Below the pieces are notes generated by a model. The model ran no database searches. It was not told where the DNA came from and was given only the letters and a program-made list of their open reading frames with translations. Made by a program: the position numbers and the translations under genes. From assembly GCA_030374765.1 (NCBI GenBank), contig JARGXX010000096.1, positions 620,001 through 684,000 of the forward strand: a stretch of 64,000 nt of DNA, given 5' to 3'. This stretch comes from Agarophyton chilense. Its lineage: Eukaryota > Rhodophyta > Florideophyceae > Gracilariales > Gracilariaceae. Below, piece by piece: positions 1 to 64,000 of this stretch (positions within the stretch are counted from its first letter, which is position 1; each line of letters begins with the position of its first letter).

Positions 1-1
1 G

Positions 2-1534
2 AAGAAGTCGAAGTCACGACGTAAGAAGCGGAAGTCCGTACGTGATTCGAGTGATGAATCGTCAAGTACGGAGGGCTTCAGTTCCAGTACTGATGATTAT
101 GATCATTCAGATATGTCAGATGACGACGACAGTGATGATGGTCATCGAAGGTCCCGATCTCGGAAGAAGAACACGTCTTCGTGGTTTATGAGAAAAAAAG
201 GCTCACCTTACAGAGCATTGAAGGTGCTTCAGTGCACGAATCCGCTTTATCGGAAGGTTCTGAATTACAGGTACTACCGTCTGAAAGTGAAGAGCAAGAA
301 GCGCTCAGGACGCGAAACCGCGAAGGTGAATGATCACATCAAACGATTGAAGATCGGCCTCAATGATTTAATATTTGATGGAAAACCCCCCATTCTCGTT
401 ATCGAGTTTCTCACTCGATTCGTTGCCGAAGCAGACACTCTAGAGATGAGTGAACCACAGGCATTTGTGTCTTTACCACACTTCCTGAAGGGTTTTGCTT
501 TGGAGCAATACCATTCCGTATGCAGATCATTGACAGCCGATGAAGGCGGCGTTACCTCATGGCCAGAGGCGGTGCAGTATTTGCTGCGCAGTTACGCGAC
601 TTCAAACGCGATACGTCAGGCGATCCTGGACCTAAGGGATGAGAACCAAAAGCCTGAGGAGGGTGAAGCTGAGTACAGCTCAAGGCTTAACAAAGCTTCA
701 GTCTGCTGTGGAAACGTCCACTCGACGGAGGACAAGATTACCTTGTACATCGACGGGCTGGACCCGAGCATCAAGTCGTTGGTAGCTCGATATCGAGAGA
801 AGCATGGAAGAGTCTCCTTTTTGGAGTTAGTTCAGTTTACGAAAGCTGAAGGAGACGCGGCCAGAGCGCGTGGTAGCCCCCGTCGTTCAGTGGCTTCTGG
901 AACCTCAATGGGTAAGGAGAAGAGCTCCACCAGAGTTAATCAGCGCAGCAAACTGCTACATATGTAATCTCCAGTGTACTCACGAGATTCGTCGTTGGCA
1001 CCCAAAGGGAGTGACTTGCATGAGAAGGCGGTCCATTTAATGGAATATACGGACTCTTCTGTACCTACAGTGGATCTCCCATACTTGGAGTCTAAAGAAG
1101 AGGAAGCCCTAATGGCTATGGAGGGCCGTCGCCCTATGTACCGTCCCTACACGGTGCCTCCACAAGGAGGTGTTAAGAACGGGAAACCCGGATGGGTGGA
1201 TACTCGCACGGCATACCGTTCACAACCTATGTTGACAAACCGTCGTGACGGTTTGATATGTTATTCATGTTACGGAAAACACCATTTGAGTGCAGAATGC
1301 ACGCTTCCTGCAAAGGATCTGAATCGTATCATGACGAATTATGAAGCACTAACAGAAGAGAAAAGGAGCCGCGTACCGGCGGGCATGTATTGGAAAGCCA
1401 AAAGTTGGGTTTCTCAGACACCAATGCGCCGGACGGACAATCCGGTTGCTCAGAATGCTGAAGTGTTACAATCCGGAACCCCGGTAGGAAGAGGCGCCTT
1501 TGAGGCGAATAAGCCGGTGCAACCGGAAAACTGA
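2..1534 (+). pseudogene. gag: gag of element A (5' truncated by window, one internal stop)
   Basis: The frame is open from base 2 and begins in a Ser/Asp/Lys-rich region. It continues through the capsid-like block shared with element B (for example WPEAVQYLLRSYAT and YIDGLDPSIKSLVA) and ends with a CX2CX4HX4C zinc knuckle at about 1258-1300 (CYSCYGKHHLSAEC). A single in-frame TAA at 965-967 interrupts it; the same frame resumes at once and runs to TGA at 1532-1534. The product would be the structural Gag that packages element RNA. The A copy retains all four knuckle ligands, whereas the B copy has lost two. Identity as Ty3/gypsy gag rests on position, the knuckle and alignment with B. Confidence 0.88.
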
Positions 1535-1556
1535 GTGAGGGATCCCCTAGGGGGTC
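1522..1556 (+). promoter_or_regulatory. Putative -1 ribosomal frameshift signal at gag/pol junction (element A)
   Basis: The last gag codons read GAA AAC directly before the TGA stop (slippery heptamer GGAAAAC). The pol frame is -1 relative to gag and is open through this point. About ten bases downstream, GATCCCCTAGGGGGTC can form a hairpin. Element B has the same arrangement. This is inferred from sequence only. Confidence 0.5.
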
Positions 1557-4060
1557 GGCACTAATCCATCCCGTAGTGCTGACCAGGAAGAGCTCACCTC
1601 CCTGCTCCAGCACTTGGAAGCCCAAGATTCTCTTGAGGCCTCAGAAATTTCCGCTGTACGGAATCAATCCGCCGGACGGAAAGCGAGTACAGTCTGACTG
1701 TAAGTTACATTGTCCTTGGAGACGTTATACTTGTCTGTCAAAACGGGAAAGTTACCTCATGGTAATGTCTAAAAGAAACTATAAGGTCCATGCCGACATC
1801 GGCTCTGACAGGAATCTGTTATCTCGTCGATTACCTATCCTGGACACAGGTGCTGGTCCTAACTTTATACGGGAATCGGAGCTCGCTCCTGCTGACTTAG
1901 AACTTATTCGATACGGTCCTTTACTGGACATCCGGGATGCTAACAAAAATGCTGTGAAGACACTGGGAACAGTTCGACTAGTGGTGTGTTTGGGACGCTT
2001 TGTAGTCCTAGTCGACTTCATCGTCTGTAAGACGTGAGCTGCACCAGTGGTACTGGGATGTGATTATTGCGACAAGTTTGTCGAAGCCATTCGCCCGCGA
2101 AGAAAACTAGTGGAACTAGATGATGGATCAATGGTACCAATTGTTCGCAAGCCAATGCGTCGTTGCTCTGAAGCACCTCCACTTCCACCATCTGTAGAAT
2201 ACGGGAGTTCCCGAGGACGTGGCTCGCCGAAGATTCGAGTAGCGAAGAGTGCCATGCTAAAGGCGCAATACCAAACTTGGGTTCAAGTAAGAACAGAACG
2301 ACACGCACTCGTGGTAATTCAACCGAATACTCGGATGTACGAATCCCATGTATTGCTGGTCGCTAACGGCATTGTTCAGGTTGATCCTGGTAGCCCCTTT
2401 TGAATACTAGTGAGTAACTTCACCGATGACGATTATCAGATACCGAAGAATCAGGTTGTTGCAACAGCTTTGTCTCATCCCACAGTGGTGGTCCCTACTC
2501 ATATTTCTACTGCAGGAGTATTGGGATTAACCCATGTCGGTGACACAGACGAAGAACTGCAAACTCCGTCTGGAGATCAGTTGCAAACGGCAAAGGATCC
2601 AGAGAGACTGGTCGATGAGCCAGACTTAGCACATGTGTCGGAACACTACAGAACGAAGATGAGGACTATGCTGAAGAAGTATACATCCATGTGGAGTTGA
2701 AAACTAGGAGAGATCTCCGCTACGGAACACCACATTGATTTGGTCCCAGGGTCACGACCCATCTCCCAACCACCCTACAGAGCGGGACCGGGAACTCGCC
2801 AAATCGAGGAGGAGAATGTCAGCAAAATGCTGGAAGAAGAAGTAATCGAAGCAACGCAATCTGCTTGGGCCTCACCAGTGGTGCTGGTTCCAAAACCTGA
2901 TGGTTCTTTACGATTCTGTATCGATTATCGAAAACTGAAAGCAGTTACAATTCGAGATACTTACCCGTTGCCTCGAATGGACGAATGTATTGACAGGTTA
3001 GGAGAAGCGAACGTGTTCACCACGTTGGATGCCAACTCTAGCTATTGGCAGGTGCCTGTAGCGGAAGAAGACCAAGATAAAACCACATTTGCGTGTCACG
3101 CCGGTCTCTACCGTTTCAAAAGGATGCTCTTTGGCTTAACGAATGCATTGTCTACTTTCCAGCGTACTCTGGACATCTTGCTCTCAAGATACAAGTGGAA
3201 GACTTTTTTAGTCTATTTGAACGATGTGATCATCTTTTCCCAGAATGTAAAAATCCATTTACGGCATGTCGAGGAGATCCTCAAAGCACTACAGAGCGCA
3301 GGTATCACCTTGAAGTTCAAGAAATGCGAATGGTTCGCTGGCACTGTCCGGTACTTAGGACATGTGATCAAGCCGGGACAGCTTGCCATTCAAGAGGCAC
3401 AAACAGCGGCTCTCCGCGAAGTACAACCTCCGTCGACACAGAAACAATTGCGTTCTTTTCTCGGCTCGTGCAACGTCTACCGACGATTCGTGCCGCGATG
3501 ATCGCATATAGTGGCACCGCTCAACGCAGAGCTGCGTAAAGGACAACCAGTACAGCTGGAACAATTCAGATAAGCTGAAGTGAAAGCGTTCGACACGCTG
3601 AAGACAAAGAGTATTACAGCCCCAGTCTTGGCGCTGCCCAACCCCAACCTGGCATACTCAGTGGATACCGACTCTAGCGAGTACCAAGTAGGGTGTGCCC
3701 TTTTTCAAACACACCCTGATGGTGAACGCAAACCCATTGGTTACTGGTAAAGATCGCTGAACGCAGCTGAGAAGAAGTATTCAGTTTCAGAAAAGGAATG
3801 CCTTGCAGTCGTTTGGGCTCTAACCACATTGCGACCGTATCTCCAAGGAGAACGTTTTACCGTCAACACGGATCATTCGTCTCTACGATTGTTACTGTCC
3901 ATTACAGACCCGTCTGGTCGTCTCACACGATGGCGCTTACGCCTTTCTGAATTCGATTTCGAAGTGAAGTATAAGAAGGGATTGGCCAATGTCCAAGCTG
4001 ACGCGCTATCGCGACTCAAAACACTGGGCCAAACCCAAGGCGAAATCGATGAAGTGATAC
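1535..4060 (+). pseudogene. pol: pol part 1 of element A: protease, reverse transcriptase, RNase H (several stops)
   Basis: The aspartic protease motif LDTGAGP is near 1840-1860. RT follows from about 2740, with WASPVVLVPKPDGSLRF, FTTLDANSSYWQVP and the polymerase motif, which reads YLNDVIIFS (about 3216-3242) instead of YLDD. The first Asp of the catalytic pair is therefore Asn. RNase H follows with DTDSSEYQVGCALF and TDHSSLRL; ADALSRL closes the domain. In-frame stops are seen at 2035, 2401, 2698 and 3499, with further stops near 3570 and 3747, so no active polyprotein can be made. The segments lie in one frame, except for shifts near the end. Confidence 0.9.
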
Positions 4061-4274
4061 CTTGCTTCTACATGGAGACCCATTCACCATCTTTGAAGAA
4101 GAGGAACAAGAGACACTTGATGAATATTCGGATGCAGACCCGTTCCTTTCATTAGCAGACACTGACCCTTCAGTTCAACTCGAGCGAATCTCGTGCACTG
4201 AGCTCCTCAATGAGCAACATGCCGATACGTTTCGTGCGTCGATACGCTCTCGTCTAAACGGGGGGGAGTAGCTC

Positions 4275-6360
4275 CCCTTTTCACTCGACTCACGAGGAAT
4301 ACTGTTAAGACATGTCGAAAAGCATGATCAAATCGTGATTCCACACGTCTTGAAGAGTCGAGTAATCCATCTGGCACACTACAGCAGGCTGTCTGGTCAT
4401 CCAGGAGGAACGAAGTTGTTCATGACTCTAAGAAGAGATTTTTACTGGCCTACTTTGGCAATGGACTGCCATGGTACAGTGAGGTTGTGTACAACATGTG
4501 CGAAGAATCGCGTGAAGCTTTACAAGAAGCGGAAACCGATGAAGTTATTTCCGGCGAAAGCGCCTTTACAATACGTCAGTATCGACATCCTAGGGGAATT
4601 GATTCGCTCAAGGCGAGGTTATCGCTACCTATTGGTAATCACCGACCGCTTCTCGAAGCTAGAGCGGACGGTGCCGCTGAAGCGGATAACCGCAACCGTA
4701 ATCGCACAGGCGTTTATCAAACACTGGGTATTTATATACAGACCACCAGAAGTTCTGTTATCAGATAATGGGAAGCAATTCGTTGCGAAGTTCTTTCAGA
4801 ATGTTTACCACATTATGGGCATTCGAAACGTGTTTACCACGACCTATCGTCCGCAATGCAACGGTCAGGTGAAGCGTTTCAACCGCACGCTGATAGCAGC
4901 ATTAAGAAACTACATCGTGGACCACCCGAAAGAATGGGATATGTTTAAAGATACTCTGTGCTACGCGTACAATACGCAAGTGCATACCTCTACAAAGACG
5001 GCACCGTTCGACCACGTGCTCTCACGTAAACCTCCGGCTTTACCGGTTGCGCTCGACGACGAGACAGAATTGGACGCGCCGACCCCGGCTAAGTACCATC
5101 TAGAATGGAAGAATGACCTAAAGGCCACAGCGGAAGAAGCCGCTAAGGAGTTATCGAAGACGCAAGCTCGCTATAAGCGAAACTATGACGCGAGAAGGCG
5201 AAGAGGAAATCTGGCAAACCGAGTAGGACGTCACGTCTTCGTGCGAGTTGAAAGACCGTACAAACAGGAAGAATCTCGTCATAAGTTGTTGCCGATAGTG
5301 GCTGGACCCTTCAAAGTGGTGGACCTTGATGCAGACGCAGTGGTCATCAATACAGGTGAGGACGTTGAACGTGTATCGCGCGATCGCGTTGAAATCGCGC
5401 CTGATCCGCAAGTGGAAGTCAAACTATCTGGTAGAACTAGGGAGGCAAGTGCGACGGAACGTCAAGGCAAAAGCTCAAGTGACTCTGGGGAGAGTGAACC
5501 GCCACCAATGGATCAAGCGGATGAGAAAGCTCCCGATCGCCCACCGCCGGCGGTTTTGTACGCCAATCACGGACTGCTTCCGAAGTATCAGGATATGCCC
5601 CGTGGCACGCGCACACCAGTAAGTACATAAATGGAACCTGAAAGTAGGAAAGATGCTTTGAATTTTGGCCCCAAGGACTTGGAAACGAGTGCACGCGAAA
5701 ACGCGCCGTTGTCACTTCAGGCTGAAACGTCAGGTGAAGCGCCACTCGCTGTTCCGCCGATATCGGCTCCCATCCCTCGTGGACAGGAAGAAGAAGAGGT
5801 ATCGCCTTCTGTCGTGGTGCAACCACCATCGTCCACCGAACAGCGGTCAGAATCGGATAAACCGAAGGAAGTTCATCCACGAATGGAATTGAGAAGTAGC
5901 AAGAAGTACGCTTCAATGGAACCTGGAAAACAGGATAACTCTTTATCTGAGAAAGGTTCTCAAGGAATGAGTACGCTGCCCCTGCGGGCAGAACGACAGT
6001 TAGTCGACGAGCGAACGCTTAGCGACGCTGAGACTGCTAACACAGAGACGCTTGGGTCAGCCCTAAGGCATTTCAAACCTGTTAACAGGAGTCTCGCGCC
6101 AACAGCGGAAGCATTGGGAAACGCCAAGGAATATGTTATGGATCGCATATGTGAACATGGCGAGCAATAAGATACCATAGAATTACTGTATCCAATCCGT
6201 TGGTACGGTTTTCCTCCTGAAGCGGATACTCGGGAACCTATAGCTCATATCTTTCGTTCGCAGCTCGTGCGATATCATCGACACATGCGATTATCACTCC
6301 CCAAGGAGATCGAATCCTCGATAGTCGGGCTCATGGGCACATCCCATTTCTAAGTATGGG
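4275..6360 (+). pseudogene. int: pol part 2 of element A: integrase with E-to-K change, chromodomain remnant
   Basis: The zinc-binding HHCC region runs from about 4368 to 4510 (HLAHYSRLSGHPGG, then CTTCAKN). The catalytic core has SIDILGELIRSRRGYRYL and LLSDNGKQF, but the motif expected as GQVERFNRT reads GQVKRFNRT (about 4864-4890), so the third catalytic acidic residue is Lys. A GPF/GPY-like segment (LLPIVAGPFKVVDLD) follows. TAA at 5628 and 6168 interrupt the tail. Beyond the second stop the same frame continues as a chromodomain (YPIRWYGFPPEADTREPI, about 6186-6240), the module that directs chromoviruses to chromatin marks. The stretch 5631-6170 is a low-complexity linker rich in Glu, Ser and Pro. 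Confidence 0.88.
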
Positions 6361-6623
6361 CTACCAAGGTAGTAAAAACTTGGAAGGCGAGAAGAATACA
6401 AGAAGTCATGTGGAATAAAAGTGAAAACACGCAAGCACAGGATATTTACTGATTGTCACCTATGAAGAACTTGAGAATCGAGAGAAGAAGTTAAGAACTC
6501 GGGAAGCGAGAAGAGATGAAATCCAGAAGATAAGAAGGGAACGTGAAGACACGAAGTCACTGGAGTTTATTGGTATCAAGATATCACCGCAAGGGTGTTG
6601 ACTAGGAGTCTTTTCTAGGATTA
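6361..6623. other. Purine-rich spacer between converging pol and antisense ORF (A)
   Basis: A/G-dominated sequence with repeated gaag/gagaag runs and no credible ORF. It lies exactly where the plus-strand pol tail and the minus-strand ORF meet. Element B has a comparable purine-rich tract at 37485-37650. Confidence 0.55.
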
Positions 6624-8308
6624 TCAAAGAGACGTGCGAGCACGCAGGTTCGCAAGAAGCTGTGCGCGATCACCCTCAACTTGGTCCACAGGAGAGCCCG
6701 CATCTAAGAGGAACTGCCTCAGCGGATCCAAGCCTGGATCTTCGACCGGCAATGCACTCGGTTGTTGGGTAAACCCATGAGAGGACTCTTGAGCTACTCC
6801 CGCCGCTGCGGATTGATCGACGGAAGTCGCTACGCCTGCCAGCTCTGGCTCGTCCTCGTAACCGAGTTCAGCCTCAGCTCCCGGCGCTTTCTCATACGGT
6901 TCCTCTCCGTTCTCGGATGGAGTAGCATCGTACACGTATCCAGTAAGCTGGTTCGGTTGCATGTCACGCGGGTTCTCCCGAAGAAAGCGAGCCTGCTCGG
7001 AGGTGATCAACTGGCGCGTCCAGGGGTCGTACCAAACGAAATCTCCAGCACTTGCTGTTCGTCCAGGAGAATGGTCGTAGTGTCTTGCACGGGTTCCGCG
7101 AGCGGATTGATCAGCTGGCACTCCAGACCAGTCGACACTGTCGATCAAATGCACAAGATGGAGGAAGTCGACATGGTTCGCCCGGGATCCCAGGACAAGG
7201 GAAAGATCGAGTTCTCTCGCATACTTTCGCGCTGTGGGCGACATGTACCAAACTCTAAAGGTATCATAAGCATCCCACAGGAGGAAAACGGCCATCTTGG
7301 CGATAAACTCGGTATAAACCACCGTCCAATATCCCGAGAATGGGTTGTTAACCAACGCGGACCCGATGTAAGAGATCGCCGGTGGGAGCTCCACAGGGCA
7401 ACCACGAGAACTCTCGATCGCCGCCCAATGCTCCGGAATATCGATGTAGCGCCCGAAGCGCGCGTTCCGCCGGATGCGGTCAATCTCGATCATTTGATAC
7501 GGCGCCAAATAGCCCAAACGTGATCGAGTACGACGTTCCCAACGGGAACAATCCCAATAGGGAATGTCCCGCTTTCGAAGGAAGCAGAACTCCGCACGGA
7601 GAAGAGGTTGCTAAAAGCAGAGAGCTGCATCACGCACACCGCGCACACCGCGCCAACCGCTAACATCGACTTCAACGAGTGTCTCGATATACGAGTAACC
7701 TTCACCGTCGATACGGGCTTTCCAGGTATCTAGTTCCCAGTCCTGCGGGAGGAGAACCGTACTGATGAATCGGTGAAGACGCTGGTAAATCAGCTTGGTG
7801 AACCGCGTACGGGCTTCGAACAAGGTTTCCGTTGAAAATCGCGCAATCGCTTTGTCTGGCAAAGCAATAAGGCTCGCTCAGTCGTCGCTATAAATCGCGT
7901 GTTCTGGAATACCGTCAGGGAAGTACCCACCATGTACATACTTTTGTATCAACGCATCATCGCGGATAGAAACTGGATCAAACCAGGGCGCTGGCGCGCG
8001 AAAAGTTCAACGTTGTCGAGAAGATCTCGTCCAAAGAAATCCGCAGGGTGCAGGTAGCTCCGCTGAGCACGACGAGAAGGAGCTCGAATCACACCAGCAG
8101 AGGCGACGTAAGCCGCGTTCGGCATTGGAGCCACGGTTGGCTGAGGTAACGGTACCGACCGGAATCCGGTGTACGGTGTGGGGAACGAACGGTATGGACC
8201 GAGTTTAGCAGTAGAATGCGACGCAGAACCAGCAGTGTTGGATGGAGCCCCAGAAGGCACATCCTCAGAAGAGGGCTGAAACGGGTTGGACCCGGCGTTC
8301 GGATCCAT
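6624..8308 (-). pseudogene. Antisense accessory ORF of element A (unknown protein, broken)
   Basis: Read on the minus strand from ATG at 8306-8308, the ORF encodes a Pro/Ser-rich N-terminus, then a block with the motif RDDALIQKYVHGGYFPDG, then a C-terminal block containing ELPPAISYIGS, SGYW and FLLWDAYDTFRVWY. Breaks are a frameshift near 7985, TGA at 7878-7880 and a stop at 7611-7613; 6624-7517 is an open 297-residue run. The same protein is encoded antisense in element B (37725-39581), and the two align end to end, including RAEF and RSR(L/F)G flanking the positions of the B and A stops. I recognise no domain, membrane span or catalytic signature. It lies within about 170 bp of the 3' LTR, so an antisense promoter in the LTR could drive it; that is inference. 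Confidence 0.72.
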
Positions 8309-8464
8309 CGCGAGAGATCGAGCTGAAGAGCGGTGAGGAACAAAATGCTGTTGAGAAGTGTAAGATTCGGTCGTGCGGTGAGGAATTCATGATGACGATG
8401 AGTACCCGGAACACCGGTCCGACCGCGTATAAACGCTTCTTGCGTCCCCCATGGTTCGCGCTTA

Positions 8465-8476
8465 ACGAGGGGGGTA
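8465..8476 (+). other. Polypurine tract of element A
   Basis: The run acgaggggggta lies directly before the TG of the LTR. This is the position of the plus-strand primer of LTR retrotransposons. Confidence 0.75.
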
Positions 8477-9141
8477 TGTAGTATTCTACTATGTCGAGGA
8501 ATCCGCTGGATGATTTTTCGCGAAGTCGCGGTTGGAACTCATAATTGAGTGATGTCATCAAACTTGTTATGTGAAACGGCACACCGTTTAGGATGCCAGG
8601 AGGCAGGATACATTAGTGGAACACGTGGTATCACGAGTGGAGTGGCTTGCAACGGCGCATGTAGTGGCGATCCACGTGGCTGGTTCTACTACCCTTTGTA
8701 GCTAGACGCCCATTAGGGACCATACCCATACTGTGGTTTGGCAAAGTGGCTGACCACTGGGTATTATTTACGTATTATTTGGGCACTCACCCTGGCACAC
8801 AGTATAAAGGGTACCAGAGGTGAGCGCCGACTCCAAGTAAAGGAGACAACATGGGCATCATGACTATTCTGTTCCTCGCTTAGGATTCCTTAACTGGAGA
8901 TCCGGACGAGCTATAATAGATAGTCAGCCCCCAACCACTTCACGAGCCGTCTCGTACCTACGCTCCATCAACGTTTTACAGTTGCACTGTTCACCCTCGC
9001 TGGCGAGTAGTGGCCTTAAACCCCACTTCCAGCTCGCTGGTGTTGTAGCTCTACCACCCCTTTTACTTCGCCGAAAGAGACCCATCGGCAGTCCGAACGC
9101 TGTCGCAGGTGTCTGCTCTCTCCGTTAGAGCGGATACTACA
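8477..9141 (+). repeat. 3' LTR of element A (665 bp)
   Basis: The repeat begins TGTAGTAT and ends ATACTACA, a perfect 8-bp terminal inverted repeat. A second copy in reverse orientation is at 47447-48112. It contains a TATA-like box (TATAAA at 8813-8818). The flanking 5 bp on the right are CGCGC; the 5' LTR is outside the window, so the matching duplication cannot be checked. Confidence 0.9.
8813..8818 (+). promoter_or_regulatory. TATA-like box in A-type LTR
   Basis: TATAAAGGG follows GGCACACAG. The related LTRs D and E show TAAAGGGC after GGCACA, and the solo copy at 47447-48112 has TATATAGGG in its own orientation. A conserved core promoter is likely; the start site is not known. Confidence 0.5.
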
Positions 9142-9771
9142 CGCGCCTTGAGAAATCTCTCGTTTGATAAGCGACTGATCGCATTGTTTGGAACGGCGCA
9201 ATGGCTCAGCATATCTGTTGTGAACATTGCATGCCATGCAATACCATCAGGAAGGCGACCGGCGACCACATATTGATTCATCAGAGCTGCATCGCGGTCC
9301 GCCGCAGGGAAAAACCGAGTTGCTCGCGCGTATAATGCAGAGTGCTGCAGGGGGTCTCGGCCGACGAAGTGCGCGTAATGTGTGAACCGATGTACGGAGG
9401 AGGACGCAGGTTGCAGAACAGCTGCTGTGGAGGAAAGATATGCAGGACCAGGGCTGGAGGCCGATTACGGCAATGGGACAGTTTGGGAGAGTGGAGCGGA
9501 GCCCCGAGGCAGCGCAGAAGTCTGCTGAAACGGAGGATTGTCGAGATCGTATAAGACGTCGGTGGATTGACCACATAAGACGTAAGGTTGCTCATCGCGA
9601 GATGTTGGATACAAGAAAAGCTTGAAGGATGGAATAGCGAGATGACCGCAAGGTGGAGTGGGAAAACACAAGTTTGTGATACGAAAAGAAGAATCCGAAT
9701 GTCCGAGAAGCGCGCTGCGATTGCTTTTATCGACAATGCGTCGCGGGGGCTCCGATCTTAACGGGGGGATA
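9142..9771 (-). pseudogene. Antisense ORF fragment of element D, cut by insertion of element A
   Basis: Minus-strand translation gives a frame with RDAALMNQYVVAGRLPDGIA at about 9222-9291. It matches the N-terminal motif of the antisense ORFs of A (RDDALIQKYVHGGYFPDG) and B (RDDELIDSYVEDGLLPGG). The match stops exactly at the LTR edge (9141/9142), so element A most likely inserted here. The rest, toward the N-terminus, is Pro/Ser-rich and frameshifted. Confidence 0.65.
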
Positions 9772-10556
9772 GGTAGCATTTTGGATGCACCTGAGTTCGA
9801 CCGATCGAAATACTACGAAGTCGCCATACGGCATTCATAAGCTATTGCTTGGGCTATACTCGATTACGAGAAGTTATTTGAAGAATTACTCAATGGAAAG
9901 AATGGGACAGGAGAAATTTAATTAGGAAGTACTGTATTTAGTGTACACAGTAAGGTGACATCACCAAATATTTTATTTGGTATTATTTGGATAATAAGGT
10001 AGTGGCACGCCACGTGTATGTCTTACTGTACAGTACTTGCTTTGTCTCTTGGCACATTAAAGGGCACAAGGCCCAGGTGAGAACGGTGAAGGCCAACCAT
10101 CAACCACCAAAGAACCAAAAACACCATCTTGGTGAGTCCTAGAAATCCTAAAGTGGTTTACCACAAAGGGACACCTATAGTATCAGTTCTTAACCGTTCT
10201 GAGCTATAGCTCTTGTTGGAAACATACCCTCTACTGTTGCGCGTTTACCGCTCTTTTTCTACGGCTTTCTTTGTGTGTGCGTGTTGTTTCTTTGTTGTTT
10301 TCTCTACTGCTACCTAATTATTTTTGTTGTCACAAGGGTTGTCGAGGCGATCTCGATTGCATTACGTACTGCCGTATCTGGACATCCGCCTCGTGAATAC
10401 ACGTATTACCCCCATTGTTCAGGCACATCTTGTTTCTTTCCGCACACTCTCTTCTTATATAAGAACCGTCGCTCGTAAGGCGACACCAGCTCTTCGCGGT
10501 TATTTCTGTGGATACCCACTACAACGAGACCCTACAGTCTTCCGTGGAATACCACA
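9772..10556 (+). repeat. LTR of element D (diverged A-type)
   Basis: A purine run (acggggggat) at 9761-9770 precedes sequence resembling the start of the A LTR (gtagcatt, then cgaagtcgcc). The LTR-like segment ends ...aataccaca at 10556. The internal GGCACATTAAAGGGC block parallels the TATA region of LTR A. The first base of the TG is mutated, so the left edge is approximate. Confidence 0.55.
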
Positions 10557-10569
10557 GGAGACCTGCTTA

Positions 10570-11264
10570 TGTGATATTCTACTAGAAACTGGAGCGTACT
10601 CGAAAGCAGGTGGATGTTCACAGAAAACACCGCGGGAAGCGGGCGTCGCCTCGCCAATGACTGTCCTTTAAAGAAGATGTTTGAAAGAGAATGAACAGAG
10701 AAGCCTGAGGAAACGAACGATGTGTTTCGACACAAGATGAAAATCCAGGTACGGCGGTATGTAACAGACACAAGACCGGCTCGACAACCCTTGTGAACTT
10801 CACAAAAGATCAACAAAAGAACAAAAACAATACACAAAATAAACAATAAAAAAGCGGTAAACAGCGCAAAGTGAACGATTTCCTCGAAAAAAGAGCTATA
10901 GCCCAAAAGCGAATAGCACAGAGTCTATAGATGCTTCTTACTTGATAGCGACTTTAGGAATTCTAGCGAACACCAAGATGGTGGTATCTTAGTTTTTGGT
11001 TGGCCTCTGTCTTTCTCTTCCGTGTCCAAGCGCCCTTTATTGTGCCAGGAGGCAACGGAACTACCGTATTGTATTGTCTAAACTGTGGTGTACAACAAGA
11101 TAATTATTCTAAAATAAACGAATAAAATCTTTGGTGGTCACCCCTTACAAGTGTACAGTAGTACAGTGCTACTAATTCAGACCTAATTTACAGTCTTTCT
11201 ATGAAGTATTCTTCTCATAATATATCGTATCCGATTGCAGTGACAAGAATAGCTTAGACTCTTC
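10570..11264 (-). repeat. Inverted, truncated LTR-like copy (E) forming a large palindrome with D
   Basis: The reverse complement aligns with 9838-10556, for example GCTATAGCTC, then GTTTACCGCT, then CACAAGGGTTGTCGAG. The two arms, each about 700 bp and clearly diverged, meet tail to tail across a 13-bp spacer (10557-10569). The outer edge of E abuts Ty1/copia integrase sequence. Confidence 0.55.
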
Positions 11265-12773
11265 CCAGTTGGCGGAATGTGAATATGCGTTTGAGTTTGG
11301 GTTGGGATTAGTACTCTATGTGATAGGGTGGGACGCCGATGGTGGATTGATGCATGAGGTTGTACTTGAAGATGGTGTCCCATGCGGCATCTTCCCAAAA
11401 CTCGCCGGGTAGTCCTGCTATTTGGAGCAGTGCTCTAATCGACTCTATGATGGTGCAGTTTAATCGTTCGACTATCCCGTTTTCCTGAGGTGTATGCGAA
11501 GTGCGGAGGTGGTGTGTGATGTTTTGGTTGTATTATATGATTTGCATTTTTTGTGATGTGTATTCTTTTGCATTATCACTGCAAAAGTCCTTGAGTGGAT
11601 GACACATGGTGTGCTTGATGTGTTGCAGTGTGTGATTGATAGCTCCGGGATTTTTTGCGGTCTTTTATGAAGTTTCCAAGCGCAAATTTGCTCGTGGCTG
11701 AGACTAAAGGAAGCATGTCATTATTTCGATGGATTCATGTTGGCTCAATTGGTCCTTCTGTTTCGGAGCTGACATTTCTCCTGGAACATATCGGTGATAC
11801 TTAGGTTTGTGTGGGGCTGGGTGTTGTTTCGCATGGTGGCATGCGCTGCATGTAATGCGTACGTCGTTTGGCAGTATTGATGGCATGAGGGGGAAAAGCC
11901 GTTTGTTTCCAGTGGTGGCCAATTTGATTAGATGGGCATGGTTGAGACGTATTTGACAGTTGTAAGTGGTCAAGTGTATCTTGGAACGCTGGTATAGTTC
12001 GGTGGGAGTTGTTAAGTGTCGCACGAAGTCGGTGGTAGTTCTAGGTGTGTTACGTTGGATTGTCAGGGGTGGGAACGTGAGTAATTTTCTGATGAGTGGC
12101 CTATACGTAGGACTTGGGTGTGGTGATGCTTGAGAAGTGTGAGAATTTGTGATTTTTTGCGTGTGTCGTGTGATGGACATGGATCCTACGTTTTGGGCCG
12201 CTGTATTGTTTACCACTTCGGAATTTAATCGGTTTTGGTTATGTTTCCACTGTGCCGTGGCGATTGCGTTCGGCTCATGGCTAGTTGTGTCTATTATATA
12301 GTCACATTTAGAAGTAAACGTTACAAGCAATTTTATCGTGGCTAAGTTGTTAATAGACAGGAGGTTGTGGCGGATGTGCAGATTGGCAACGGCATGTATT
12401 CTTAGTGTTTTATTCTTGGTTGTTTTCACTTGCAGGGTTCCCCTGTGCCTGCATTTCGTCTGTTAATGTATTGCCCTGATTGCGTTTGAATGGGTTTTCT
12501 GCGTGAGGTTATTGCGTAAATGTGATGTGTGATGTGAGTGGGATGTGCGCCACTGTCCAGAATAAACGTACAAGTGGTATCCGGGTCGGCTTCAAATAGT
12601 AAATCTACATGAGATTCTGGTTGATGCTGTTGAATAGCCTGGTACAAAAATTGATGAATCTTTGTTTCTGAGTAGGGAAGAAGGGATGGTTTGGGTACTG
12701 CTTGTAGATACTTAGCATGTTGGAGAGGTGCGAGGAATTGTAGGGGACGATTAAAGCGACATTGGGAATCCAT
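11265..12773 (-). pseudogene. pol: Ty1/copia gag-pol relic (protease, GAG-pre-integrase, integrase)
   Basis: Reading the minus strand, 12773-12426 carries a protease-type FILDSGAHPTHI. From 12429 to 11704 follow HNLLSINNLA and the GAG-pre-integrase zinc motif (LNHAHLIKLA, then CSACHHAKQH). From about 11600 to 11265 comes integrase: CSDNAKEY and TPQENGIVERLN give the second Asp and the Glu of DDE. Stops lie between the pieces and no RT is present. Domain order protease-integrase before RT is the Ty1/copia order. The relic is truncated at its 3' side by the E arm. Confidence 0.85.
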
Positions 12774-14557
12774 ATGTTAACAGCTGACTTATGGGAATTA
12801 TGGTAGGAGCAGAAATGATGGTAAGGGATTTTGCTAGAGGAAAATGTGGTTGGGCAGTGTATCGGTCGGGTTACAAAGTTATCAGTGGAAATTCGATAGT
12901 TTCCTGTAAGAGTTCGAATTGTTGGAATATATAGTGTCCTTTAAAAAGAAGGTTCATAGAGATTATTAAATAATTTGAATACTCGTGTAAAGTTCTTAAT
13001 TCTGGTGGGGTTTTTGGATGATGTATATATATCCAAATTCTAGAGTTATTTATACATGCTGTTTAAGTTCTTCAATGATGAAATACATGGCTATCATTGG
13101 TTGTATCTTCTTCGATAATATTAGGAGATTTTGAGGATACAATTTTCTGGCGGATCGCCAAGTGATCGTTGAAACAGTCATCTGGTTTTGCAGTTTTTCT
13201 AGTTTAATGTTTCCAGTTTTCGTTTTCAGGAATTGGTGATCTTTTTTCGTAAAAAGTATGATGTGCGACATGATTTGCTAGATGAGGTTGAATGGAGAGT
13301 AGTATTCGTCTAGTACGATTAAACTTATTGAATGAACAAACTACTCAAGATTCCTGATAGCTGTCGATTTTTCTTCAGCTCGAATGTTCGTAAAGACTTT
13401 GGATCGAAATGTGAAATTGGCTTGCTTCTATTGGTATATGAGGGCTTAGATAGTGGCAGCTTATGTTTTTTTTGCGCGAGATATTACAGAGCGTATTTAG
13501 TTTCAATGAGGTTTGGGATTTTGTTTGTTTTGTCGAAGTCTATGATACCGGGAGGAAGGTGGGTGATGTTTTAATCCAGAGCCTGCGTAGGTATTATTAT
13601 TTCCGGAGACTTGACGAAAAATTGACGCCTCTGCGTTTGGTCGACTAAAGCTTTACTCCACCTCCTCGTGGCGTCGACTGGGCAGCGTAAGCTGGCTAAC
13701 GGAGTAAGTCAGGGAAAGATCCCTGTTGGAGAGGAAAGTGATCAGGCCCCCGTAGGCCAGTGATCCCTATCAAGTGGGTGTGTTCTTTTTTAGAATTCTT
13801 GAGACTTATTTCAATTTTTTGAAGAAATTAAATTATCGGTACTTCGAGGCCGGGCGTTGCAGTATGTTGGTGAAAATTAAAATTTTAAGGCTAGGTTCGA
13901 CGAAATGCAGAGCTTAATTGAGTTACCGTATGGGTTGTTGTTCATTGGGCTTTGCTGGCGTTGCTTGTGTTAGAGTCCAGAAACGGGATTATGTAAGGTC
14001 TTTCCTTAATTGGGTGATCAGAGATTTTTCTCCGTGCGCAAGTTTATCATCAGTGCGACCCGGGAAATCGCGTGAAAGCCGTATCTGGCTGGGGGTTATA
14101 CGTGTTTTTCAATCGAGTCTTATAATGTTTTTTAAAGTTGCATATCGAAATTGACTGTTTTTGCGATATTGGTGTTTAGTTTTTGAAGGGTTTTCTGAAA
14201 AACAATTGTTCAAATTTCTGTACCATGCGCCTTGCGTAATGAAGTAAGGCGGGGGTGTTTAAAGCACCAAGGTCTGTATAGTAGTAACTGTGGGAAGTGT
14301 TGTCGAGGCACGAATCTCAGGGACTTGGCGGATACGAGGGCCAGACCTAATTCCACTTGTATGGAGGTCGGGCGGCGGCTGGACCTATTGTGGTCGAGCG
14401 CCCAGCCGGGAGCAGCCCTCCCAAACGCGCGAGCCTGTACTACGGGTTAAAGTAGTCCCGAGAACGGAATGGGCTGATCGTTCTCAGAGATGATGAACCT
14501 GCAACAAAAAAAATTTCAAACAGCAGGGCTCTCGGGCAGGAAACCGAGTGCAAGGGG
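12774..14557. other. No recognisable gene
   Basis: A/T-rich in its left half, with only short ORFs that look like chance. 13050-13271 (minus) could be a remnant of copia gag but shows no motif. 13640-13790 and 14220-14480 are GC-richer and could be a leader of the ORF at 14558; I see no tRNA or rRNA signature. Confidence 0.5.
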
Positions 14558-15526
14558 ATGGATGCTTTGGGCATCCTTAGAAAAGCTTTTCGGGGTAATC
14601 TTTTAGGATACCTCGGAGAAAAGTCGCAGAGTAAAAATGCTCTCCTTCGTGTAATCAGGAATGAGGTACCGGGAATCCCTAAAGAGGGTGAAGTGGATAC
14701 CGTATTCCGGTGCATTGAAGATAAAACATACCCACTAAGTGTCGAAGGAAGTGCGTCGAAGGCGAGGCCTTCTAGGGAGGTAGCGATTACTCGAGTTGTA
14801 ACCGGCTCGGATCAGAAACCCCGGGAGCGTTCAAGACGCACACTAGAGGGCAAAGAGGGTGAGTCCTCGAGTGAATATGAGTCCGATTCCGCTTCAGATT
14901 CCGACTCAGAGGAAGAGACTGCTGCCCACCTCAGTGAAATGCAAAGAATTCGTTCTTCCATGGAGGGGTTTGAGAAGGTGCAAAAGCGCATGACTAACGA
15001 CATAAAGGAATTGAAGGAGTCGCGGAAGAGTTCAAAGAAAAAATTAAAGGAGGAGGATTTTCTCGCCAACATCAGACCGGCGATGGAAGTGGTTGTTGTC
15101 GATTCCGGCAATGACTCTGACTCAGAGCCCAACGATGGAAATGAGGGAACTTCTAGCCTCGCGAGGAAGACTTTGAGTTTGAAGCGGCAGAAGGCTAACA
15201 AGAAGTTCTGGGTTGCTTTCGCTGGCAAACCGTTTCCTAAACCACACGTATCTGTTGACAGTCTTGAAGGTGAAGATATGCTCCGCAAAGCCCTGACGAA
15301 TTATCCGACAGTCTCTGCGTGGGTTGAAGCTCGTCATTTGACGGGCATTCGGAACCGCCAGGCAGCTGCAAAGCTAGCTCGGGTTATTGACTGCCTCATC
15401 AGCTCGCCGTGCCTAATAACAGCCAAAAACGAGTTGGCAGTGAAGTTACCAACTCGTAGGTTGGCAGCAGTGATAATGGGTGACAAGACCGGAAACTGGG
15501 AAGCGGCCACAGAACTCGAAGAATAG
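14558..15526 (+). CDS. Unrecognised acidic coiled-coil ORF, 322 aa (possible retroelement ORF1)
   Basis: ATG at 14558, stop TAG at 15524. The middle (about residues 105-130) is a Glu/Ser/Asp run, followed by a Lys/Glu-rich segment with coiled-coil spacing (about 130-175). The C-terminal part is basic and globular-looking (KKFWVAFAGKPFPKP, then TNYPTVSAWVEARHL). After the TAG the same frame continues for about 39 codons to a second TAG near 15643, so the present C-terminus may be a premature stop. No domain is recognised. Neighbours are transposon relics and I see no RT downstream, so a gag-like ORF1 is only a guess. Confidence 0.45.
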   Translation: MDALGILRKAFRGNLLGYLGEKSQSKNALLRVIRNEVPGIPKEGEVDTVFRCIEDKTYPLSVEGSASKARPSREVAITRVVTGSDQKPRERSRRTLEGKEGESSSEYESDSASDSDSEEETAAHLSEMQRIRSSMEGFEKVQKRMTNDIKELKESRKSSKKKLKEEDFLANIRPAMEVVVVDSGNDSDSEPNDGNEGTSSLARKTLSLKRQKANKKFWVAFAGKPFPKPHVSVDSLEGEDMLRKALTNYPTVSAWVEARHLTGIRNRQAAAKLARVIDCLISSPCLITAKNELAVKLPTRRLAAVIMGDKTGNWEAATELEE

Positions 15527-15646
15527 CACTACGATTTGATAAGCGAGTCAATGAGGCGTAAGCTTCACAAGTTGGCGAAACTTCGGAAAGAGTTTAAGGA
15601 GGACAAGTCAGCCTTGGCTGATCAAGGTGACGGGAACAAAGCATAG

Positions 15647-16760
15647 AAAAAAATGACAACAGAAACTGCAAATTTTAGTTCGATGGGCATGAGGGATTTG
15701 TTTCCTATCGCAGGGGCGTCCGATAAATAGGACGGGCATATAAAGGAAGCAAGCGCACGACAAAGACAAAAGTATGGAACACAAAAAGAAGAATCCAAAG
15801 CATACCTGAGGGACTTCCAAGTGTGCTTTATTGTTTATATGCCGAGCATATTCACCCCTCTCTATTGTTACAGGAGAGAAACGCTGCCCAAATGGCCTGG
15901 CGAGCAATTCTTGCAAGGAATCGGGGAGGATTCCTTCCGCCGGAATGAATTCCGTTGCAAAGGAGTCCGTAAGAGAGGTGGATTCTATGTTTGAATACAG
16001 TGACCCCATTAATGGGTCGTTCTGAATCCAAATCTAGTATCATTGCCAGAAATTGTTGTGGCAGCCTCGACGGGTATATCTCGTTAATATCAAACAATAC
16101 CCAACTAAAGTATGTGAAAAATAATTACGCAAAGTGGAGGTTGAGAGAACTAAGAAGCCTTTCTTCTGAAGGGAAGGCGGAAAAGATTGGAAACTGATAA
16201 GGATCTGCGCTGAGGCGGGCTAGGAGTTCGTGAAAAAAAGATCGACTAGCCGATCAGGAAATAGAATGCCGAATACGATGGAAAATCGATTTAAGAGATA
16301 TAATCGACCACATGAACTCTATCAGCCCATAACAAAACATCCCTGGCCAAAGAGCCAGGGATGCAGAGCGGTTACACCAGAACATTCACATCTTTCACCG
16401 TATCGATGTGAGATAGGGCTGGGGGTTTGGGATGATCATGTGGAAACTTAAACCGAAAATCGTTTAAGTCGGTTTGTCAGATTTCTGAAACAGACTCACA
16501 AAATTCTTACACTTGCAATCAGTTTTCCGAAAAAATCGTAAAAACAGAAAAGCCCTTCCCGAAATATCAATTTAAAGCTTGAAACCTATATCACAAATAG
16601 CATGTGTAATTGGGAACTTAGTATTGGGCCTGGTTGTGGGAGTCTAAATTGGTTGTTGGTCTAGGAATGGTTTTTGCGGAGGGGGGGTGAGCTGGCTGGG
16701 ACTTAATTAATTTCTGGTTCAGTCGCGTGGATGCCATCGCGTAGTAGTTAAAAAACACAA
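15647..16760. other. No recognisable gene
   Basis: Short ORFs only. 15870-16000 (plus) has a small open stretch with no recognisable motif. Confidence 0.45.
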
Positions 16761-16762
16761 TA

Positions 16763-16892
16763 CAGTGCGTTTCAAAAACATATCCCTTTACAAAAACTGC
16801 GCCAAAAGGCATTTCCCGCACTGTAGAACACATTTCACAACAAATAAAAACCACTAAGTCAATACCACTGTTTCAAAAGTATATCCTTTATA
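16763..16892 (+). repeat. Left terminal repeat with two direct repeats (outer and inner)
   Basis: Outer copy GTTTCAAAAACATATCCCTT at 16769-16788; inner copy GTTTCAAAAGTATATCCTTT at 16870-16889, in the same direction. This is the IR/DR layout known from Tc1-family elements such as Sleeping Beauty. Confidence 0.75.
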
Positions 16893-16909
16893 CAATCATT
16901 TGCTCAATT

Positions 16910-17928
16910 ATGGCTCGTGGCGCACCTGTGACACGCTCTGAACAGCTTGAAATCATGGAAGTAGTAGGTGAGGGTCTTCTTCCGGCAGATATAGCCCGAA
17001 AACTCAAGCGCAGCCCAAAAACAATCAGCAACTTCGTCAAAAACCCCGCTACATACAAAAAAGCGTTCAACCGGCCGTCCTACGTCACTATTCCCGCCCG
17101 ATGAGCGTAAAATTAAGCGAGAACTATGTCGTAACACTTCGTCTTGCGAAAACATTGTCAAAAATCTAAATTTTACTCTATCAAGATCTACAATATGGCG
17201 TTAAGTCATTCGACAAAATTTGTTCAAGTACAAAAAAATGAGGAAAACTGTTCTTTTAAAAGATATTCACAAGAAAAATCGAGTTGAATGGTGTGCTCAA
17301 AAGGCTTATTGGAAAACGGAATGGAATAGTGTTATCTTTCCCGACGAAAAAAAGTTTAACATTGATGGTCCAGATTGCTATAAATTTTATTGGCATGATC
17401 TAAGAAAAGAAAAGAAAAAATTTGTGACCAGGCATTCAGGAGGCGCATCAGTAATGGTTTGGGCTGGAATTTCTAAGAAAAGAGCAACTGCTATGGTTTT
17501 TGTTGAAACTACAATTAACTGTGAGAAGTCTGCTGAGGTTCTAGAAAACTATCTTTTTTTTCATACTGTATGCACAAAGAAGAATTCATTTTTCAGCAAG
17601 ATAATGCACTTGTGCTTAAGTCTAATTCTATGAAACAGTGGTTCAATAGTCAAAATATGTCGGTTATGGAATGACCTGCGCGCTCTCCTGACCTCAAACC
17701 TATCAAAAACATTTGCGGAATGTTGGCCCGAATGGTTTATGGGCAAGGAAGGCAATTTGGTACAGTTTTTGATCTGAGAAATTGTATCAAAGATTTCTGG
17801 GAAAAGATTGACTGTAATTCTATCAATCCTTTTACAAAATCAATTCCAAAGCGTTGTATAAGTGTTATACAGGCTAAAGGAGCAAAAATGAACTACTCAA
17901 CTCGCGTTAGAATAAAAAGGATGCAATA
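16910..17928 (+). pseudogene. Tc1/mariner transposase, degenerate
   Basis: The N-terminal part (16910-17104) has a helix-turn-helix (GEGLLPADIARKLKRSPKTI) for binding the ends. A frame at 17220-17633 carries the catalytic region: FPDEKKFNIDGPD with the first Asp, then SGGASVMVWAGIS. After a frameshift come FQQDNA with the second Asp, and SPDLKPIKN where PIEN is usual, so the third acidic residue is Lys. Stops and frameshifts separate the pieces. Confidence 0.85.
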
Positions 17929-18055
17929 AAGGTTATGTTTTTGAAACAGTTTTTTTACTTGAAAATTTTTTCACACTGATTGTGTTAGTTTTACTGTAGC
18001 TAAAACGTCGATTTTTAGAAAATTTGCGCGAGGGATATGATTTTGAAATAGACTT
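17928..18055 (-). repeat. Right terminal repeat with two direct repeats (inner and outer)
   Basis: Inner copy AAAGGTTATGTTTTTGAAAC at 17930-17949; outer diverged copy GAGGGATATGATTTTGAAAT at 18030-18049. Both are reverse complements of the left-end repeats. Confidence 0.7.
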
Positions 18056-18057
18056 TA

Positions 18058-18434
18058 GCTTCGTATTAAAAATTGAATTAATGTTGTCAAATTTTTTTTT
18101 ACATAGCCAATTAATACTTAGAATGCGGAGCGATATAGTACGAGCGTAGCGAGCTGTCACTGTAGTCAATGAGAGGGAATGTGGGTTTGACGTTCGGCAG
18201 GAGTGTATTGTGTTATGTTTGGTGGTAAATGGTTATCGTTGGATGTAAGTATGGCGTTGTTGTAGAGGCCTTGGATTATTGGACTGTTTCGTAGGTGGCG
18301 CCCAAGGCGTCCGGCGCGACGTTGGGATTTGGATTCCGTGGTGAGTTTGGGGAGAGCACTAACGGTTCATTTCACTTCGTCGACGTCGTTGTCATCCCGT
18401 TGTCGCCTAACTGTTCTGTTCCCGTACTGTATAG
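18058..18434. other. Spacer downstream of the NB-ARC/WD40 gene
   Basis: Between the transposon end and the stop codon of the minus-strand NB-ARC/WD40 gene. No ORF or repeat is recognised. It should contain that gene's 3' UTR. Confidence 0.4.
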
Positions 18435-21400
18435 TTACCTCACTATTCTACAACTTCCAGAAACTATTCTACAACTTCCAGAAAACGTAAGTGAAAAACA
18501 CGTGTCGCCCAAGCGCCACACATTTGAGACGGTTGCCAGTACTAACTCCCTGCCCTCATCGTCTAGGACTCGTAGGTCCCGCACGGCAACCTGGACACTA
18601 AAGTGCGCATTCTGGGATGAATCATCTGTCGGCCACAGCGCATGATCTGACGTCTCCACGCACTCGTCTCGACTCACGTCCCACAGCCTCCACAACCCCT
18701 GATGCTCACGCGATTCAACTCGCGAACCGTGCGCGTCCACACCGACCTGTATCACGGTCCCGTCGCAAGTATACGGTCCTCCGACGGCTCGACCGTTGAG
18801 CGCGTCCCACACGCGAACAGTGTTGTCCGATGACCCGGACACGATTCGAGTCCCATCCGCGCTCATTGCCACGCAGTTTACACCACCCATTTGACCAGTG
18901 AGAGACTGTCCCACCGCCTCTCCGCTGAGCGCGTCCCACACTCGCACTGTCTTGTCCGATGACCCGGACACGATTCGAGTCCCATCCGCGCTCATCGCCA
19001 CGCACTTCACAGCAGCGATATGACCAGTGAGAGGCTGTCCCACCGCCTCTCCGCTGCGCGCGTCCCACACGCGAACTGTCTTGTCAAGTGACCCGGACAC
19101 GATTCGAGTCCCATCCACGCTCATCGCCACGCACGTCACATCATCCGTGTGGCCCGTGAGAGGCTGTCCCACCGCCTCTCCGCTGCGCGCGTCCCACACT
19201 TGCACTGTACGGTCCCATGACCCGGACAAGATTCGAGTCCCATCCGCGCTCATCGCCACGCACGTCACCCGACCCGTGTGGCCTGTGCGAGGCTTTCTCA
19301 CCGCCTCTCCGCTCAACGCTCCTTCACTTGGCTCCTCACTTCCGCAACACGCGAAAATTCGCTGTAGCTTCCTCCGTCGTCGGACACCTTGTTTTCCGAG
19401 GATACGCATCATCGCACCTGTTTCGGTGTCCCACACGACAACCTTTCCGTTGTGGTATCCCGTCGCCATCCTCCTTTGGTCCAGTGAAAAGGCACAACAA
19501 GTGGCGTCTAGTATCCAATCCAGACTGTCTCTTTCGACGCTCAAGTTCTGGATATTGCGAGTGCCACTCGTAAGGTTATACCTCGCAACCAGCATAGCCT
19601 CCCTATAATGACGCTCCAAAAGGACAATTTCGTCGCCGTCATAGCTCACGCCAATAATACGTCCAAGGCTCGGGATCGTATCCAGCATTGCACCACCCGC
19701 TGGTTGCAAAAATCCTACAGAAGCTTTAGCCCACGGTCTCGGTGCACTACGCTCTATCTCCTCGACAAACTTTCGAGTCTTTTCACACTGCGTCGCATAC
19801 CACAACAATCGACCGTGCATCTGAAACCACGCTTCATACGGATTGTTGTTAACATACCCCCAACTCATGCGGGCAGCCTTTCCAATGATTTCCAGATGCT
19901 TTCTTTCATCCGAGATCACGGTACTGCCCGCCCCGGCGCCATCTATTCCTTGTTCGAGGTCTTGCTCTACGACCGAAATCCCGCCGTTTTGCAGACGCAT
20001 CACGATCCATTGCGGTTTTGACAGTAGCCATAGCAATTCATCAACGTATCCTGCATTGCGAAGTACTCTGCAAAGATTGTTGTGAATATAACCGTCATCG
20101 CCAGTATTCCACCACGCTGCTCGCAACCAGTTGCCGTCTTCAGTGGTCTCAGATCGAATGTAGTTGTGAATTAAAGTTCGAAAGAACATTTGAGCTTCGT
20201 GCTCTTCTGATGCCTTTAGAACAGCAGTGTTTAAGACCAAGTCGTGTAGCTGAACAGATATAAAACCACTTTCCCTCCTCACTTGCAAGACTGAGACACC
20301 ATTCATCATTTCTACAACTTTCTCAACTTCAGCCAAGCTCTCCAAGCCCCACAGGTTCTTCAGCATGTTGAGCGGAACACACTGTTGTTTTTGAACAACA
20401 CAAAAGGCCCGAAACAGCTTCTGGTAGTTCCTGCATTCACTCCGCATCTCCAGCACTTCAAGGGAAACATCCACAATGTTCGTAAGAGTGCCGTATCCCG
20501 CCGCAGGGATATCCAGCAAGTCTTTTCGCTTCGACAACAGATCTCGATGAAAATCGGACCATGCATTCTGCTTTTGATCTACATACTGCTCAAGAGAATA
20601 CTTCCATACTGAGCCTCCAGCAATGCCAAGTGCAAGTGGGAGCCCCTGGCATATGTGAAGAATAGATTCGAAGGCATTCTTGTTCACGGCGTCAAGCCTG
20701 TGCTCTGCACCAAAACCAGCATGCCTCATCAGCATACGTCTGGCTAACTCGCCATGGGCTTCTTTCTCCGAAAACTCAATCCGCTTATCAGTTTGTCCCA
20801 GAAAACGCTTGTCTCTCGTGGTGTACACCAGTCGACTGCCTTCGTTCACCATTGTGCAAAGTAGGGTGAACACACTGGAATCAATGCCGTTCAACCACCA
20901 TATGTCATCTACAAGAAACAGACACTTATGAGGTCTGAACCATATAGAGGCCTTGTCCGATGCCTCTTGCAGCGTTTTGGAAGCTCTTACCTGTTCCGCC
21001 AGCCGTGAACCGTTTGTCCGTTCTACAATACTTGCGATACCCTGTATGATCGTCGATAGTGTGGCATCATTGCCAAGTTGAATGTAAAGAGTACCACCAG
21101 GAAATCGTTCCTTGACTTCTTTGTCGGACGCAAGGCCTCGCAGAGCGCATGTTTTGCCAACGCCACCTTTCCCGGTGGCGAGAACAGCAACAATGCGATT
21201 CTCGGACTTGTCGTCCAGAATTGCTTTTTTCAGTTCTCCCTCGCATGTGGTGGTAGTGCTGTAGTCCAGAGTCAGTCGGGGTGGGTTGGGTGGCACGTTG
21301 TTATCCGGTAAGTACCTATCTTGGCCCGAATTCTGTGCATCTCTAAGCGTCGGAGAGACGTTGTCAGTTAGGAATTGGAAGAACTCGTTCACATCCGTCT

Positions 21401-21725
21401 GGCACTGCCCCAATACTTTTTCCATTCGGCGGACTCGATTTAGTACCGTAGCTTTGTCGATATCTGACTGCAAGTCGTTGAGTTCGACGGAGTTTTGTTT
21501 CAAAACGTCATAAAAACGCGACAACCTTGCGAGTGTTACGAAGTCGGGGGTTGACAAGCCTTCAAGCTGTCGAATCATATCATTCGCACCACTGTACTGA
21601 CTTCGCAGTTGGCGAAGCTTCGTCTTGTTATCTTGGGCAATATCCTTGCGTTCGAAGAACCTGTTCACAGTGGTCTCGAGCTTTTGAAGCACCGCAAACA
21701 GGTCCTGAAACGCCGGAGGATCCAT
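18435..21725 (-). CDS. NB-ARC/WD40 STAND-type NTPase, 1096 aa
   Basis: ATG at 21723-21725, intact to 18435. Residues 1-150 are helical with coiled-coil character. The NB-ARC core has a Walker A (GKGGVGKT, about 185-192), a kinase-2/Walker B motif (LFLVDDIW, about 269-276), SRLVYTTRD (about 297-305) and GLPLAL (about 361-366). A helical linker follows. From about residue 700 there are weak WD-like blades, then four almost identical 43-residue WD40 repeats (about 810-985, each with DGTRI(L/V)SGS and VWDA), then a degenerate tail. STAND proteins of this layout (Apaf-1-like, fungal HNWD/HET-E) act as ligand-triggered oligomerising switches; a role in recognition or cell death is inference. A 21-bp in-frame duplication lies at the C-terminus. 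Confidence 0.9.
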   Translation of the reverse strand: MDPPAFQDLFAVLQKLETTVNRFFERKDIAQDNKTKLRQLRSQYSGANDMIRQLEGLSTPDFVTLARLSRFYDVLKQNSVELNDLQSDIDKATVLNRVRRMEKVLGQCQTDVNEFFQFLTDNVSPTLRDAQNSGQDRYLPDNNVPPNPPRLTLDYSTTTTCEGELKKAILDDKSENRIVAVLATGKGGVGKTCALRGLASDKEVKERFPGGTLYIQLGNDATLSTIIQGIASIVERTNGSRLAEQVRASKTLQEASDKASIWFRPHKCLFLVDDIWWLNGIDSSVFTLLCTMVNEGSRLVYTTRDKRFLGQTDKRIEFSEKEAHGELARRMLMRHAGFGAEHRLDAVNKNAFESILHICQGLPLALGIAGGSVWKYSLEQYVDQKQNAWSDFHRDLLSKRKDLLDIPAAGYGTLTNIVDVSLEVLEMRSECRNYQKLFRAFCVVQKQQCVPLNMLKNLWGLESLAEVEKVVEMMNGVSVLQVRRESGFISVQLHDLVLNTAVLKASEEHEAQMFFRTLIHNYIRSETTEDGNWLRAAWWNTGDDGYIHNNLCRVLRNAGYVDELLWLLSKPQWIVMRLQNGGISVVEQDLEQGIDGAGAGSTVISDERKHLEIIGKAARMSWGYVNNNPYEAWFQMHGRLLWYATQCEKTRKFVEEIERSAPRPWAKASVGFLQPAGGAMLDTIPSLGRIIGVSYDGDEIVLLERHYREAMLVARYNLTSGTRNIQNLSVERDSLDWILDATCCAFSLDQRRMATGYHNGKVVVWDTETGAMMRILGKQGVRRRRKLQRIFACCGSEEPSEGALSGEAVRKPRTGHTGRVTCVAMSADGTRILSGSWDRTVQVWDARSGEAVGQPLTGHTDDVTCVAMSVDGTRIVSGSLDKTVRVWDARSGEAVGQPLTGHIAAVKCVAMSADGTRIVSGSSDKTVRVWDALSGEAVGQSLTGQMGGVNCVAMSADGTRIVSGSSDNTVRVWDALNGRAVGGPYTCDGTVIQVGVDAHGSRVESREHQGLWRLWDVSRDECVETSDHALWPTDDSSQNAHFSVQVAVRDLRVLDDEGRELVLATVSNVWRLGDTCFSLTFSGSCRIVSGSCRIVR
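18442..18483. repeat. 21-bp tandem duplication at the 3' end of the NB-ARC/WD40 gene
   Basis: Two copies of the 21-bp unit start at 18442 and 18463. They encode a repeated SGSCRIV at the C-terminus and keep the frame. Confidence 0.85.
18790..19300 (-). repeat. Four near-identical 129-bp WD40-coding repeats
   Basis: Successive units recur every 129 bp, for example the cluster gtcccaccgcctctccgctg near 18907, 19036 and 19165. They differ at only a few codons, much more alike than WD40 blades within an ordinary protein. Confidence 0.85.
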
Positions 21726-22090
21726 GGTGGCGGCGCTGAGGGCAAAAAATGGTGCGTGTCGGCTGGATGGTGATGCAGTGAAGCATCGAGGAGAGGTTGC
21801 AACCCGTGTGGTGGTGGTGGGTTTAAACCGAATGAAGGCGAAGCCGAAGGCGAGGGCAAGGCGTACGTTGGGGCAGCGGTGCGAGCGTGAGATATGGGCG
21901 TCGATGTTTGTCGCGGGCTAGTGAGCGCTGCGACTGGCAGCCTCACAAAAAAAGTGACAACCAGACGGCAACGAGGCACACACGAATGGGCAGGGGGTGA
22001 GCCAACCGGAGCGCTGCATTGCGCCAACTGGATCCGTATGCGCAGGTAAGGTAACCCATTGCTGACTGCCAACGATGACCAAGCAGCAGC
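21726..22090. other. Intergenic, 5' side of the NB-ARC/WD40 gene
   Basis: GC-rich with no convincing ORF. It must contain the promoter of the minus-strand gene; no TATA box or named element is evident. Confidence 0.4.
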
Positions 22091-22093
22091 CGC

Positions 22094-22878
22094 TTTTATG
22101 TACGAACACTCGATGACAAGGTATCAGATGCCCTCTTGCAGGAGCTTTAGTCCAAGCTGCCCCCGTCCGTCATGTGTACATCCCGCGCAATCGCATCACG
22201 GGCGAGCATTTTCGCTACGGTTCTTGTGACAGTTTTACACCCCACTAGACGCCCTGTACGCCTCAAAGGTGCTCAATCTTGTCCAGCTTGATTCAAAGCC
22301 AATTCGCGTCTCTCAGTCCACCGTGGAGCGTCGCACCCAAGACGTCGGCGCAAACCTTTTCATTGGCAATTTGGTGGACAATGTCGACGAGAAATTATTG
22401 CATGACGCTTTTTCAGCGTTTGGCCCCTTGGTAGAAGCGCCATTTACCACGCGGGACCCAACACCAACCAATCGAAGCGATATGGTTTCGTTAAGTACTC
22501 CTGCTTCGAGCACTCCGATGCTGCTATCGCAGTAATGAATGGTCAATACGTTTGCAACACTCCTGTCACTGTTCAGTACGCTTTCAAAAAGGATTCGGAG
22601 AAACGGGAGAGACATGGTTCCCAGGCCGAACGAATTTTGGCGGCTAAAGGGGCGGAAGCCCGTGGAGCTGCTGACCTTGAAAAACATCTACGCCCCAACA
22701 CTCTGTTCTCGGACAAGCCTCCAAGCCGCCACCCCGCACCCTCTTCCGCCTCATACAACCCCAACGTATCCACCAAATGCGCGTATTCCAATGTACCAGC
22801 CACCGTCATATGATTATCCGGTGCAACCCCGCGTCCCAAACTGGTCGGGTATAGTGGCCCCCCCCACAATATACTGAA
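22094..22878 (+). pseudogene. SF3B4: SF3B4 (SAP49) splicing-factor pseudogene
   Basis: Three frames together retain the order of the U2 snRNP protein SF3B4. RRM1 remains are at about 22094-22300 (TLDDKVSDALLQEL, IPRNRITGEH, KPIRV). The linker/RRM2 block DVGANLFIGNLVDNVDEKLL is at about 22340-22400, then [20 protein letters not shown] and [20 protein letters not shown] up to about 22600. A Pro-rich tail follows. Frameshifts fall near 22150, 22230, 22450 and after 22690, and part of RRM1 is missing. Introns alone do not explain the single-base shifts, so I call it a pseudogene; its compact, continuous layout would suit a retrocopy. Confidence 0.82.
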
Positions 22879-24064
22879 GGACCTTAGAAAACAAGAGTTG
22901 GACAGCGATCAACATCCTCATCGCACATCTTTGGAATATGGGGCACTTGCAATTGATCTGAACATCCTTGAGGCGAGCGGCTTGTTTTTGCATTGCGGTT
23001 TTGGTGTGTGATTTCCAAGCCAGATTGCTAGAGCAAATCTGGAGGATTTTGAAAACAGTGTCAGCGTTCCATCCTCTCTTTTGGAGTCTTCTTCGGCAAG
23101 AGGGACAAGCGTACACTGTACGGTTGAAAGACACACACACTGCGAGAGAAAGTGCGGCGGTTTTGCGATGCATTCACTTTTCTCCGCGCACTGGGGGAGT
23201 GATATGCTTGAGTTACTCCAAAGTGTCAGCTTATTTTGTCCTTTCAAAGTAGCAAATCTCACTGAACGGAAAATCCCCAACCTCGCTGACATGCGAAGGG
23301 TAGGTTGCGAAACAGCTACTGGCGGCAGCTCATGGTTATTGATGCAAAGAGCCCGCTCGACCTGTCAATAATTTTGTACTCGGGGGCGGGAGGAGCATGT
23401 TTTCTGCGCTCAGTACGGTCTTTCTCGCGATTAGAAACTCTTTTTCTGGTATAATATCTTGATATCTTTTGACGCTTCTTCCGCTCCCAACAATTTGGAA
23501 TGGAGCAGATCAGTACAACTTAATTCTCAGCCCAGGGTTTACGATTCACGGCACATGGTCCATGTTTTGCGATTCACGACGTACGCTGATGGATCCTTGT
23601 CTGCCTTTTTCCCCTCACCATAGCCGTTGGTTGTACCTTCTCTCCCGTTGTTCTCTCGCGGTGAGGAGCTACAGACAGGGAGTTTTGCTCGCCATTGGTC
23701 AACCGTCAATGCGCCACGAGGACTTTCAGAAGATAATGCACTTTGACATAGTACGTCAACTGAATTGTCGCACTCTCCGATTCATGAGAGTCGAGCTCAG
23801 TTCGCTCCCGAAACCCCTCCCTTCTGTCATCTATTTAGAGGCGGTGGCTCGCCCTTCTTCCGCCCTTCCTCTCCCCACCCATCGGACGCGAGCAGCATCC
23901 ACATCTGTTCGTATTTGAGTGCTTCAGGCTGGGAAAGTTTCCGCCCATTCAACTATTTGCATTTCTAGTGGTTTCTCTGTATCCTTGTGGATACTGATAA
24001 TCTTCTTGGCATTGAGAAAAGCATTCCGCGTCCGAAAACGCTGTGAGCATTGGTGTTTGTTGAG
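22879..24064. other. Intergenic, upstream of the zinc-finger gene
   Basis: Short ORFs in several frames with no recognisable motif. The last few hundred bases should contain the promoter and leader of the gene starting at 24065. Confidence 0.4.
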
Positions 24065-25909
24065 ATGGAAAACAGCAGGAATTGGGCTGCTACCCCCGCC
24101 GCATCTACCGACAGCCAGGGCATGCGCCCCTCGAATCCTGAGGCTGTTGGTCACAACGTCCAACTTCCAAATGCTTGGTTTGTCCCTAATCCTTCGACAG
24201 TCAAGGGCCCGATGGTCATTCCGGGCAGAAGCGTTGACCCAGCAGCAACCGGTGTCATTGATCCCATCACCCATAATGGGCACCCTCCGTTGCTTGGGAT
24301 GGGGTGGCAATCCATCCAGCTCAGCCACCCCAACGACACCATTGTGCTGCCAGGCGTGAGTGGATTGTTCGGCGGCTCTCAGCTTGATGGGCACTCGATG
24401 TTCCGAGGCCTCACGCCGCCAGTTCACTTCGGCTTTGGAAACGGCTATGGCGCGAGCTCGACGCCAAGTCTTGGTGAGCAGCCGGCAAACGGGGGCCACT
24501 TGAGCACGGGCAATGTGTCCATCCCACAGCCGCAGCCATCAATTTACGACGCCATTCTCCAAGCGGACACGCACGGGGTGCTGACGCGGCTCGCTGGCAA
24601 CTACGCGCCAGCTGTAGCCCCCACCCCCCCAATAGCTTCCGGCAACATGCGGATGGCGGCCGCCCAAGTGTACAAGCCCGACGAGAGAGCTCGAGTTGGT
24701 GAAGCCATCGTCGTGGGAAACGGGCAGGCCACTGCAGTGGCGACCGGGGCCACTAGGCCGCACACGGGACCCTACAAGCAACAGGGGTCCCCGGCGCACC
24801 CGGATCAGTCCACGCAGGGTGACTCCTTGCACTTTTCGGTGCCGTCGATTCCCGTGGAGCCGTCAGCGACGCTCTCGGACATTCGTCCCGCTGACAGCAA
24901 GGAGAGCGTCGGCAGCGCGGGGGGAAAGGCTCGTGAAACGACTTCCGAGGCCCAGAGTGCCGGGCGCCGCGGGACAAAGCGGAAGCCTAGGACATACTCG
25001 CAACCAACTCCGAGCCAGTATTGTCACATCTGCTCTCGGCGCCCTGATCCGGAATTCCCGCATTTCAAGTGTGGAAACCTGCTTCAGGCGAGATGCAGGA
25101 AAGTAATCTGCCACAAATGCTTCGAGAAGCACAAGTGGGATAAGGAGGCAGTCCGAAATGCGGGAGCTGGCGAGTGGCTCTGCACACACTGCCGGGATGA
25201 GTGCCCGCCTTACGCTCAGTGCGCCATCTACAACCGCACATCAAAGCGGCGCAGGTTGAAGCTGATCAACCACAGAAAGAAGAAAAGCAGTGGTGATGAG
25301 CCAGTTGCCAACGGCTCCGAAGCGGCCGAGAAGGCAGCAGCCTGTAGTGGTGCACCACTGGGCGAGCCCAGGCCGACCGCTGTGCCAATTACGTCGGGTG
25401 GCAAGGCGGTGGCGCAAAACCCGTTTGCCGGGAGGCACCAAGGCTTGAGCATGGCTGTGGCGCGGCAGCCGCTCGCCGAGGGGCACCAAGGCTTGAGCAC
25501 GGCTGTGGCGCAACAGCCGCTCGCCGAAGGGCACCACGGGTTGAGCACGGGTGCTGCTGCTGCAGTTGGTGGTGCTGGCAGCCTAGCATTGCCTGCGCCG
25601 ATGGGCGACAGCAGGCGCGGCGCCGAGCGTGTGCCAAAGAAGAAGGGAAGGGTGAAAAGGATCACCAAACGCCACCGAAAGGACGAGATCGGCTCCAAGC
25701 CGAAGAAAGCGAGGACGGAAGAAAGAGTGGTGTTGGCCAGAAGCAAACAGGAGCTTGTGGCCCAGATGCAGAGGCATGGCGGCGACTTACGCGAGATGAT
25801 ACGCCACAGCGGGGCGGCACAGCAGGGCAATGCCAAGGAGGAAACAGGTAATGTGGCACCCGGGGCTGTGGGCGTCGACGTTGCAAAGCCGGGGATGGAT
25901 GTGCTGTAA
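24065..25909 (+). CDS. CDCA7-type (zf-4CXXC_R1) zinc-finger protein, apparently truncated by a duplication
   Basis: The first ATG in frame is at 24065 (614 aa to TAA at 25907-25909). The N-terminal half is low-complexity (Gly/Pro/Ser/Thr). Residues about 319-400 hold a Cys-rich zf-4CXXC_R1 module: YCHICSRRP, FKCGN, CRKVICHKCFEKHKWD, WLCTHCRDECPPYAQC, then NRTSKRRR. In CDCA7 and JmjC proteins this module binds DNA; CDCA7 works with the HELLS remodeller in DNA-methylation maintenance. Three imperfect repeats of about 22 residues (LAEGHQGLSTAVAQQ-like) lie at about 25405-25540, followed by basic nuclear-localisation-like stretches (KKKGRVKRITKRHRK). The frame is closed by a 58-bp tandem duplication; the C-terminal extension lies in the shifted frame at 25910-26654. 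Confidence 0.8.
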   Translation: MENSRNWAATPAASTDSQGMRPSNPEAVGHNVQLPNAWFVPNPSTVKGPMVIPGRSVDPAATGVIDPITHNGHPPLLGMGWQSIQLSHPNDTIVLPGVSGLFGGSQLDGHSMFRGLTPPVHFGFGNGYGASSTPSLGEQPANGGHLSTGNVSIPQPQPSIYDAILQADTHGVLTRLAGNYAPAVAPTPPIASGNMRMAAAQVYKPDERARVGEAIVVGNGQATAVATGATRPHTGPYKQQGSPAHPDQSTQGDSLHFSVPSIPVEPSATLSDIRPADSKESVGSAGGKARETTSEAQSAGRRGTKRKPRTYSQPTPSQYCHICSRRPDPEFPHFKCGNLLQARCRKVICHKCFEKHKWDKEAVRNAGAGEWLCTHCRDECPPYAQCAIYNRTSKRRRLKLINHRKKKSSGDEPVANGSEAAEKAAACSGAPLGEPRPTAVPITSGGKAVAQNPFAGRHQGLSMAVARQPLAEGHQGLSTAVAQQPLAEGHHGLSTGAAAAVGGAGSLALPAPMGDSRRGAERVPKKKGRVKRITKRHRKDEIGSKPKKARTEERVVLARSKQELVAQMQRHGGDLREMIRHSGAAQQGNAKEETGNVAPGAVGVDVAKPGMDVL

Positions 25910-25964
25910 TGTGGCACCCGGGGCTGTGGGCGTCGACGTTGCAAAGCCGGGGATGGATGTGCTT
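25849..25964 (+). repeat. 58-bp tandem duplication disrupting the zinc-finger ORF
   Basis: Unit 1 is 25849-25906 and unit 2 is 25907-25964; they differ only in the last base. Because 58 is not a multiple of three, the second copy shifts the frame and brings TAA at 25907-25909 into frame. Confidence 0.95.
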
Positions 25965-26654
25965 GACGCACAGGAGGTGCATGGGGTGGCGCCGGTGCTT
26001 GCGGTAGTGGGGTGTGAGCAAGGCCAAGGCCATGCGTGCGGTGGCGCAGCGCTCTGTGAGAAGCGTGCGCCACGCGTGGGCGCATGTTTGGGGGAGCAGT
26101 GCGGTGGGGGTGTGGAGGGCAGAGATTATGTGCACGCCAAGGGGAGCGTGGCAGAGGGTGGTGCTCAAGGTGGGCACAAGACGGTGAAGACGGTGGGCGA
26201 GGGTGTGGCGGCGCAACGCGGAGCAAGTGAGGGTGTTGCGGCGCTGATTGCGGGCGGCGTGCAAGAAGTGGGCACGAAGGGGTCGATTTGGGAATCACTC
26301 GAGCTCGATGAGGCGTTGTTTGGGGCAGAGCACGAGTGGTTTGGGGGCAAACAGCGCGGGAGCGGCAAGAAGGCGGCAACGGCGCCACGGGATGAGGCGC
26401 GGGCGGCGTTCGGAGTGAGCGCGCTCGGGGAGCTGGAGGAGCCTTTGCTTGCGGATGAATTGCAGCAATTGCTGGACGCAAGCGTTGAGGCCAGTTTGCG
26501 GGAAGCCGGGGTGGTGGTCGGGGAGAGGAATGCAAAGGGGGAGGGCATGGAGGAGTTGGGCAAGCAGGAGCGGATGGAGTTGATGGATGCACCGGTGGCG
26601 GATGACGATTCCGAGGTGGGGTGTTGGTCTCTGTCGGTGTTGCAAGGGCTGTAG
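25910..26654 (+). pseudogene. Out-of-frame C-terminal part of the zinc-finger gene
   Basis: An open frame runs through the second duplication unit and on to TAG at 26652-26654. Its start repeats the protein sequence that ends the upstream ORF, and then goes on with about 229 residues that are Gly/Ala/Glu-rich and include a helical acidic block (SLELDEALFGAEHEWF, then LADELQQLL). It has no start of its own. Base composition matches the upstream ORF, so I read it as the original C-terminus. Confidence 0.7.
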
Positions 26655-27800
26655 CGAGAGAAAAGCTTAGTGTGGGGTGCAATATCCTTGGAAAGCTTCC
26701 GTGGGGAAGACGATACGAGGCAGGGCGGCAGGGGCGGAGCGATCGGGAGGGCGCAGTGGCGACTGGGAGAGGCCGAAGAAGACTACAAATCCGGAAAACG
26801 TGGCGCGCGGCGACAGGCACCAATGGGATTGCTTGGCCGCGTGCACGCGCCGCGTGAGTGGAGCGGCGCGGAGATATATGGCGGACGAGGCGGACTTGAC
26901 AGAAACAAGAGGAAGACGCGGCGGGGACGGGCAACATAATGCTGCTGGCCATCAGCCAGTGACTGCGGCGACGGCGGGGCGCAGCGCGCGCCACGCCGCC
27001 ACCACCGTCGCGCCGCTCACCAGTGCGCCGCTTGCCACCAGCAGTAGCGCGCACGCCGCCGCCGCCGCCACCGCCGCCGACGTCGCTGTCGTCGTGCCGC
27101 GCGCGTCGCGTCTGCGCCGCCGCTCTGGCGTCATCGTGCGCCGCCTCCCCCACTCGCCGTCGCCGCCGCCGCCACCACCTGTCGCCATCGCGCTCTTTTA
27201 ATAATAAACGACCACGTTTGGAGCGCGGTCTTAATCTGTAATTCATGCCTGGCACGCGTTTCACCAAATCTACAACCAAATCGAACACAATTACTGCATG
27301 TTTTTTTTTCAGCTTCAAAGTTCTGCCCACAAATACTCACCATTTCATTTTTCCTCGCAGTCATCATCATTTGCTCCCAAAACAACTAAATGTGTGTCGC
27401 AGTTCGTTTCCCGAGAATGCCCCGGCACGTTGCACGTTATTGGTTGTGCAAAGTGCAATACCACGCGAAACTGCTCGATGAGCATTCCATGTCTCACTAA
27501 GAGGATTGAGTCCGCGTTGCAAATCAATGCATGTTAAATGACGTAGCTAAGCTTCATTTTCCGGTTCAAAAAGACGACAATCGCGTTCTTGAACAAATTT
27601 GAACACCATCTCAGCAGGTAAATGCCTGATCTGCGTAATATGCATTTTTACCGTTTTATCTTTGATGTCATATGCTTCTTTGACAAGCATCTTACTCTGA
27701 CTGCAACATTTGCGCACAGTGTCAACCATTCTCATCTTTGAAGACGCTTCCTCTCTCATTTGGGTGTTTGAAATTGAAACAGCTGATAACTACTGGTTCT
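26655..27800. other. Intergenic, with a GCC trinucleotide tract
   Basis: GC-rich to about 27190 with a (GCC)n-like run at 27050-27085, then A/T-richer. It holds no gene I can support; long minus-strand frames here are products of high GC content. Confidence 0.5.
27050..27085. repeat. GCC trinucleotide microsatellite
   Basis: An imperfect run of gccgcc units interrupted by acc and gac. Confidence 0.8.
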
Positions 27801-28615
27801 TGTAGAGCAACTCGGGCGCGTACAACCGGTCGGGGCACCATTCATATGGCATCCGATACATCGGAGACCAAGTCAACGATTTTATGGCTAACTTTAGTTT
27901 TTAGTATTTCCGACACCTTAGCAAGTATATTAAGTTTCCAAAGTAGCACCGTAGTAGATGGATGGACGTGTAAAGCTAGGGTTACACGCGTGGTACGCGT
28001 ATGGACCAGGATTGGTTTGCACTACTATAGTCTACACGTGTAGTTCACTGTCAAAAATTGACTGAAGCGATGGCTTCACTGCCATCGCTACCACCAAATA
28101 AATGGTAACCGAGTGCTTGGCTCTAGATTATGTCGCCTACGCGAGTCTCCATCTCTTGACGGGAAGAACCGTGACCGGTTTGGATAATCTATCTTCTCGG
28201 GAAGCTCATGCGTCACTGTACCATTGTTATTAGTGTCTTTTTTTCTTTTTGTTGGTTTTTTTGTGTTTAGGACAGTATACCGTTCTTGTATAGGGTTGTT
28301 TTTAAACTTCTTTATTTCGCTTATCCAGTGTGGATACCTCTTTCATAGGTCTGTACGCTTGGTCGTGCGTCTTATTTTGCCCTACATTTTCCCCTCTACA
28401 CTTTGCTTTTGTCCGCAGAATATCCTTGTTCTTCGATCCCCGTTTGATTGTTCCCTCTTTTCCTAGTTTTCTCACCTTCGTATGTGTTGCCTGAACCACC
28501 GTGGTCTTAAGTCCACGCATCAGTGGCACCAAGGCTCGTTCGCTGAGTTATTCCTCTTCACGAGAGCGGGACTCGAACACCCGAGAAGTATTTCTCCATC
28601 TGAAATTGCTCCACA
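27801..28615 (+). repeat. Solo LTR, family F (815 bp)
   Basis: It begins TGTAGAGCAA and ends TTGCTCCACA, a terminal inverted repeat with one mismatch. A diverged reverse-oriented copy is at 46829-46923 plus 57931-58654. Flanks (gttct and gtttc) are not a clean target duplication. No internal element sequence adjoins it. Confidence 0.82.
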
Positions 28616-28688
28616 GTTTCTCTCTTCTGGAATGCACTTTGAATACTTGTAACAGAATGGAACTCCAAACCTTGGATTTACACTGTTA

Positions 28689-28787
28689 CTAGCGTTACAC
28701 CATCATTAAAAAGTGCAGTGCGCGCCATGGGAACGGTGAACTTGTCGCTGTACTCTCGGATGGATTCATAATGAAGCTGGTTAATGT
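28689..28787 (-). pseudogene. gag: gag-like fragment, left half, split by element B
   Basis: On the minus strand the frame HYESIREYSDKFTVPMARTA reads into this segment directly from 40520-40610 when element B and one target duplication are removed. ESIREYSDKF resembles the conserved helix of retrotransposon Gag domains. The reading frame is preserved across the junction. Confidence 0.55.
28783..28787. repeat. Target-site duplication AATGT, left (element B)
   Basis: AATGT immediately precedes the 5' LTR and is repeated at 40515-40519 after the 3' LTR. Confidence 0.92.
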
Positions 28788-29703
28788 TGTAGAGCAACGC
28801 CCAGTTAGGGGATACTTGAAGATGCAACTCATAGAATGAGGATTGAACCCTCCAAGGGTTATGACTATGATCCCCTGTAAGGTGTGCTGAGGTGGCACTG
28901 TTTTCTGGTTAGAGTTCGCCTATGAAGTGACAATTCGGATGGCTCATGGTTGGATTGGCCCCGTGATACACGTGGCTTAATTTTGGCACCGATTTTCGGA
29001 TATTTGTTAGAACGTTGGACTTTTGGGGCCTGACAGTGGGATCTCCACGTGTATGGCCCTGAGCAGGTGTGCACTACTGTAGTGTTTAGTTAGTGGGCCC
29101 TACTCAGGGAGATGAGATCTGACAGTCCGAAGCTCAGAGTAAATGGTAACCAAGGTTGGTCTTCGATACCTTTAGAGGTTCTTCGTCGCCATCGTTTCGG
29201 CCTTACAACCCGGAACGGGCTCTGGTTAGCAACGCCTGCGTAGGGACACGACTCCACTTGGAGAGTGCCCACGTTTGGGTTCCGTGCAACCACCCCCTTG
29301 GGACCGCTCAGACGACCTGCGTGCACGATACCCCGTGGGGGTTCTGCTTACTTGTTGCGTGCTTTTTGTGTTTCCTTTCGAGGACAGGTTTTCGCCCCTG
29401 TATTGGGTTTCTTTTGTTGTTTCGCCCCTTTTCTGGTTCTCGGGTCCGGTGCCTGTTAGTGCCCGACCCTCGCTCCGTTTTTCCTCTTCGCCGGGTTTTC
29501 CTCCATTCTTTGGGATACCCATACCCATTCCCGATCCAACGGTTTCTACCCCTCACCTCCGTCGGTACTGCCGGAATCCCCCGTGGGAGTTACACCCCAC
29601 ACTACGGGTGGAACGGAGGGCTCTGTCTCTGAGTCTGCCTCCCCCAGGGAGCAAGGCTTCGAACACCTTGAGAGCACTTCCCGTCGCCGGGTTTTGCTCC
29701 ACA
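28788..29703 (+). repeat. 5' LTR of element B (916 bp)
   Basis: TGTAGAGCAACG...CTCCACA. It shares its first ten bases with family-F LTRs but not its body. Bases 29262-29333 are missing from the 3' LTR. Confidence 0.95.
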
Positions 29704-29705
29704 AG

Positions 29706-29723
29706 TGGTCTCCCGACTTAGAA
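29706..29723 (+). other. Primer-binding site of element B
   Basis: TGGTCTCCCGACTTAGAA starts two bases after the LTR. Element C has TGGTCTCTAGTCTTAGAA at the matching position. TGG would pair with a tRNA CCA end; I do not assign the tRNA. Confidence 0.7.
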
Positions 29724-29930
29724 TCCGTTCTCGGACTTTTGGGTTGGTCATCCACTTGTTGGAATATCTCTTGGAAGAGGAAGCACCGTCGTGAAGATTT
29801 GTTGTAGTGGTCCCCTTTGGAAAGGGTGGAATTGGTTTTTATTTTTGTTTTGTGTTACGTCATCCGTTCTCCGGGAATCTCGTGATCGAATTTCATCGTT
29901 ACCCCGAATTGTCGGTGTCGTGTCTGCAGC

Positions 29931-31931
29931 ATGTCGCCGCCTACCCGTGGTTCCAGGACTGGATCGAACCGTCAAGCGGATTCAGTGCTCCCGGCTCCGT
30001 CTAGGCCGAGGAGCTCAATTCCCGAAGGTCGGAACGATTCCGGTATCGATCCGGACACTCGGAGAGCACCCTCAGTGGTTTCAGGTCCTCGAGAGGTCGT
30101 GGCTGTGGGCCTAGCTCCAGTGGTGGAGACCCCCTCAGCAGGACCCCGTAGTCGGGCCGACCCTGAATTACAGCGCCTGGAGACTCGAATCGATATCGCC
30201 AACGCGGCTCACGTCGAGCTCCTTCAGGAGGTTACTACCCTCCGCATCAAGGTGGAGGACGCCCCGGTGCCGGGAGTCGCCGATGACCTTCGTACCCTGA
30301 GGAGGGATGTGAACTCTTTTTTGGAAAGCTTTGGTACCCCTGGGGTCTTTATCCAGGAGTACCGGAGCCTCGTGGAGGAACACCGCGTGCAAGCGGAACG
30401 CTTCCGAGCTCGGCTGGACACCCTCGAGGCCATTATCCGTATGGACGGAGACACAGAAGCCTCGAAGGATAAACCCGACGTTTCGGAAGACGAAGAACAT
30501 CGCTCCGCTAAACGGGACCGCCGCAAGTCCAAGAAGAGGGTTCACCTCCAAGAGAATTTATCGGATTCTGATCCCAATCGCTCGTCATCGAGTTCGTCCT
30601 CCGAATCTTCGGATAGTGAAGATGGACGCAGGTCATCCCGGGCGACTCGGTCGAAGGCTACTTACACCTCTCAAGGGGCAATCCGTACCCGGAAGAAGGG
30701 TAGAAAACACCTTGGATTAAGGGAGCTGAAGCCGACGAATCCTCTCTATCGGAAGCTGCTATCGTACCGCTATTACCGGTTGGATAACCCTTCGGGAGAT
30801 CGAACATCCCGCGGAACGGGTAAGGTCAAGGACTACATCAAAAGGCTGAGCATCACCCTACAGAAGAGGGAGTTCACAGGAACAGACCCAGTTCTGGTGC
30901 TCGATTTCCTTGCGAGGTTCGTCCAGGAGGCTGACATCCTCGGTATGAGTGAAGTGCAAGCGTATCTTGCATTACCCTATTTCTTAAAGGGGATGGCTGA
31001 AGACCAGTTCAACTCCGTCCGTGGATCATCCCGAGCCTCGGAAGGGGGAGTCACGTGCTGGCCCGAAGCGGTGCAGTACCTCTTGAGGTCATACGCTACT
31101 GGAAATGCGATTCAGGAAGCAATCCTTGCATTAAGGGATACGCGGCAGAAGCCGATGGAAACCGAAACGGTGTATTCAACTCGCTTGAATAAAGCGTTTG
31201 ACCGATGCGGGAATGTATTCCCCGCCTACGAGAGATGCACCATGTTTGTGGATGGTTTGGACCCCTCGATAAGGGCATTGGTTGCCCGACATCGGGAAGA
31301 GAAGCGCAAGCTGACTTACTTGGAACTGGTTCAGTACGCCCAGGCTGAGGGGGATACTCTCCGTGCCCGGCAGAACCGAAACAGTCGGCCGACACGTGCA
31401 CTCCTCGCCGATGGAGGTAACTCGTCTTTGTCACTCGCAGGAGGCCCTGCCCCTGTGGGGGTCAATGATAACATTCACTTCATGGGAAGTAACCCCGAAT
31501 CTATGGGTACGTCTGAGTTGCCGTCGACATCCGCTCCGACTACGGATGAAGACCCTGCGCTCTATACCCAAGGACGGAGGGTGCCAGCCGCATCGCTACC
31601 TTTTGCGAATACCGCTGCTCGGTTCTCTCGCCCCGGGTGGAGGGATACATCACCACGTCGCGTGGATTCACGTCCACAACCGAACCCGGCAGAGCTGATT
31701 TGCCCACACTGCACATTTCCCCTGCGGGAGGGTTCACGAATTATCGCTCAGTACGAGGCTCTGACCCCTGAGGAGAAAGCTCGAGTCCCGAGTAGGTCCT
31801 ATGAGGAACAAAGGATACTCCGAGCTCACCTTACTGACAGGGATACAGAACTTGTACCGGCGAACGGGGAACAACCGGTCCCCTTCGATGCAGCTGCACC
31901 GAATTCGGTGGGGTCCGCTTCGAAAAACTAA
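29931..31931 (+). CDS. gag: gag of element B, 666 aa, intact
   Basis: ATG at 29931 follows a leader of about 227 bp after the LTR; TAA at 31929-31931. The N-terminal 160 residues hold a predicted coiled coil (ELQRLETRIDIANAAHVELL), then an acidic Ser-rich tract (about 215-240). The capsid-like core (NPLYRKLLSYRYYRL, WPEAVQYLLRSYAT) aligns with element A. At the zinc-knuckle position only LICPHC remains; comparison with A (CYSCYGKHHLSAEC) indicates an in-frame loss of the last His and Cys ligands. Confidence 0.9.
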   Translation: MSPPTRGSRTGSNRQADSVLPAPSRPRSSIPEGRNDSGIDPDTRRAPSVVSGPREVVAVGLAPVVETPSAGPRSRADPELQRLETRIDIANAAHVELLQEVTTLRIKVEDAPVPGVADDLRTLRRDVNSFLESFGTPGVFIQEYRSLVEEHRVQAERFRARLDTLEAIIRMDGDTEASKDKPDVSEDEEHRSAKRDRRKSKKRVHLQENLSDSDPNRSSSSSSSESSDSEDGRRSSRATRSKATYTSQGAIRTRKKGRKHLGLRELKPTNPLYRKLLSYRYYRLDNPSGDRTSRGTGKVKDYIKRLSITLQKREFTGTDPVLVLDFLARFVQEADILGMSEVQAYLALPYFLKGMAEDQFNSVRGSSRASEGGVTCWPEAVQYLLRSYATGNAIQEAILALRDTRQKPMETETVYSTRLNKAFDRCGNVFPAYERCTMFVDGLDPSIRALVARHREEKRKLTYLELVQYAQAEGDTLRARQNRNSRPTRALLADGGNSSLSLAGGPAPVGVNDNIHFMGSNPESMGTSELPSTSAPTTDEDPALYTQGRRVPAASLPFANTAARFSRPGWRDTSPRRVDSRPQPNPAELICPHCTFPLREGSRIIAQYEALTPEEKARVPSRSYEEQRILRAHLTDRDTELVPANGEQPVPFDAAAPNSVGSASKN

Positions 31932-31966
31932 ACTTGGGAGTCTCCCCTGCGGGAGGGGCGTCTTCT
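31924..31966 (+). promoter_or_regulatory. Putative -1 frameshift signal at gag/pol junction (element B)
   Basis: Gag ends AAA AAC TAA (heptamer GAAAAAC), and pol lies in the -1 frame, open across the site. Thirteen bases on, CTCCCCTGCGGGAG forms a stem-loop. The arrangement matches element A (GGAAAAC TGA plus hairpin). Confidence 0.58.
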
Positions 31967-33493
31967 AAGCCGGAGTTGAAGACGCCCGAGGCGCTCCAGC
32001 TTCGCTCCCCAGCTGTGACTATCCTTTCAAGGAGAACGGCTGACACCGACGTTAACTCGGGATACTTTAGTGTTCTCCGTCGCCCGTGGATACGGTCCCG
32101 TAATCTCCGTATTCCGGATCGAGTTATGGTAATGGCCAAGCAGAATTATAAAGTATTCGCCGACTTCGGCCTGTCCAACCAGTTTATGGTTCGTCAAATA
32201 TCTGTCCTGGATACAGGAGCCGCTCCTATCTTAATTCATGTTGAATTGTTACCCCCGCTGCTCAGGGTTTAAGTTCGTACCGGTCCACGTTTGGATATCG
32301 CCGATGCGAACAACAACCCGCTACGGACACTGGGTACAATTTCCCTCATGGTGAGGTTAGGCTCCTTTCTCGTTCAACTAGAGTTTATTGTATGCAAGTC
32401 ACTTGCAGCACCCGTCATACTGGGTTGTGACTTTTGTGACCGCTTCGTGGAAGTCATCCGTCCTCGGAATAGAACTGTGGAACTCGAAGACGGGTCTACG
32501 ATCCCAATCGTTCATAAACCCTTACAGGGAGCAGCGCGAACACGCGTTCCTCTCCCTGTCGCGCAGGAATCTGTGAAGAAGGACCCGGTGTCTACACGGG
32601 TAAAGGTTGCGAAGTCAGTGGCGATCCCGCCAGAAACCCAGGTTTCGGTCACAGTTTTTACCAAGCAAATTGGTGTGCATGTGGTACAACCGAACCCGTC
32701 TCTGTATACGCGGCGTCAACTCGCCCTTGCGAATGGGGTTGTCTCCGTGGAACCGGATAAACCTTTCAAGGTTTTGGTAGCCAACTTTGGAAAGACAACG
32801 CAGCATTTGGTCAAACACCAGATCCTGGGTTCTGTTCTTCCACACCAGCATGCGGTCGTACCTACAAAGATCTCTATCGCAGAGGTCCTTGGTGTGGCGG
32901 ACCCTAAGGAGGGTGAGGACACTGCCGAAATCGCGGAAGACGGTGAGCATACGACTGCAGCTCCACACGCTGAACACTTTAAACCTCAGAAGGTTACGGC
33001 CCCTATCACAGGAGCAGACCAGACGGATCCTGTTCAGGAATTGGAGAAATGGGATCTCAACCATGTACCCGCATCTCATCGGGAGAAGCTGAGGCACATG
33101 CTTCGTGAATTTACCCCCATGTGGGATGGTTCCCTTGGAACTATTGGTAGTACAGAACACCACATCGACTTATTACCGAACACTCGGCCTATTGCCCAAC
33201 ACCCTTACAGGGCTGGACCGAAAGCTCGGGAAGAGGAGAAATCTCAGGTGGAGAAGATGCTTGAAGCGGGCGTAATTGAACCTGCCCAGTCCGCTTGGGC
33301 CTCACCAGTGGTGTTAGTTCCGAAACCGGATGGATCGTGGCGTTTCTGCATCGATTACAGACGCCTGAACGAGGTAATCATTAAGGATGTGTACCTGATC
33401 CCTCGGATGGACGAATACATCTACTCCCTAGGGAGCGCTACTGTTTTCTCTACCCTCGACTCCAATTCGGGCTACTGGAAAATTCGTTATTAG
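31932..33493 (+). pseudogene. pol: pol part 1 of element B: protease and N-terminal RT, one stop
   Basis: The protease motif LDTGAAP lies at about 32206-32226. TAA at 32270-32272 cuts the same frame, which resumes and runs through the protease-RT linker to RT motifs WASPVVLVPKPDGSWRF and FSTLDSNSGYWKI. The frame then closes at 33491-33493, where a one-base shift moves the reading to the frame of the next entry. Product role: maturation protease and reverse transcriptase. Confidence 0.9.
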
Positions 33494-36467
33494 GGAGGAA
33501 GATCGAGACAAAACGGCTTTCGTGTGTCATCAAGGACTTTTCCGATTCCGGAGGATGCTTTTTGGGTTGACAAATGCCCCCGCAACGTTTCAACGGGCGA
33601 TAGACATTCTGTTGGCTCCCTTCAAGTGGAGGACGTGTCTAGTGTATTTAGACGACATTATCGTCTTCTCCAACAACCTGGATGACCACCTCGAACACGT
33701 CAGGGACGTAATGAAGATACTCCGCGACGCGGGAATCACCTTGAAACTCAGGAATTGCGAGTTTTTCACCGATTCGGTTAAGTATCTGGGTCATATCATC
33801 CGTCCCGGACCGCTTTCAATCGATGAAGTACGAGTGAAATCCTTGAAGGAAGCAAACCACCCGAAAACTCAACCGGAGTTGCGATCCTTCTTAGGTCTGT
33901 GTAACGTGTATCGCCGATTCGTCCCAAACTTTGCGGATATTGCCACCCCCCTCAACAGGCTCCTGACGAAGGGACAACCAGTTGAACTGGAACCTTTTGG
34001 CGACGCGGAAGCGTCTGCCTTCACGGCACTGGTGAATGCCGTAACATCACCGCCAATCTTGGCTCTACCCAATCCTGGGCTCCCTTACGAAGTGGACACC
34101 GATGCTAGTGCAAACCAAGTAGGGTGTGCACTGTTCCAATCCTCTGAGGATGGTGAACGTCACCATATTGGGTACTGGTCACGTTCCCTGAATGTCCATG
34201 AAAGGAACTACTCGGTCTCCGAGAAAGAATGTTTAGCCGTTGTGTGGGCCTTAGCTACACTTCGCCCCTATCTGATGGGTACTCGTTTCAAAGTCCATAC
34301 GGACCACGCATGCTTGCGTTGGCTCCTGGAGATCTCCGAACTTTCGGGCCGCCTTATGCGCTGGCTTCTCCGACTGTCGGAATTCGACTTAGAGATCCTG
34401 TACAAGAAAGGGAAGCTGAACACTCAGGCTGATGCACTATCCCGCTTGGAAACCACAGCGGAAACGGAACCCTACGAGGACGATAACATCCCATGTTTTA
34501 TGGTATCGGACCTCGAGGGAGAAGCTCAACCGCTGACGGATGATGTTTGTGACGATATAATCGTCAAGAAGAGTCTGGATTCGCCGACCGGCTCTTTTAT
34601 ACCTATCTCTCCAGAGGAGATGATACGCGAGCAACAGATCGACCCATTCTGTACACGGATTCGGGCTCGCCTCAACGGAGGATCTCTGTTACCTTTCGAG
34701 GACGACGATCAGGGTTACCTAATCAGGACCGTTGGACCTCGCCCGAGGATAGTGGTGCCGCACACCCTACAACAGAGGGTATTACACCTCACTCACTATG
34801 TGAAGGTTGGCGCCCACCCCGGGGGAAGAAACCTGTACCTCACGTTGAGAAGGGACTTTTACTGGCCGGCAATGGCATTTGATTGTTATGCCGTTAGACG
34901 GGCCTGCGCCAAGTGCGCCAAGAATGACGTCAAACTTCGGAAGCACTCTAAGAAGTTGACGCTGTTCCAGGCACGGGCTCCACTCTACTTCGTGGCCATA
35001 GACATCCTAGGGAAGTTTATCAGGACGCCCCGAGGTCATCGGTATCTGCTTGTCATTTCTGACAGATTCTCTAAGCTAACGAGAACTGTGCCGCTGAAGT
35101 GGATCACCGCCGCTACCGTCGCGCAAGCGTTCGTGGCCCATTTGGTGTTCGTATATGGACCGCCGGTGCAGTTGTTATCCGACAACGGAGGGCAATTCGC
35201 ATCAAAGTTCTTTCAGGATGTATGTCGAATCCTTGATGTAAGGAATTTATTTGTTACTACGTATCACCCTCAGGGGAATGGCCAGGTGGAGAGGTTTAAC
35301 CGCACGATACTCAAAGCTTTGAGATCGTATGTTGCGGATCACCCCAAAAATTGGGACTTGTACACAGACGCTATCACGTATGCATACAACACTCAGGTAC
35401 ATCGGGTTACATCGTTATCTCCATTCGAACTGGTACTGTCGAGGACACCGCCGCCGGTCGCCATCGAGGCTCAACCGACGCTGTCGACGTACCCGTCACC
35501 GGGATTGTACCGAGAAGCCTGTAAGGAGTGGCTTACGAAGATGGTGCCGATAGCCCGGAAAGCAATGGACAAAGCTCAACGCGCCTACAAGAAGGAATTT
35601 GACAATCGGGTTCGCAAACCTCTACCTCAGGTGGAGCCCGACGACTTCGTCTTCCTTCGAAAGGAATACTACAATCCTGAAAAGGAACGTAGGCACAAGC
35701 TTTCGCCAATTGTGGACGGACCCTATCGTGTGGTTTCTGTAGACCCGGACACGGTGGTATTGGATATCGCTAACAGCCACGAACGGATCTCCAGGGACCG
35801 CATCACACGAGCGCCCAACCCAAATGTGGAAGTGATGTCGGCACCAACGCCCTCCACAGGGGATGATTCAACGGAAGCTAACCCGTCAGGCGGAGATTCG
35901 AACACCCGCCCCGTTATACTTCCGCACTCGGAACGTGGTTTAACCGACCTACCGGAAACTTCGGATAATCCCGAACCTGGGCCCGCTCCCTCAAGGGCCC
36001 AGTCAACGAACTCTTACAGAGTTACTCCCCCACTGGAGGTAATCAAGCCTCCTGGTTCTCCGCCTAAGGAGGGGGAGAAGGACTTAGTTCCTTCGCAGGA
36101 CAATGCTTCGGCGTCAGCCAGTCGCCCTAACAGGGAATCTAGTTCTCACAGTGAGACGGCGAGCCCGACCAAGCCGGCGACAGAGAAGTCACAACCCCAG
36201 CGTATGGGTAGCGACATCACCGCCGACCCAGCCGAGCACGACGTCAGAAAAGATGACGAAACCCCGCCTAGGGAGAGTCGTGTGGAGAACTCCGCACCCG
36301 GAACGCCTACAGAGCCGACGATCACCCGCCGCCGCGGACAAGACACTGAGGTGTTGCACACTCAAACCCCGCTTTCTCGGAAACGAGCTGTGTCAGCGGA
36401 CCCGCACGGGGAAGATCTCGACGACGAGGTTGACCAAATTTGGCTCTCCGTTATGGAATGGGAATAG
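33494..36467 (+). pseudogene. pol: pol part 2 of element B: RT, RNase H, integrase, 981-codon open frame
   Basis: This open run begins with EEDRDKTAF, the direct continuation of the RT in the previous entry. The polymerase box YLDDIIVFS is intact (about 33643-33670). RNase H (VDTDASANQVGCALF, TDHACLRW, ADALSRL) and integrase follow: HHCC (HLTHYVKVGAHPGG, CAKCAKN), then DDE as AIDILGKF, LLSDNGGQF and GQVERFNRT, all catalytic residues present. A GPY/F-type segment (PIVDGPYRVV) and a long Ser/Pro/Glu tail end at TAG 36465-36467. It lacks its own start because of the upstream frameshift. Confidence 0.92.
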
Positions 36468-36630
36468 GAACTTCTATGGAGACACTGGAACCCTCAGGAA
36501 CGGGAAAGAAATGAGTGGGACCCGTCGAGGACAGCTCAGGAGAGTGCTAGCGAGTGTCGAAAGCGCCACCTCACATCCGCTTGCGGAGTGGCAACCGGCG
36601 CCCGCGCATTTATGTGGCACACGTCGAATG

Positions 36631-36730
36631 TCACCGAGCCAATCAAAAGCCTCTGACGACCAACCGTCGCGCAAACCGCCTCACCGAGCCAATCAAAAGG
36701 CTCTGACGACCAATTGTCGCGCAAACCGTC
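36631..36730 (+). repeat. Two 50-bp tandem repeats, each with a consensus CCAAT box
   Basis: Units at 36631-36680 and 36681-36730 differ at a few bases. Each contains AGCCAATCA, a full match to the NF-Y consensus RRCCAATSR. They lie between the pol tail and the chromodomain. Confidence 0.8.
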
Positions 36731-37016
36731 TCCGTCGCACGGCGCGTTGCACGGGAGCAGTCTTCGTTTCCGTAGCTCGGGTTGACGTTGAAGTCTTACC
36801 CCCCTGAGACTGGAGACGCTACCGCGTCGCGGTTTCTCAACGATCACAAAATCTAAGAACACCGTTGTTATCGGGAAGATCTCAGCTTTAAGAAGAACCC
36901 AAAACTGGGCCGTTTTGACTCCATAGACGGAAGTTATAACGTAGCCCACAGGCCACTCGGCACCGTTTGGACGAAGTGCTGAGACCCGCTCGCAACACGG
37001 AAAAGAACCCACCGGG

Positions 37017-37307
37017 GTGTGTCTAGACCCTACGTTGACACCCTCAAGGGAAGTAGAGCGTTCCAAGATAGAAGAGAAGCCCGAACAGGGAAAAGTGTAC
37101 CCGCAGGAATTCGTTATCGATCGCATCGTGCGTCACATCTACACCCCCGAGGGAGAAGTCCGCTACCAAGTCCGATGGTACGGATTCTCGCCTGATAAGG
37201 ATACAGTGGAACCCATTGAGCACCTTCCGAGGTCTAAGGTTTTACCCTATCACCGACGCGCTCGGGTAACCTTGCCTCCAAGTCTGGATCGTGCCCAAGT
37301 CGGATAA
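37017..37307 (+). pseudogene. Chromodomain of element B
   Basis: The frame is the same as that of integrase but is separated from it by stops from 36465 on. EFVIDRIVRHIYTPEGEV is followed by YQVRWYGFSPDKDTVEPI and a terminal LPYHRRAR. The YQVRWYG-type aromatic cage segment is typical of chromoviral chromodomains, which guide integration to marked chromatin. About 550 bp with tandem repeats separate it from integrase, perhaps an insertion within the integrase-chromodomain linker. Confidence 0.8.
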
Positions 37308-37484
37308 GCCACCACGGGAACTGGTGTGGATGGGACCTCGAAGTGAGGAAGATGTTATACCTCTGAAGAGGAATTGAGGAGAGTATCCCGAAAAACACGT
37401 ATTGAGAGGGAATGTCTACTGGCCCTCGGCCTAGCGCCGTTAGCCGGGGAACACGGCACCGGTTATCGGGACTGTTTATGATGA

Positions 37485-37660
37485 TGAAAAAAGGAAAAGA
37501 AGACCCAAGAAGTGGAGAAGAAGATTAAGAAGAAGATTAAGAAGAAGATTGGACCCTAGGAAGGGAAGAAGATGAAGACGAAGATGAAGAAGATCCTAAG
37601 AAAGAATGAAGAAGATGAAGTAGAAGTTAAGATCCTAGGAAGGAAGAAGAAAAGCAGTTA
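37485..37660 (+). repeat. Purine-rich GAAGAAG tract between converging genes (B)
   Basis: Almost pure A/G on the plus strand over about 170 bp, including tandem aagaagattaag units near 37515-37555. It lies between the chromodomain and the 3' end of the antisense ORF. Confidence 0.75.
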
Positions 37661-37724
37661 TGCAAATATCAGAAGTTTACTATTGTTGCCAAGCTATGGA
37701 CTCTACAATTGCCCGAAGGCGGAA

Positions 37725-39581
37725 CTACGGAAAGCCTGAGGAGGGACCCGCCCCACCTTTGGGATTCTGACCCTGATGGTACGCCGAGGCGAAAACCAAC
37801 ATCTGGCTCACATCCGTCATACCCGGTGGAATCGGAATGCCCGCGTTCACGAGGCCTTGTCGCACACTATCCGCTTGCGGAGTGGCAACCGGCGCCTGCG
37901 CAAGGGTGTTCACACCCCACCCGGGGGGAGCAGATGGACCGCCACCGGATGCATTCACCGCCGCAGCTGAGGTCGTTCCCACTGGTTGGAAGGGTGCAGA
38001 TGGCTCCACAGGGAGTACTCCACTAGGAGCTGGCATGTGGTTATCCAACGCTGGATCGTCCAGGTCTACTGGAGGCTCGTACTCGTAATCGTCGGTATAA
38101 ATGAACCCCGTCGGGTGTCCCACCGGCATCGGTCGAGGCGAGTCAATCAGCGCCCGTGCTTGCGCCGCACTAATGCGAACCCCTTCGAAGGGATTGTAAT
38201 AGACCCAGTTACCGGAGCCCGGATCGTACCGGCCAGGAGACTTGTCTCGCGCGGATCCTTCCCCTGCGGGCTGATTTTCCACTGGAACTCGATTCCATTG
38301 GGTGTTGTCGATCACGTCCAAGATTGGATACAGGTCCTGCACGCTGCTGGCCGAACCCAACGCTGGGACAAGGTCGATCTGACGCATGATGGTCCGTAGC
38401 ATCGGAGGAATATACCAGATACGGAAATGGTCATGAGCATCCCAGAGGAGGTGCGCCGCTACGTGGGCTGACCACTCGGCTGCAACGAAGGCCCAGTATC
38501 CCGAGTTCGGGTCGTGCATCAAACGAGACCCGATATAGTACATGCATGGGGGCAGTTCAGCAAAGCACCCTCGATGGACCTCGACCTTACTCCACCAAGC
38601 TGGAAGGGGCACGAATCGCCCAACCTTCGCCGTGTTACGGATACGCTCCAGTTCCACGTGAGGATACGGGACAAGGAACCCGAAACGGGAGCGCGAGCGG
38701 CGCTCGAAGCGCACGCGTCGATCGAACTCATACTAGGTAAACTGCCGTTGAAGGTACCTGAACTCAGCCCGAAGGATGGGACGACTCCATTGGAGCATAT
38801 CTTCTCGGAGAGGAAAACCCGGTCCGCGGAACTCGGCTTCGGGAAAGGCTGCCAGGTTATCCCCGTAGGAGACCTCACCGTACGTGCGGTAATAGGCGAC
38901 ATCGAACCCGTACTCCGGGGGAACCAGATGGTCAAAGCGTGACCTCTCCAATCGCTGGTAGGCCAGAGCCGCCATCGCTGCGCGCGCCTTTTCCAGGGAC
39001 TCCCCGCGACCGCGGTATAGATACTGAGGCTCTATGGCTACCTGCGCCCTCCAATCGGGAGAACGTACAACCTCGACAGATAGGCCACCCGGCAATAAGC
39101 CGTCCTCCACGTAGGAGTCGATGAGCTCATCGTCGCGAACCGCTGTCGGATGGAACCACGGAGGGCGGGAATATATCACCGGACCGGTAAGGGGACTCCA
39201 CCTTCGAAAGGATTCGTTTGAGATCCAACCTCTGGAGTTTGCTACTAAGGGCATCGCATGAGCGGAGTTCCACGCTACCGCGTTAATGTCCAAATTCTCC
39301 TGAGGATGTCGGTTGCTCGCCGAGGCGGAAGGTTCGGTACCTGACGGAGCCGCATCCAAACCGGAGAAATATCCACCCTGCTGGGGAGCTTCGTTTTCCG
39401 CCGGCGCGGAGGCCGATGGCCCCGAGAGTGCGTTGAGGACGTATGGGTTCATTCCCTTGAGAGGGCTGGTTGAGACTGCTGTTGCGAGAAGTTGCTTATC
39501 GCCGAAAGTCGGAGGAGTAGAAGAAAGTTGTACCGATGTGCCGGTTTTGTGGCGATCCTCAAAAGTGGTGAAGGACCCCAT
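37725..39581 (-). pseudogene. Antisense accessory ORF of element B, about 618 codons with one TAG
   Basis: ATG at 39579-39581 (the frame opens after a TAA a little upstream); TAG at 38733-38735; the same frame then continues to the stop at 37725. Apart from that one codon the frame is open throughout, and codons on both sides align with element A. The N-terminal part is Ser/Ala/Pro-rich; motifs include RPPWFHPTAVRDDELIDSYV, RGCFAELPPCMYYIGS, SGYW, HLLWDAHDHFRIWY and NWVYYNPFEG. No transmembrane or zinc motif and no known family is recognised. It starts about 80 bp from the 3' LTR and converges on pol. Confidence 0.78.
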
Positions 39582-39649
39582 TGGGAGAGAAGTATGTATA
39601 GTGACCGGAAAGCGAGACACCCGCGGCTCGGAATGTTCTTCCTCGTCTT

Positions 39650-39662
39650 AGGGAGGGGGAGA
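39650..39662 (+). other. Polypurine tract of element B
   Basis: agggagggggaga directly before the TG of the 3' LTR. Confidence 0.88.
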
Positions 39663-40514
39663 TGTAGAGCAACGCCCAGTTAGGGGATACTTGAAGATGC
39701 AACTCATAGAATGAGGATTGAACCCTCCAAGGGTTATGACTATGATCCCCTCTAAGGTGTGCTGAGGTGGCACTGTTTTCTGGTTAGAGTTCGCCTATGA
39801 AGTGACAATTCGGATGGCCCATGGTTGGATTGGCCCCGTGATACACGTGGCTTAGTTTTGGCACCGATTTTCGGATATTTGTTAGAACGTTGGACTTTTG
39901 GGGCCTGACAGTGGGATCTCCACGTGTATGGCCCTGAGCAGGTGTGCACTGCTGTAACTAGTAGAGTTTAGTTAGTGGCCCCTACTTAGGGAGACGAGAT
40001 CTGACAGTCCGAAAGCTCAGAGTAAATGGTAACCAAGGTTGGTCTTCGATGCCTTCAGAGGTTCTTCGTCGCCATCGTTTCGGCCTTACAACCCGGAACG
40101 GGCTCTGGTTAGCAACGCCTGCGTAGGGACACGACTCCACTTGGCGTGGGGGTTCTGCTTACTTGTTGCGTGCTTTTTGTGTTTCCTTTCGAGGACAGGT
40201 TTTCGCCCCTGTATTGGGTTTCTTTTGTTGTTTCGCCCCTTTTCTGGTTCTCGGGTCCGGGGCCTGTTAGTGCCCGACCCTCGCTCCGTTTTTCCTCTTC
40301 GCCGGATTTTCCTCCATTCTTTGGGATACCCATACCCATTTCCGATCCAACGGTTTCTACCCCTCACCTCCGTCGGTACTGCCGGAATCCCCCGTGGGAG
40401 TTACACCCCACACTACGGGTGGAACGGAGGGCTCTGTCTCTGAGTCTGCCTCCCTCAGGGAGCAAGGCTTCGAACACCTTTAGAGCACTTCCCGTCGCCG
40501 GGTTTTGCTCCACA
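39663..40514 (+). repeat. 3' LTR of element B (852 bp)
   Basis: Same ends as the 5' LTR. It lacks the stretch corresponding to 29262-29333 and has a small insertion (around 39955). Confidence 0.95.
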
Positions 40515-40519
40515 AATGT
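40515..40519. repeat. Target-site duplication AATGT, right (element B)
   Basis: Identical to 28783-28787. Confidence 0.92.
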
Positions 40520-40610
40520 TCATGAGTTCACGCACTAGCCTGTCTCTGATTGCCGGTGATTCGAAATAGTACGAAAACTCTAAGTGCATGTCAGACCAAC
40601 TCAGATTGGA
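40520..40610 (-). pseudogene. gag: gag-like fragment, right half, split by element B
   Basis: Minus-strand reading NLSWSDMHLEFSYYF, then RDRLVRELMNINQ, continues in frame into 28787-28689. A stop lies shortly upstream, so only some 60 residues remain. Confidence 0.55.
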
Positions 40611-40728
40611 GAGACTGTTTTAAGCCCACTACCCGTCATACCCAATCAAAGCAGTGAGCAGGGCAAGAAACCAACGATTTGATGGTACTTCGTGGGCAGA
40701 TAGTATTGCCAAATTTCTCCCAAATACT

Positions 40729-41172
40729 CGTGAAGGAGTGGTGATAACGGTTGAGCCCTGTAAGCCACTGGGCGCTGAAGCTTGCATATGACACGTGGAC
40801 GGGTCGACCTCAGGTGGAATCATGTAGATTCCTGATTTAATTTAATTAGTGTAATAGATTAGCACTATAGTGCCAGGTAGATCTCAGCGCCTCGCCAGTA
40901 CTATTTACTTGGCTCGAGTGACGCTTCTCCCTTAGAGTACGGTAGGCACCGTTAGGATACTAAATAACCCGCTTTGGTATATTAGTTCCACCATTTGGTC
41001 TTCAAGCCATCGTTTCCGTAGCTCCAACCTGTAGGACTACGCAGTAAACGCCAGCCCACTGCCTCAAGTACTCTGGGAGTGGCGCCGTCAAGGATTCGAA
41101 CCTTAGGACCCGCTCTACTGCGCTACCACCGGTCGAGACCTGTGCGCTGACTTAACCCGTCATTGCGTTACA
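40729..41172 (+). repeat. Solo LTR, family C (444 bp)
   Basis: It matches the LTRs of element C from CGTGAAGG (TG mutated to CG) to GCGTTACA. Flanks (atact and acccc) show no target duplication, and no internal sequence adjoins. Confidence 0.85.
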
Positions 41173-43960
41173 ACCCCCCTGACCTTCTCCCTTAACCCAT
41201 TCCAACCAAGCTGGTCACAAGGAACGTTAATCGCAAAGAGGTCTATCTTCGGATCAAGCGGGAGCAGAGATTTCCGACAGAGGCCCAGTAACAAGTCTCA
41301 ACATGGGAATCATAGAATCTTGTGGCGACAATGGCGACGAAACTAATTCAGCTCCCTGTATTCAAAACTCAGCGCATTCAAAAAGCTCTCAAGGAAGGTT
41401 TCCGATCAAGTTCTGCAAGGATCTTACCACATGATGCCCACATCAATTCGATGAACAACAAAATCTTGCTTGGCCATCAAGTGCGAGCTCCAGTTGCTGT
41501 ATCTCATCTGAATGGAAGGGCACAGTGGCGCCCTGCATCTGTACTCATTGAGATTCCAGGTGACATGAACGTCGAAGCTCGTCGGTGAGCCTCCATAAAT
41601 GACAAAGAAGCATTAAGTTTTACAGTAACTGCCCCTTATGTACAAAGTCAAGCGTCCGAACAAAACTCTCTATCAGTTTCTTTATCTGCTGCTAGCCATG
41701 ACGTTGGTGCCAGGTTTCTCTTCATTTCCACAAGGGACCATGCTCGAGGCGGCCTTCAGAAGGAAAAAGCTCGCAAGAGTCGCGGCAGAGGTCGTGGGTT
41801 TGTTCGCAGTCGAGGAGGAAAGAAACTTATTGTGAGAAACAGAGCTCACGGATTGGTACTAGGACTAGGATTTCCTTTGAACAACCTACCGTGAAATGGT
41901 TGTAAGGAATGAAACCCCTGTTCGTGGTTTTTAAGTCTGTTCAATAGTAGGAGTAGACACAAAAGTACACACCATTGGTTTCGTTATGGATACATTCCAT
42001 ATGAGCCAAAATGCTCAAACTGAGTCATTAATAGAAAAGCCTAGAAACTTATAAATTAAGCATCTCCCTCAAAGTTTCAAATGCGATGAGAAAGGCAGGG
42101 GGTCCGACAAAGTTGGTAGAAGAGCCGAGGAATATCCATAACTAGAGTTTTCATCGACAGAAACACGAAATCAAGAAGGCAAACGTTGGAAAGTGTCTAA
42201 AAGTCTCGTTGTTCACTTTAATACCAAGTTAGTGCCGTCATTGTCCCCACGCTTGACACGCCACTCAACTAATTTGCATATATTGATAATACGTAAAGTG
42301 GAAAGACTTGAGAAGATGTTGTGCATTCCATACAAAAATGAAAGCCATAAACGCTGGTCATGAAGGTTGGCAGCACTAGCAGTTCGGAAATAAATTGTTA
42401 CCGGTTAGAGTTTTTCCTGATCAATTGGATAACAAGGTGCATATCCACCATATTCGCTTAAAAAGCTTTCTACAGTATGTATTTCAGCAGAGAAGAAATA
42501 ATGTGAAAACGCTTTGTTCATTTCCAGGAGTAAGACGACTCAGATACGCCATGAACGGAGCTACCAAAAAAAGTTGTCGTCTTGCAGTGTCTGCCTCATT
42601 CAAAAACGTCTCAATATCTCAGCACACTTTTACGGTGACGATACTGAATTGATAAAATTGGCTGATCTTATTGACGGGAAAACAAACATTTCTCCGCATC
42701 TCTGTCTTCAAAACTTGAGACTCGAGAACAATGCCATGCCTTGTACGTCGGCGACCATTTCGAAAAATGAAGTGTGTACTCCAGTTCTTTTCAGAAATTT
42801 TCGTCTTCTTTATCCGTATAAATTGTATCGCATTGACATGGGAGCTGGTGAAACCTCCCTATATTTTTATTACTGCGTCGAATATAAACGTGGAAGCTGT
42901 CGCACGATAGATGGTTTGATTGGGTCCAGCCCAAATCATTTTTGTCTGGTTTGTAAGCACCCAATTCACAGAATATGTAGAACATTGCCGGAAAAATCCG
43001 TTCAAAAAAAGTACGCTCCTATTGCTTCGAGTGAAGGATCGTATGAAGTTGTCCTTTCTAGTGCATGCAAATCGAGATAGAACAACGAAATCGGTTCGCA
43101 CGAATTGGGGGTTGTCATACAGCTGCATCGAGTTCTTGACGATGTGATTCCGAAAATCGTCCAGGGCTTCAGAGACTCCGTAAATCAAGAACAACCTGTA
43201 AAGAGATCTTTCGTGTACAGCTTGCACAGTTTATGCGACCCTGGTTCTGACCCTCTGATTGCATCTGAGCAAAACCCCTACAGCGCATCTGATCATAGCA
43301 GGTGTAAGAAACAGGTCTTCTTTTGCAGACTCTAATATAAAGATTGAAAGGAGGGCCAAATATGCGGCAAACGCTCAAAGATATAGACAAAGGCATAGAA
43401 AAAGTATTAATCAGAGCTCCTGAAACCGATTTAAAGAGAAGCAAAAAACAAGCCTCGAAATGTAATGGCAAACAATCTTGCTCGTATCCACCGAGGAACT
43501 CGGATGATTCCTGTACCGATTCCAAATCTTTGTTTCTTAGTGTGTCTGAGTGAAGGCCATCAACAATCGAAAACGGCTTTGATGGCAAGTATCATGTTCA
43601 CATCGTAACTCATTTGTACGAAGGGAAACGGTCCTTTCATGTTTTCCAACTCCACGTGAAAAACTTCAATCGTGACACGTTTTTAACTGTTGAAAGTGAT
43701 GAAAAGGGTGATCGAGTGATATTGGATAGATGCATTTCAAATCCTGGAGCTGAAATTTGAGAAAAAAGTCCTGGGAGGTATACATCATATCTCGAGTCCC
43801 GTATGCGCTAATTAAGAGAGAGGAAAAATCAAGAAGAAGATAGACATTTTCAAAGATAGTAGCGAAGGAAGGCCGGTTTTTGTGCTTCTGAACCAGTTTT
43901 GTTGCGCAGAACCAAAGCTGTGGGCGGCCTTCAACGTCTTGTAAAACCACACAGAGAGAA
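41173..43960. other. Decayed coding sequence, unidentified
   Basis: Several consecutive plus-strand open pieces (41322-41588, 41638-41835, 42395-42652, 42514-43080, 43344-43553) look like fragments of one old coding region. 42940-43010 has a Cys/His pattern (NHFCLVCKHPIHRICRTL) like a zinc-binding motif. No family could be named; a DNA-transposon origin is possible. Confidence 0.35.
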
Positions 43961-45715
43961 TCAAGTTCACACCGTAACTCTAGTTTAAAGAGCTACACCG
44001 ATGAGGTAGTTATGGCAAGTGGTGGACGTGGATGGTTGTCGGCATGCGCCGTGTACTACGGTGGTTTAGTTAGCAATTACCTTAGCTTTTCGCTAATTTA
44101 GTATTATTTAGATAAGAGGAAGTAGATAGGGAGAAGCACCTCAAGTGCACCTCGTCGTGGCCACGTGGTGAGGAGGGCCACCATAGGTTGGGTCGCAGGT
44201 GAGATATATATCTTCACCAAGCATGGCCCCCTTTGTCACAATTGTAAAGACAAGCACCTATTACACTACTTTAACCACTTTTGGTTTCTACAGTCGACCA
44301 TAAAGGTAAGCCTAGCGTCCTTACGGGTTTCCGGACCCACGTGCGCTGTGCATATTCGTCTACCAACGTGGTCTCAGTAGGCCGGCCATTCCTGTTGCAC
44401 CCTTCAGAGGCTGAGCTTCCACACCTTACAGGTATTCTCAATCTCCTCCTCCTAGGTCGAGCCCACCCCGTGCTCCCTAGAACCGTCAGGTCTTACACCC
44501 CCTCGCTACCGTTTTGGTTTATAACACAGTAACTGACACATTTGAAGTTAAACGGCTGTTCCATGATTTTAAACGCGGCCTTTTCGGTTGCAAAAGAGGT
44601 ATTTCTTTAACCGTCCAAAGCCAAGGAAGCACTCGAACACCAAATATAAAACAGTGTTAAAGGTTACGGTGTTATCACCTGGCTCATTATAGGCTTAGAC
44701 ATTCAAGGTTATGGTTCTTACCAAGGCACGAACAGACAAAACAGGTTCTCTTTTCATGCGGTTCATGTGATAAAACACGTTTGCTACATGACCAAAGAGA
44801 TGATTTAGAATTGGATCCAAAGAGAGGAGCATCCGAAATCACCGATCATTAACGTGCTGGCGATATGCAGTCAGCGCAAAGAAAAAAGGGACCGGTAACG
44901 GCGTCCGAAAATGCGTTTGGGTTAGGTGCGATGTCGATAAAGTTTCCTTTTTGGGGTTGCTTGTTGTTGAGGTGCACGTAGACACAAGTTGGTTTTGATG
45001 AAACGAGCAAACATGCCGTGAAATGCGTGAACGAGACGTCGATGAATTTGCCTCGAGCAATTGTTTTTTCCGTAGGACATATTTCGGGAAATGGCTTCAG
45101 ATTCGACAGGCGTCGACGTGTGTAAATGTGCTTGTGCTGCGGTGGAGCTCGTTTTTGGGATAAGCGGATAAAAAGTTGCTTCCAGCGCACGTCGACAAGA
45201 TTTGCTTGGGTGACCGTCATTCTTTCGAAAGGAGGGAAATTATCGCTTGAAGGGGCGTGGGGTGCCCATATTTGAGAAATCTTGAAAATTGCCTTGTGAG
45301 GTGTATTATAACCGGTTTGCAGTATGTACGGAAGGTTTCCTACGGACTGATCACTCCCGAAGTTTTCTTACGACTAAAAAATATTCTATCATAGCAGTCT
45401 CCGGTCTCGTACTGTTATCTTGAACACAAAAATATAGCTACAAAATTTCAGAAAGAATTTCAATTTCTGTAACCAATCATAGGTATATTCCCATGGTCTA
45501 AAGACAGGGAGCCTCGCCGTAGGAGATCTGTCACATGTGTTACAACGACGTTTGTCATGGCATGCGCCTAAGGTATACGCCCTGATAAGCGTTGCTGTAA
45601 TAAATCTATGAGCTCTACATGCCTCGCCCCCGTCGTCGCCTTCACCAAATCATACTCAAATTTCTGAAATGTCTGGTAGTTAAACTGCAACAGGTTCACC
45701 TCCAGACATCTCACT
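43961..45715. other. No recognisable gene
   Basis: 43990-44530 has LTR-like composition (TATATATCTTC, several CACGTG/CCACGTG) but no matching copy in the window. Short minus-strand ORFs at 44840-45220 show no motif. Confidence 0.35.
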
Positions 45716-46760
45716 ATTTCCAAAATAGCGAAGCGAAAGAAACGACAAATGCAAAAACTCATCCATTTGACAGGCGTGGTGGTTGTTACGTATAACACAA
45801 GAGGCAGAAATATATCTCGACGAGTCCGCCGTACGCGTCGTCCATTTCATGAATTCAACCAATTTTGGTCGGACTCGGGGTTTCAAACTTGCTACAGGTT
45901 TCAACGTTCACCGTTTTATCGTTTGCTGAATGCCATACGTCCATTTCAATATAAATTTTAATTACTCAGAACTAGAAGAAGAAATGAATGCACACTCCTC
46001 CAGTTCTTTCACCGAAGCTGCAACGAAGCTGACAGATTTCTTACGACTCATGTGTGGATCGAGTTATTGGGATCTGATACTAAGTTATGGACTCGGTAAA
46101 TCAACCTGCTACAAAGTTTTTCACGAGGTCCTGAGTTATTGCAATACATTTCTACAGTTCGAAGATTTACCATGTAAGGTAAATACAAGAGCCTATCACA
46201 AACGCGCGGTTGACTTTTTTTGTCACCAAAGCATTTTAATCTCTTTCCAGGTTTTGAGAGAACCATTGATGGTTCCATTTTCTAAATTAGAAAACCGCCG
46301 AAGAATTTAAACAATCTGCAGTTCTACACGCGCAAGGGAGGTCTTAGGATGCCCGTACAGGCTATGGTAGACGAAAAATATCGATTTGTGGCTGCGTCGG
46401 TTACGTGCGTGGGGTCTACCATTGATGGTGTTGCTCTGTCGCATTCAAACATTGGTCGCTTTCTTGAAAGCAAAGGTTTGCCGAAAGGCTATTAAATCGC
46501 AGGAGACGAGGCATTAATTTCACAAATTATCTGATTATTTCTATTCCAGGATCCACGGCGATTGAATAACAGGACGGTTTTAATTTCTTACTCTCTTCTC
46601 ATTTCGTACACGTCGACCAAGCGTAAGGTCGTTTGAATGAGAGATGGGGGATTCTATGGCGTCTGATGCAGTATAATCTGCAGACATCACTAATAATTAT
46701 CAACACAGCTATGAGATTGGGGACTTACTACGTTAATTGGGGGAGGGGCTGTGTCAATTT
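45716..46760 (+). pseudogene. PIF/Harbinger transposase, degenerate
   Basis: Pieces in changing frames follow the HARBI1-like order: FHEFNQFWSDSGFQTCYRF (N-terminus), the helix-turn-helix GSSYWDLILSYGLGKSTCY (about 46055-46115), the first catalytic Asp in FERTIDGSIF, FYTRKGGLRMPVQAMVDEKY, the second Asp in GSTIDGVAL, GDEAL with the third acidic site, then VHVDQA and NERWGILWRLMQYNL near 46650. Several stops and shifts (for example near 45957, 46301, 46490, 46603) make it inactive. No terminal inverted repeats were identified. Confidence 0.82.
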
Positions 46761-46828
46761 TTCGAAGAGTGCAGGCTTGGTGTTTGCCCGAGAGGCTTTG
46801 GGATCGTTGGATCACTGACTGGAATGGT

Positions 46829-46923
46829 TGTAGAGCAATCCCAAATGGGAAAATACTTCTCGTGTGTTCGAGTCGCGCTATCGCGAAGAGAGGGGTAATT
46901 CCACGAACGAGCCTTCGTGCCAC
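46829..46923 (-). repeat. LTR family F copy 2, left part (split by element C)
   Basis: It starts TGTAGAGCAATC on the plus strand and aligns with the reverse complement of 28505-28615. The remainder is at 57931-58654; the break carries the element C target duplication. Confidence 0.82.
46919..46923. repeat. Target-site duplication GCCAC, left (element C)
   Basis: GCCAC directly before the 5' LTR, repeated at 57926-57930. Confidence 0.92.
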
Positions 46924-47370
46924 TGTGAACGAGCGATGATAATGGCTGAGCCCTGTAAGCCACCGGGCCCTGAAGGATCTTGCAGGGGACACGTGTACGG
47001 GTCGACCTCAGGTGGACTCATGTAGATTCTTAATTTGACTTAATTAGTGTAATAGATTAACACTACAGTGCCAGGTAGATCTCAGCGCCTTGCAAATACT
47101 ATTTACTTGGCTCCAGTGACGCTTCTACCTTGGAGTACGGTAGGCACCGTTAGGATACTAAATAACCCGCTTTGGTATATTAATTCCACCCTTTGGTCTT
47201 CAAGCCACCGTTTCCATAGCTCTGACCTGTACGAGTACGTAGTAAACGCCAGCCCGTTGCACCAAGTACTCTGGGAGTGCCGCCGTCAAGGATTCGAACC
47301 TTAGGACCCCCTCTACCACGCTACCACCGGTCGAGACCCGTACGCTGACTTAACCCGTCATTGCGTTACA
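46924..47370 (+). repeat. 5' LTR of element C (447 bp)
   Basis: TGTGAACG...GCGTTACA. The tRNA-like cassette described in the findings lies at about 47286-47335 on the minus strand. Confidence 0.93.
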
Positions 47371-47373
47371 TTT

Positions 47374-47391
47374 TGGTCTCTAGTCTTAGAA
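47374..47391 (+). other. Primer-binding site of element C
   Basis: TGGTCTCTAGTCTTAGAA starts three bases after the LTR; it agrees with the PBS of element B at 14 of 18 positions. Confidence 0.68.
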
Positions 47392-47446
47392 ATCTCAAGG
47401 AATAATTGAACGGACCACTGGAACAAAGAATTATTCGGATTCTAAC

Positions 47447-48112
47447 TGTAGTATCCGCTCTAACGGAGAGAGCAGACACCTGCGACAGCGTTCGGACTGC
47501 CGATGGGTCGCTTGCGGCGAAGGAAAAGGGGTGGTAGAGCTACAAAACCAGCGAGCTGGAAGTGGGGTGTAAGGCCACTACTCGCCAGCGAGGGTGAACA
47601 GTGCAACTGTAAAACGTTGATGGAGCGTAGGCACGAGACGGTTCGTGAAGTGGTTGGGGGCTGACTATCTATTATAGCTTGTCCGGATCTCTGGTTAAAG
47701 AATCCTAAGCGAGGAACAGAATAGTCATGATGCCCATGTTGTCTCCTTTACTTGGAGTCGGCGCTCACCTCTGGTACCCTATATACTGTGTGCCAGGGTG
47801 AGTGCCCAAATAATACGTAAATAATACCCAGTGGTCAGCCACTTAGCCAAACCAATGTATGGGTACGGTCCCTAATGGACGTCTAGCTACAATGGGTAGT
47901 AAAACCAGCCACGTTGATCGCCACTACATGCGCCGTTGCAAGCCACTCCACTCGTGATACCACGTGTCCCAACAATATACCCTGCCTCCTGGCATCCTAC
48001 GCGGTGTGCCGTTTCATATCACAATGCTGATGATATCACTCACTTATGAGTTCCAACCGCGACTTCGCGAAAAACCAACCCATCGGATTCCCCAACATTG
48101 TAGAATACTACA
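47447..48112 (-). repeat. Solo LTR of A type, inserted in the leader of element C
   Basis: 666 bp, the reverse complement of the LTR at 8477-9141, with ends TGTAGTAT and ATACTACA. It is flanked by a perfect CTAAC duplication (47442-47446 and 48113-48117). It separates the PBS from gag of element C. Confidence 0.95.
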
Positions 48113-48357
48113 CTAACCTTTGGTTTAATTCCCTAACAGACCCGAAGTACAGCAGCAACCTCCATTATGGATGCAGAAAACACACCCAACCGACCCTACC
48201 ATATGACTCCTACGGCAGGACGAAGTGCGACTACAACGCCAGCGATGTCGCATGACCTCATGTTGATACTGCTAGCGACCGAAGGAGCACAAAGAGCCAG
48301 CCCCAAGAAGTACTGACCCCAATGGATAACCCTTAAAGGATTCGCCGAGAACCCGCG

Positions 48358-50260
48358 GTGGCAGCGCGTTTACGAGACCGCCTCACCAGGGCCACCTCTA
48401 GGCCAGCAACACCTCAAGGAGAAACCCCCCGGACCGAAGGAATTCGAGAAAACCTGTCCGCAGGTCCTGCCGACCTTCTTTGGCCCCGTCTCCGTGAGCT
48501 CTGCTCAACGCACGTGGATTCCATTACGGACGTGCGACTTGCTACGGCGATCTCTGACCATACGGATCACCTCATCGCACGATTCGTCCTTAAGGTATTG
48601 GAGCCTGACTTATTCATAGACTCCCTCCTAGAGGCCGTTCAAGGTGCTGTCACCCGCCAGGCAGGCAATTTGGTCCCTAGGACCTCCCCCTCACAAATAA
48701 ACGATCCTGTCTCCATATGGAAACCCCCTACTAAACCCCCAGGAGCGGCGAAATTATCCGCCCCTCGCCGGGAATATCATCAGGAAAACCCCGTGGTGGG
48801 CCAATCTAGGAGCAGAAGAGAAGCTCCGCGTCGAGATGAGATACAGGTTGCCCATAAGGAGAATCCAAGGGAGGGACAAGCGAAGAGCAGAAGAAAAGCT
48901 CCGCGTCTAGAAGAGAGACCTCTTGCCCCACCCGACGGATTATACGAGGTACAGCGACCTCAGGGCTCGGTCGGATCTGATAGAGAGATCCATCCTTTAG
49001 GTCCCTACTTCGCTAGAAAGAAGAAAAGAAGTAACCACAGTACAAAGAAGGACAGAAGGAGTAAGAGAAGAGACCACTCGGACACGAACGATTCCGAATC
49101 GGCCTCAACCGAAACGGCGGATTCGGAATTGGAAGAGGCTTTCATTCGAAACCTCAGACCACTGACAACCACAAACGAACTTTTCCTTAAGGTTCTAGAC
49201 TACCGGAATTACCGGCTGGCCGACGGGTGCGTGAAATATTCTGGTTCGGTGGCTCGCAGAGTCGCCAGATGGGCTAAACGGATGCAACTAACCATTCCGG
49301 AGAAGTTCTCAGGTTCCGATCCCATTGCTGTCCTTAGGTTTTTCAGTTTGTTCCGTACGGCCTGCGATCACAACGGTGTCCACGAGGGCGCCGATCTGTA
49401 CCTTTTCCAATTCTTCCTTACAGGACAGGCGCGTGACCCAGTGGTTTCGAAGATATCTGGCACAACTGACCTCGTGGATGCTCAAGACCATGAGCTTCTC
49501 AGGTCATACTCTCAGGTTGTTATTACTTCGTGGAAACTTACGCCACGGATGAAGTTATAATGGATGCCCACCGGGAAGTAATATCCTTTAGACAAAGCTC
49601 CAACATGAAGGAATCGGCTTTCGCAGAAGACCTATGAAAGAAGGCTTACCGATGTGGAAACGTGTTCTCCGAAGGACGGCTTAAGCGCCACTTCATCACT
49701 GGATTGCTCCCTGTCATTGGGACACATGTGCGCAATTACCACACGTAAAACCCACAATACTCCTTCCGAAGGCTCGTTACCTACGCTGAGGGTTATGGAA
49801 AAACCTACAGGACTTCCAGGCGCGACGCTAGTTTTACCAGAGGACACGCAACTCCATTGCCTAAACCTAACCAAGCCCATTTGGTTAGCTCCAGGGAGTC
49901 GGACATGGATGCTTCACTCATTCACACCGATTCGAGAGATGTCCTTGCCCTCAGTTTCAGTGCTCCTCCGTCCGGGCCCCGATCATACACCTCCCAATGA
50001 ACTACAGCGACCACTGGACCACCTACACCTAAGTATTTTCCCTTTCCGCCCCGCAAGGACGTTTTTGTCCGCTCCCCAAGGGCCTGCTTCCTCTGCCTGT
50101 CACTGACCCAACCATGTGACTGTACGGGGTATCTGCCTGAGGACGCACGAAAAACCCTTTTAGCCCTAAGGGAAGAGAATTACCGGGTGCGGAGATCCGA
50201 AGGAATGTATAACAGAGCACAGAAATGAACCACAGGGACCCCTGGAAGCTCACGCTATAC
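48358..50260 (+). pseudogene. gag: gag of element C, frameshifted
   Basis: The first open run (48358-49560) has no ATG; it opens just after a TAA and begins at GTG, so the start codon seems lost. It contains a Lys/Arg/Ser-rich middle and the capsid-like block (TNELFLKVLDYRNYRL, AVLRFFSLFRTACDHNG) that aligns with gag of A and B. After a frameshift near 49525 the match continues in pieces (CGNVFSEGRLKRHFITGLLP). A Cys-containing segment near 50080-50115 sits at the zinc-knuckle position but lacks a clean CCHC pattern. Confidence 0.8.
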
Positions 50261-50509
50261 CACGCCTCCGGACACTCCGATCAAAGTCCCACAGGTCCAC
50301 GCCATTGTAGATCCTACGGACGACCCCGTGGAAGAACCCTATTCTCAGGAAGAATCGGCAACCCCATCGCAAAACTCCTAGAGGGACGACTCGAGGCAAA
50401 TCCTCCATCTTTAAGCCCCTGCCTCAACCAATTGGACGGTCATGGGACGAAGAGCTCTTCACCTCCCAATACAAACCACCCACCATGAACCACTCAGGAT
50501 GAACCACAA

Positions 50510-53056
50510 TTGGAACACAGTAACGACCCCGTCTGTATCCTCAGGAAAGAGAACTATAAAGATCGAGTAACCGTAGGAATTCGTTCCAACCACTCTCGAG
50601 TGACCAGAGCTGTGTTGGACACAGGCGCTGGCCCCACCTTGGTCCATCCCAAGCTGCTCCCACTGCGTTGGCAAGATTTCGTTCAGGCCAAGAAGACCCC
50701 AAGGATTACCGATGCGTCTCGTAGACCAACGCACATTAAAGGGATAGTACCACTTTACCTCCAGGCAGGACAATTCAAAGTCCGCACATTGTTTCTTGTA
50801 TGTCCTAACTTGGGCGCCGAGGCAATCCTAGGGACCTCATTTATCGACCGATACATTAAGGCAATTTATCCATGCCTTAGGGAAGTCGCGTTTTACCGCG
50901 CACCTTCCATCTCCATAACTGGTTCAACTCCAGGGCCAGAAGCTAACCGCAAATGGGCGGTTGTCTCCGAAAACAGGAAGTCCAATAAGGTTCGCCTGTC
51001 AAGGGCTATAACGATACCGCCGATGAGCCAAATCGCTGTATCAGTCCATTCACAGTTCTCAGGTCCCGTAACGATTCAGAACCACCCGAAAACGGTTCTG
51101 AAGCACCTTACCTTGATGTCCAGTGGAGTAATGGACATCCACCCCAACAGGTCCTTTTTGGTCACAATCAGCAACTTCCGAGATAAACCCGTACGGTTTC
51201 CTAAAGCTAAAGTGATTGGTATCACTCTACCAACGCCCGTGGCCATTATGGAAGCCCAAATGGATAGCCTTGAGAAGCCAACTCCCGACAAGGACGTCGA
51301 CTCTTGGGAGGGGACGGTCGCCATCGGCGAAGGATTCGTATCCTATGAGCTCCAGGGTCTTGATCTCCTCAGAGAATACCAGGCCATGCGGACAGGTAGA
51401 TTGGGGACAATCAGAGCCATTACACACCGCATTGACCTTCAGAATGATGCTAGACCACCGTTCCAGCACCCATACTGTACAGGCCTTAAAGGTAGGGAAA
51501 TCGTCGCCGACCAGATGGACAAGATGCGCAACGCTCAATTCATAGAGCCAGCACCTCCAAACCAATCGAAATGGGCAAGTCCCCTTGTTCTCGTGGCGAG
51601 AAAAGATGGCTCCGTCTGGTTCGGTGTCCACTACAGGAATCTGAACGCAGTAACCAAGAGGGACTCATACCCGATACACCGCGTGGATTACTGTCTGGAT
51701 TCCTTAGGCGAAGCTGTCCTATTTACCACACTGGACGCTAACTCGGGATATTGGCAAATCCCTTCGTCCGAAGACGCGAGAGCGCTGACAACCTTTACCA
51801 CCCATGAAGGTCTGTTCAGATTTACTCGCATGCCCTTTGGTTTGAAGAATGCACCAGCCACGTTCCAACGGGTAATGGACATTATACTGTCCAAAGTCAA
51901 ATGGAAGTTCGCCCTGGTCTATTTGGATGACGTTATAATCTTCTCACGGACCGTAACGGAGCACTTTCGCCACGTGAAGAAGGTGCTAACAATCCTACAG
52001 GACGCTGGAGTAACACTGAAGCTCCGAAAATGCGCTTTCTTCCAGGCCTCAGTGGACTATCTCAGTCACGTCGTTCTCCCAGGAAAGGTAAAGGTGGCTA
52101 CACGGACAACGAATGCGATTCGCCAGGCTGAGCCTCCTAGGACCCACACGGAACTAAGATCCTTCGTGGGCTTTTGCAACGTTTACCGACGGTTCGCCCA
52201 ATGGTTTGCCCAGATCTCGGCCCCTCTCAACGCGATGCTGAAGAAGGGAACACCTTCGGAGATCGAAGCCCTTACGGACGACCAGTATGAAGTATTTCAG
52301 ACTCTAAATGACAAATTGCTGAACCCACCCATATTGGCCTTACGAAAGCCCAATACGCCTTTCGTCCTGGATACAGATGCCTTTGATGTCCAAGTGGGTT
52401 GTGCACTGCTACAAGAACAGAAGTCAACGAAAGACTATCGACCTATTGGGTACTGGAGCACAACGCACACCAACGCGAAGCGAACCTAAAGTACGTCCGA
52501 AAAGGAAGGTCTGGCCATCGTATGGTCCGTATTGACACTCCGTCCGTACCTCGAGGTACCCAGGTTTACCATTAGGACAGACCACGACTCACTCCGCTGG
52601 CTACTCAATATGACCGATGCATCGAGTCGCCTTGCTAGGTGGCGCTTCAGGCTGTCAGAATATGACTACGAGATAACCTATAGGACAGGCATCAAGCACC
52701 AGGCAGCAGATGCCCTGTCGCGAATCATCACCGACGGAACTGATGATAAGCCATTGGACGACCTAATTCCTACCTCCTTTACAGATGATGGACCTCAGGA
52801 CTACACGGAAACAGATGACCTTATGGGCAAAGTGCAATCGGAAGACCCTGAGATAAAAGAGAACGAAGTACACCTATTGGAATGGGAAACAGTACCGCCC
52901 AATTGGGCACCACCTCAGGTTAACGCGATAGACCCGCAGAAAAAAGAGCTCCTCCCTATAACTATTGAGGAACTCCTACAGGCGCAAGGTCGAAGACGAG
53001 TACTGCAAGGAAACGGCCGAACTAGTAAAACCCCCAGGATGCCTATTCGACTATGA
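50510..53056 (+). pseudogene. pol: pol part 1 of element C: protease, RT, RNase H (one stop)
   Basis: An open run of 659 codons (50510-52489) has protease LDTGAGPT, RT with WASPLVLVARKDGSVWF, TLDANSGYWQIP and an intact YLDDVIIFS, then the start of RNase H (LDTDAFDVQVGCALL). TAA at 52487-52489 is a plain nonsense change, since the next codon onward continues RNase H (STSEKEGLAIVW, TDHDSLRW, ADALSRI) in the same frame. The frame shifts near 52985, before integrase. Confidence 0.9.
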
Positions 53057-54521
53057 CAGATTTCGACTACTATGTCGCCGCTCACCGCTGAATGGCGCAC
53101 TCCAACGGGTAACACCAACTTCGCTAAGGGCGCGATTCCTATACCTCGCCCACTTCCCCCGCTTGGCTGGCCATCCTGGAGGCCGACGAATGTATCAGAC
53201 TCTAAGGAAGTTCTTCTACTGGCCACTAAGGGCGCAGGACCTTTGGAAAACCGCACGGAACTGTGCATCGTGCGCACAGATCCGACGGTCTCGCGCCAAC
53301 CATCAGGCCAAACTGAAGCTCTTTCCCGTCTCAGGTCTAATGGAATTTGTCTCAATCGATATACTTGGGCTTTTGCCTAACTCGTCCCATGGGAAACTGT
53401 TTGTTTTGGTTAAAACGGATAGGTTTACCAGACTTACCCGAGCCCTACCCCTTGGAAAGAAAACGGCTACGGATGTCGCTGCGGCCTTCTTGTCTCACTG
53501 GGTATATCCATATGGCATGCCACTGTACCTCCTTACGGATGTCGGCAGCCCGTTTGTATCCAAAGTTTTCTTGCATGTCTGTGCTGCCTTAGGTATCAAA
53601 CACATGACCATCACGGCGTAACACCCGCAAACCAGTGGCCAAGCCGAACGCTTCAACCGCACGCTTCTGGACCGATTGGCGCATTACGTTTTGGAGCACC
53701 AATTGGAGTGGGACGAATACGTTGAACCACTGGTTAAAGCCTACAACACGCAGGTGCACGCTTCCACATGGACAACGCCTTTCGACTGAACGCTAACGAA
53801 AGCGCCCCCGCCGATAGCTGTTGACCTTCAGGAGTCTATCATACCCCAGGAAATATCCGAAGGGATGACTCCTACCCAGGTGAAGCGCTACTCGCGCCGA
53901 AGCATTGACCACATTCTCCATTCGGCCAGAACTGTATTAACCAAAGCCCAACGGCGCTACAAATGCAATTTCTACAAAGCCGTTTGGAACACACTGACCT
54001 TTGAAAAAGGACATCTGGGTTACCTGGACCGGCCACCGATGGACAGTGAGGAACTCGAGGACATTACGCGGAAGGTCTTAACCCGCTCTACGGGACCATA
54101 CAAAGCCCTTAAGGCCAATGATCACACCATAAGTTTGCTCATTAACGGCCTACAGGTCACTGTGTCTATTGACCGCGTGACACTAGCTCCCAGTTCCTCC
54201 GGACCACGAACGTCCCAGCCCCCTGGCCCAACGGAAGCACCACGACCTCAGGTCAACACTCAAGTCTCCACACCCCCTAAGGCAGTTCCCGAGGACTCGA
54301 CTAGCCCCATGGACACGATGGTCAAGGCCAACTACTATGTCCCATCGCTCCCAACTGACTCCAATGGATTCGCCCCTCTGGGCCACACTCTCCTTTCGGA
54401 GAATGAACACCAACCGGAATATGTGATTGAGCACATCATCTCCGCCGGTATGGGAGAAGATGGAACTATGCGCTATCGCGTCCGTTGGTTCGGCTACACA
54501 CCTGAGAAAGATACTTGGTAA
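52965..54521 (+). pseudogene. int: pol part 2 of element C: integrase and chromodomain (two stops)
   Basis: HHCC region at about 53130-53280 (LAHFPRLAGHPGG, CASCAQI). The core has SIDILGLL, then LLTDVGSPF and QAERFNRT, so D, D and E are present. TAA at 53619-53621 and TGA near 53787 interrupt one frame. The chromodomain (YVIEHIISAGMGEDGTMRYR, then WFGYTPEKDTW) closes the frame at 54519-54521. It is about half the usual chromodomain length, so it is probably truncated by the stop. Confidence 0.87.
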
Positions 54522-54574
54522 TAGCCTCAAACCATTCCTGCTAATTTTATCCCCCGCTATTAGCAAAGAGTCAG

Positions 54575-54720
54575 CCCCTCGGAGCGCAGCCTTTAGAAGG
54601 GGGCACCCAATTGGCGCAGAATCAGCACTTCGGAGCGCGGCCTTCAGGAGGGAGCAATCATTGGTCCAAATAAGCCAACCATTGGCCCGAATAATCCAAC
54701 CATTGGCCCGAATAATCCCA
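54575..54720 (+). repeat. Tandem repeats with CCAAT (ATTGG) boxes downstream of pol (element C)
   Basis: Two units of about 54 bp (cggagcgc...gcag) are followed by repeated ccaaccattggcccgaataa units near 54676-54716. At least three inverted sites match RRCCAATSR (for example GGCCAATGG). Confidence 0.7.
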
Positions 54721-55139
54721 AAACGCCTCTCAAACCGCTTCCCGACACGACGGTTCGCCGGAGCACGACGACTCGTCGAAGCTCCGGCATCAGGGAACAA
54801 ATTCAGTCCTTGGAGACACCTGAGGAAAACCCAAGACGCTCTCAAGATGGGGCGCCGTCCCGTGGCACGCACATTGGAGATACAAGAACGACCTTGGGAA
54901 AGCACAATCAGTAATTTATTCGACAACTAACAGAGGCCAAACAGCTCTCGATATGACCTCAAGGTTCGCAGAAGCGCTGCGGACACCACCAGGACTCACT
55001 GGTGCGGCGCAGGAGCAGCTCTGTCGTCCTCATTGGCACGTGCAGGAGCGAAACCGGGACTAGGGTCACCCGAGGAGCAAACTGGACAACCCGAACCGGC
55101 CCCAGTGAGCCGAGGACGCTTCTTCGGCGGAAATTCTCC

Positions 55140-56962
55140 TCAGAAGCTATTGTTACCATCGGAAAACTGCCAGTCACTCAAATTGAGACCATATCGGGCA
55201 TCCAAGTTGGCGGTAACACTCTGGTACATCGCCTGCGAATTCTGCTGCATGATATTGACCATGACAGCCTTCAGGTCCTGACCCTGTTGGACAACCGCGG
55301 TGTAGCGAGCCGAAGGACCAGCCCAGGAGCAGGCTTCCCTCAGAACTGTTGCAATTTCCATCGAGGCCGTGATACAAACGGTACGGCAGACATGACGGAG
55401 ATCCGTGGCGGCAGCAGTGACCGAAGCAAGAAAGTGGACCAACGGCGAGGACGGAGCGATGTCGACGCCCCCGGTGGACGTCTGAGCAAGTGCCTCGCCT
55501 ATGGGACTTTCGGTTTCGACAGTAACCTCGCCAGGAGGAAGAATCACTTGGGCGACGGGCAGTTCATACGAGAGCTCATCCTGAAGAGCAGCGCCTGGAA
55601 GAGCTGAAGGAGGAGAACCAGTCGGCAATACAACGGCGGACTCTACCGGGGGACGAACGCCCTCCATGGGTAAGATGAAGGGATCTTCACCAAAGGATTC
55701 TCCGTCGGACATACCAGCAGGAACTAACGGCGCGGCTTCCACATCAGGTTCGAAGCAAAGAGGATCGAAACCAAGGCCTTCGGATAATAGTGGGGCACAT
55801 GACGCTTCGGAATGTCCGATGGTTGATTTCTCAAGGGCTTGGCGGAATAGGCACGGGCGTGGTCCAGACCCTGCAGATGCAGCGGAATTGGCGTGATTGA
55901 GTCGGTATTCCAGTCATACCTAAGGAACCCGGAAGTTTTGGCCCACTCCATTTGTAGGACATGATCCAAAAGGGCCTTGGTTTCCTTGACGTCGAACTGA
56001 GACCCACGGACGATGTTTTGTATGCCCAGGTTCCTTAGGAAACGGATCATGATGTCCGGGAGTGAGATTAGGCGACCTCGAGGACCGGGTATGTTCTCAT
56101 CATACCACACCCTCCAATCCTTCGAACGGACATTACCCCGGATTCCATATTTCACAGTATCCAGAAAGTCCATAAGGGACATCACGCCGAACTCGACAAA
56201 GAGCACCTTCCAGGACAGCCAGGACCTTCGGTCATGGTCAGCGTCCATGAGTTGGGACGAGTGGTACGCCACCACGGACGGCGTGGGAACCAGAAGGAGC
56301 GGCGAGACACGCCAACACACGGCCCATTGGTTCTAATCCTCATGGGGCAGGGAAAGGTACAACGGAAGGCGTTTGTCGGAGCTCATGTCGTGGAACTCCA
56401 CTTGTTGCCAACAAAAGGAGAACCCCAAGGATTAACGCAGACGACCATCGGGCTCGTGCATCTCGTTCCAATAGACCCGGTTGGACATCCAGAATAAATG
56501 GTCGTATGGTGGCGGGAAGCACATAAGCCCCAAGAGGTTGTGACCAGCCGCGGGAAAGAGCACATGAGGTGAGATGAAGTCCGTTTACAGGTCCGAAAGT
56601 TGTTTGTTCACCGTGAACTGGTAGTCGGTTTCTTCTTCGCAGCGGACGTACGGCATGTCCGCTTGGAAGAGTGTGCGACATCGCGTCGCCGAGCGCGGAT
56701 CCACAGGACAATGCAACCATCGGTGATACCACGAGACGCTGCGCGCGTTCTTGCTGCCCCTCCGGAAGTCGGTTATCTTTGCAAACCTTCGGGCGTCGAG
56801 ATAGATGTGGCAAAACCTTTGGTATTCTTCCACTGAGGACGGCAGAACGGCATGACGCACCGCCCTCGTGTTTCTTCCGATTGTATGGTCATAGCGGTCC
56901 CCCGGATGCTCGTAGGCCACTTGGTATCCCGAGGAGCTCCTCGCTGGATTGTCTGAGGTCAT
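55140..56962 (-). pseudogene. Antisense accessory ORF of element C, frameshifted
   Basis: Minus-strand open pieces follow each other: 56962-56585, 56320-55724 and 55742-55140. The middle piece has KDWRVWYDENIPG, then LLDHVLQMEW and GFLRYDWNT. In order and spacing these match FRIWYIPP, LDVIDNTQW and GNWVYYNPF of the element B antisense protein. The last piece is Pro/Ala/Thr-rich like the A and B C-terminal tails. The N-terminal piece is too diverged to align with confidence. It occupies the same place and strand as in A and B. Confidence 0.62.
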
Positions 56963-57466
56963 GGTACCGCTGATCCCAGGGTGGTCCGCCGGGAATTAAA
57001 TGGAAGAGCCGGTGGAGACGACATAGTCCAAAAAAAGTACGGCGTATCTGGCGGGCTTATAAGGGGATTTCGGCATCGTGCGCAACCAATGGAAAGGTAC
57101 CACGAGAAAAAGACAAAGTAACGGTGCGGACCGGAACGGACTGACAGGCGTGAACCACGGTGGACGAAGCGCGAAGGGTCGCCAAGGGAAGAACGGAGAC
57201 GAAGGGAGAACCCAATGGGCCGTCCCGGCCACGCGACGCGAGGGATACGCCGGGCGATGTACCTATGCCCAGTGCTCACGGCGCGTGAAAGTTTCAATCC
57301 TTAGGCAAATTAACTTCCGTTCGGCGCCAATGGTCTGCTCACGCATCCCCGCAGGCGGTGACGACGCGACGTACCGCCGCAGCAAATGGTACCGGGAGCA
57401 AGGAAGTGCACGCGTCCCCTGGAGCAGTTATGAAACCATCTGGACTTCGCCGTGAGGGTCGAATCC
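56963..57466. other. Leader/promoter region of the antisense ORF in element C
   Basis: About 500 bp between antisense ORF start and PPT with no coding alignment to A or B. It recurs nearly unchanged, inverted, at 63478-64000, so it is a real part of the family. Confidence 0.55.
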
Positions 57467-57480
57467 TAAGGAGGGAGATA
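57467..57480 (+). other. Polypurine tract of element C
   Basis: taaggagggagata immediately before the 3' LTR. The same sequence lies inverted next to the LTR at 63033-63477. Confidence 0.85.
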
Positions 57481-57925
57481 TGTGAAGGAGCGATACTACC
57501 AGTTGAACCCGGTAAGCCACCGGGCCCTGAAGGATCTTGCAGGATACACGTGTACGGGTCGACCTCAGGTGTACTCATGTAGATTATTAATTATTTTATT
57601 TTGTGTAATAGATTAACACTACAGTGCCAGGGAGCTCTCAGGGCCTCCCCAGTACTATTTACTTGGCTCGAGTGACGCTTCTCCTTTAGAGTACGGTAGG
57701 CACTGTTAGGATACTAAATAACCCCTTTGGGTATATTAGTTCCACCCTTTGGTCTTCAAGCCATCGTTTCCGTAGCTCCAACGTGTAGGACTACGCAGTA
57801 AACGCCAGCACATTGCACCAAGTACTCTGGGAGTGCCGCCGTCAAGGATTTGAACCTTAGGACCCGCTCCACCACGCTACCACCAGTCGAGACCAGTACG
57901 CTGACCCAACCGTCACTGCGTTACA
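57481..57925 (+). repeat. 3' LTR of element C (445 bp)
   Basis: TGTGAAGG...GCGTTACA, followed by the GCCAC duplication. Confidence 0.93.
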
Positions 57926-57930
57926 GCCAC
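57926..57930. repeat. Target-site duplication GCCAC, right (element C)
   Basis: Identical to 46919-46923. Confidence 0.92.
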
Positions 57931-58654
57931 CGATGTGTGGGTGTAAGGCCACGGTGGTTCAGGGAATACCTACGAAGGTGATGAACCCAGGACAGGGGAA
58001 AGAATAAAAAAGGGGGATCCAAGGACAAGGATATTCCGTGGACAAAAGCAAAATGTAGGGCTAAAATGTAGGGGGAAATAGGACGCACGAAAAGCACACA
58101 GACCTATGAAAGGTATATCCACACTGAATAAGCGAAACAAAGACCTGTAAAAGCAACCCTTTACAGGGGCGGTGTACTGTCCTAAACACAGGAAAACCAA
58201 CAAAAGAAAGAAACACACCAATAACAATGGTACAGTGACGCCTGAGCCTCCCAATGGGATAGATTAGACAAACCGGTCGCGGTTCCTCCCGTTAAGAGAC
58301 GGAGACTCGCGTAGGCGACATAATCTAGAGCCAAGCACTCCGTTACAACTTACTTGGTGGTAGTGATGGCGGTGAAGCCATCACTTAAGTCTAAACTAGA
58401 TAGTGAACTACACGTGTAGACTATAGTAGTGGAAACAAACCCTGTTCTATGCACGTATTATGTGTGTAACCCCAACATTGTACGTCCATCCGTCCACTAC
58501 GGTACTACTGTAGAGGCTTAAATAAGATACCTTCTTAGGTGTCTAAAATACTAACAACTAATATTACTCATAGATGACGTGACGTGGTCGCCGATGTATC
58601 GGATGCCATATGAATGGTGGCTCGACCGGTTATACGCGCACGATTTGCTCTACA
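57931..58654 (-). repeat. LTR family F copy 2, right part
   Basis: The reverse complement aligns with 27801-28504 and ends TTGCTCTACA. Joined to 46829-46923 it gives a full solo LTR with TGTAGAGCAA-type ends. Confidence 0.82.
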
Positions 58655-58799
58655 GTAGTTTTCTATTGGGTATGACAGCTGTTTTGAGCCTGCTGATGAT
58701 GATTCGGGATCTGAGGTAAGTTCAAGCTGTTCTGAGGGATTCCTAGACACTTACTTTGCTACTTGCCGGAGATGGTGTCTGACCACACAGAGATACCGA

Positions 58800-59520
58800 T
58801 TCGTACGGCCCTCAATGTATTCTATTTTTGTTCTGTGCTGCTTCAAAATCGCATTGGCGGCGATACCTCCAAACCAGCCAGCCGATTTTTGAAAGGGACC
58901 TTAGAGAATGGTTACATAATTTCAGAACGCCCTTCCCACAGTCTTTTATGTTCGACGTCCGAGTAATAGTACAGATTTCAAATGGTATCGGTATTGCGAA
59001 ACCGTTGTTGTAATCGGTTCCCATTCGAAAGTCTGAATACGATCTCACGAACTCTTTGCTTCACATTATCTGCGGAGGGCTCGGGTAAACGTTTTCTTTT
59101 CTGTTCTTCCAGCTAAGTAATGTGTTGGCGGCGCAGAGATTTTTACTGCTCCGCCTTTTTTTTCGCATGGCTTCGATCTTTTGAATCTCTTCTATGGCCC
59201 GATTTAGTGCCAAAGATTCTTTAAAAGCGATGTCCTGTTCCACACGAATCGATCGGTTTCGATTCAAGCTACGGTTTGTAGTTGAGAGAATGCCACTTGT
59301 TTAACGTTCAAAGTCTTGTGAACAGTGGCGTCACCAATACGTGCGCCACCGGTCGGTACGTCATCAGCTTGTGCGTCATCAGCTTGTGCGTCATCAGCTT
59401 GTGCGTCATCAGATTGTGTGTCATCAGCTTTTGTGTCAGCAGATGAAGGTGCAGATATGGCTTGGGATTTTATGCGCTTTCGCGCAGAATTATCGCTGTT
59501 GAAGTCAAAGGACATCAAAA
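58800..59520 (-). pseudogene. UBX-domain protein remnant
   Basis: The minus strand shows, in shifting frames, an acidic repeat region (15-bp units coding DDAQA), then VEQDIAFKESLALNRAIEEI (a pattern common just before UBX domains of the FAF1/UBXD8 type), a basic segment, EPSADNVKQRV and a UBX-like strand REIVFRLSNGNRLQQRFRNT. Single-base shifts (near 59280 and 59090) and a stop in the UBX segment indicate a pseudogene. UBX proteins are p97/Cdc48 adaptors; whether this is a host gene or transposon cargo is unclear. Confidence 0.5.
59360..59449. repeat. 15-bp tandem repeat (about six units)
   Basis: gtcatcagcttgtgc and variants every 15 bp from 59360. In the minus-strand frame it encodes DDAQA repeats. 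Confidence 0.9.
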
Positions 59521-59539
59521 TTGTCTATTGTAACTAATG

Positions 59540-62128
59540 CAGAAGTAGTCCTCTTTGCTAGCTGGGTATGTAAAGGAAAGAGTTAAACACTTTGTCTATA
59601 GGAACTCAAGTGACGTCTTAATCTATCTCTTTTAATGCACATGTGATTATCACCAACTGTTTCTCCCAAGTACTAGTTTGCTTTCTTTTCGAACTCTCGC
59701 CTCTGCAAATGCAAGTTCGTCCAACAACTTACTTCGCTTTTCTTATATGGGTAAACACATAAGTGGACTGCTCAGTAACTGCTTTTGCTTTCACCTTTCC
59801 TTTCTTTTCCTCTTTTTATTGCTCTTCGTGAAAATGGTGCTCGGGAACTCAAAAAATTTTATGCTGGCATCCTAAAACTCTCCAGACGATCGCTTTTTCG
59901 ACTGCGACAAACTCCCGTAAACACACTTTCCGACTCATTTTCAAAACAATCAAACTCTGCTGCCCCTCCTTCGTTTCTAATGCCTCCTGCGTATTCAGTA
60001 GGTTTTCTTGAAGACCTGAGCAACTCGTCTTCTTTTCGTGGCGTTCAAAGCCCAAGAATCGAAACTCCCAGAATAATACTAAATCGGTCCTTGTCATCCA
60101 GATTGTAGCACTTCTTACCCTTATTTGTATCCATTAAGTCCTTGAAATTGGGGTTGTCCTGACCGCTTCGTTTGTATTTGGCGATTGGTAAGGTAGAAAA
60201 CGTTCTAACCTGGTTCCATATTGCAGAAGAATAGACTGTTGAACGATATTCCGTGAACGGTTCCTCAGGTTCCATTGTTTTGTCAAACAAGTGCTAAGGC
60301 GCCTCGCTGGGGCAAAAAGAAGTATTTTTGTACTGCTTTTCATTTACACTCACCCAGTTGTCCGCCGTTTTAAGCTTTTTGTTCATCTCAGCCCTCTTTA
60401 CGATAGTGCGTAAAGCGTTAAGAAATGCTGTTCGATATTCAGGTCATCACGAATCACGAGTACCATGCGCGCAAATTCCGAAAGGGTTAGAAGCTTCTTT
60501 TCTACTGGTTTCGTTTTCACTGCAGCTCTGGTATGATCTGTTAGGGAAACTGCAGTAGATCAATTTGTTTTTCTTCTTTGAAGGGGTGGGTTTGGTGTTT
60601 TTAAATGGGCTTCCTGCACCCATTTTAAACTTTGACTGCTCCAGTTTTTTCTGAGGAACAAAAGCTCTGGGAACCGTTTGAAGAATCTGTTAGAAATGAT
60701 AGAGATCTGCCATAGAAATCTATCGAAATGTTTGCACCTAACGAACTGGGTGCAAACAGAACACAACAACCCATCGCATCAAAACATGAATATAATCACA
60801 ATCTTTTCCTCCCATAATCTGTGTAACAGTCGATAGATGCCTTTCGTTGCGAGTCTAATGAATGAAAGTCATAATATAATATGAGCAATTTACACTTCTT
60901 TACCACTTAAATTGGATTTGAAATGAAGGGATACTTTTCACAACCGGTAGACATCGCGCAACGTTTTTGCGGACTAAAGGCAAAGAAATACGTAGGATTT
61001 GAGCATATTGAAAATTTTCAACTTACTTGCAGTATCAGTAGACACTTTATGAAGGTCGGAATCCGCCAATCAGAGAAAGAATAAAGAAAAACTTTTTTTG
61101 GCCTGGATATAGATGGACCACGCCGGAGCTCTCGTTAGTACTCTGCGCTGCACCTGTAAATTGTTTTGTGTGAATATGACCAATTTATACGTTAGTCACT
61201 AGACGGAGTCACCAATGAGAAAACGCTGTAGCAAGAGTCGGATAAAGTAGATAATAGGGGCGGTAGAAGAGGGCTAGCAAGTCTTGATGGTGCTGGGAAA
61301 CGGGTGGAAGAACACTGAATTGAATCGGGTTGTGGGGGGAGAGTTGAAGAATGCATCAGATGTGTCTGCTTGGTGATTTTAAAAACTCCCTTTTGTTGTC
61401 GCGTGACACCCCAAGGAAACGGCTCTAGTAAAGCCTTTTGCTGGAATAGGCTGAATCTTCCTAGGACTGGATTTAGAATCGGTTGATTTGAACCCAAAGT
61501 TCAAAATGGGTTCCTATTTCTTCGGAGTAGATAAATAGCTCGATCCCCTTTTGCATCGCACAAAAAGGCACCACGCCCTGGCCACAGACACACGCTAAAG
61601 TGGCTTATGGAGAATCTACGTACTGTGTGGTATGTGTGAAAACACCCCCAGATCCTTACGAAAAATGGGGGTGATCCTCACTGCGCTCATTGGGTCATTC
61701 AGCAAATTCTTATGCATATTACGCTTGAGGGAACTTTCATTGGTTCCGCTAGCGTTACCGACAAACATTACGCGCAAGCGTAGTCAATGATGCTCATTGT
61801 GCACTCTGACATCACTAGCACAACTCCCAAAATGCGCGCGCTTTTCACCAGAGTTCGCGTGACGATACTTTCAAGAAAGCAGCGATCGCTCAACCTATCC
61901 CCCAAGAGTTTAGCACCCTGACACCGATCCAATCCTCTTTCTTTCATTCCGAATTGCTGCATTATGTCTACATCCATAGCATAATAATTTCAAGCTCACT
62001 CTTTAGCCACGCAATCATGCCTGCAGCCTTGAGACGACACCAATTCAATGGTGACGCTCCGCAAACCTCTTGATACAACCCTGAAATATCCGCCGGAAGA
62101 TCCTCTTGATTGCTTCTTTGCGAGCTAA
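59540..62128. other. No recognisable gene
   Basis: Only short ORFs on both strands (for example 59785-60108 plus, 61192-61497 minus) without motifs. Possibly the decayed upstream part of the Ulp1-like unit. Confidence 0.4.
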
Positions 62129-63036
62129 TTCGACTCCGATAATGAAAACAGTGGTGATGACATAGACTGTTTCGATACTCCAGAAGAACGTCTACGGGCC
62201 AGGGAGTTCCGACGCCGACATCCTCGCCGCAAACCCGACACAAAGGTCGTAAAACTCTGTATAACTTTCTTTCAGCTACAAATACAGGATAAAACATCTA
62301 TTCAGTTTGATAGAACAACTGCAGTGAGCTTCAGGGAACTTAAAGGGGTTCGGTTACATCTTCAGACCGCTGTTGTTAGTGAAGCAAATGAAGATGGATC
62401 CTTGGAGCATTCTCTGATATCGTTCTGTGAGGAGAAGGCCTGGTTCTGTAATACTCTGTTGACTGCAAGAATCCATGAGATGGAGCCAAAAAAAGGAATT
62501 GTTCTTGTTTCAGGCGATACTGGGTGCAGTATTGGGTATGTCGCCCATTTCTCGGAGATGAAACCTGGAAAGAGGAAACGTGAACCGGATAAAGATGTCC
62601 TCGAACGGTTCAAGAAGAAACTAATCGAGAAAGTATATCTTTCACCAGGACCCTTCCATACCGTGCTGATTCCCATGAACATAAACAACTCCCATTGGGG
62701 CCTCGTTGTTGCCGAAAGAAGTAACGATCTGATGTGGAATATGTACTGGATTTACAGTTTCCGTGTATCTTGTTCTATGGCAAGAAAGAAACTAGTTTCA
62801 GCGCTTTCGGATAATGCGCTTAATGGGAAGAGATAGTGGAGCTTTACGACTCAGAACTACATCATAGACGTTCTAAATTACGACAGACAACGTGATTCGT
62901 ATAGCTGTGGCACATACGTGCTATCAACAATGTCTCATTTTTGTGGAACGAGAGGGGGACTTCCCGAAGCTACATTTAAAAGAAAATACTCTGCATCATT
63001 GGCAGAGCAGTATCGCTGGGCATGTGCTGGGGTGTA
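62129..63036 (+). pseudogene. Ulp1/C48-type cysteine peptidase, nonsense-mutated and cut by an LTR
   Basis: The frame opens after a stop at 62126-62128. It has a basic/acidic N-terminus, then a C48 core: NNSHWGLVV supplies the catalytic His and, after TAG at 62834-62836, the same frame gives RQRDSYSCGTYVL with the Gln and Cys. The Asp expected in YxxDS appears as Tyr (YWIYSF). The last codons run into the LTR at 63033, so the true C-terminus is lost. Ulp1-type peptidases remove SUMO or related modifiers; single diverged copies among transposons are often transposon cargo, which is my preferred reading. Confidence 0.72.
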
Positions 63037-63477
63037 ACGCAATGACGGGTTAAGTCAACGTACAGGTATCAACAGGTGGGAGCGTGGTAGAGCGGGTCCT
63101 AGGGTTCGAATCCTTGACGGCGGCACTTCCAGAGTACTTGGTGCAATGTGCTGGCGTTTACTGCGTAGTCCTACACGTTGGAGCTACGGAAACGATGGCT
63201 TGAAGACCAAAGGGTGGAACTAATATACCAAAGGGGGTTATTTAGTATCCTAACGGTGCCTACAGTACTCTAAAGGAGAAGCGTCACTCTAGCCAAATAA
63301 ATACTACTGGGGAGGCGCTGAGATCTCCCTGGCACTGTAGTGCTAATCTATTACACTAATTAAAATAATAATAATCTACATGAGTCCACTTGAGGTCGAC
63401 CCAAACACATGTCACCTGCAAGATCCTTCAGGGCCGGGTGGCTTACCGGGTTCCAATGGTAGTATCGCTCCTTCACA
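63033..63477 (-). repeat. 3' LTR of a second family-C element (445 bp)
   Basis: Reverse complement of 57481-57925, from TGTAACGC to CTTCACA on the plus strand. The left flank is tgggg; the partner flank lies beyond the window. Confidence 0.92.
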
Positions 63478-64000
63478 TATCTCCCTCCTTAGGCTTCGAC
63501 CCTCACGGCGAAGTCCAGATGATTTCATAACTGCTCCAGGGGACGCGTGCACTTCCTTGCTCCCGGTACCATTGGCTGCGGCGGCACGTCGCGTTGTCAC
63601 CGCCTGCGGGGATGCGGGGATGCGTGAGCAGACCATTGGCGCCGAACCGAAATTAATTTGCCTAAGGATTGAAACTTTCACGCGCCGTGAGCGCTGGGCA
63701 TAGGTACATCGCCCGGCGTATCCCTCGCGTCGCGTGGCCGGGACGGTCTATTGGGTTCTCCCTTCGTCTCCGTTCTTCCCTTGGCGACCCTTCGCGCTTC
63801 GTCCACCGTGGTTCACGCCTGTCAGTCCGTTCGGGTCAACTCCGTTACTTTGTCTTTTCCTCGTGGTACCTTTACATTGGTTGCGCACGATGCCGAAATC
63901 CCTTTATAAGCCCGCCGGATACGCCGTACTTTTTTTGGACTATGTCGTCTCCACCGGCTCTCCCATTTAATTCCCGGCGGACCACCCTGGGATCAGCGGT
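63478..64000 (-). mobile_element. 3' internal end of a second family-C element (continues past window)
   Basis: The reverse complement matches 57000-57480: the polypurine tract next to the LTR, then the region upstream of the antisense ORF. It includes a plus-strand open stretch at 63734-63970 nearly identical to 57232-56996 of element C. With the LTR this shows a minus-strand element whose pol would lie to the right. Confidence 0.9.

What the first reader, a model, noticed from the sequence alone, without database searches (positions are those of the whole stretch)
6624..57466. A chromovirus lineage with a conserved long antisense gene between pol and the 3' LTR
Elements A (6624-8308), B (37725-39581) and C (55140-56962), and the remnant D (9142-9771), all carry a minus-strand ORF in the same place. 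A and B proteins align end to end over about 600 codons, C shares the order of central motifs (WYxxP/WYDEN, LLxxV...W, YxxF/YDW), and D keeps the RDxxLxxxYVxxGxLPxG motif. Conservation of protein motifs across copies whose DNA has diverged suggests past selection. Antisense extra ORFs are known in some plant Ty3/gypsy groups, but I recognise no family for this protein and no described algal case.
Basis: partly seen in the sequence, partly recalled or inferred. Interest (0 to 1): 0.88.

Follow-up and report, generated by a model that had tools for sequence, protein, structure and literature searches.

The report
Backward gene in red-algal retrotransposons
Several jumping-gene families in what appears to be a red seaweed genome carry a related extra gene that is read backwards from the rest of the element and shows signs of being kept by natural selection; similar backward genes are known in plants and a fungus, but this protein matches none that could be tested.

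Summary
Ty3/gypsy elements with chromodomain-like integrase ends carry a long antisense gene between pol and the 3' LTR. Window copies are broken, but the 79.8-Mb genome holds uninterrupted frames: 618 aa from ATG in B, and 611 (A), 748 (C) and 652 (new lineage E) codons stop to stop. A, B, D, E and F are one protein family; C is a distant member by profile comparison (E 2e-10). The named relatives come from two red algae, Gracilariopsis chorda and Agarophyton chilense. By coordinates the gene follows at least 84 of 150 listed B-family pol copies, and 4 of 4 apparent misses that I fetched.

Selection acts on the antisense frame. In C, changes private to one of 20 copies look nearly neutral (replacement:silent 810:344); changes shared by 3 or more, or 5 or more, do not (95:119, 14:49). 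In A the signal is weak (p 0.02) and pairwise dN/dS is near 1.

No useful Pfam, PHROG or PDB match; the plant antisense domain PF04195 stays below its cut-off in this genome. Best reading: an accessory, probably nuclear, regulatory protein made independently of gag-pol; its expression and activity are untested. Antisense genes at this place are known in plant Retand/Grande/RIRE2 and fungal Boty, so this is a new variant of a known kind.

The parts
28788..40514 (+). Element B: LTRs 28788-29703 and 39663-40514, 5-bp duplication AATGT on both sides
   Evidence: 16 substitutions in 845 LTR bases; LTRs begin TGTAG and end ACA
29931..31931 (+). B gag-position ORF, 666 aa, no Pfam match at E 0.001
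32273..36467 (+). B pol (RT, RNase H, integrase), frame broken in this copy
   Evidence: intact sister L003 shows a weak chromodomain, 18.2 bits, below the cut-off
37725..39581 (-). B antisense gene, one internal stop
   Evidence: at least 142 related places in the genome
2701..5627 (+). A pol pieces (RT, RNase H, integrase); the element begins before the window
6624..8308 (-). A antisense gene, shifted frame and stops
   Evidence: at least 135 related places in the genome
8477..9141 (+). A 3' LTR
9142..9771 (-). D: remnant of a further antisense gene, apparently cut by the insertion of A
   Evidence: 41% over 73 aa to A
46924..57925 (+). Element C: LTRs 46924-47370 and 57481-57925, GCCAC on both sides
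   Evidence: 52 substitutions in 445 LTR bases
50489..54518 (+). C pol pieces: protease-like, RT, RNase H, integrase, partial chromodomain (20.2 bits, below the cut-off of 25.1)
55140..56962 (-). C antisense gene, broken; intact-frame sisters extend further towards the LTR
   Evidence: at least 150 related places in the genome

Best explanation
A true protein-coding accessory gene of red-algal chromovirus-like retrotransposons, carried antisense between pol and the 3' LTR and retained by selection while the elements replicate. Shown: position, orientation, presence in most or nearly all examined B-family copies, homology among lineages, and purifying selection on the antisense frame (strong in C, weak in A, too few changes in B). 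Inferred: it is transcribed from a promoter in or next to the 3' LTR, on an mRNA convergent with the genomic RNA, so it can be made when gag-pol is not. The product (about 560-680 residues; a conserved core of some 300 residues between low-complexity tails) is probably soluble and most likely works in the nucleus as a regulator of the element's own expression, of its silencing, or of integration. My estimates: 0.93 that it is a selected coding gene, about 0.5 that its role is nuclear and regulatory; the confidence given is for the whole statement.
For: At least 84 of 150 listed B pol copies have a listed antisense match downstream on the opposite strand, plus 4 of 4 fetched misses. Uninterrupted frames in four lineages. 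A-B antisense frames align at E 4e-83 against 5e-25 for the best sense frame. C: private replacement:silent 810:344; shared by 3 or more of 20 copies 95:119 (p 1e-12), by 5 or more 14:49 (p 3e-14), also outside the part used as search query; shared codon positions 1/2/3 are 51/39/127. Seventeen invariant columns in ten sequences. A basic motif of the nuclear-signal type, PPKKR, near the C-terminus of three C-branch proteins (the label is recalled).
Against: A: pairwise dN/dS 0.62-1.16; shared against private only p 0.024 at 3 or more copies and p 0.073 at 2 or more, and no signal at 5 or more. B: only 8 shared changes. My motif scan found no nuclear-type motif in A, B or most relatives. No transcript, peptide, structure or domain evidence. 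C-branch proteins have borderline hydrophobic stretches (maximum 1.58-2.08 over 19 residues), so a membrane role is not excluded there.
Confidence: 0.55

Rival explanations
1. The conserved thing is the antisense RNA, not the protein: an antisense transcript pairs with the genomic RNA and sets copy number or triggers silencing, and the open frame is incidental.
For: The genes are convergent, so overlapping transcripts are likely. A review passage on plant elements raises the same possibility.
Against: Shared changes in C favour silent over replacement changes in the antisense frame, and protein similarity spans lineages with 35-52% residue identity. RNA pairing needs no reading frame.
Confidence: 0.07
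2. An envelope-like or other structural particle protein that happens to lie in reverse orientation.
For: It sits at the usual env position, and the C branch has borderline hydrophobic stretches.
Against: Antisense orientation; no clear membrane segment in A, B, P0001 or P0003; no similarity to the gag-position protein of B; no Pfam match.
Confidence: 0.12
3. A host gene captured once by the elements, or a neutral passenger without a role in their life cycle.
For: No similar element protein was recognised, and the G. chorda and A. chilense relatives are filed as ordinary or unnamed gene products.
Against: A passenger would not show fewer replacements among older shared changes. At least five lineages carry the gene at the same place. 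Whether the relatives in other species lie inside elements was not tested.
Confidence: 0.1
4. The sense-strand frame opposite the antisense gene (271 aa in many A copies) is the real gene and the antisense frame is its shadow.
For: It is open in many of the A copies held, and sense frames also align between A and B (E 5e-25 and 5e-13). In A at 2 or more copies the codon-on-codon sense frame gives p 0.0003 after conditioning.
Against: The antisense frame aligns longer and better (468 aa, E 4e-83). The conditioned signal in A also appears outside the sense frame (p 0.017) and vanishes inside it at 3 or more copies (p 1), and two changes shared by 3 or more copies are stops in the sense frame inside it, against none in the antisense frame. 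Codons TTA, CTA and TCA, which give stops in that frame, are rare in the gene (6 of 89 Leu and Ser codons in A), which keeps it open. In C, given antisense-silent changes, sense replacements are not depleted (22:87 shared, 67:253 private, p 1).
Confidence: 0.03

Closest known systems
Antisense additional ORFs between pol and 3' LTR (aORF-3R) of plant Ty3/gypsy elements: Retand, Grande gene23, RIRE2 (PMC7264820 and PMC11963269; passages seen)
   Same: Place, orientation, presence in most copies of a family, unknown function, suspected nuclear or regulatory role
   Different: Retand's typical TRP28 domain (PF04195) does not reach its cut-off in this genome. Retand is a non-chromovirus lineage, whereas these elements have chromodomain-like ends. 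The host group is different
Boty elements of Botrytis cinerea with antisense gene brtn (Zhao et al. 2011: paper not held, seen only as mentions in PMC7264820, PMC8365987 and PMC4227169)
   Same: Antisense extra gene in an element with an integrase chromodomain
   Different: No Botrytis protein was among the hits, but those searches reach only relatives sharing short exact words
Antisense gene HBZ of HTLV-1 (mentioned in passages of PMC11963269)
   Same: Antisense accessory gene of an LTR retroelement with a nuclear product
   Different: Analogy only; I made no comparison of the proteins

Membership tests
LTR retrotransposon with conserved antisense ORF between pol and 3' LTR (aORF-3R kind) | ORF on the opposite strand between pol and the 3' LTR | tested here: met
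   B and C in the window with both LTRs; lineage F with integrase and chromodomain upstream
LTR retrotransposon with conserved antisense ORF between pol and 3' LTR (aORF-3R kind) | Present in most copies of a family | tested here: met
   At least 84 of 150 listed B pol copies; 4 of 4 misses fetched, chosen for long pol frames, also carry it, one with a deletion. Not measured for A and C
LTR retrotransposon with conserved antisense ORF between pol and 3' LTR (aORF-3R kind) | Antisense transcription | not testable with these tools
   No transcript data
Plant Retand TRP28 antisense proteins | Transposase_28 domain, PF04195 | tested here: not met
   No member of A3 matches it at E 1. In the whole genome one match, E 0.05, 20.2 bits, below the cut-off of 26.2
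Boty / brtn | Homology to the brtn protein | not testable with these tools
   Sequence not held; paper not held
Chromoviruses | Chromodomain at the integrase end | tested here: inconclusive
   PF00385: lineage F 40.6 bits, above the cut-off of 25.1; E 22.8, C 20.2, B copy L003 18.2, all below it; none found in A
Chromoviruses | Reverse transcriptase in the chromovirus clade | not tested
   Only similarity of pol to Ty3 Gag-Pol, E 7e-74; no tree built
Retroviral env | Same orientation as gag and pol | tested here: not met
   Opposite strand in A, B, C, E and F
Retroviral env | Membrane-spanning segment | tested here: inconclusive
   Hydropathy only: 0.9-1.4 in A, B, P0001-P0004, P0006 and P0007; 2.15 near the P0005 N-terminus; 1.58-2.08 in the C branch

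The most novel reading that the evidence does not exclude
An ancient protein family, among named organisms found here only in red algae, that counters host silencing or steers chromodomain-guided integration. It would be expressed from its own antisense promoter before gag-pol, so that these elements carry a self-contained control gene which arose independently of the plant TRP28 and fungal brtn genes.
Probability: 0.25. Interest if true: 0.75.

Novelty: new variant of a known kind. Interest (0 to 1): 0.52.

Why it matters
Antisense accessory genes of LTR elements have been described in plants and a fungus without an established function (passages). A further host group, with a protein not matched to the plant domain, suggests that such genes were gained more than once, which argues for a general need. 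This genome offers many copies with uninterrupted frames, several diverged lineages and a measurable selection signal, so comparison of lineages can point to the functional surface. Relatives are filed in public sets as hypothetical or unnamed proteins of G. chorda and A. chilense, so the family may also help to clean red-algal annotation.

Tried and rejected
Fungal host, suggested to me by the NB-ARC/WD40 gene: dropped when relatives were named from two Gracilariaceae. C unrelated to A/B: BLASTP gave nothing, but profiles do. Gene missing from part of the B family: 66 of 150 pol matches had no listed partner, and two of the 150 had a listed match on the same strand about 5 kb away; the 4 fetched of the 66 all carry the gene, so list truncation is the likely cause. 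Sense frame as the real gene: tested and judged a shadow. Relation to the gag-position protein: none. C-terminal two-helix motif as a known small domain: only weak Pfam matches, best E 0.055. Weak PDB matches judged chance: E 0.99, 1.2, 0.027. Phages, viral contigs and genome contigs: no relatives. Literature: searches listed no paper on antisense genes in red-algal retrotransposons; these cover open-licence PMC papers only, I saw at most the top 20 of each listing (199 papers, 789), and I read passages, not whole papers. Selection on pol was not compared. In one search the query 5299-5619 was in the wrong frame for A's integrase and says nothing; one search scanned the right frame and listed no chromodomain.

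Sampling limits: the copies used for selection are the best-scoring ones of capped lists, 8 of 142 (B), 30 of 135 (A) and 20 of 150 (C), because only those were handed out as loci; they are not random.
Full report
What is there. The window lies in an unnamed 79.8-Mb, 135-contig genome. Three Ty3-type elements carry a minus-strand gene between pol and the 3' LTR. B is bounded by LTRs at 28788-29703 and 39663-40514, with AATGT on both sides and 16 substitutions in 845 LTR bases. C is bounded by LTRs at 46924-47370 and 57481-57925, with GCCAC on both sides and 52 substitutions in 445 bases (ends adjusted by eye from the printed sequence). A begins before the window and ends with its LTR at 8477-9141; remnant D resumes at 9142, which fits A having inserted into D. 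The window copies of the antisense gene are all broken. Copies with uninterrupted frames exist in the genome: 618 aa from ATG in B, and stop-to-stop frames of 611 codons in A and 748 in C and 652 in E. Shuffles of the same sequences never exceeded 390 codons.

How many and where. Genome searches scored 142 (B), 135 (A) and 150 (C) places out of 1395, 1503 and 705 candidates, so true numbers may be higher. Of 150 matches to the end of B's pol, 84 have a listed antisense match downstream on the opposite strand, 82 of them about 1.1-1.3 kb away and one each near 1.4 and 2.0 kb. Of the 66 without one I fetched four, chosen for long pol frames; all four carry the gene, one with an internal deletion. 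Of the 75 matches scored (of 1893 candidates) with relative P0001, 43 hold no stop, 28 one and 4 two; these are the best-scoring copies, not a random sample. A search with the distant relative P0006 led to two further lineages: E (L063, 39% to B) and F (L064, 51% to A and 38% to B); a third fetched place, L065, is close to A (90%). In F the gene follows an integrase end with a chromodomain above Pfam's cut-off. In E it follows a sense frame that ends in a chromodomain-like stretch just below the cut-off, in which no other pol domain was found.

What the protein is. A, B, E, F and P0001-P0007 form one family; 17 columns are invariant in the ten sequences of A6 (P0001-P0007, B, A, E), all in the central part. 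C and its relatives form a second branch, joined by profile comparison over 201 columns, E 2e-10. Named relatives are a hypothetical protein of Gracilariopsis chorda and three unnamed products of Agarophyton chilense, both Gracilariaceae; this is also why I take the host to be a red alga, which I did not confirm with a marker gene (the rRNA search did not complete). Nothing matched in Pfam, PHROGs or PDB at useful E-values. A, B, P0001 and P0003 lack a convincing hydrophobic segment; the C branch is borderline. Three C-branch proteins carry a short basic motif of the nuclear-signal type (label recalled); A and B do not.

Is it selected? Pairwise dN/dS against one intact copy is 0.34-0.52 in B (7 copies), 0.62-1.16 in A (29) and 0.27-0.71 in C (19), with the low values of C at the highest dS. 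Many differences between young copies arise after insertion, so I separated changes seen in one copy from changes shared by several. In C the private changes are close to a spectrum-matched null (replacement:silent 810:344, 0.88 of the null) and shared ones are not: 319:222 at 2 or more copies, 95:119 at 3 or more (0.37 of the null), 14:49 at 5 or more of 20. The effect holds outside the part used as genome query (p 1e-5, 6e-9 and 2e-9 at 2, 3 and 5 or more); inside it is absent at 2 or more (p 0.16) and present at 3 and 5 or more. In A it is weak: 38:28 at 3 or more against 571:227 private, p 0.024; 134:72 at 2 or more, p 0.073; no signal in the few changes at 5 or more. In B there are only 8 shared changes.

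Which strand? The antisense frame wins the six-frame comparison of A with B, E 4e-83 against 5e-25 for the best sense frame. In C the opposite strand shows no constraint of its own after conditioning. In A the conditioned tests are mixed: the codon-on-codon sense frame, which is open for 271 codons in many A copies, gives p 0.0003 at 2 or more copies. That signal is not special to the stretch of the sense frame (p 0.005 inside, 0.017 outside), is gone inside it at 3 or more copies (p 1), and two shared changes are stops there. Rarity of TTA, CTA and TCA codons in the antisense gene (9 of 96 Leu and Ser codons in B, 6 of 89 in A, 17 of 114 in C, 4 of 83 in E) is enough to explain an open shadow frame (the link is inference).

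How it may work. The start codon lies 81 bases (B), 168 bases (A, for the ATG at 8308) or some 520 bases (C, for the ATG at 56962) from the 3' LTR; in A and C other upstream ATGs are possible. The simplest source of its mRNA is a promoter in or beside the 3' LTR. The mRNA would be convergent with the genomic RNA and independent of it. That suits a regulatory protein made early or in low amount. I take a nuclear regulator as most likely, by the C-branch motif and by analogy with plant gene23 and HBZ, whose nuclear location I saw only in passages. Transcription, location and activity are all untested.

Known or new. Antisense genes at this place are a known kind: plant Retand, Grande and RIRE2, and fungal Boty. 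Retand's PF04195 domain does not reach its cut-off in this genome. Homology to brtn could not be tested. The searches named under Tried and rejected listed no report for red algae, within an open-licence library only. I therefore call it a new variant of a known kind.

Noticed in passing
18435-21725 (-): A 1096-aa ORF with NB-ARC and WD40 repeats; about four 129-bp units at 18793-19313 are 88% alike, i.e. recently homogenised or expanded WD40 blades in an NLR-like gene of what appears to be a red alga.
   Followed up: no
24065-27246: Two long ORFs on opposite strands (614 and 672 aa) overlap in GC-rich DNA with tandem repeats at 25401-25963. The minus-strand one has no Pfam match; the plus-strand one was not scanned.
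   Followed up: no
27801-28527 and 57926-58654: An inverted repeat pair of about 730 bp, 82% alike; the right arm starts at the base after C's 3' LTR. Its nature was not examined.
   Followed up: no
47447-48112 (-), 40730-41178 and 63029-64000 (-): An A-type LTR lies alone and inverted inside C, a C-type LTR lies alone right of B, and a second C-family copy in inverted orientation begins at the right edge and runs past it.
   Followed up: partly
12001-14000: Strong strand asymmetry: GC skew 0.34 and AT skew -0.18 in a GC-poor stretch.
   Followed up: no
6708-7520 (+): A sense-strand frame of 271 codons opposite the A antisense gene, open in many of the A copies held; tests favour a shadow of codon use.
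   Followed up: yes
L063:1-1761 (+): In lineage E the sense frame before the chromodomain-like end is a long low-complexity, proline- and serine-rich stretch with no integrase match.
   Followed up: no
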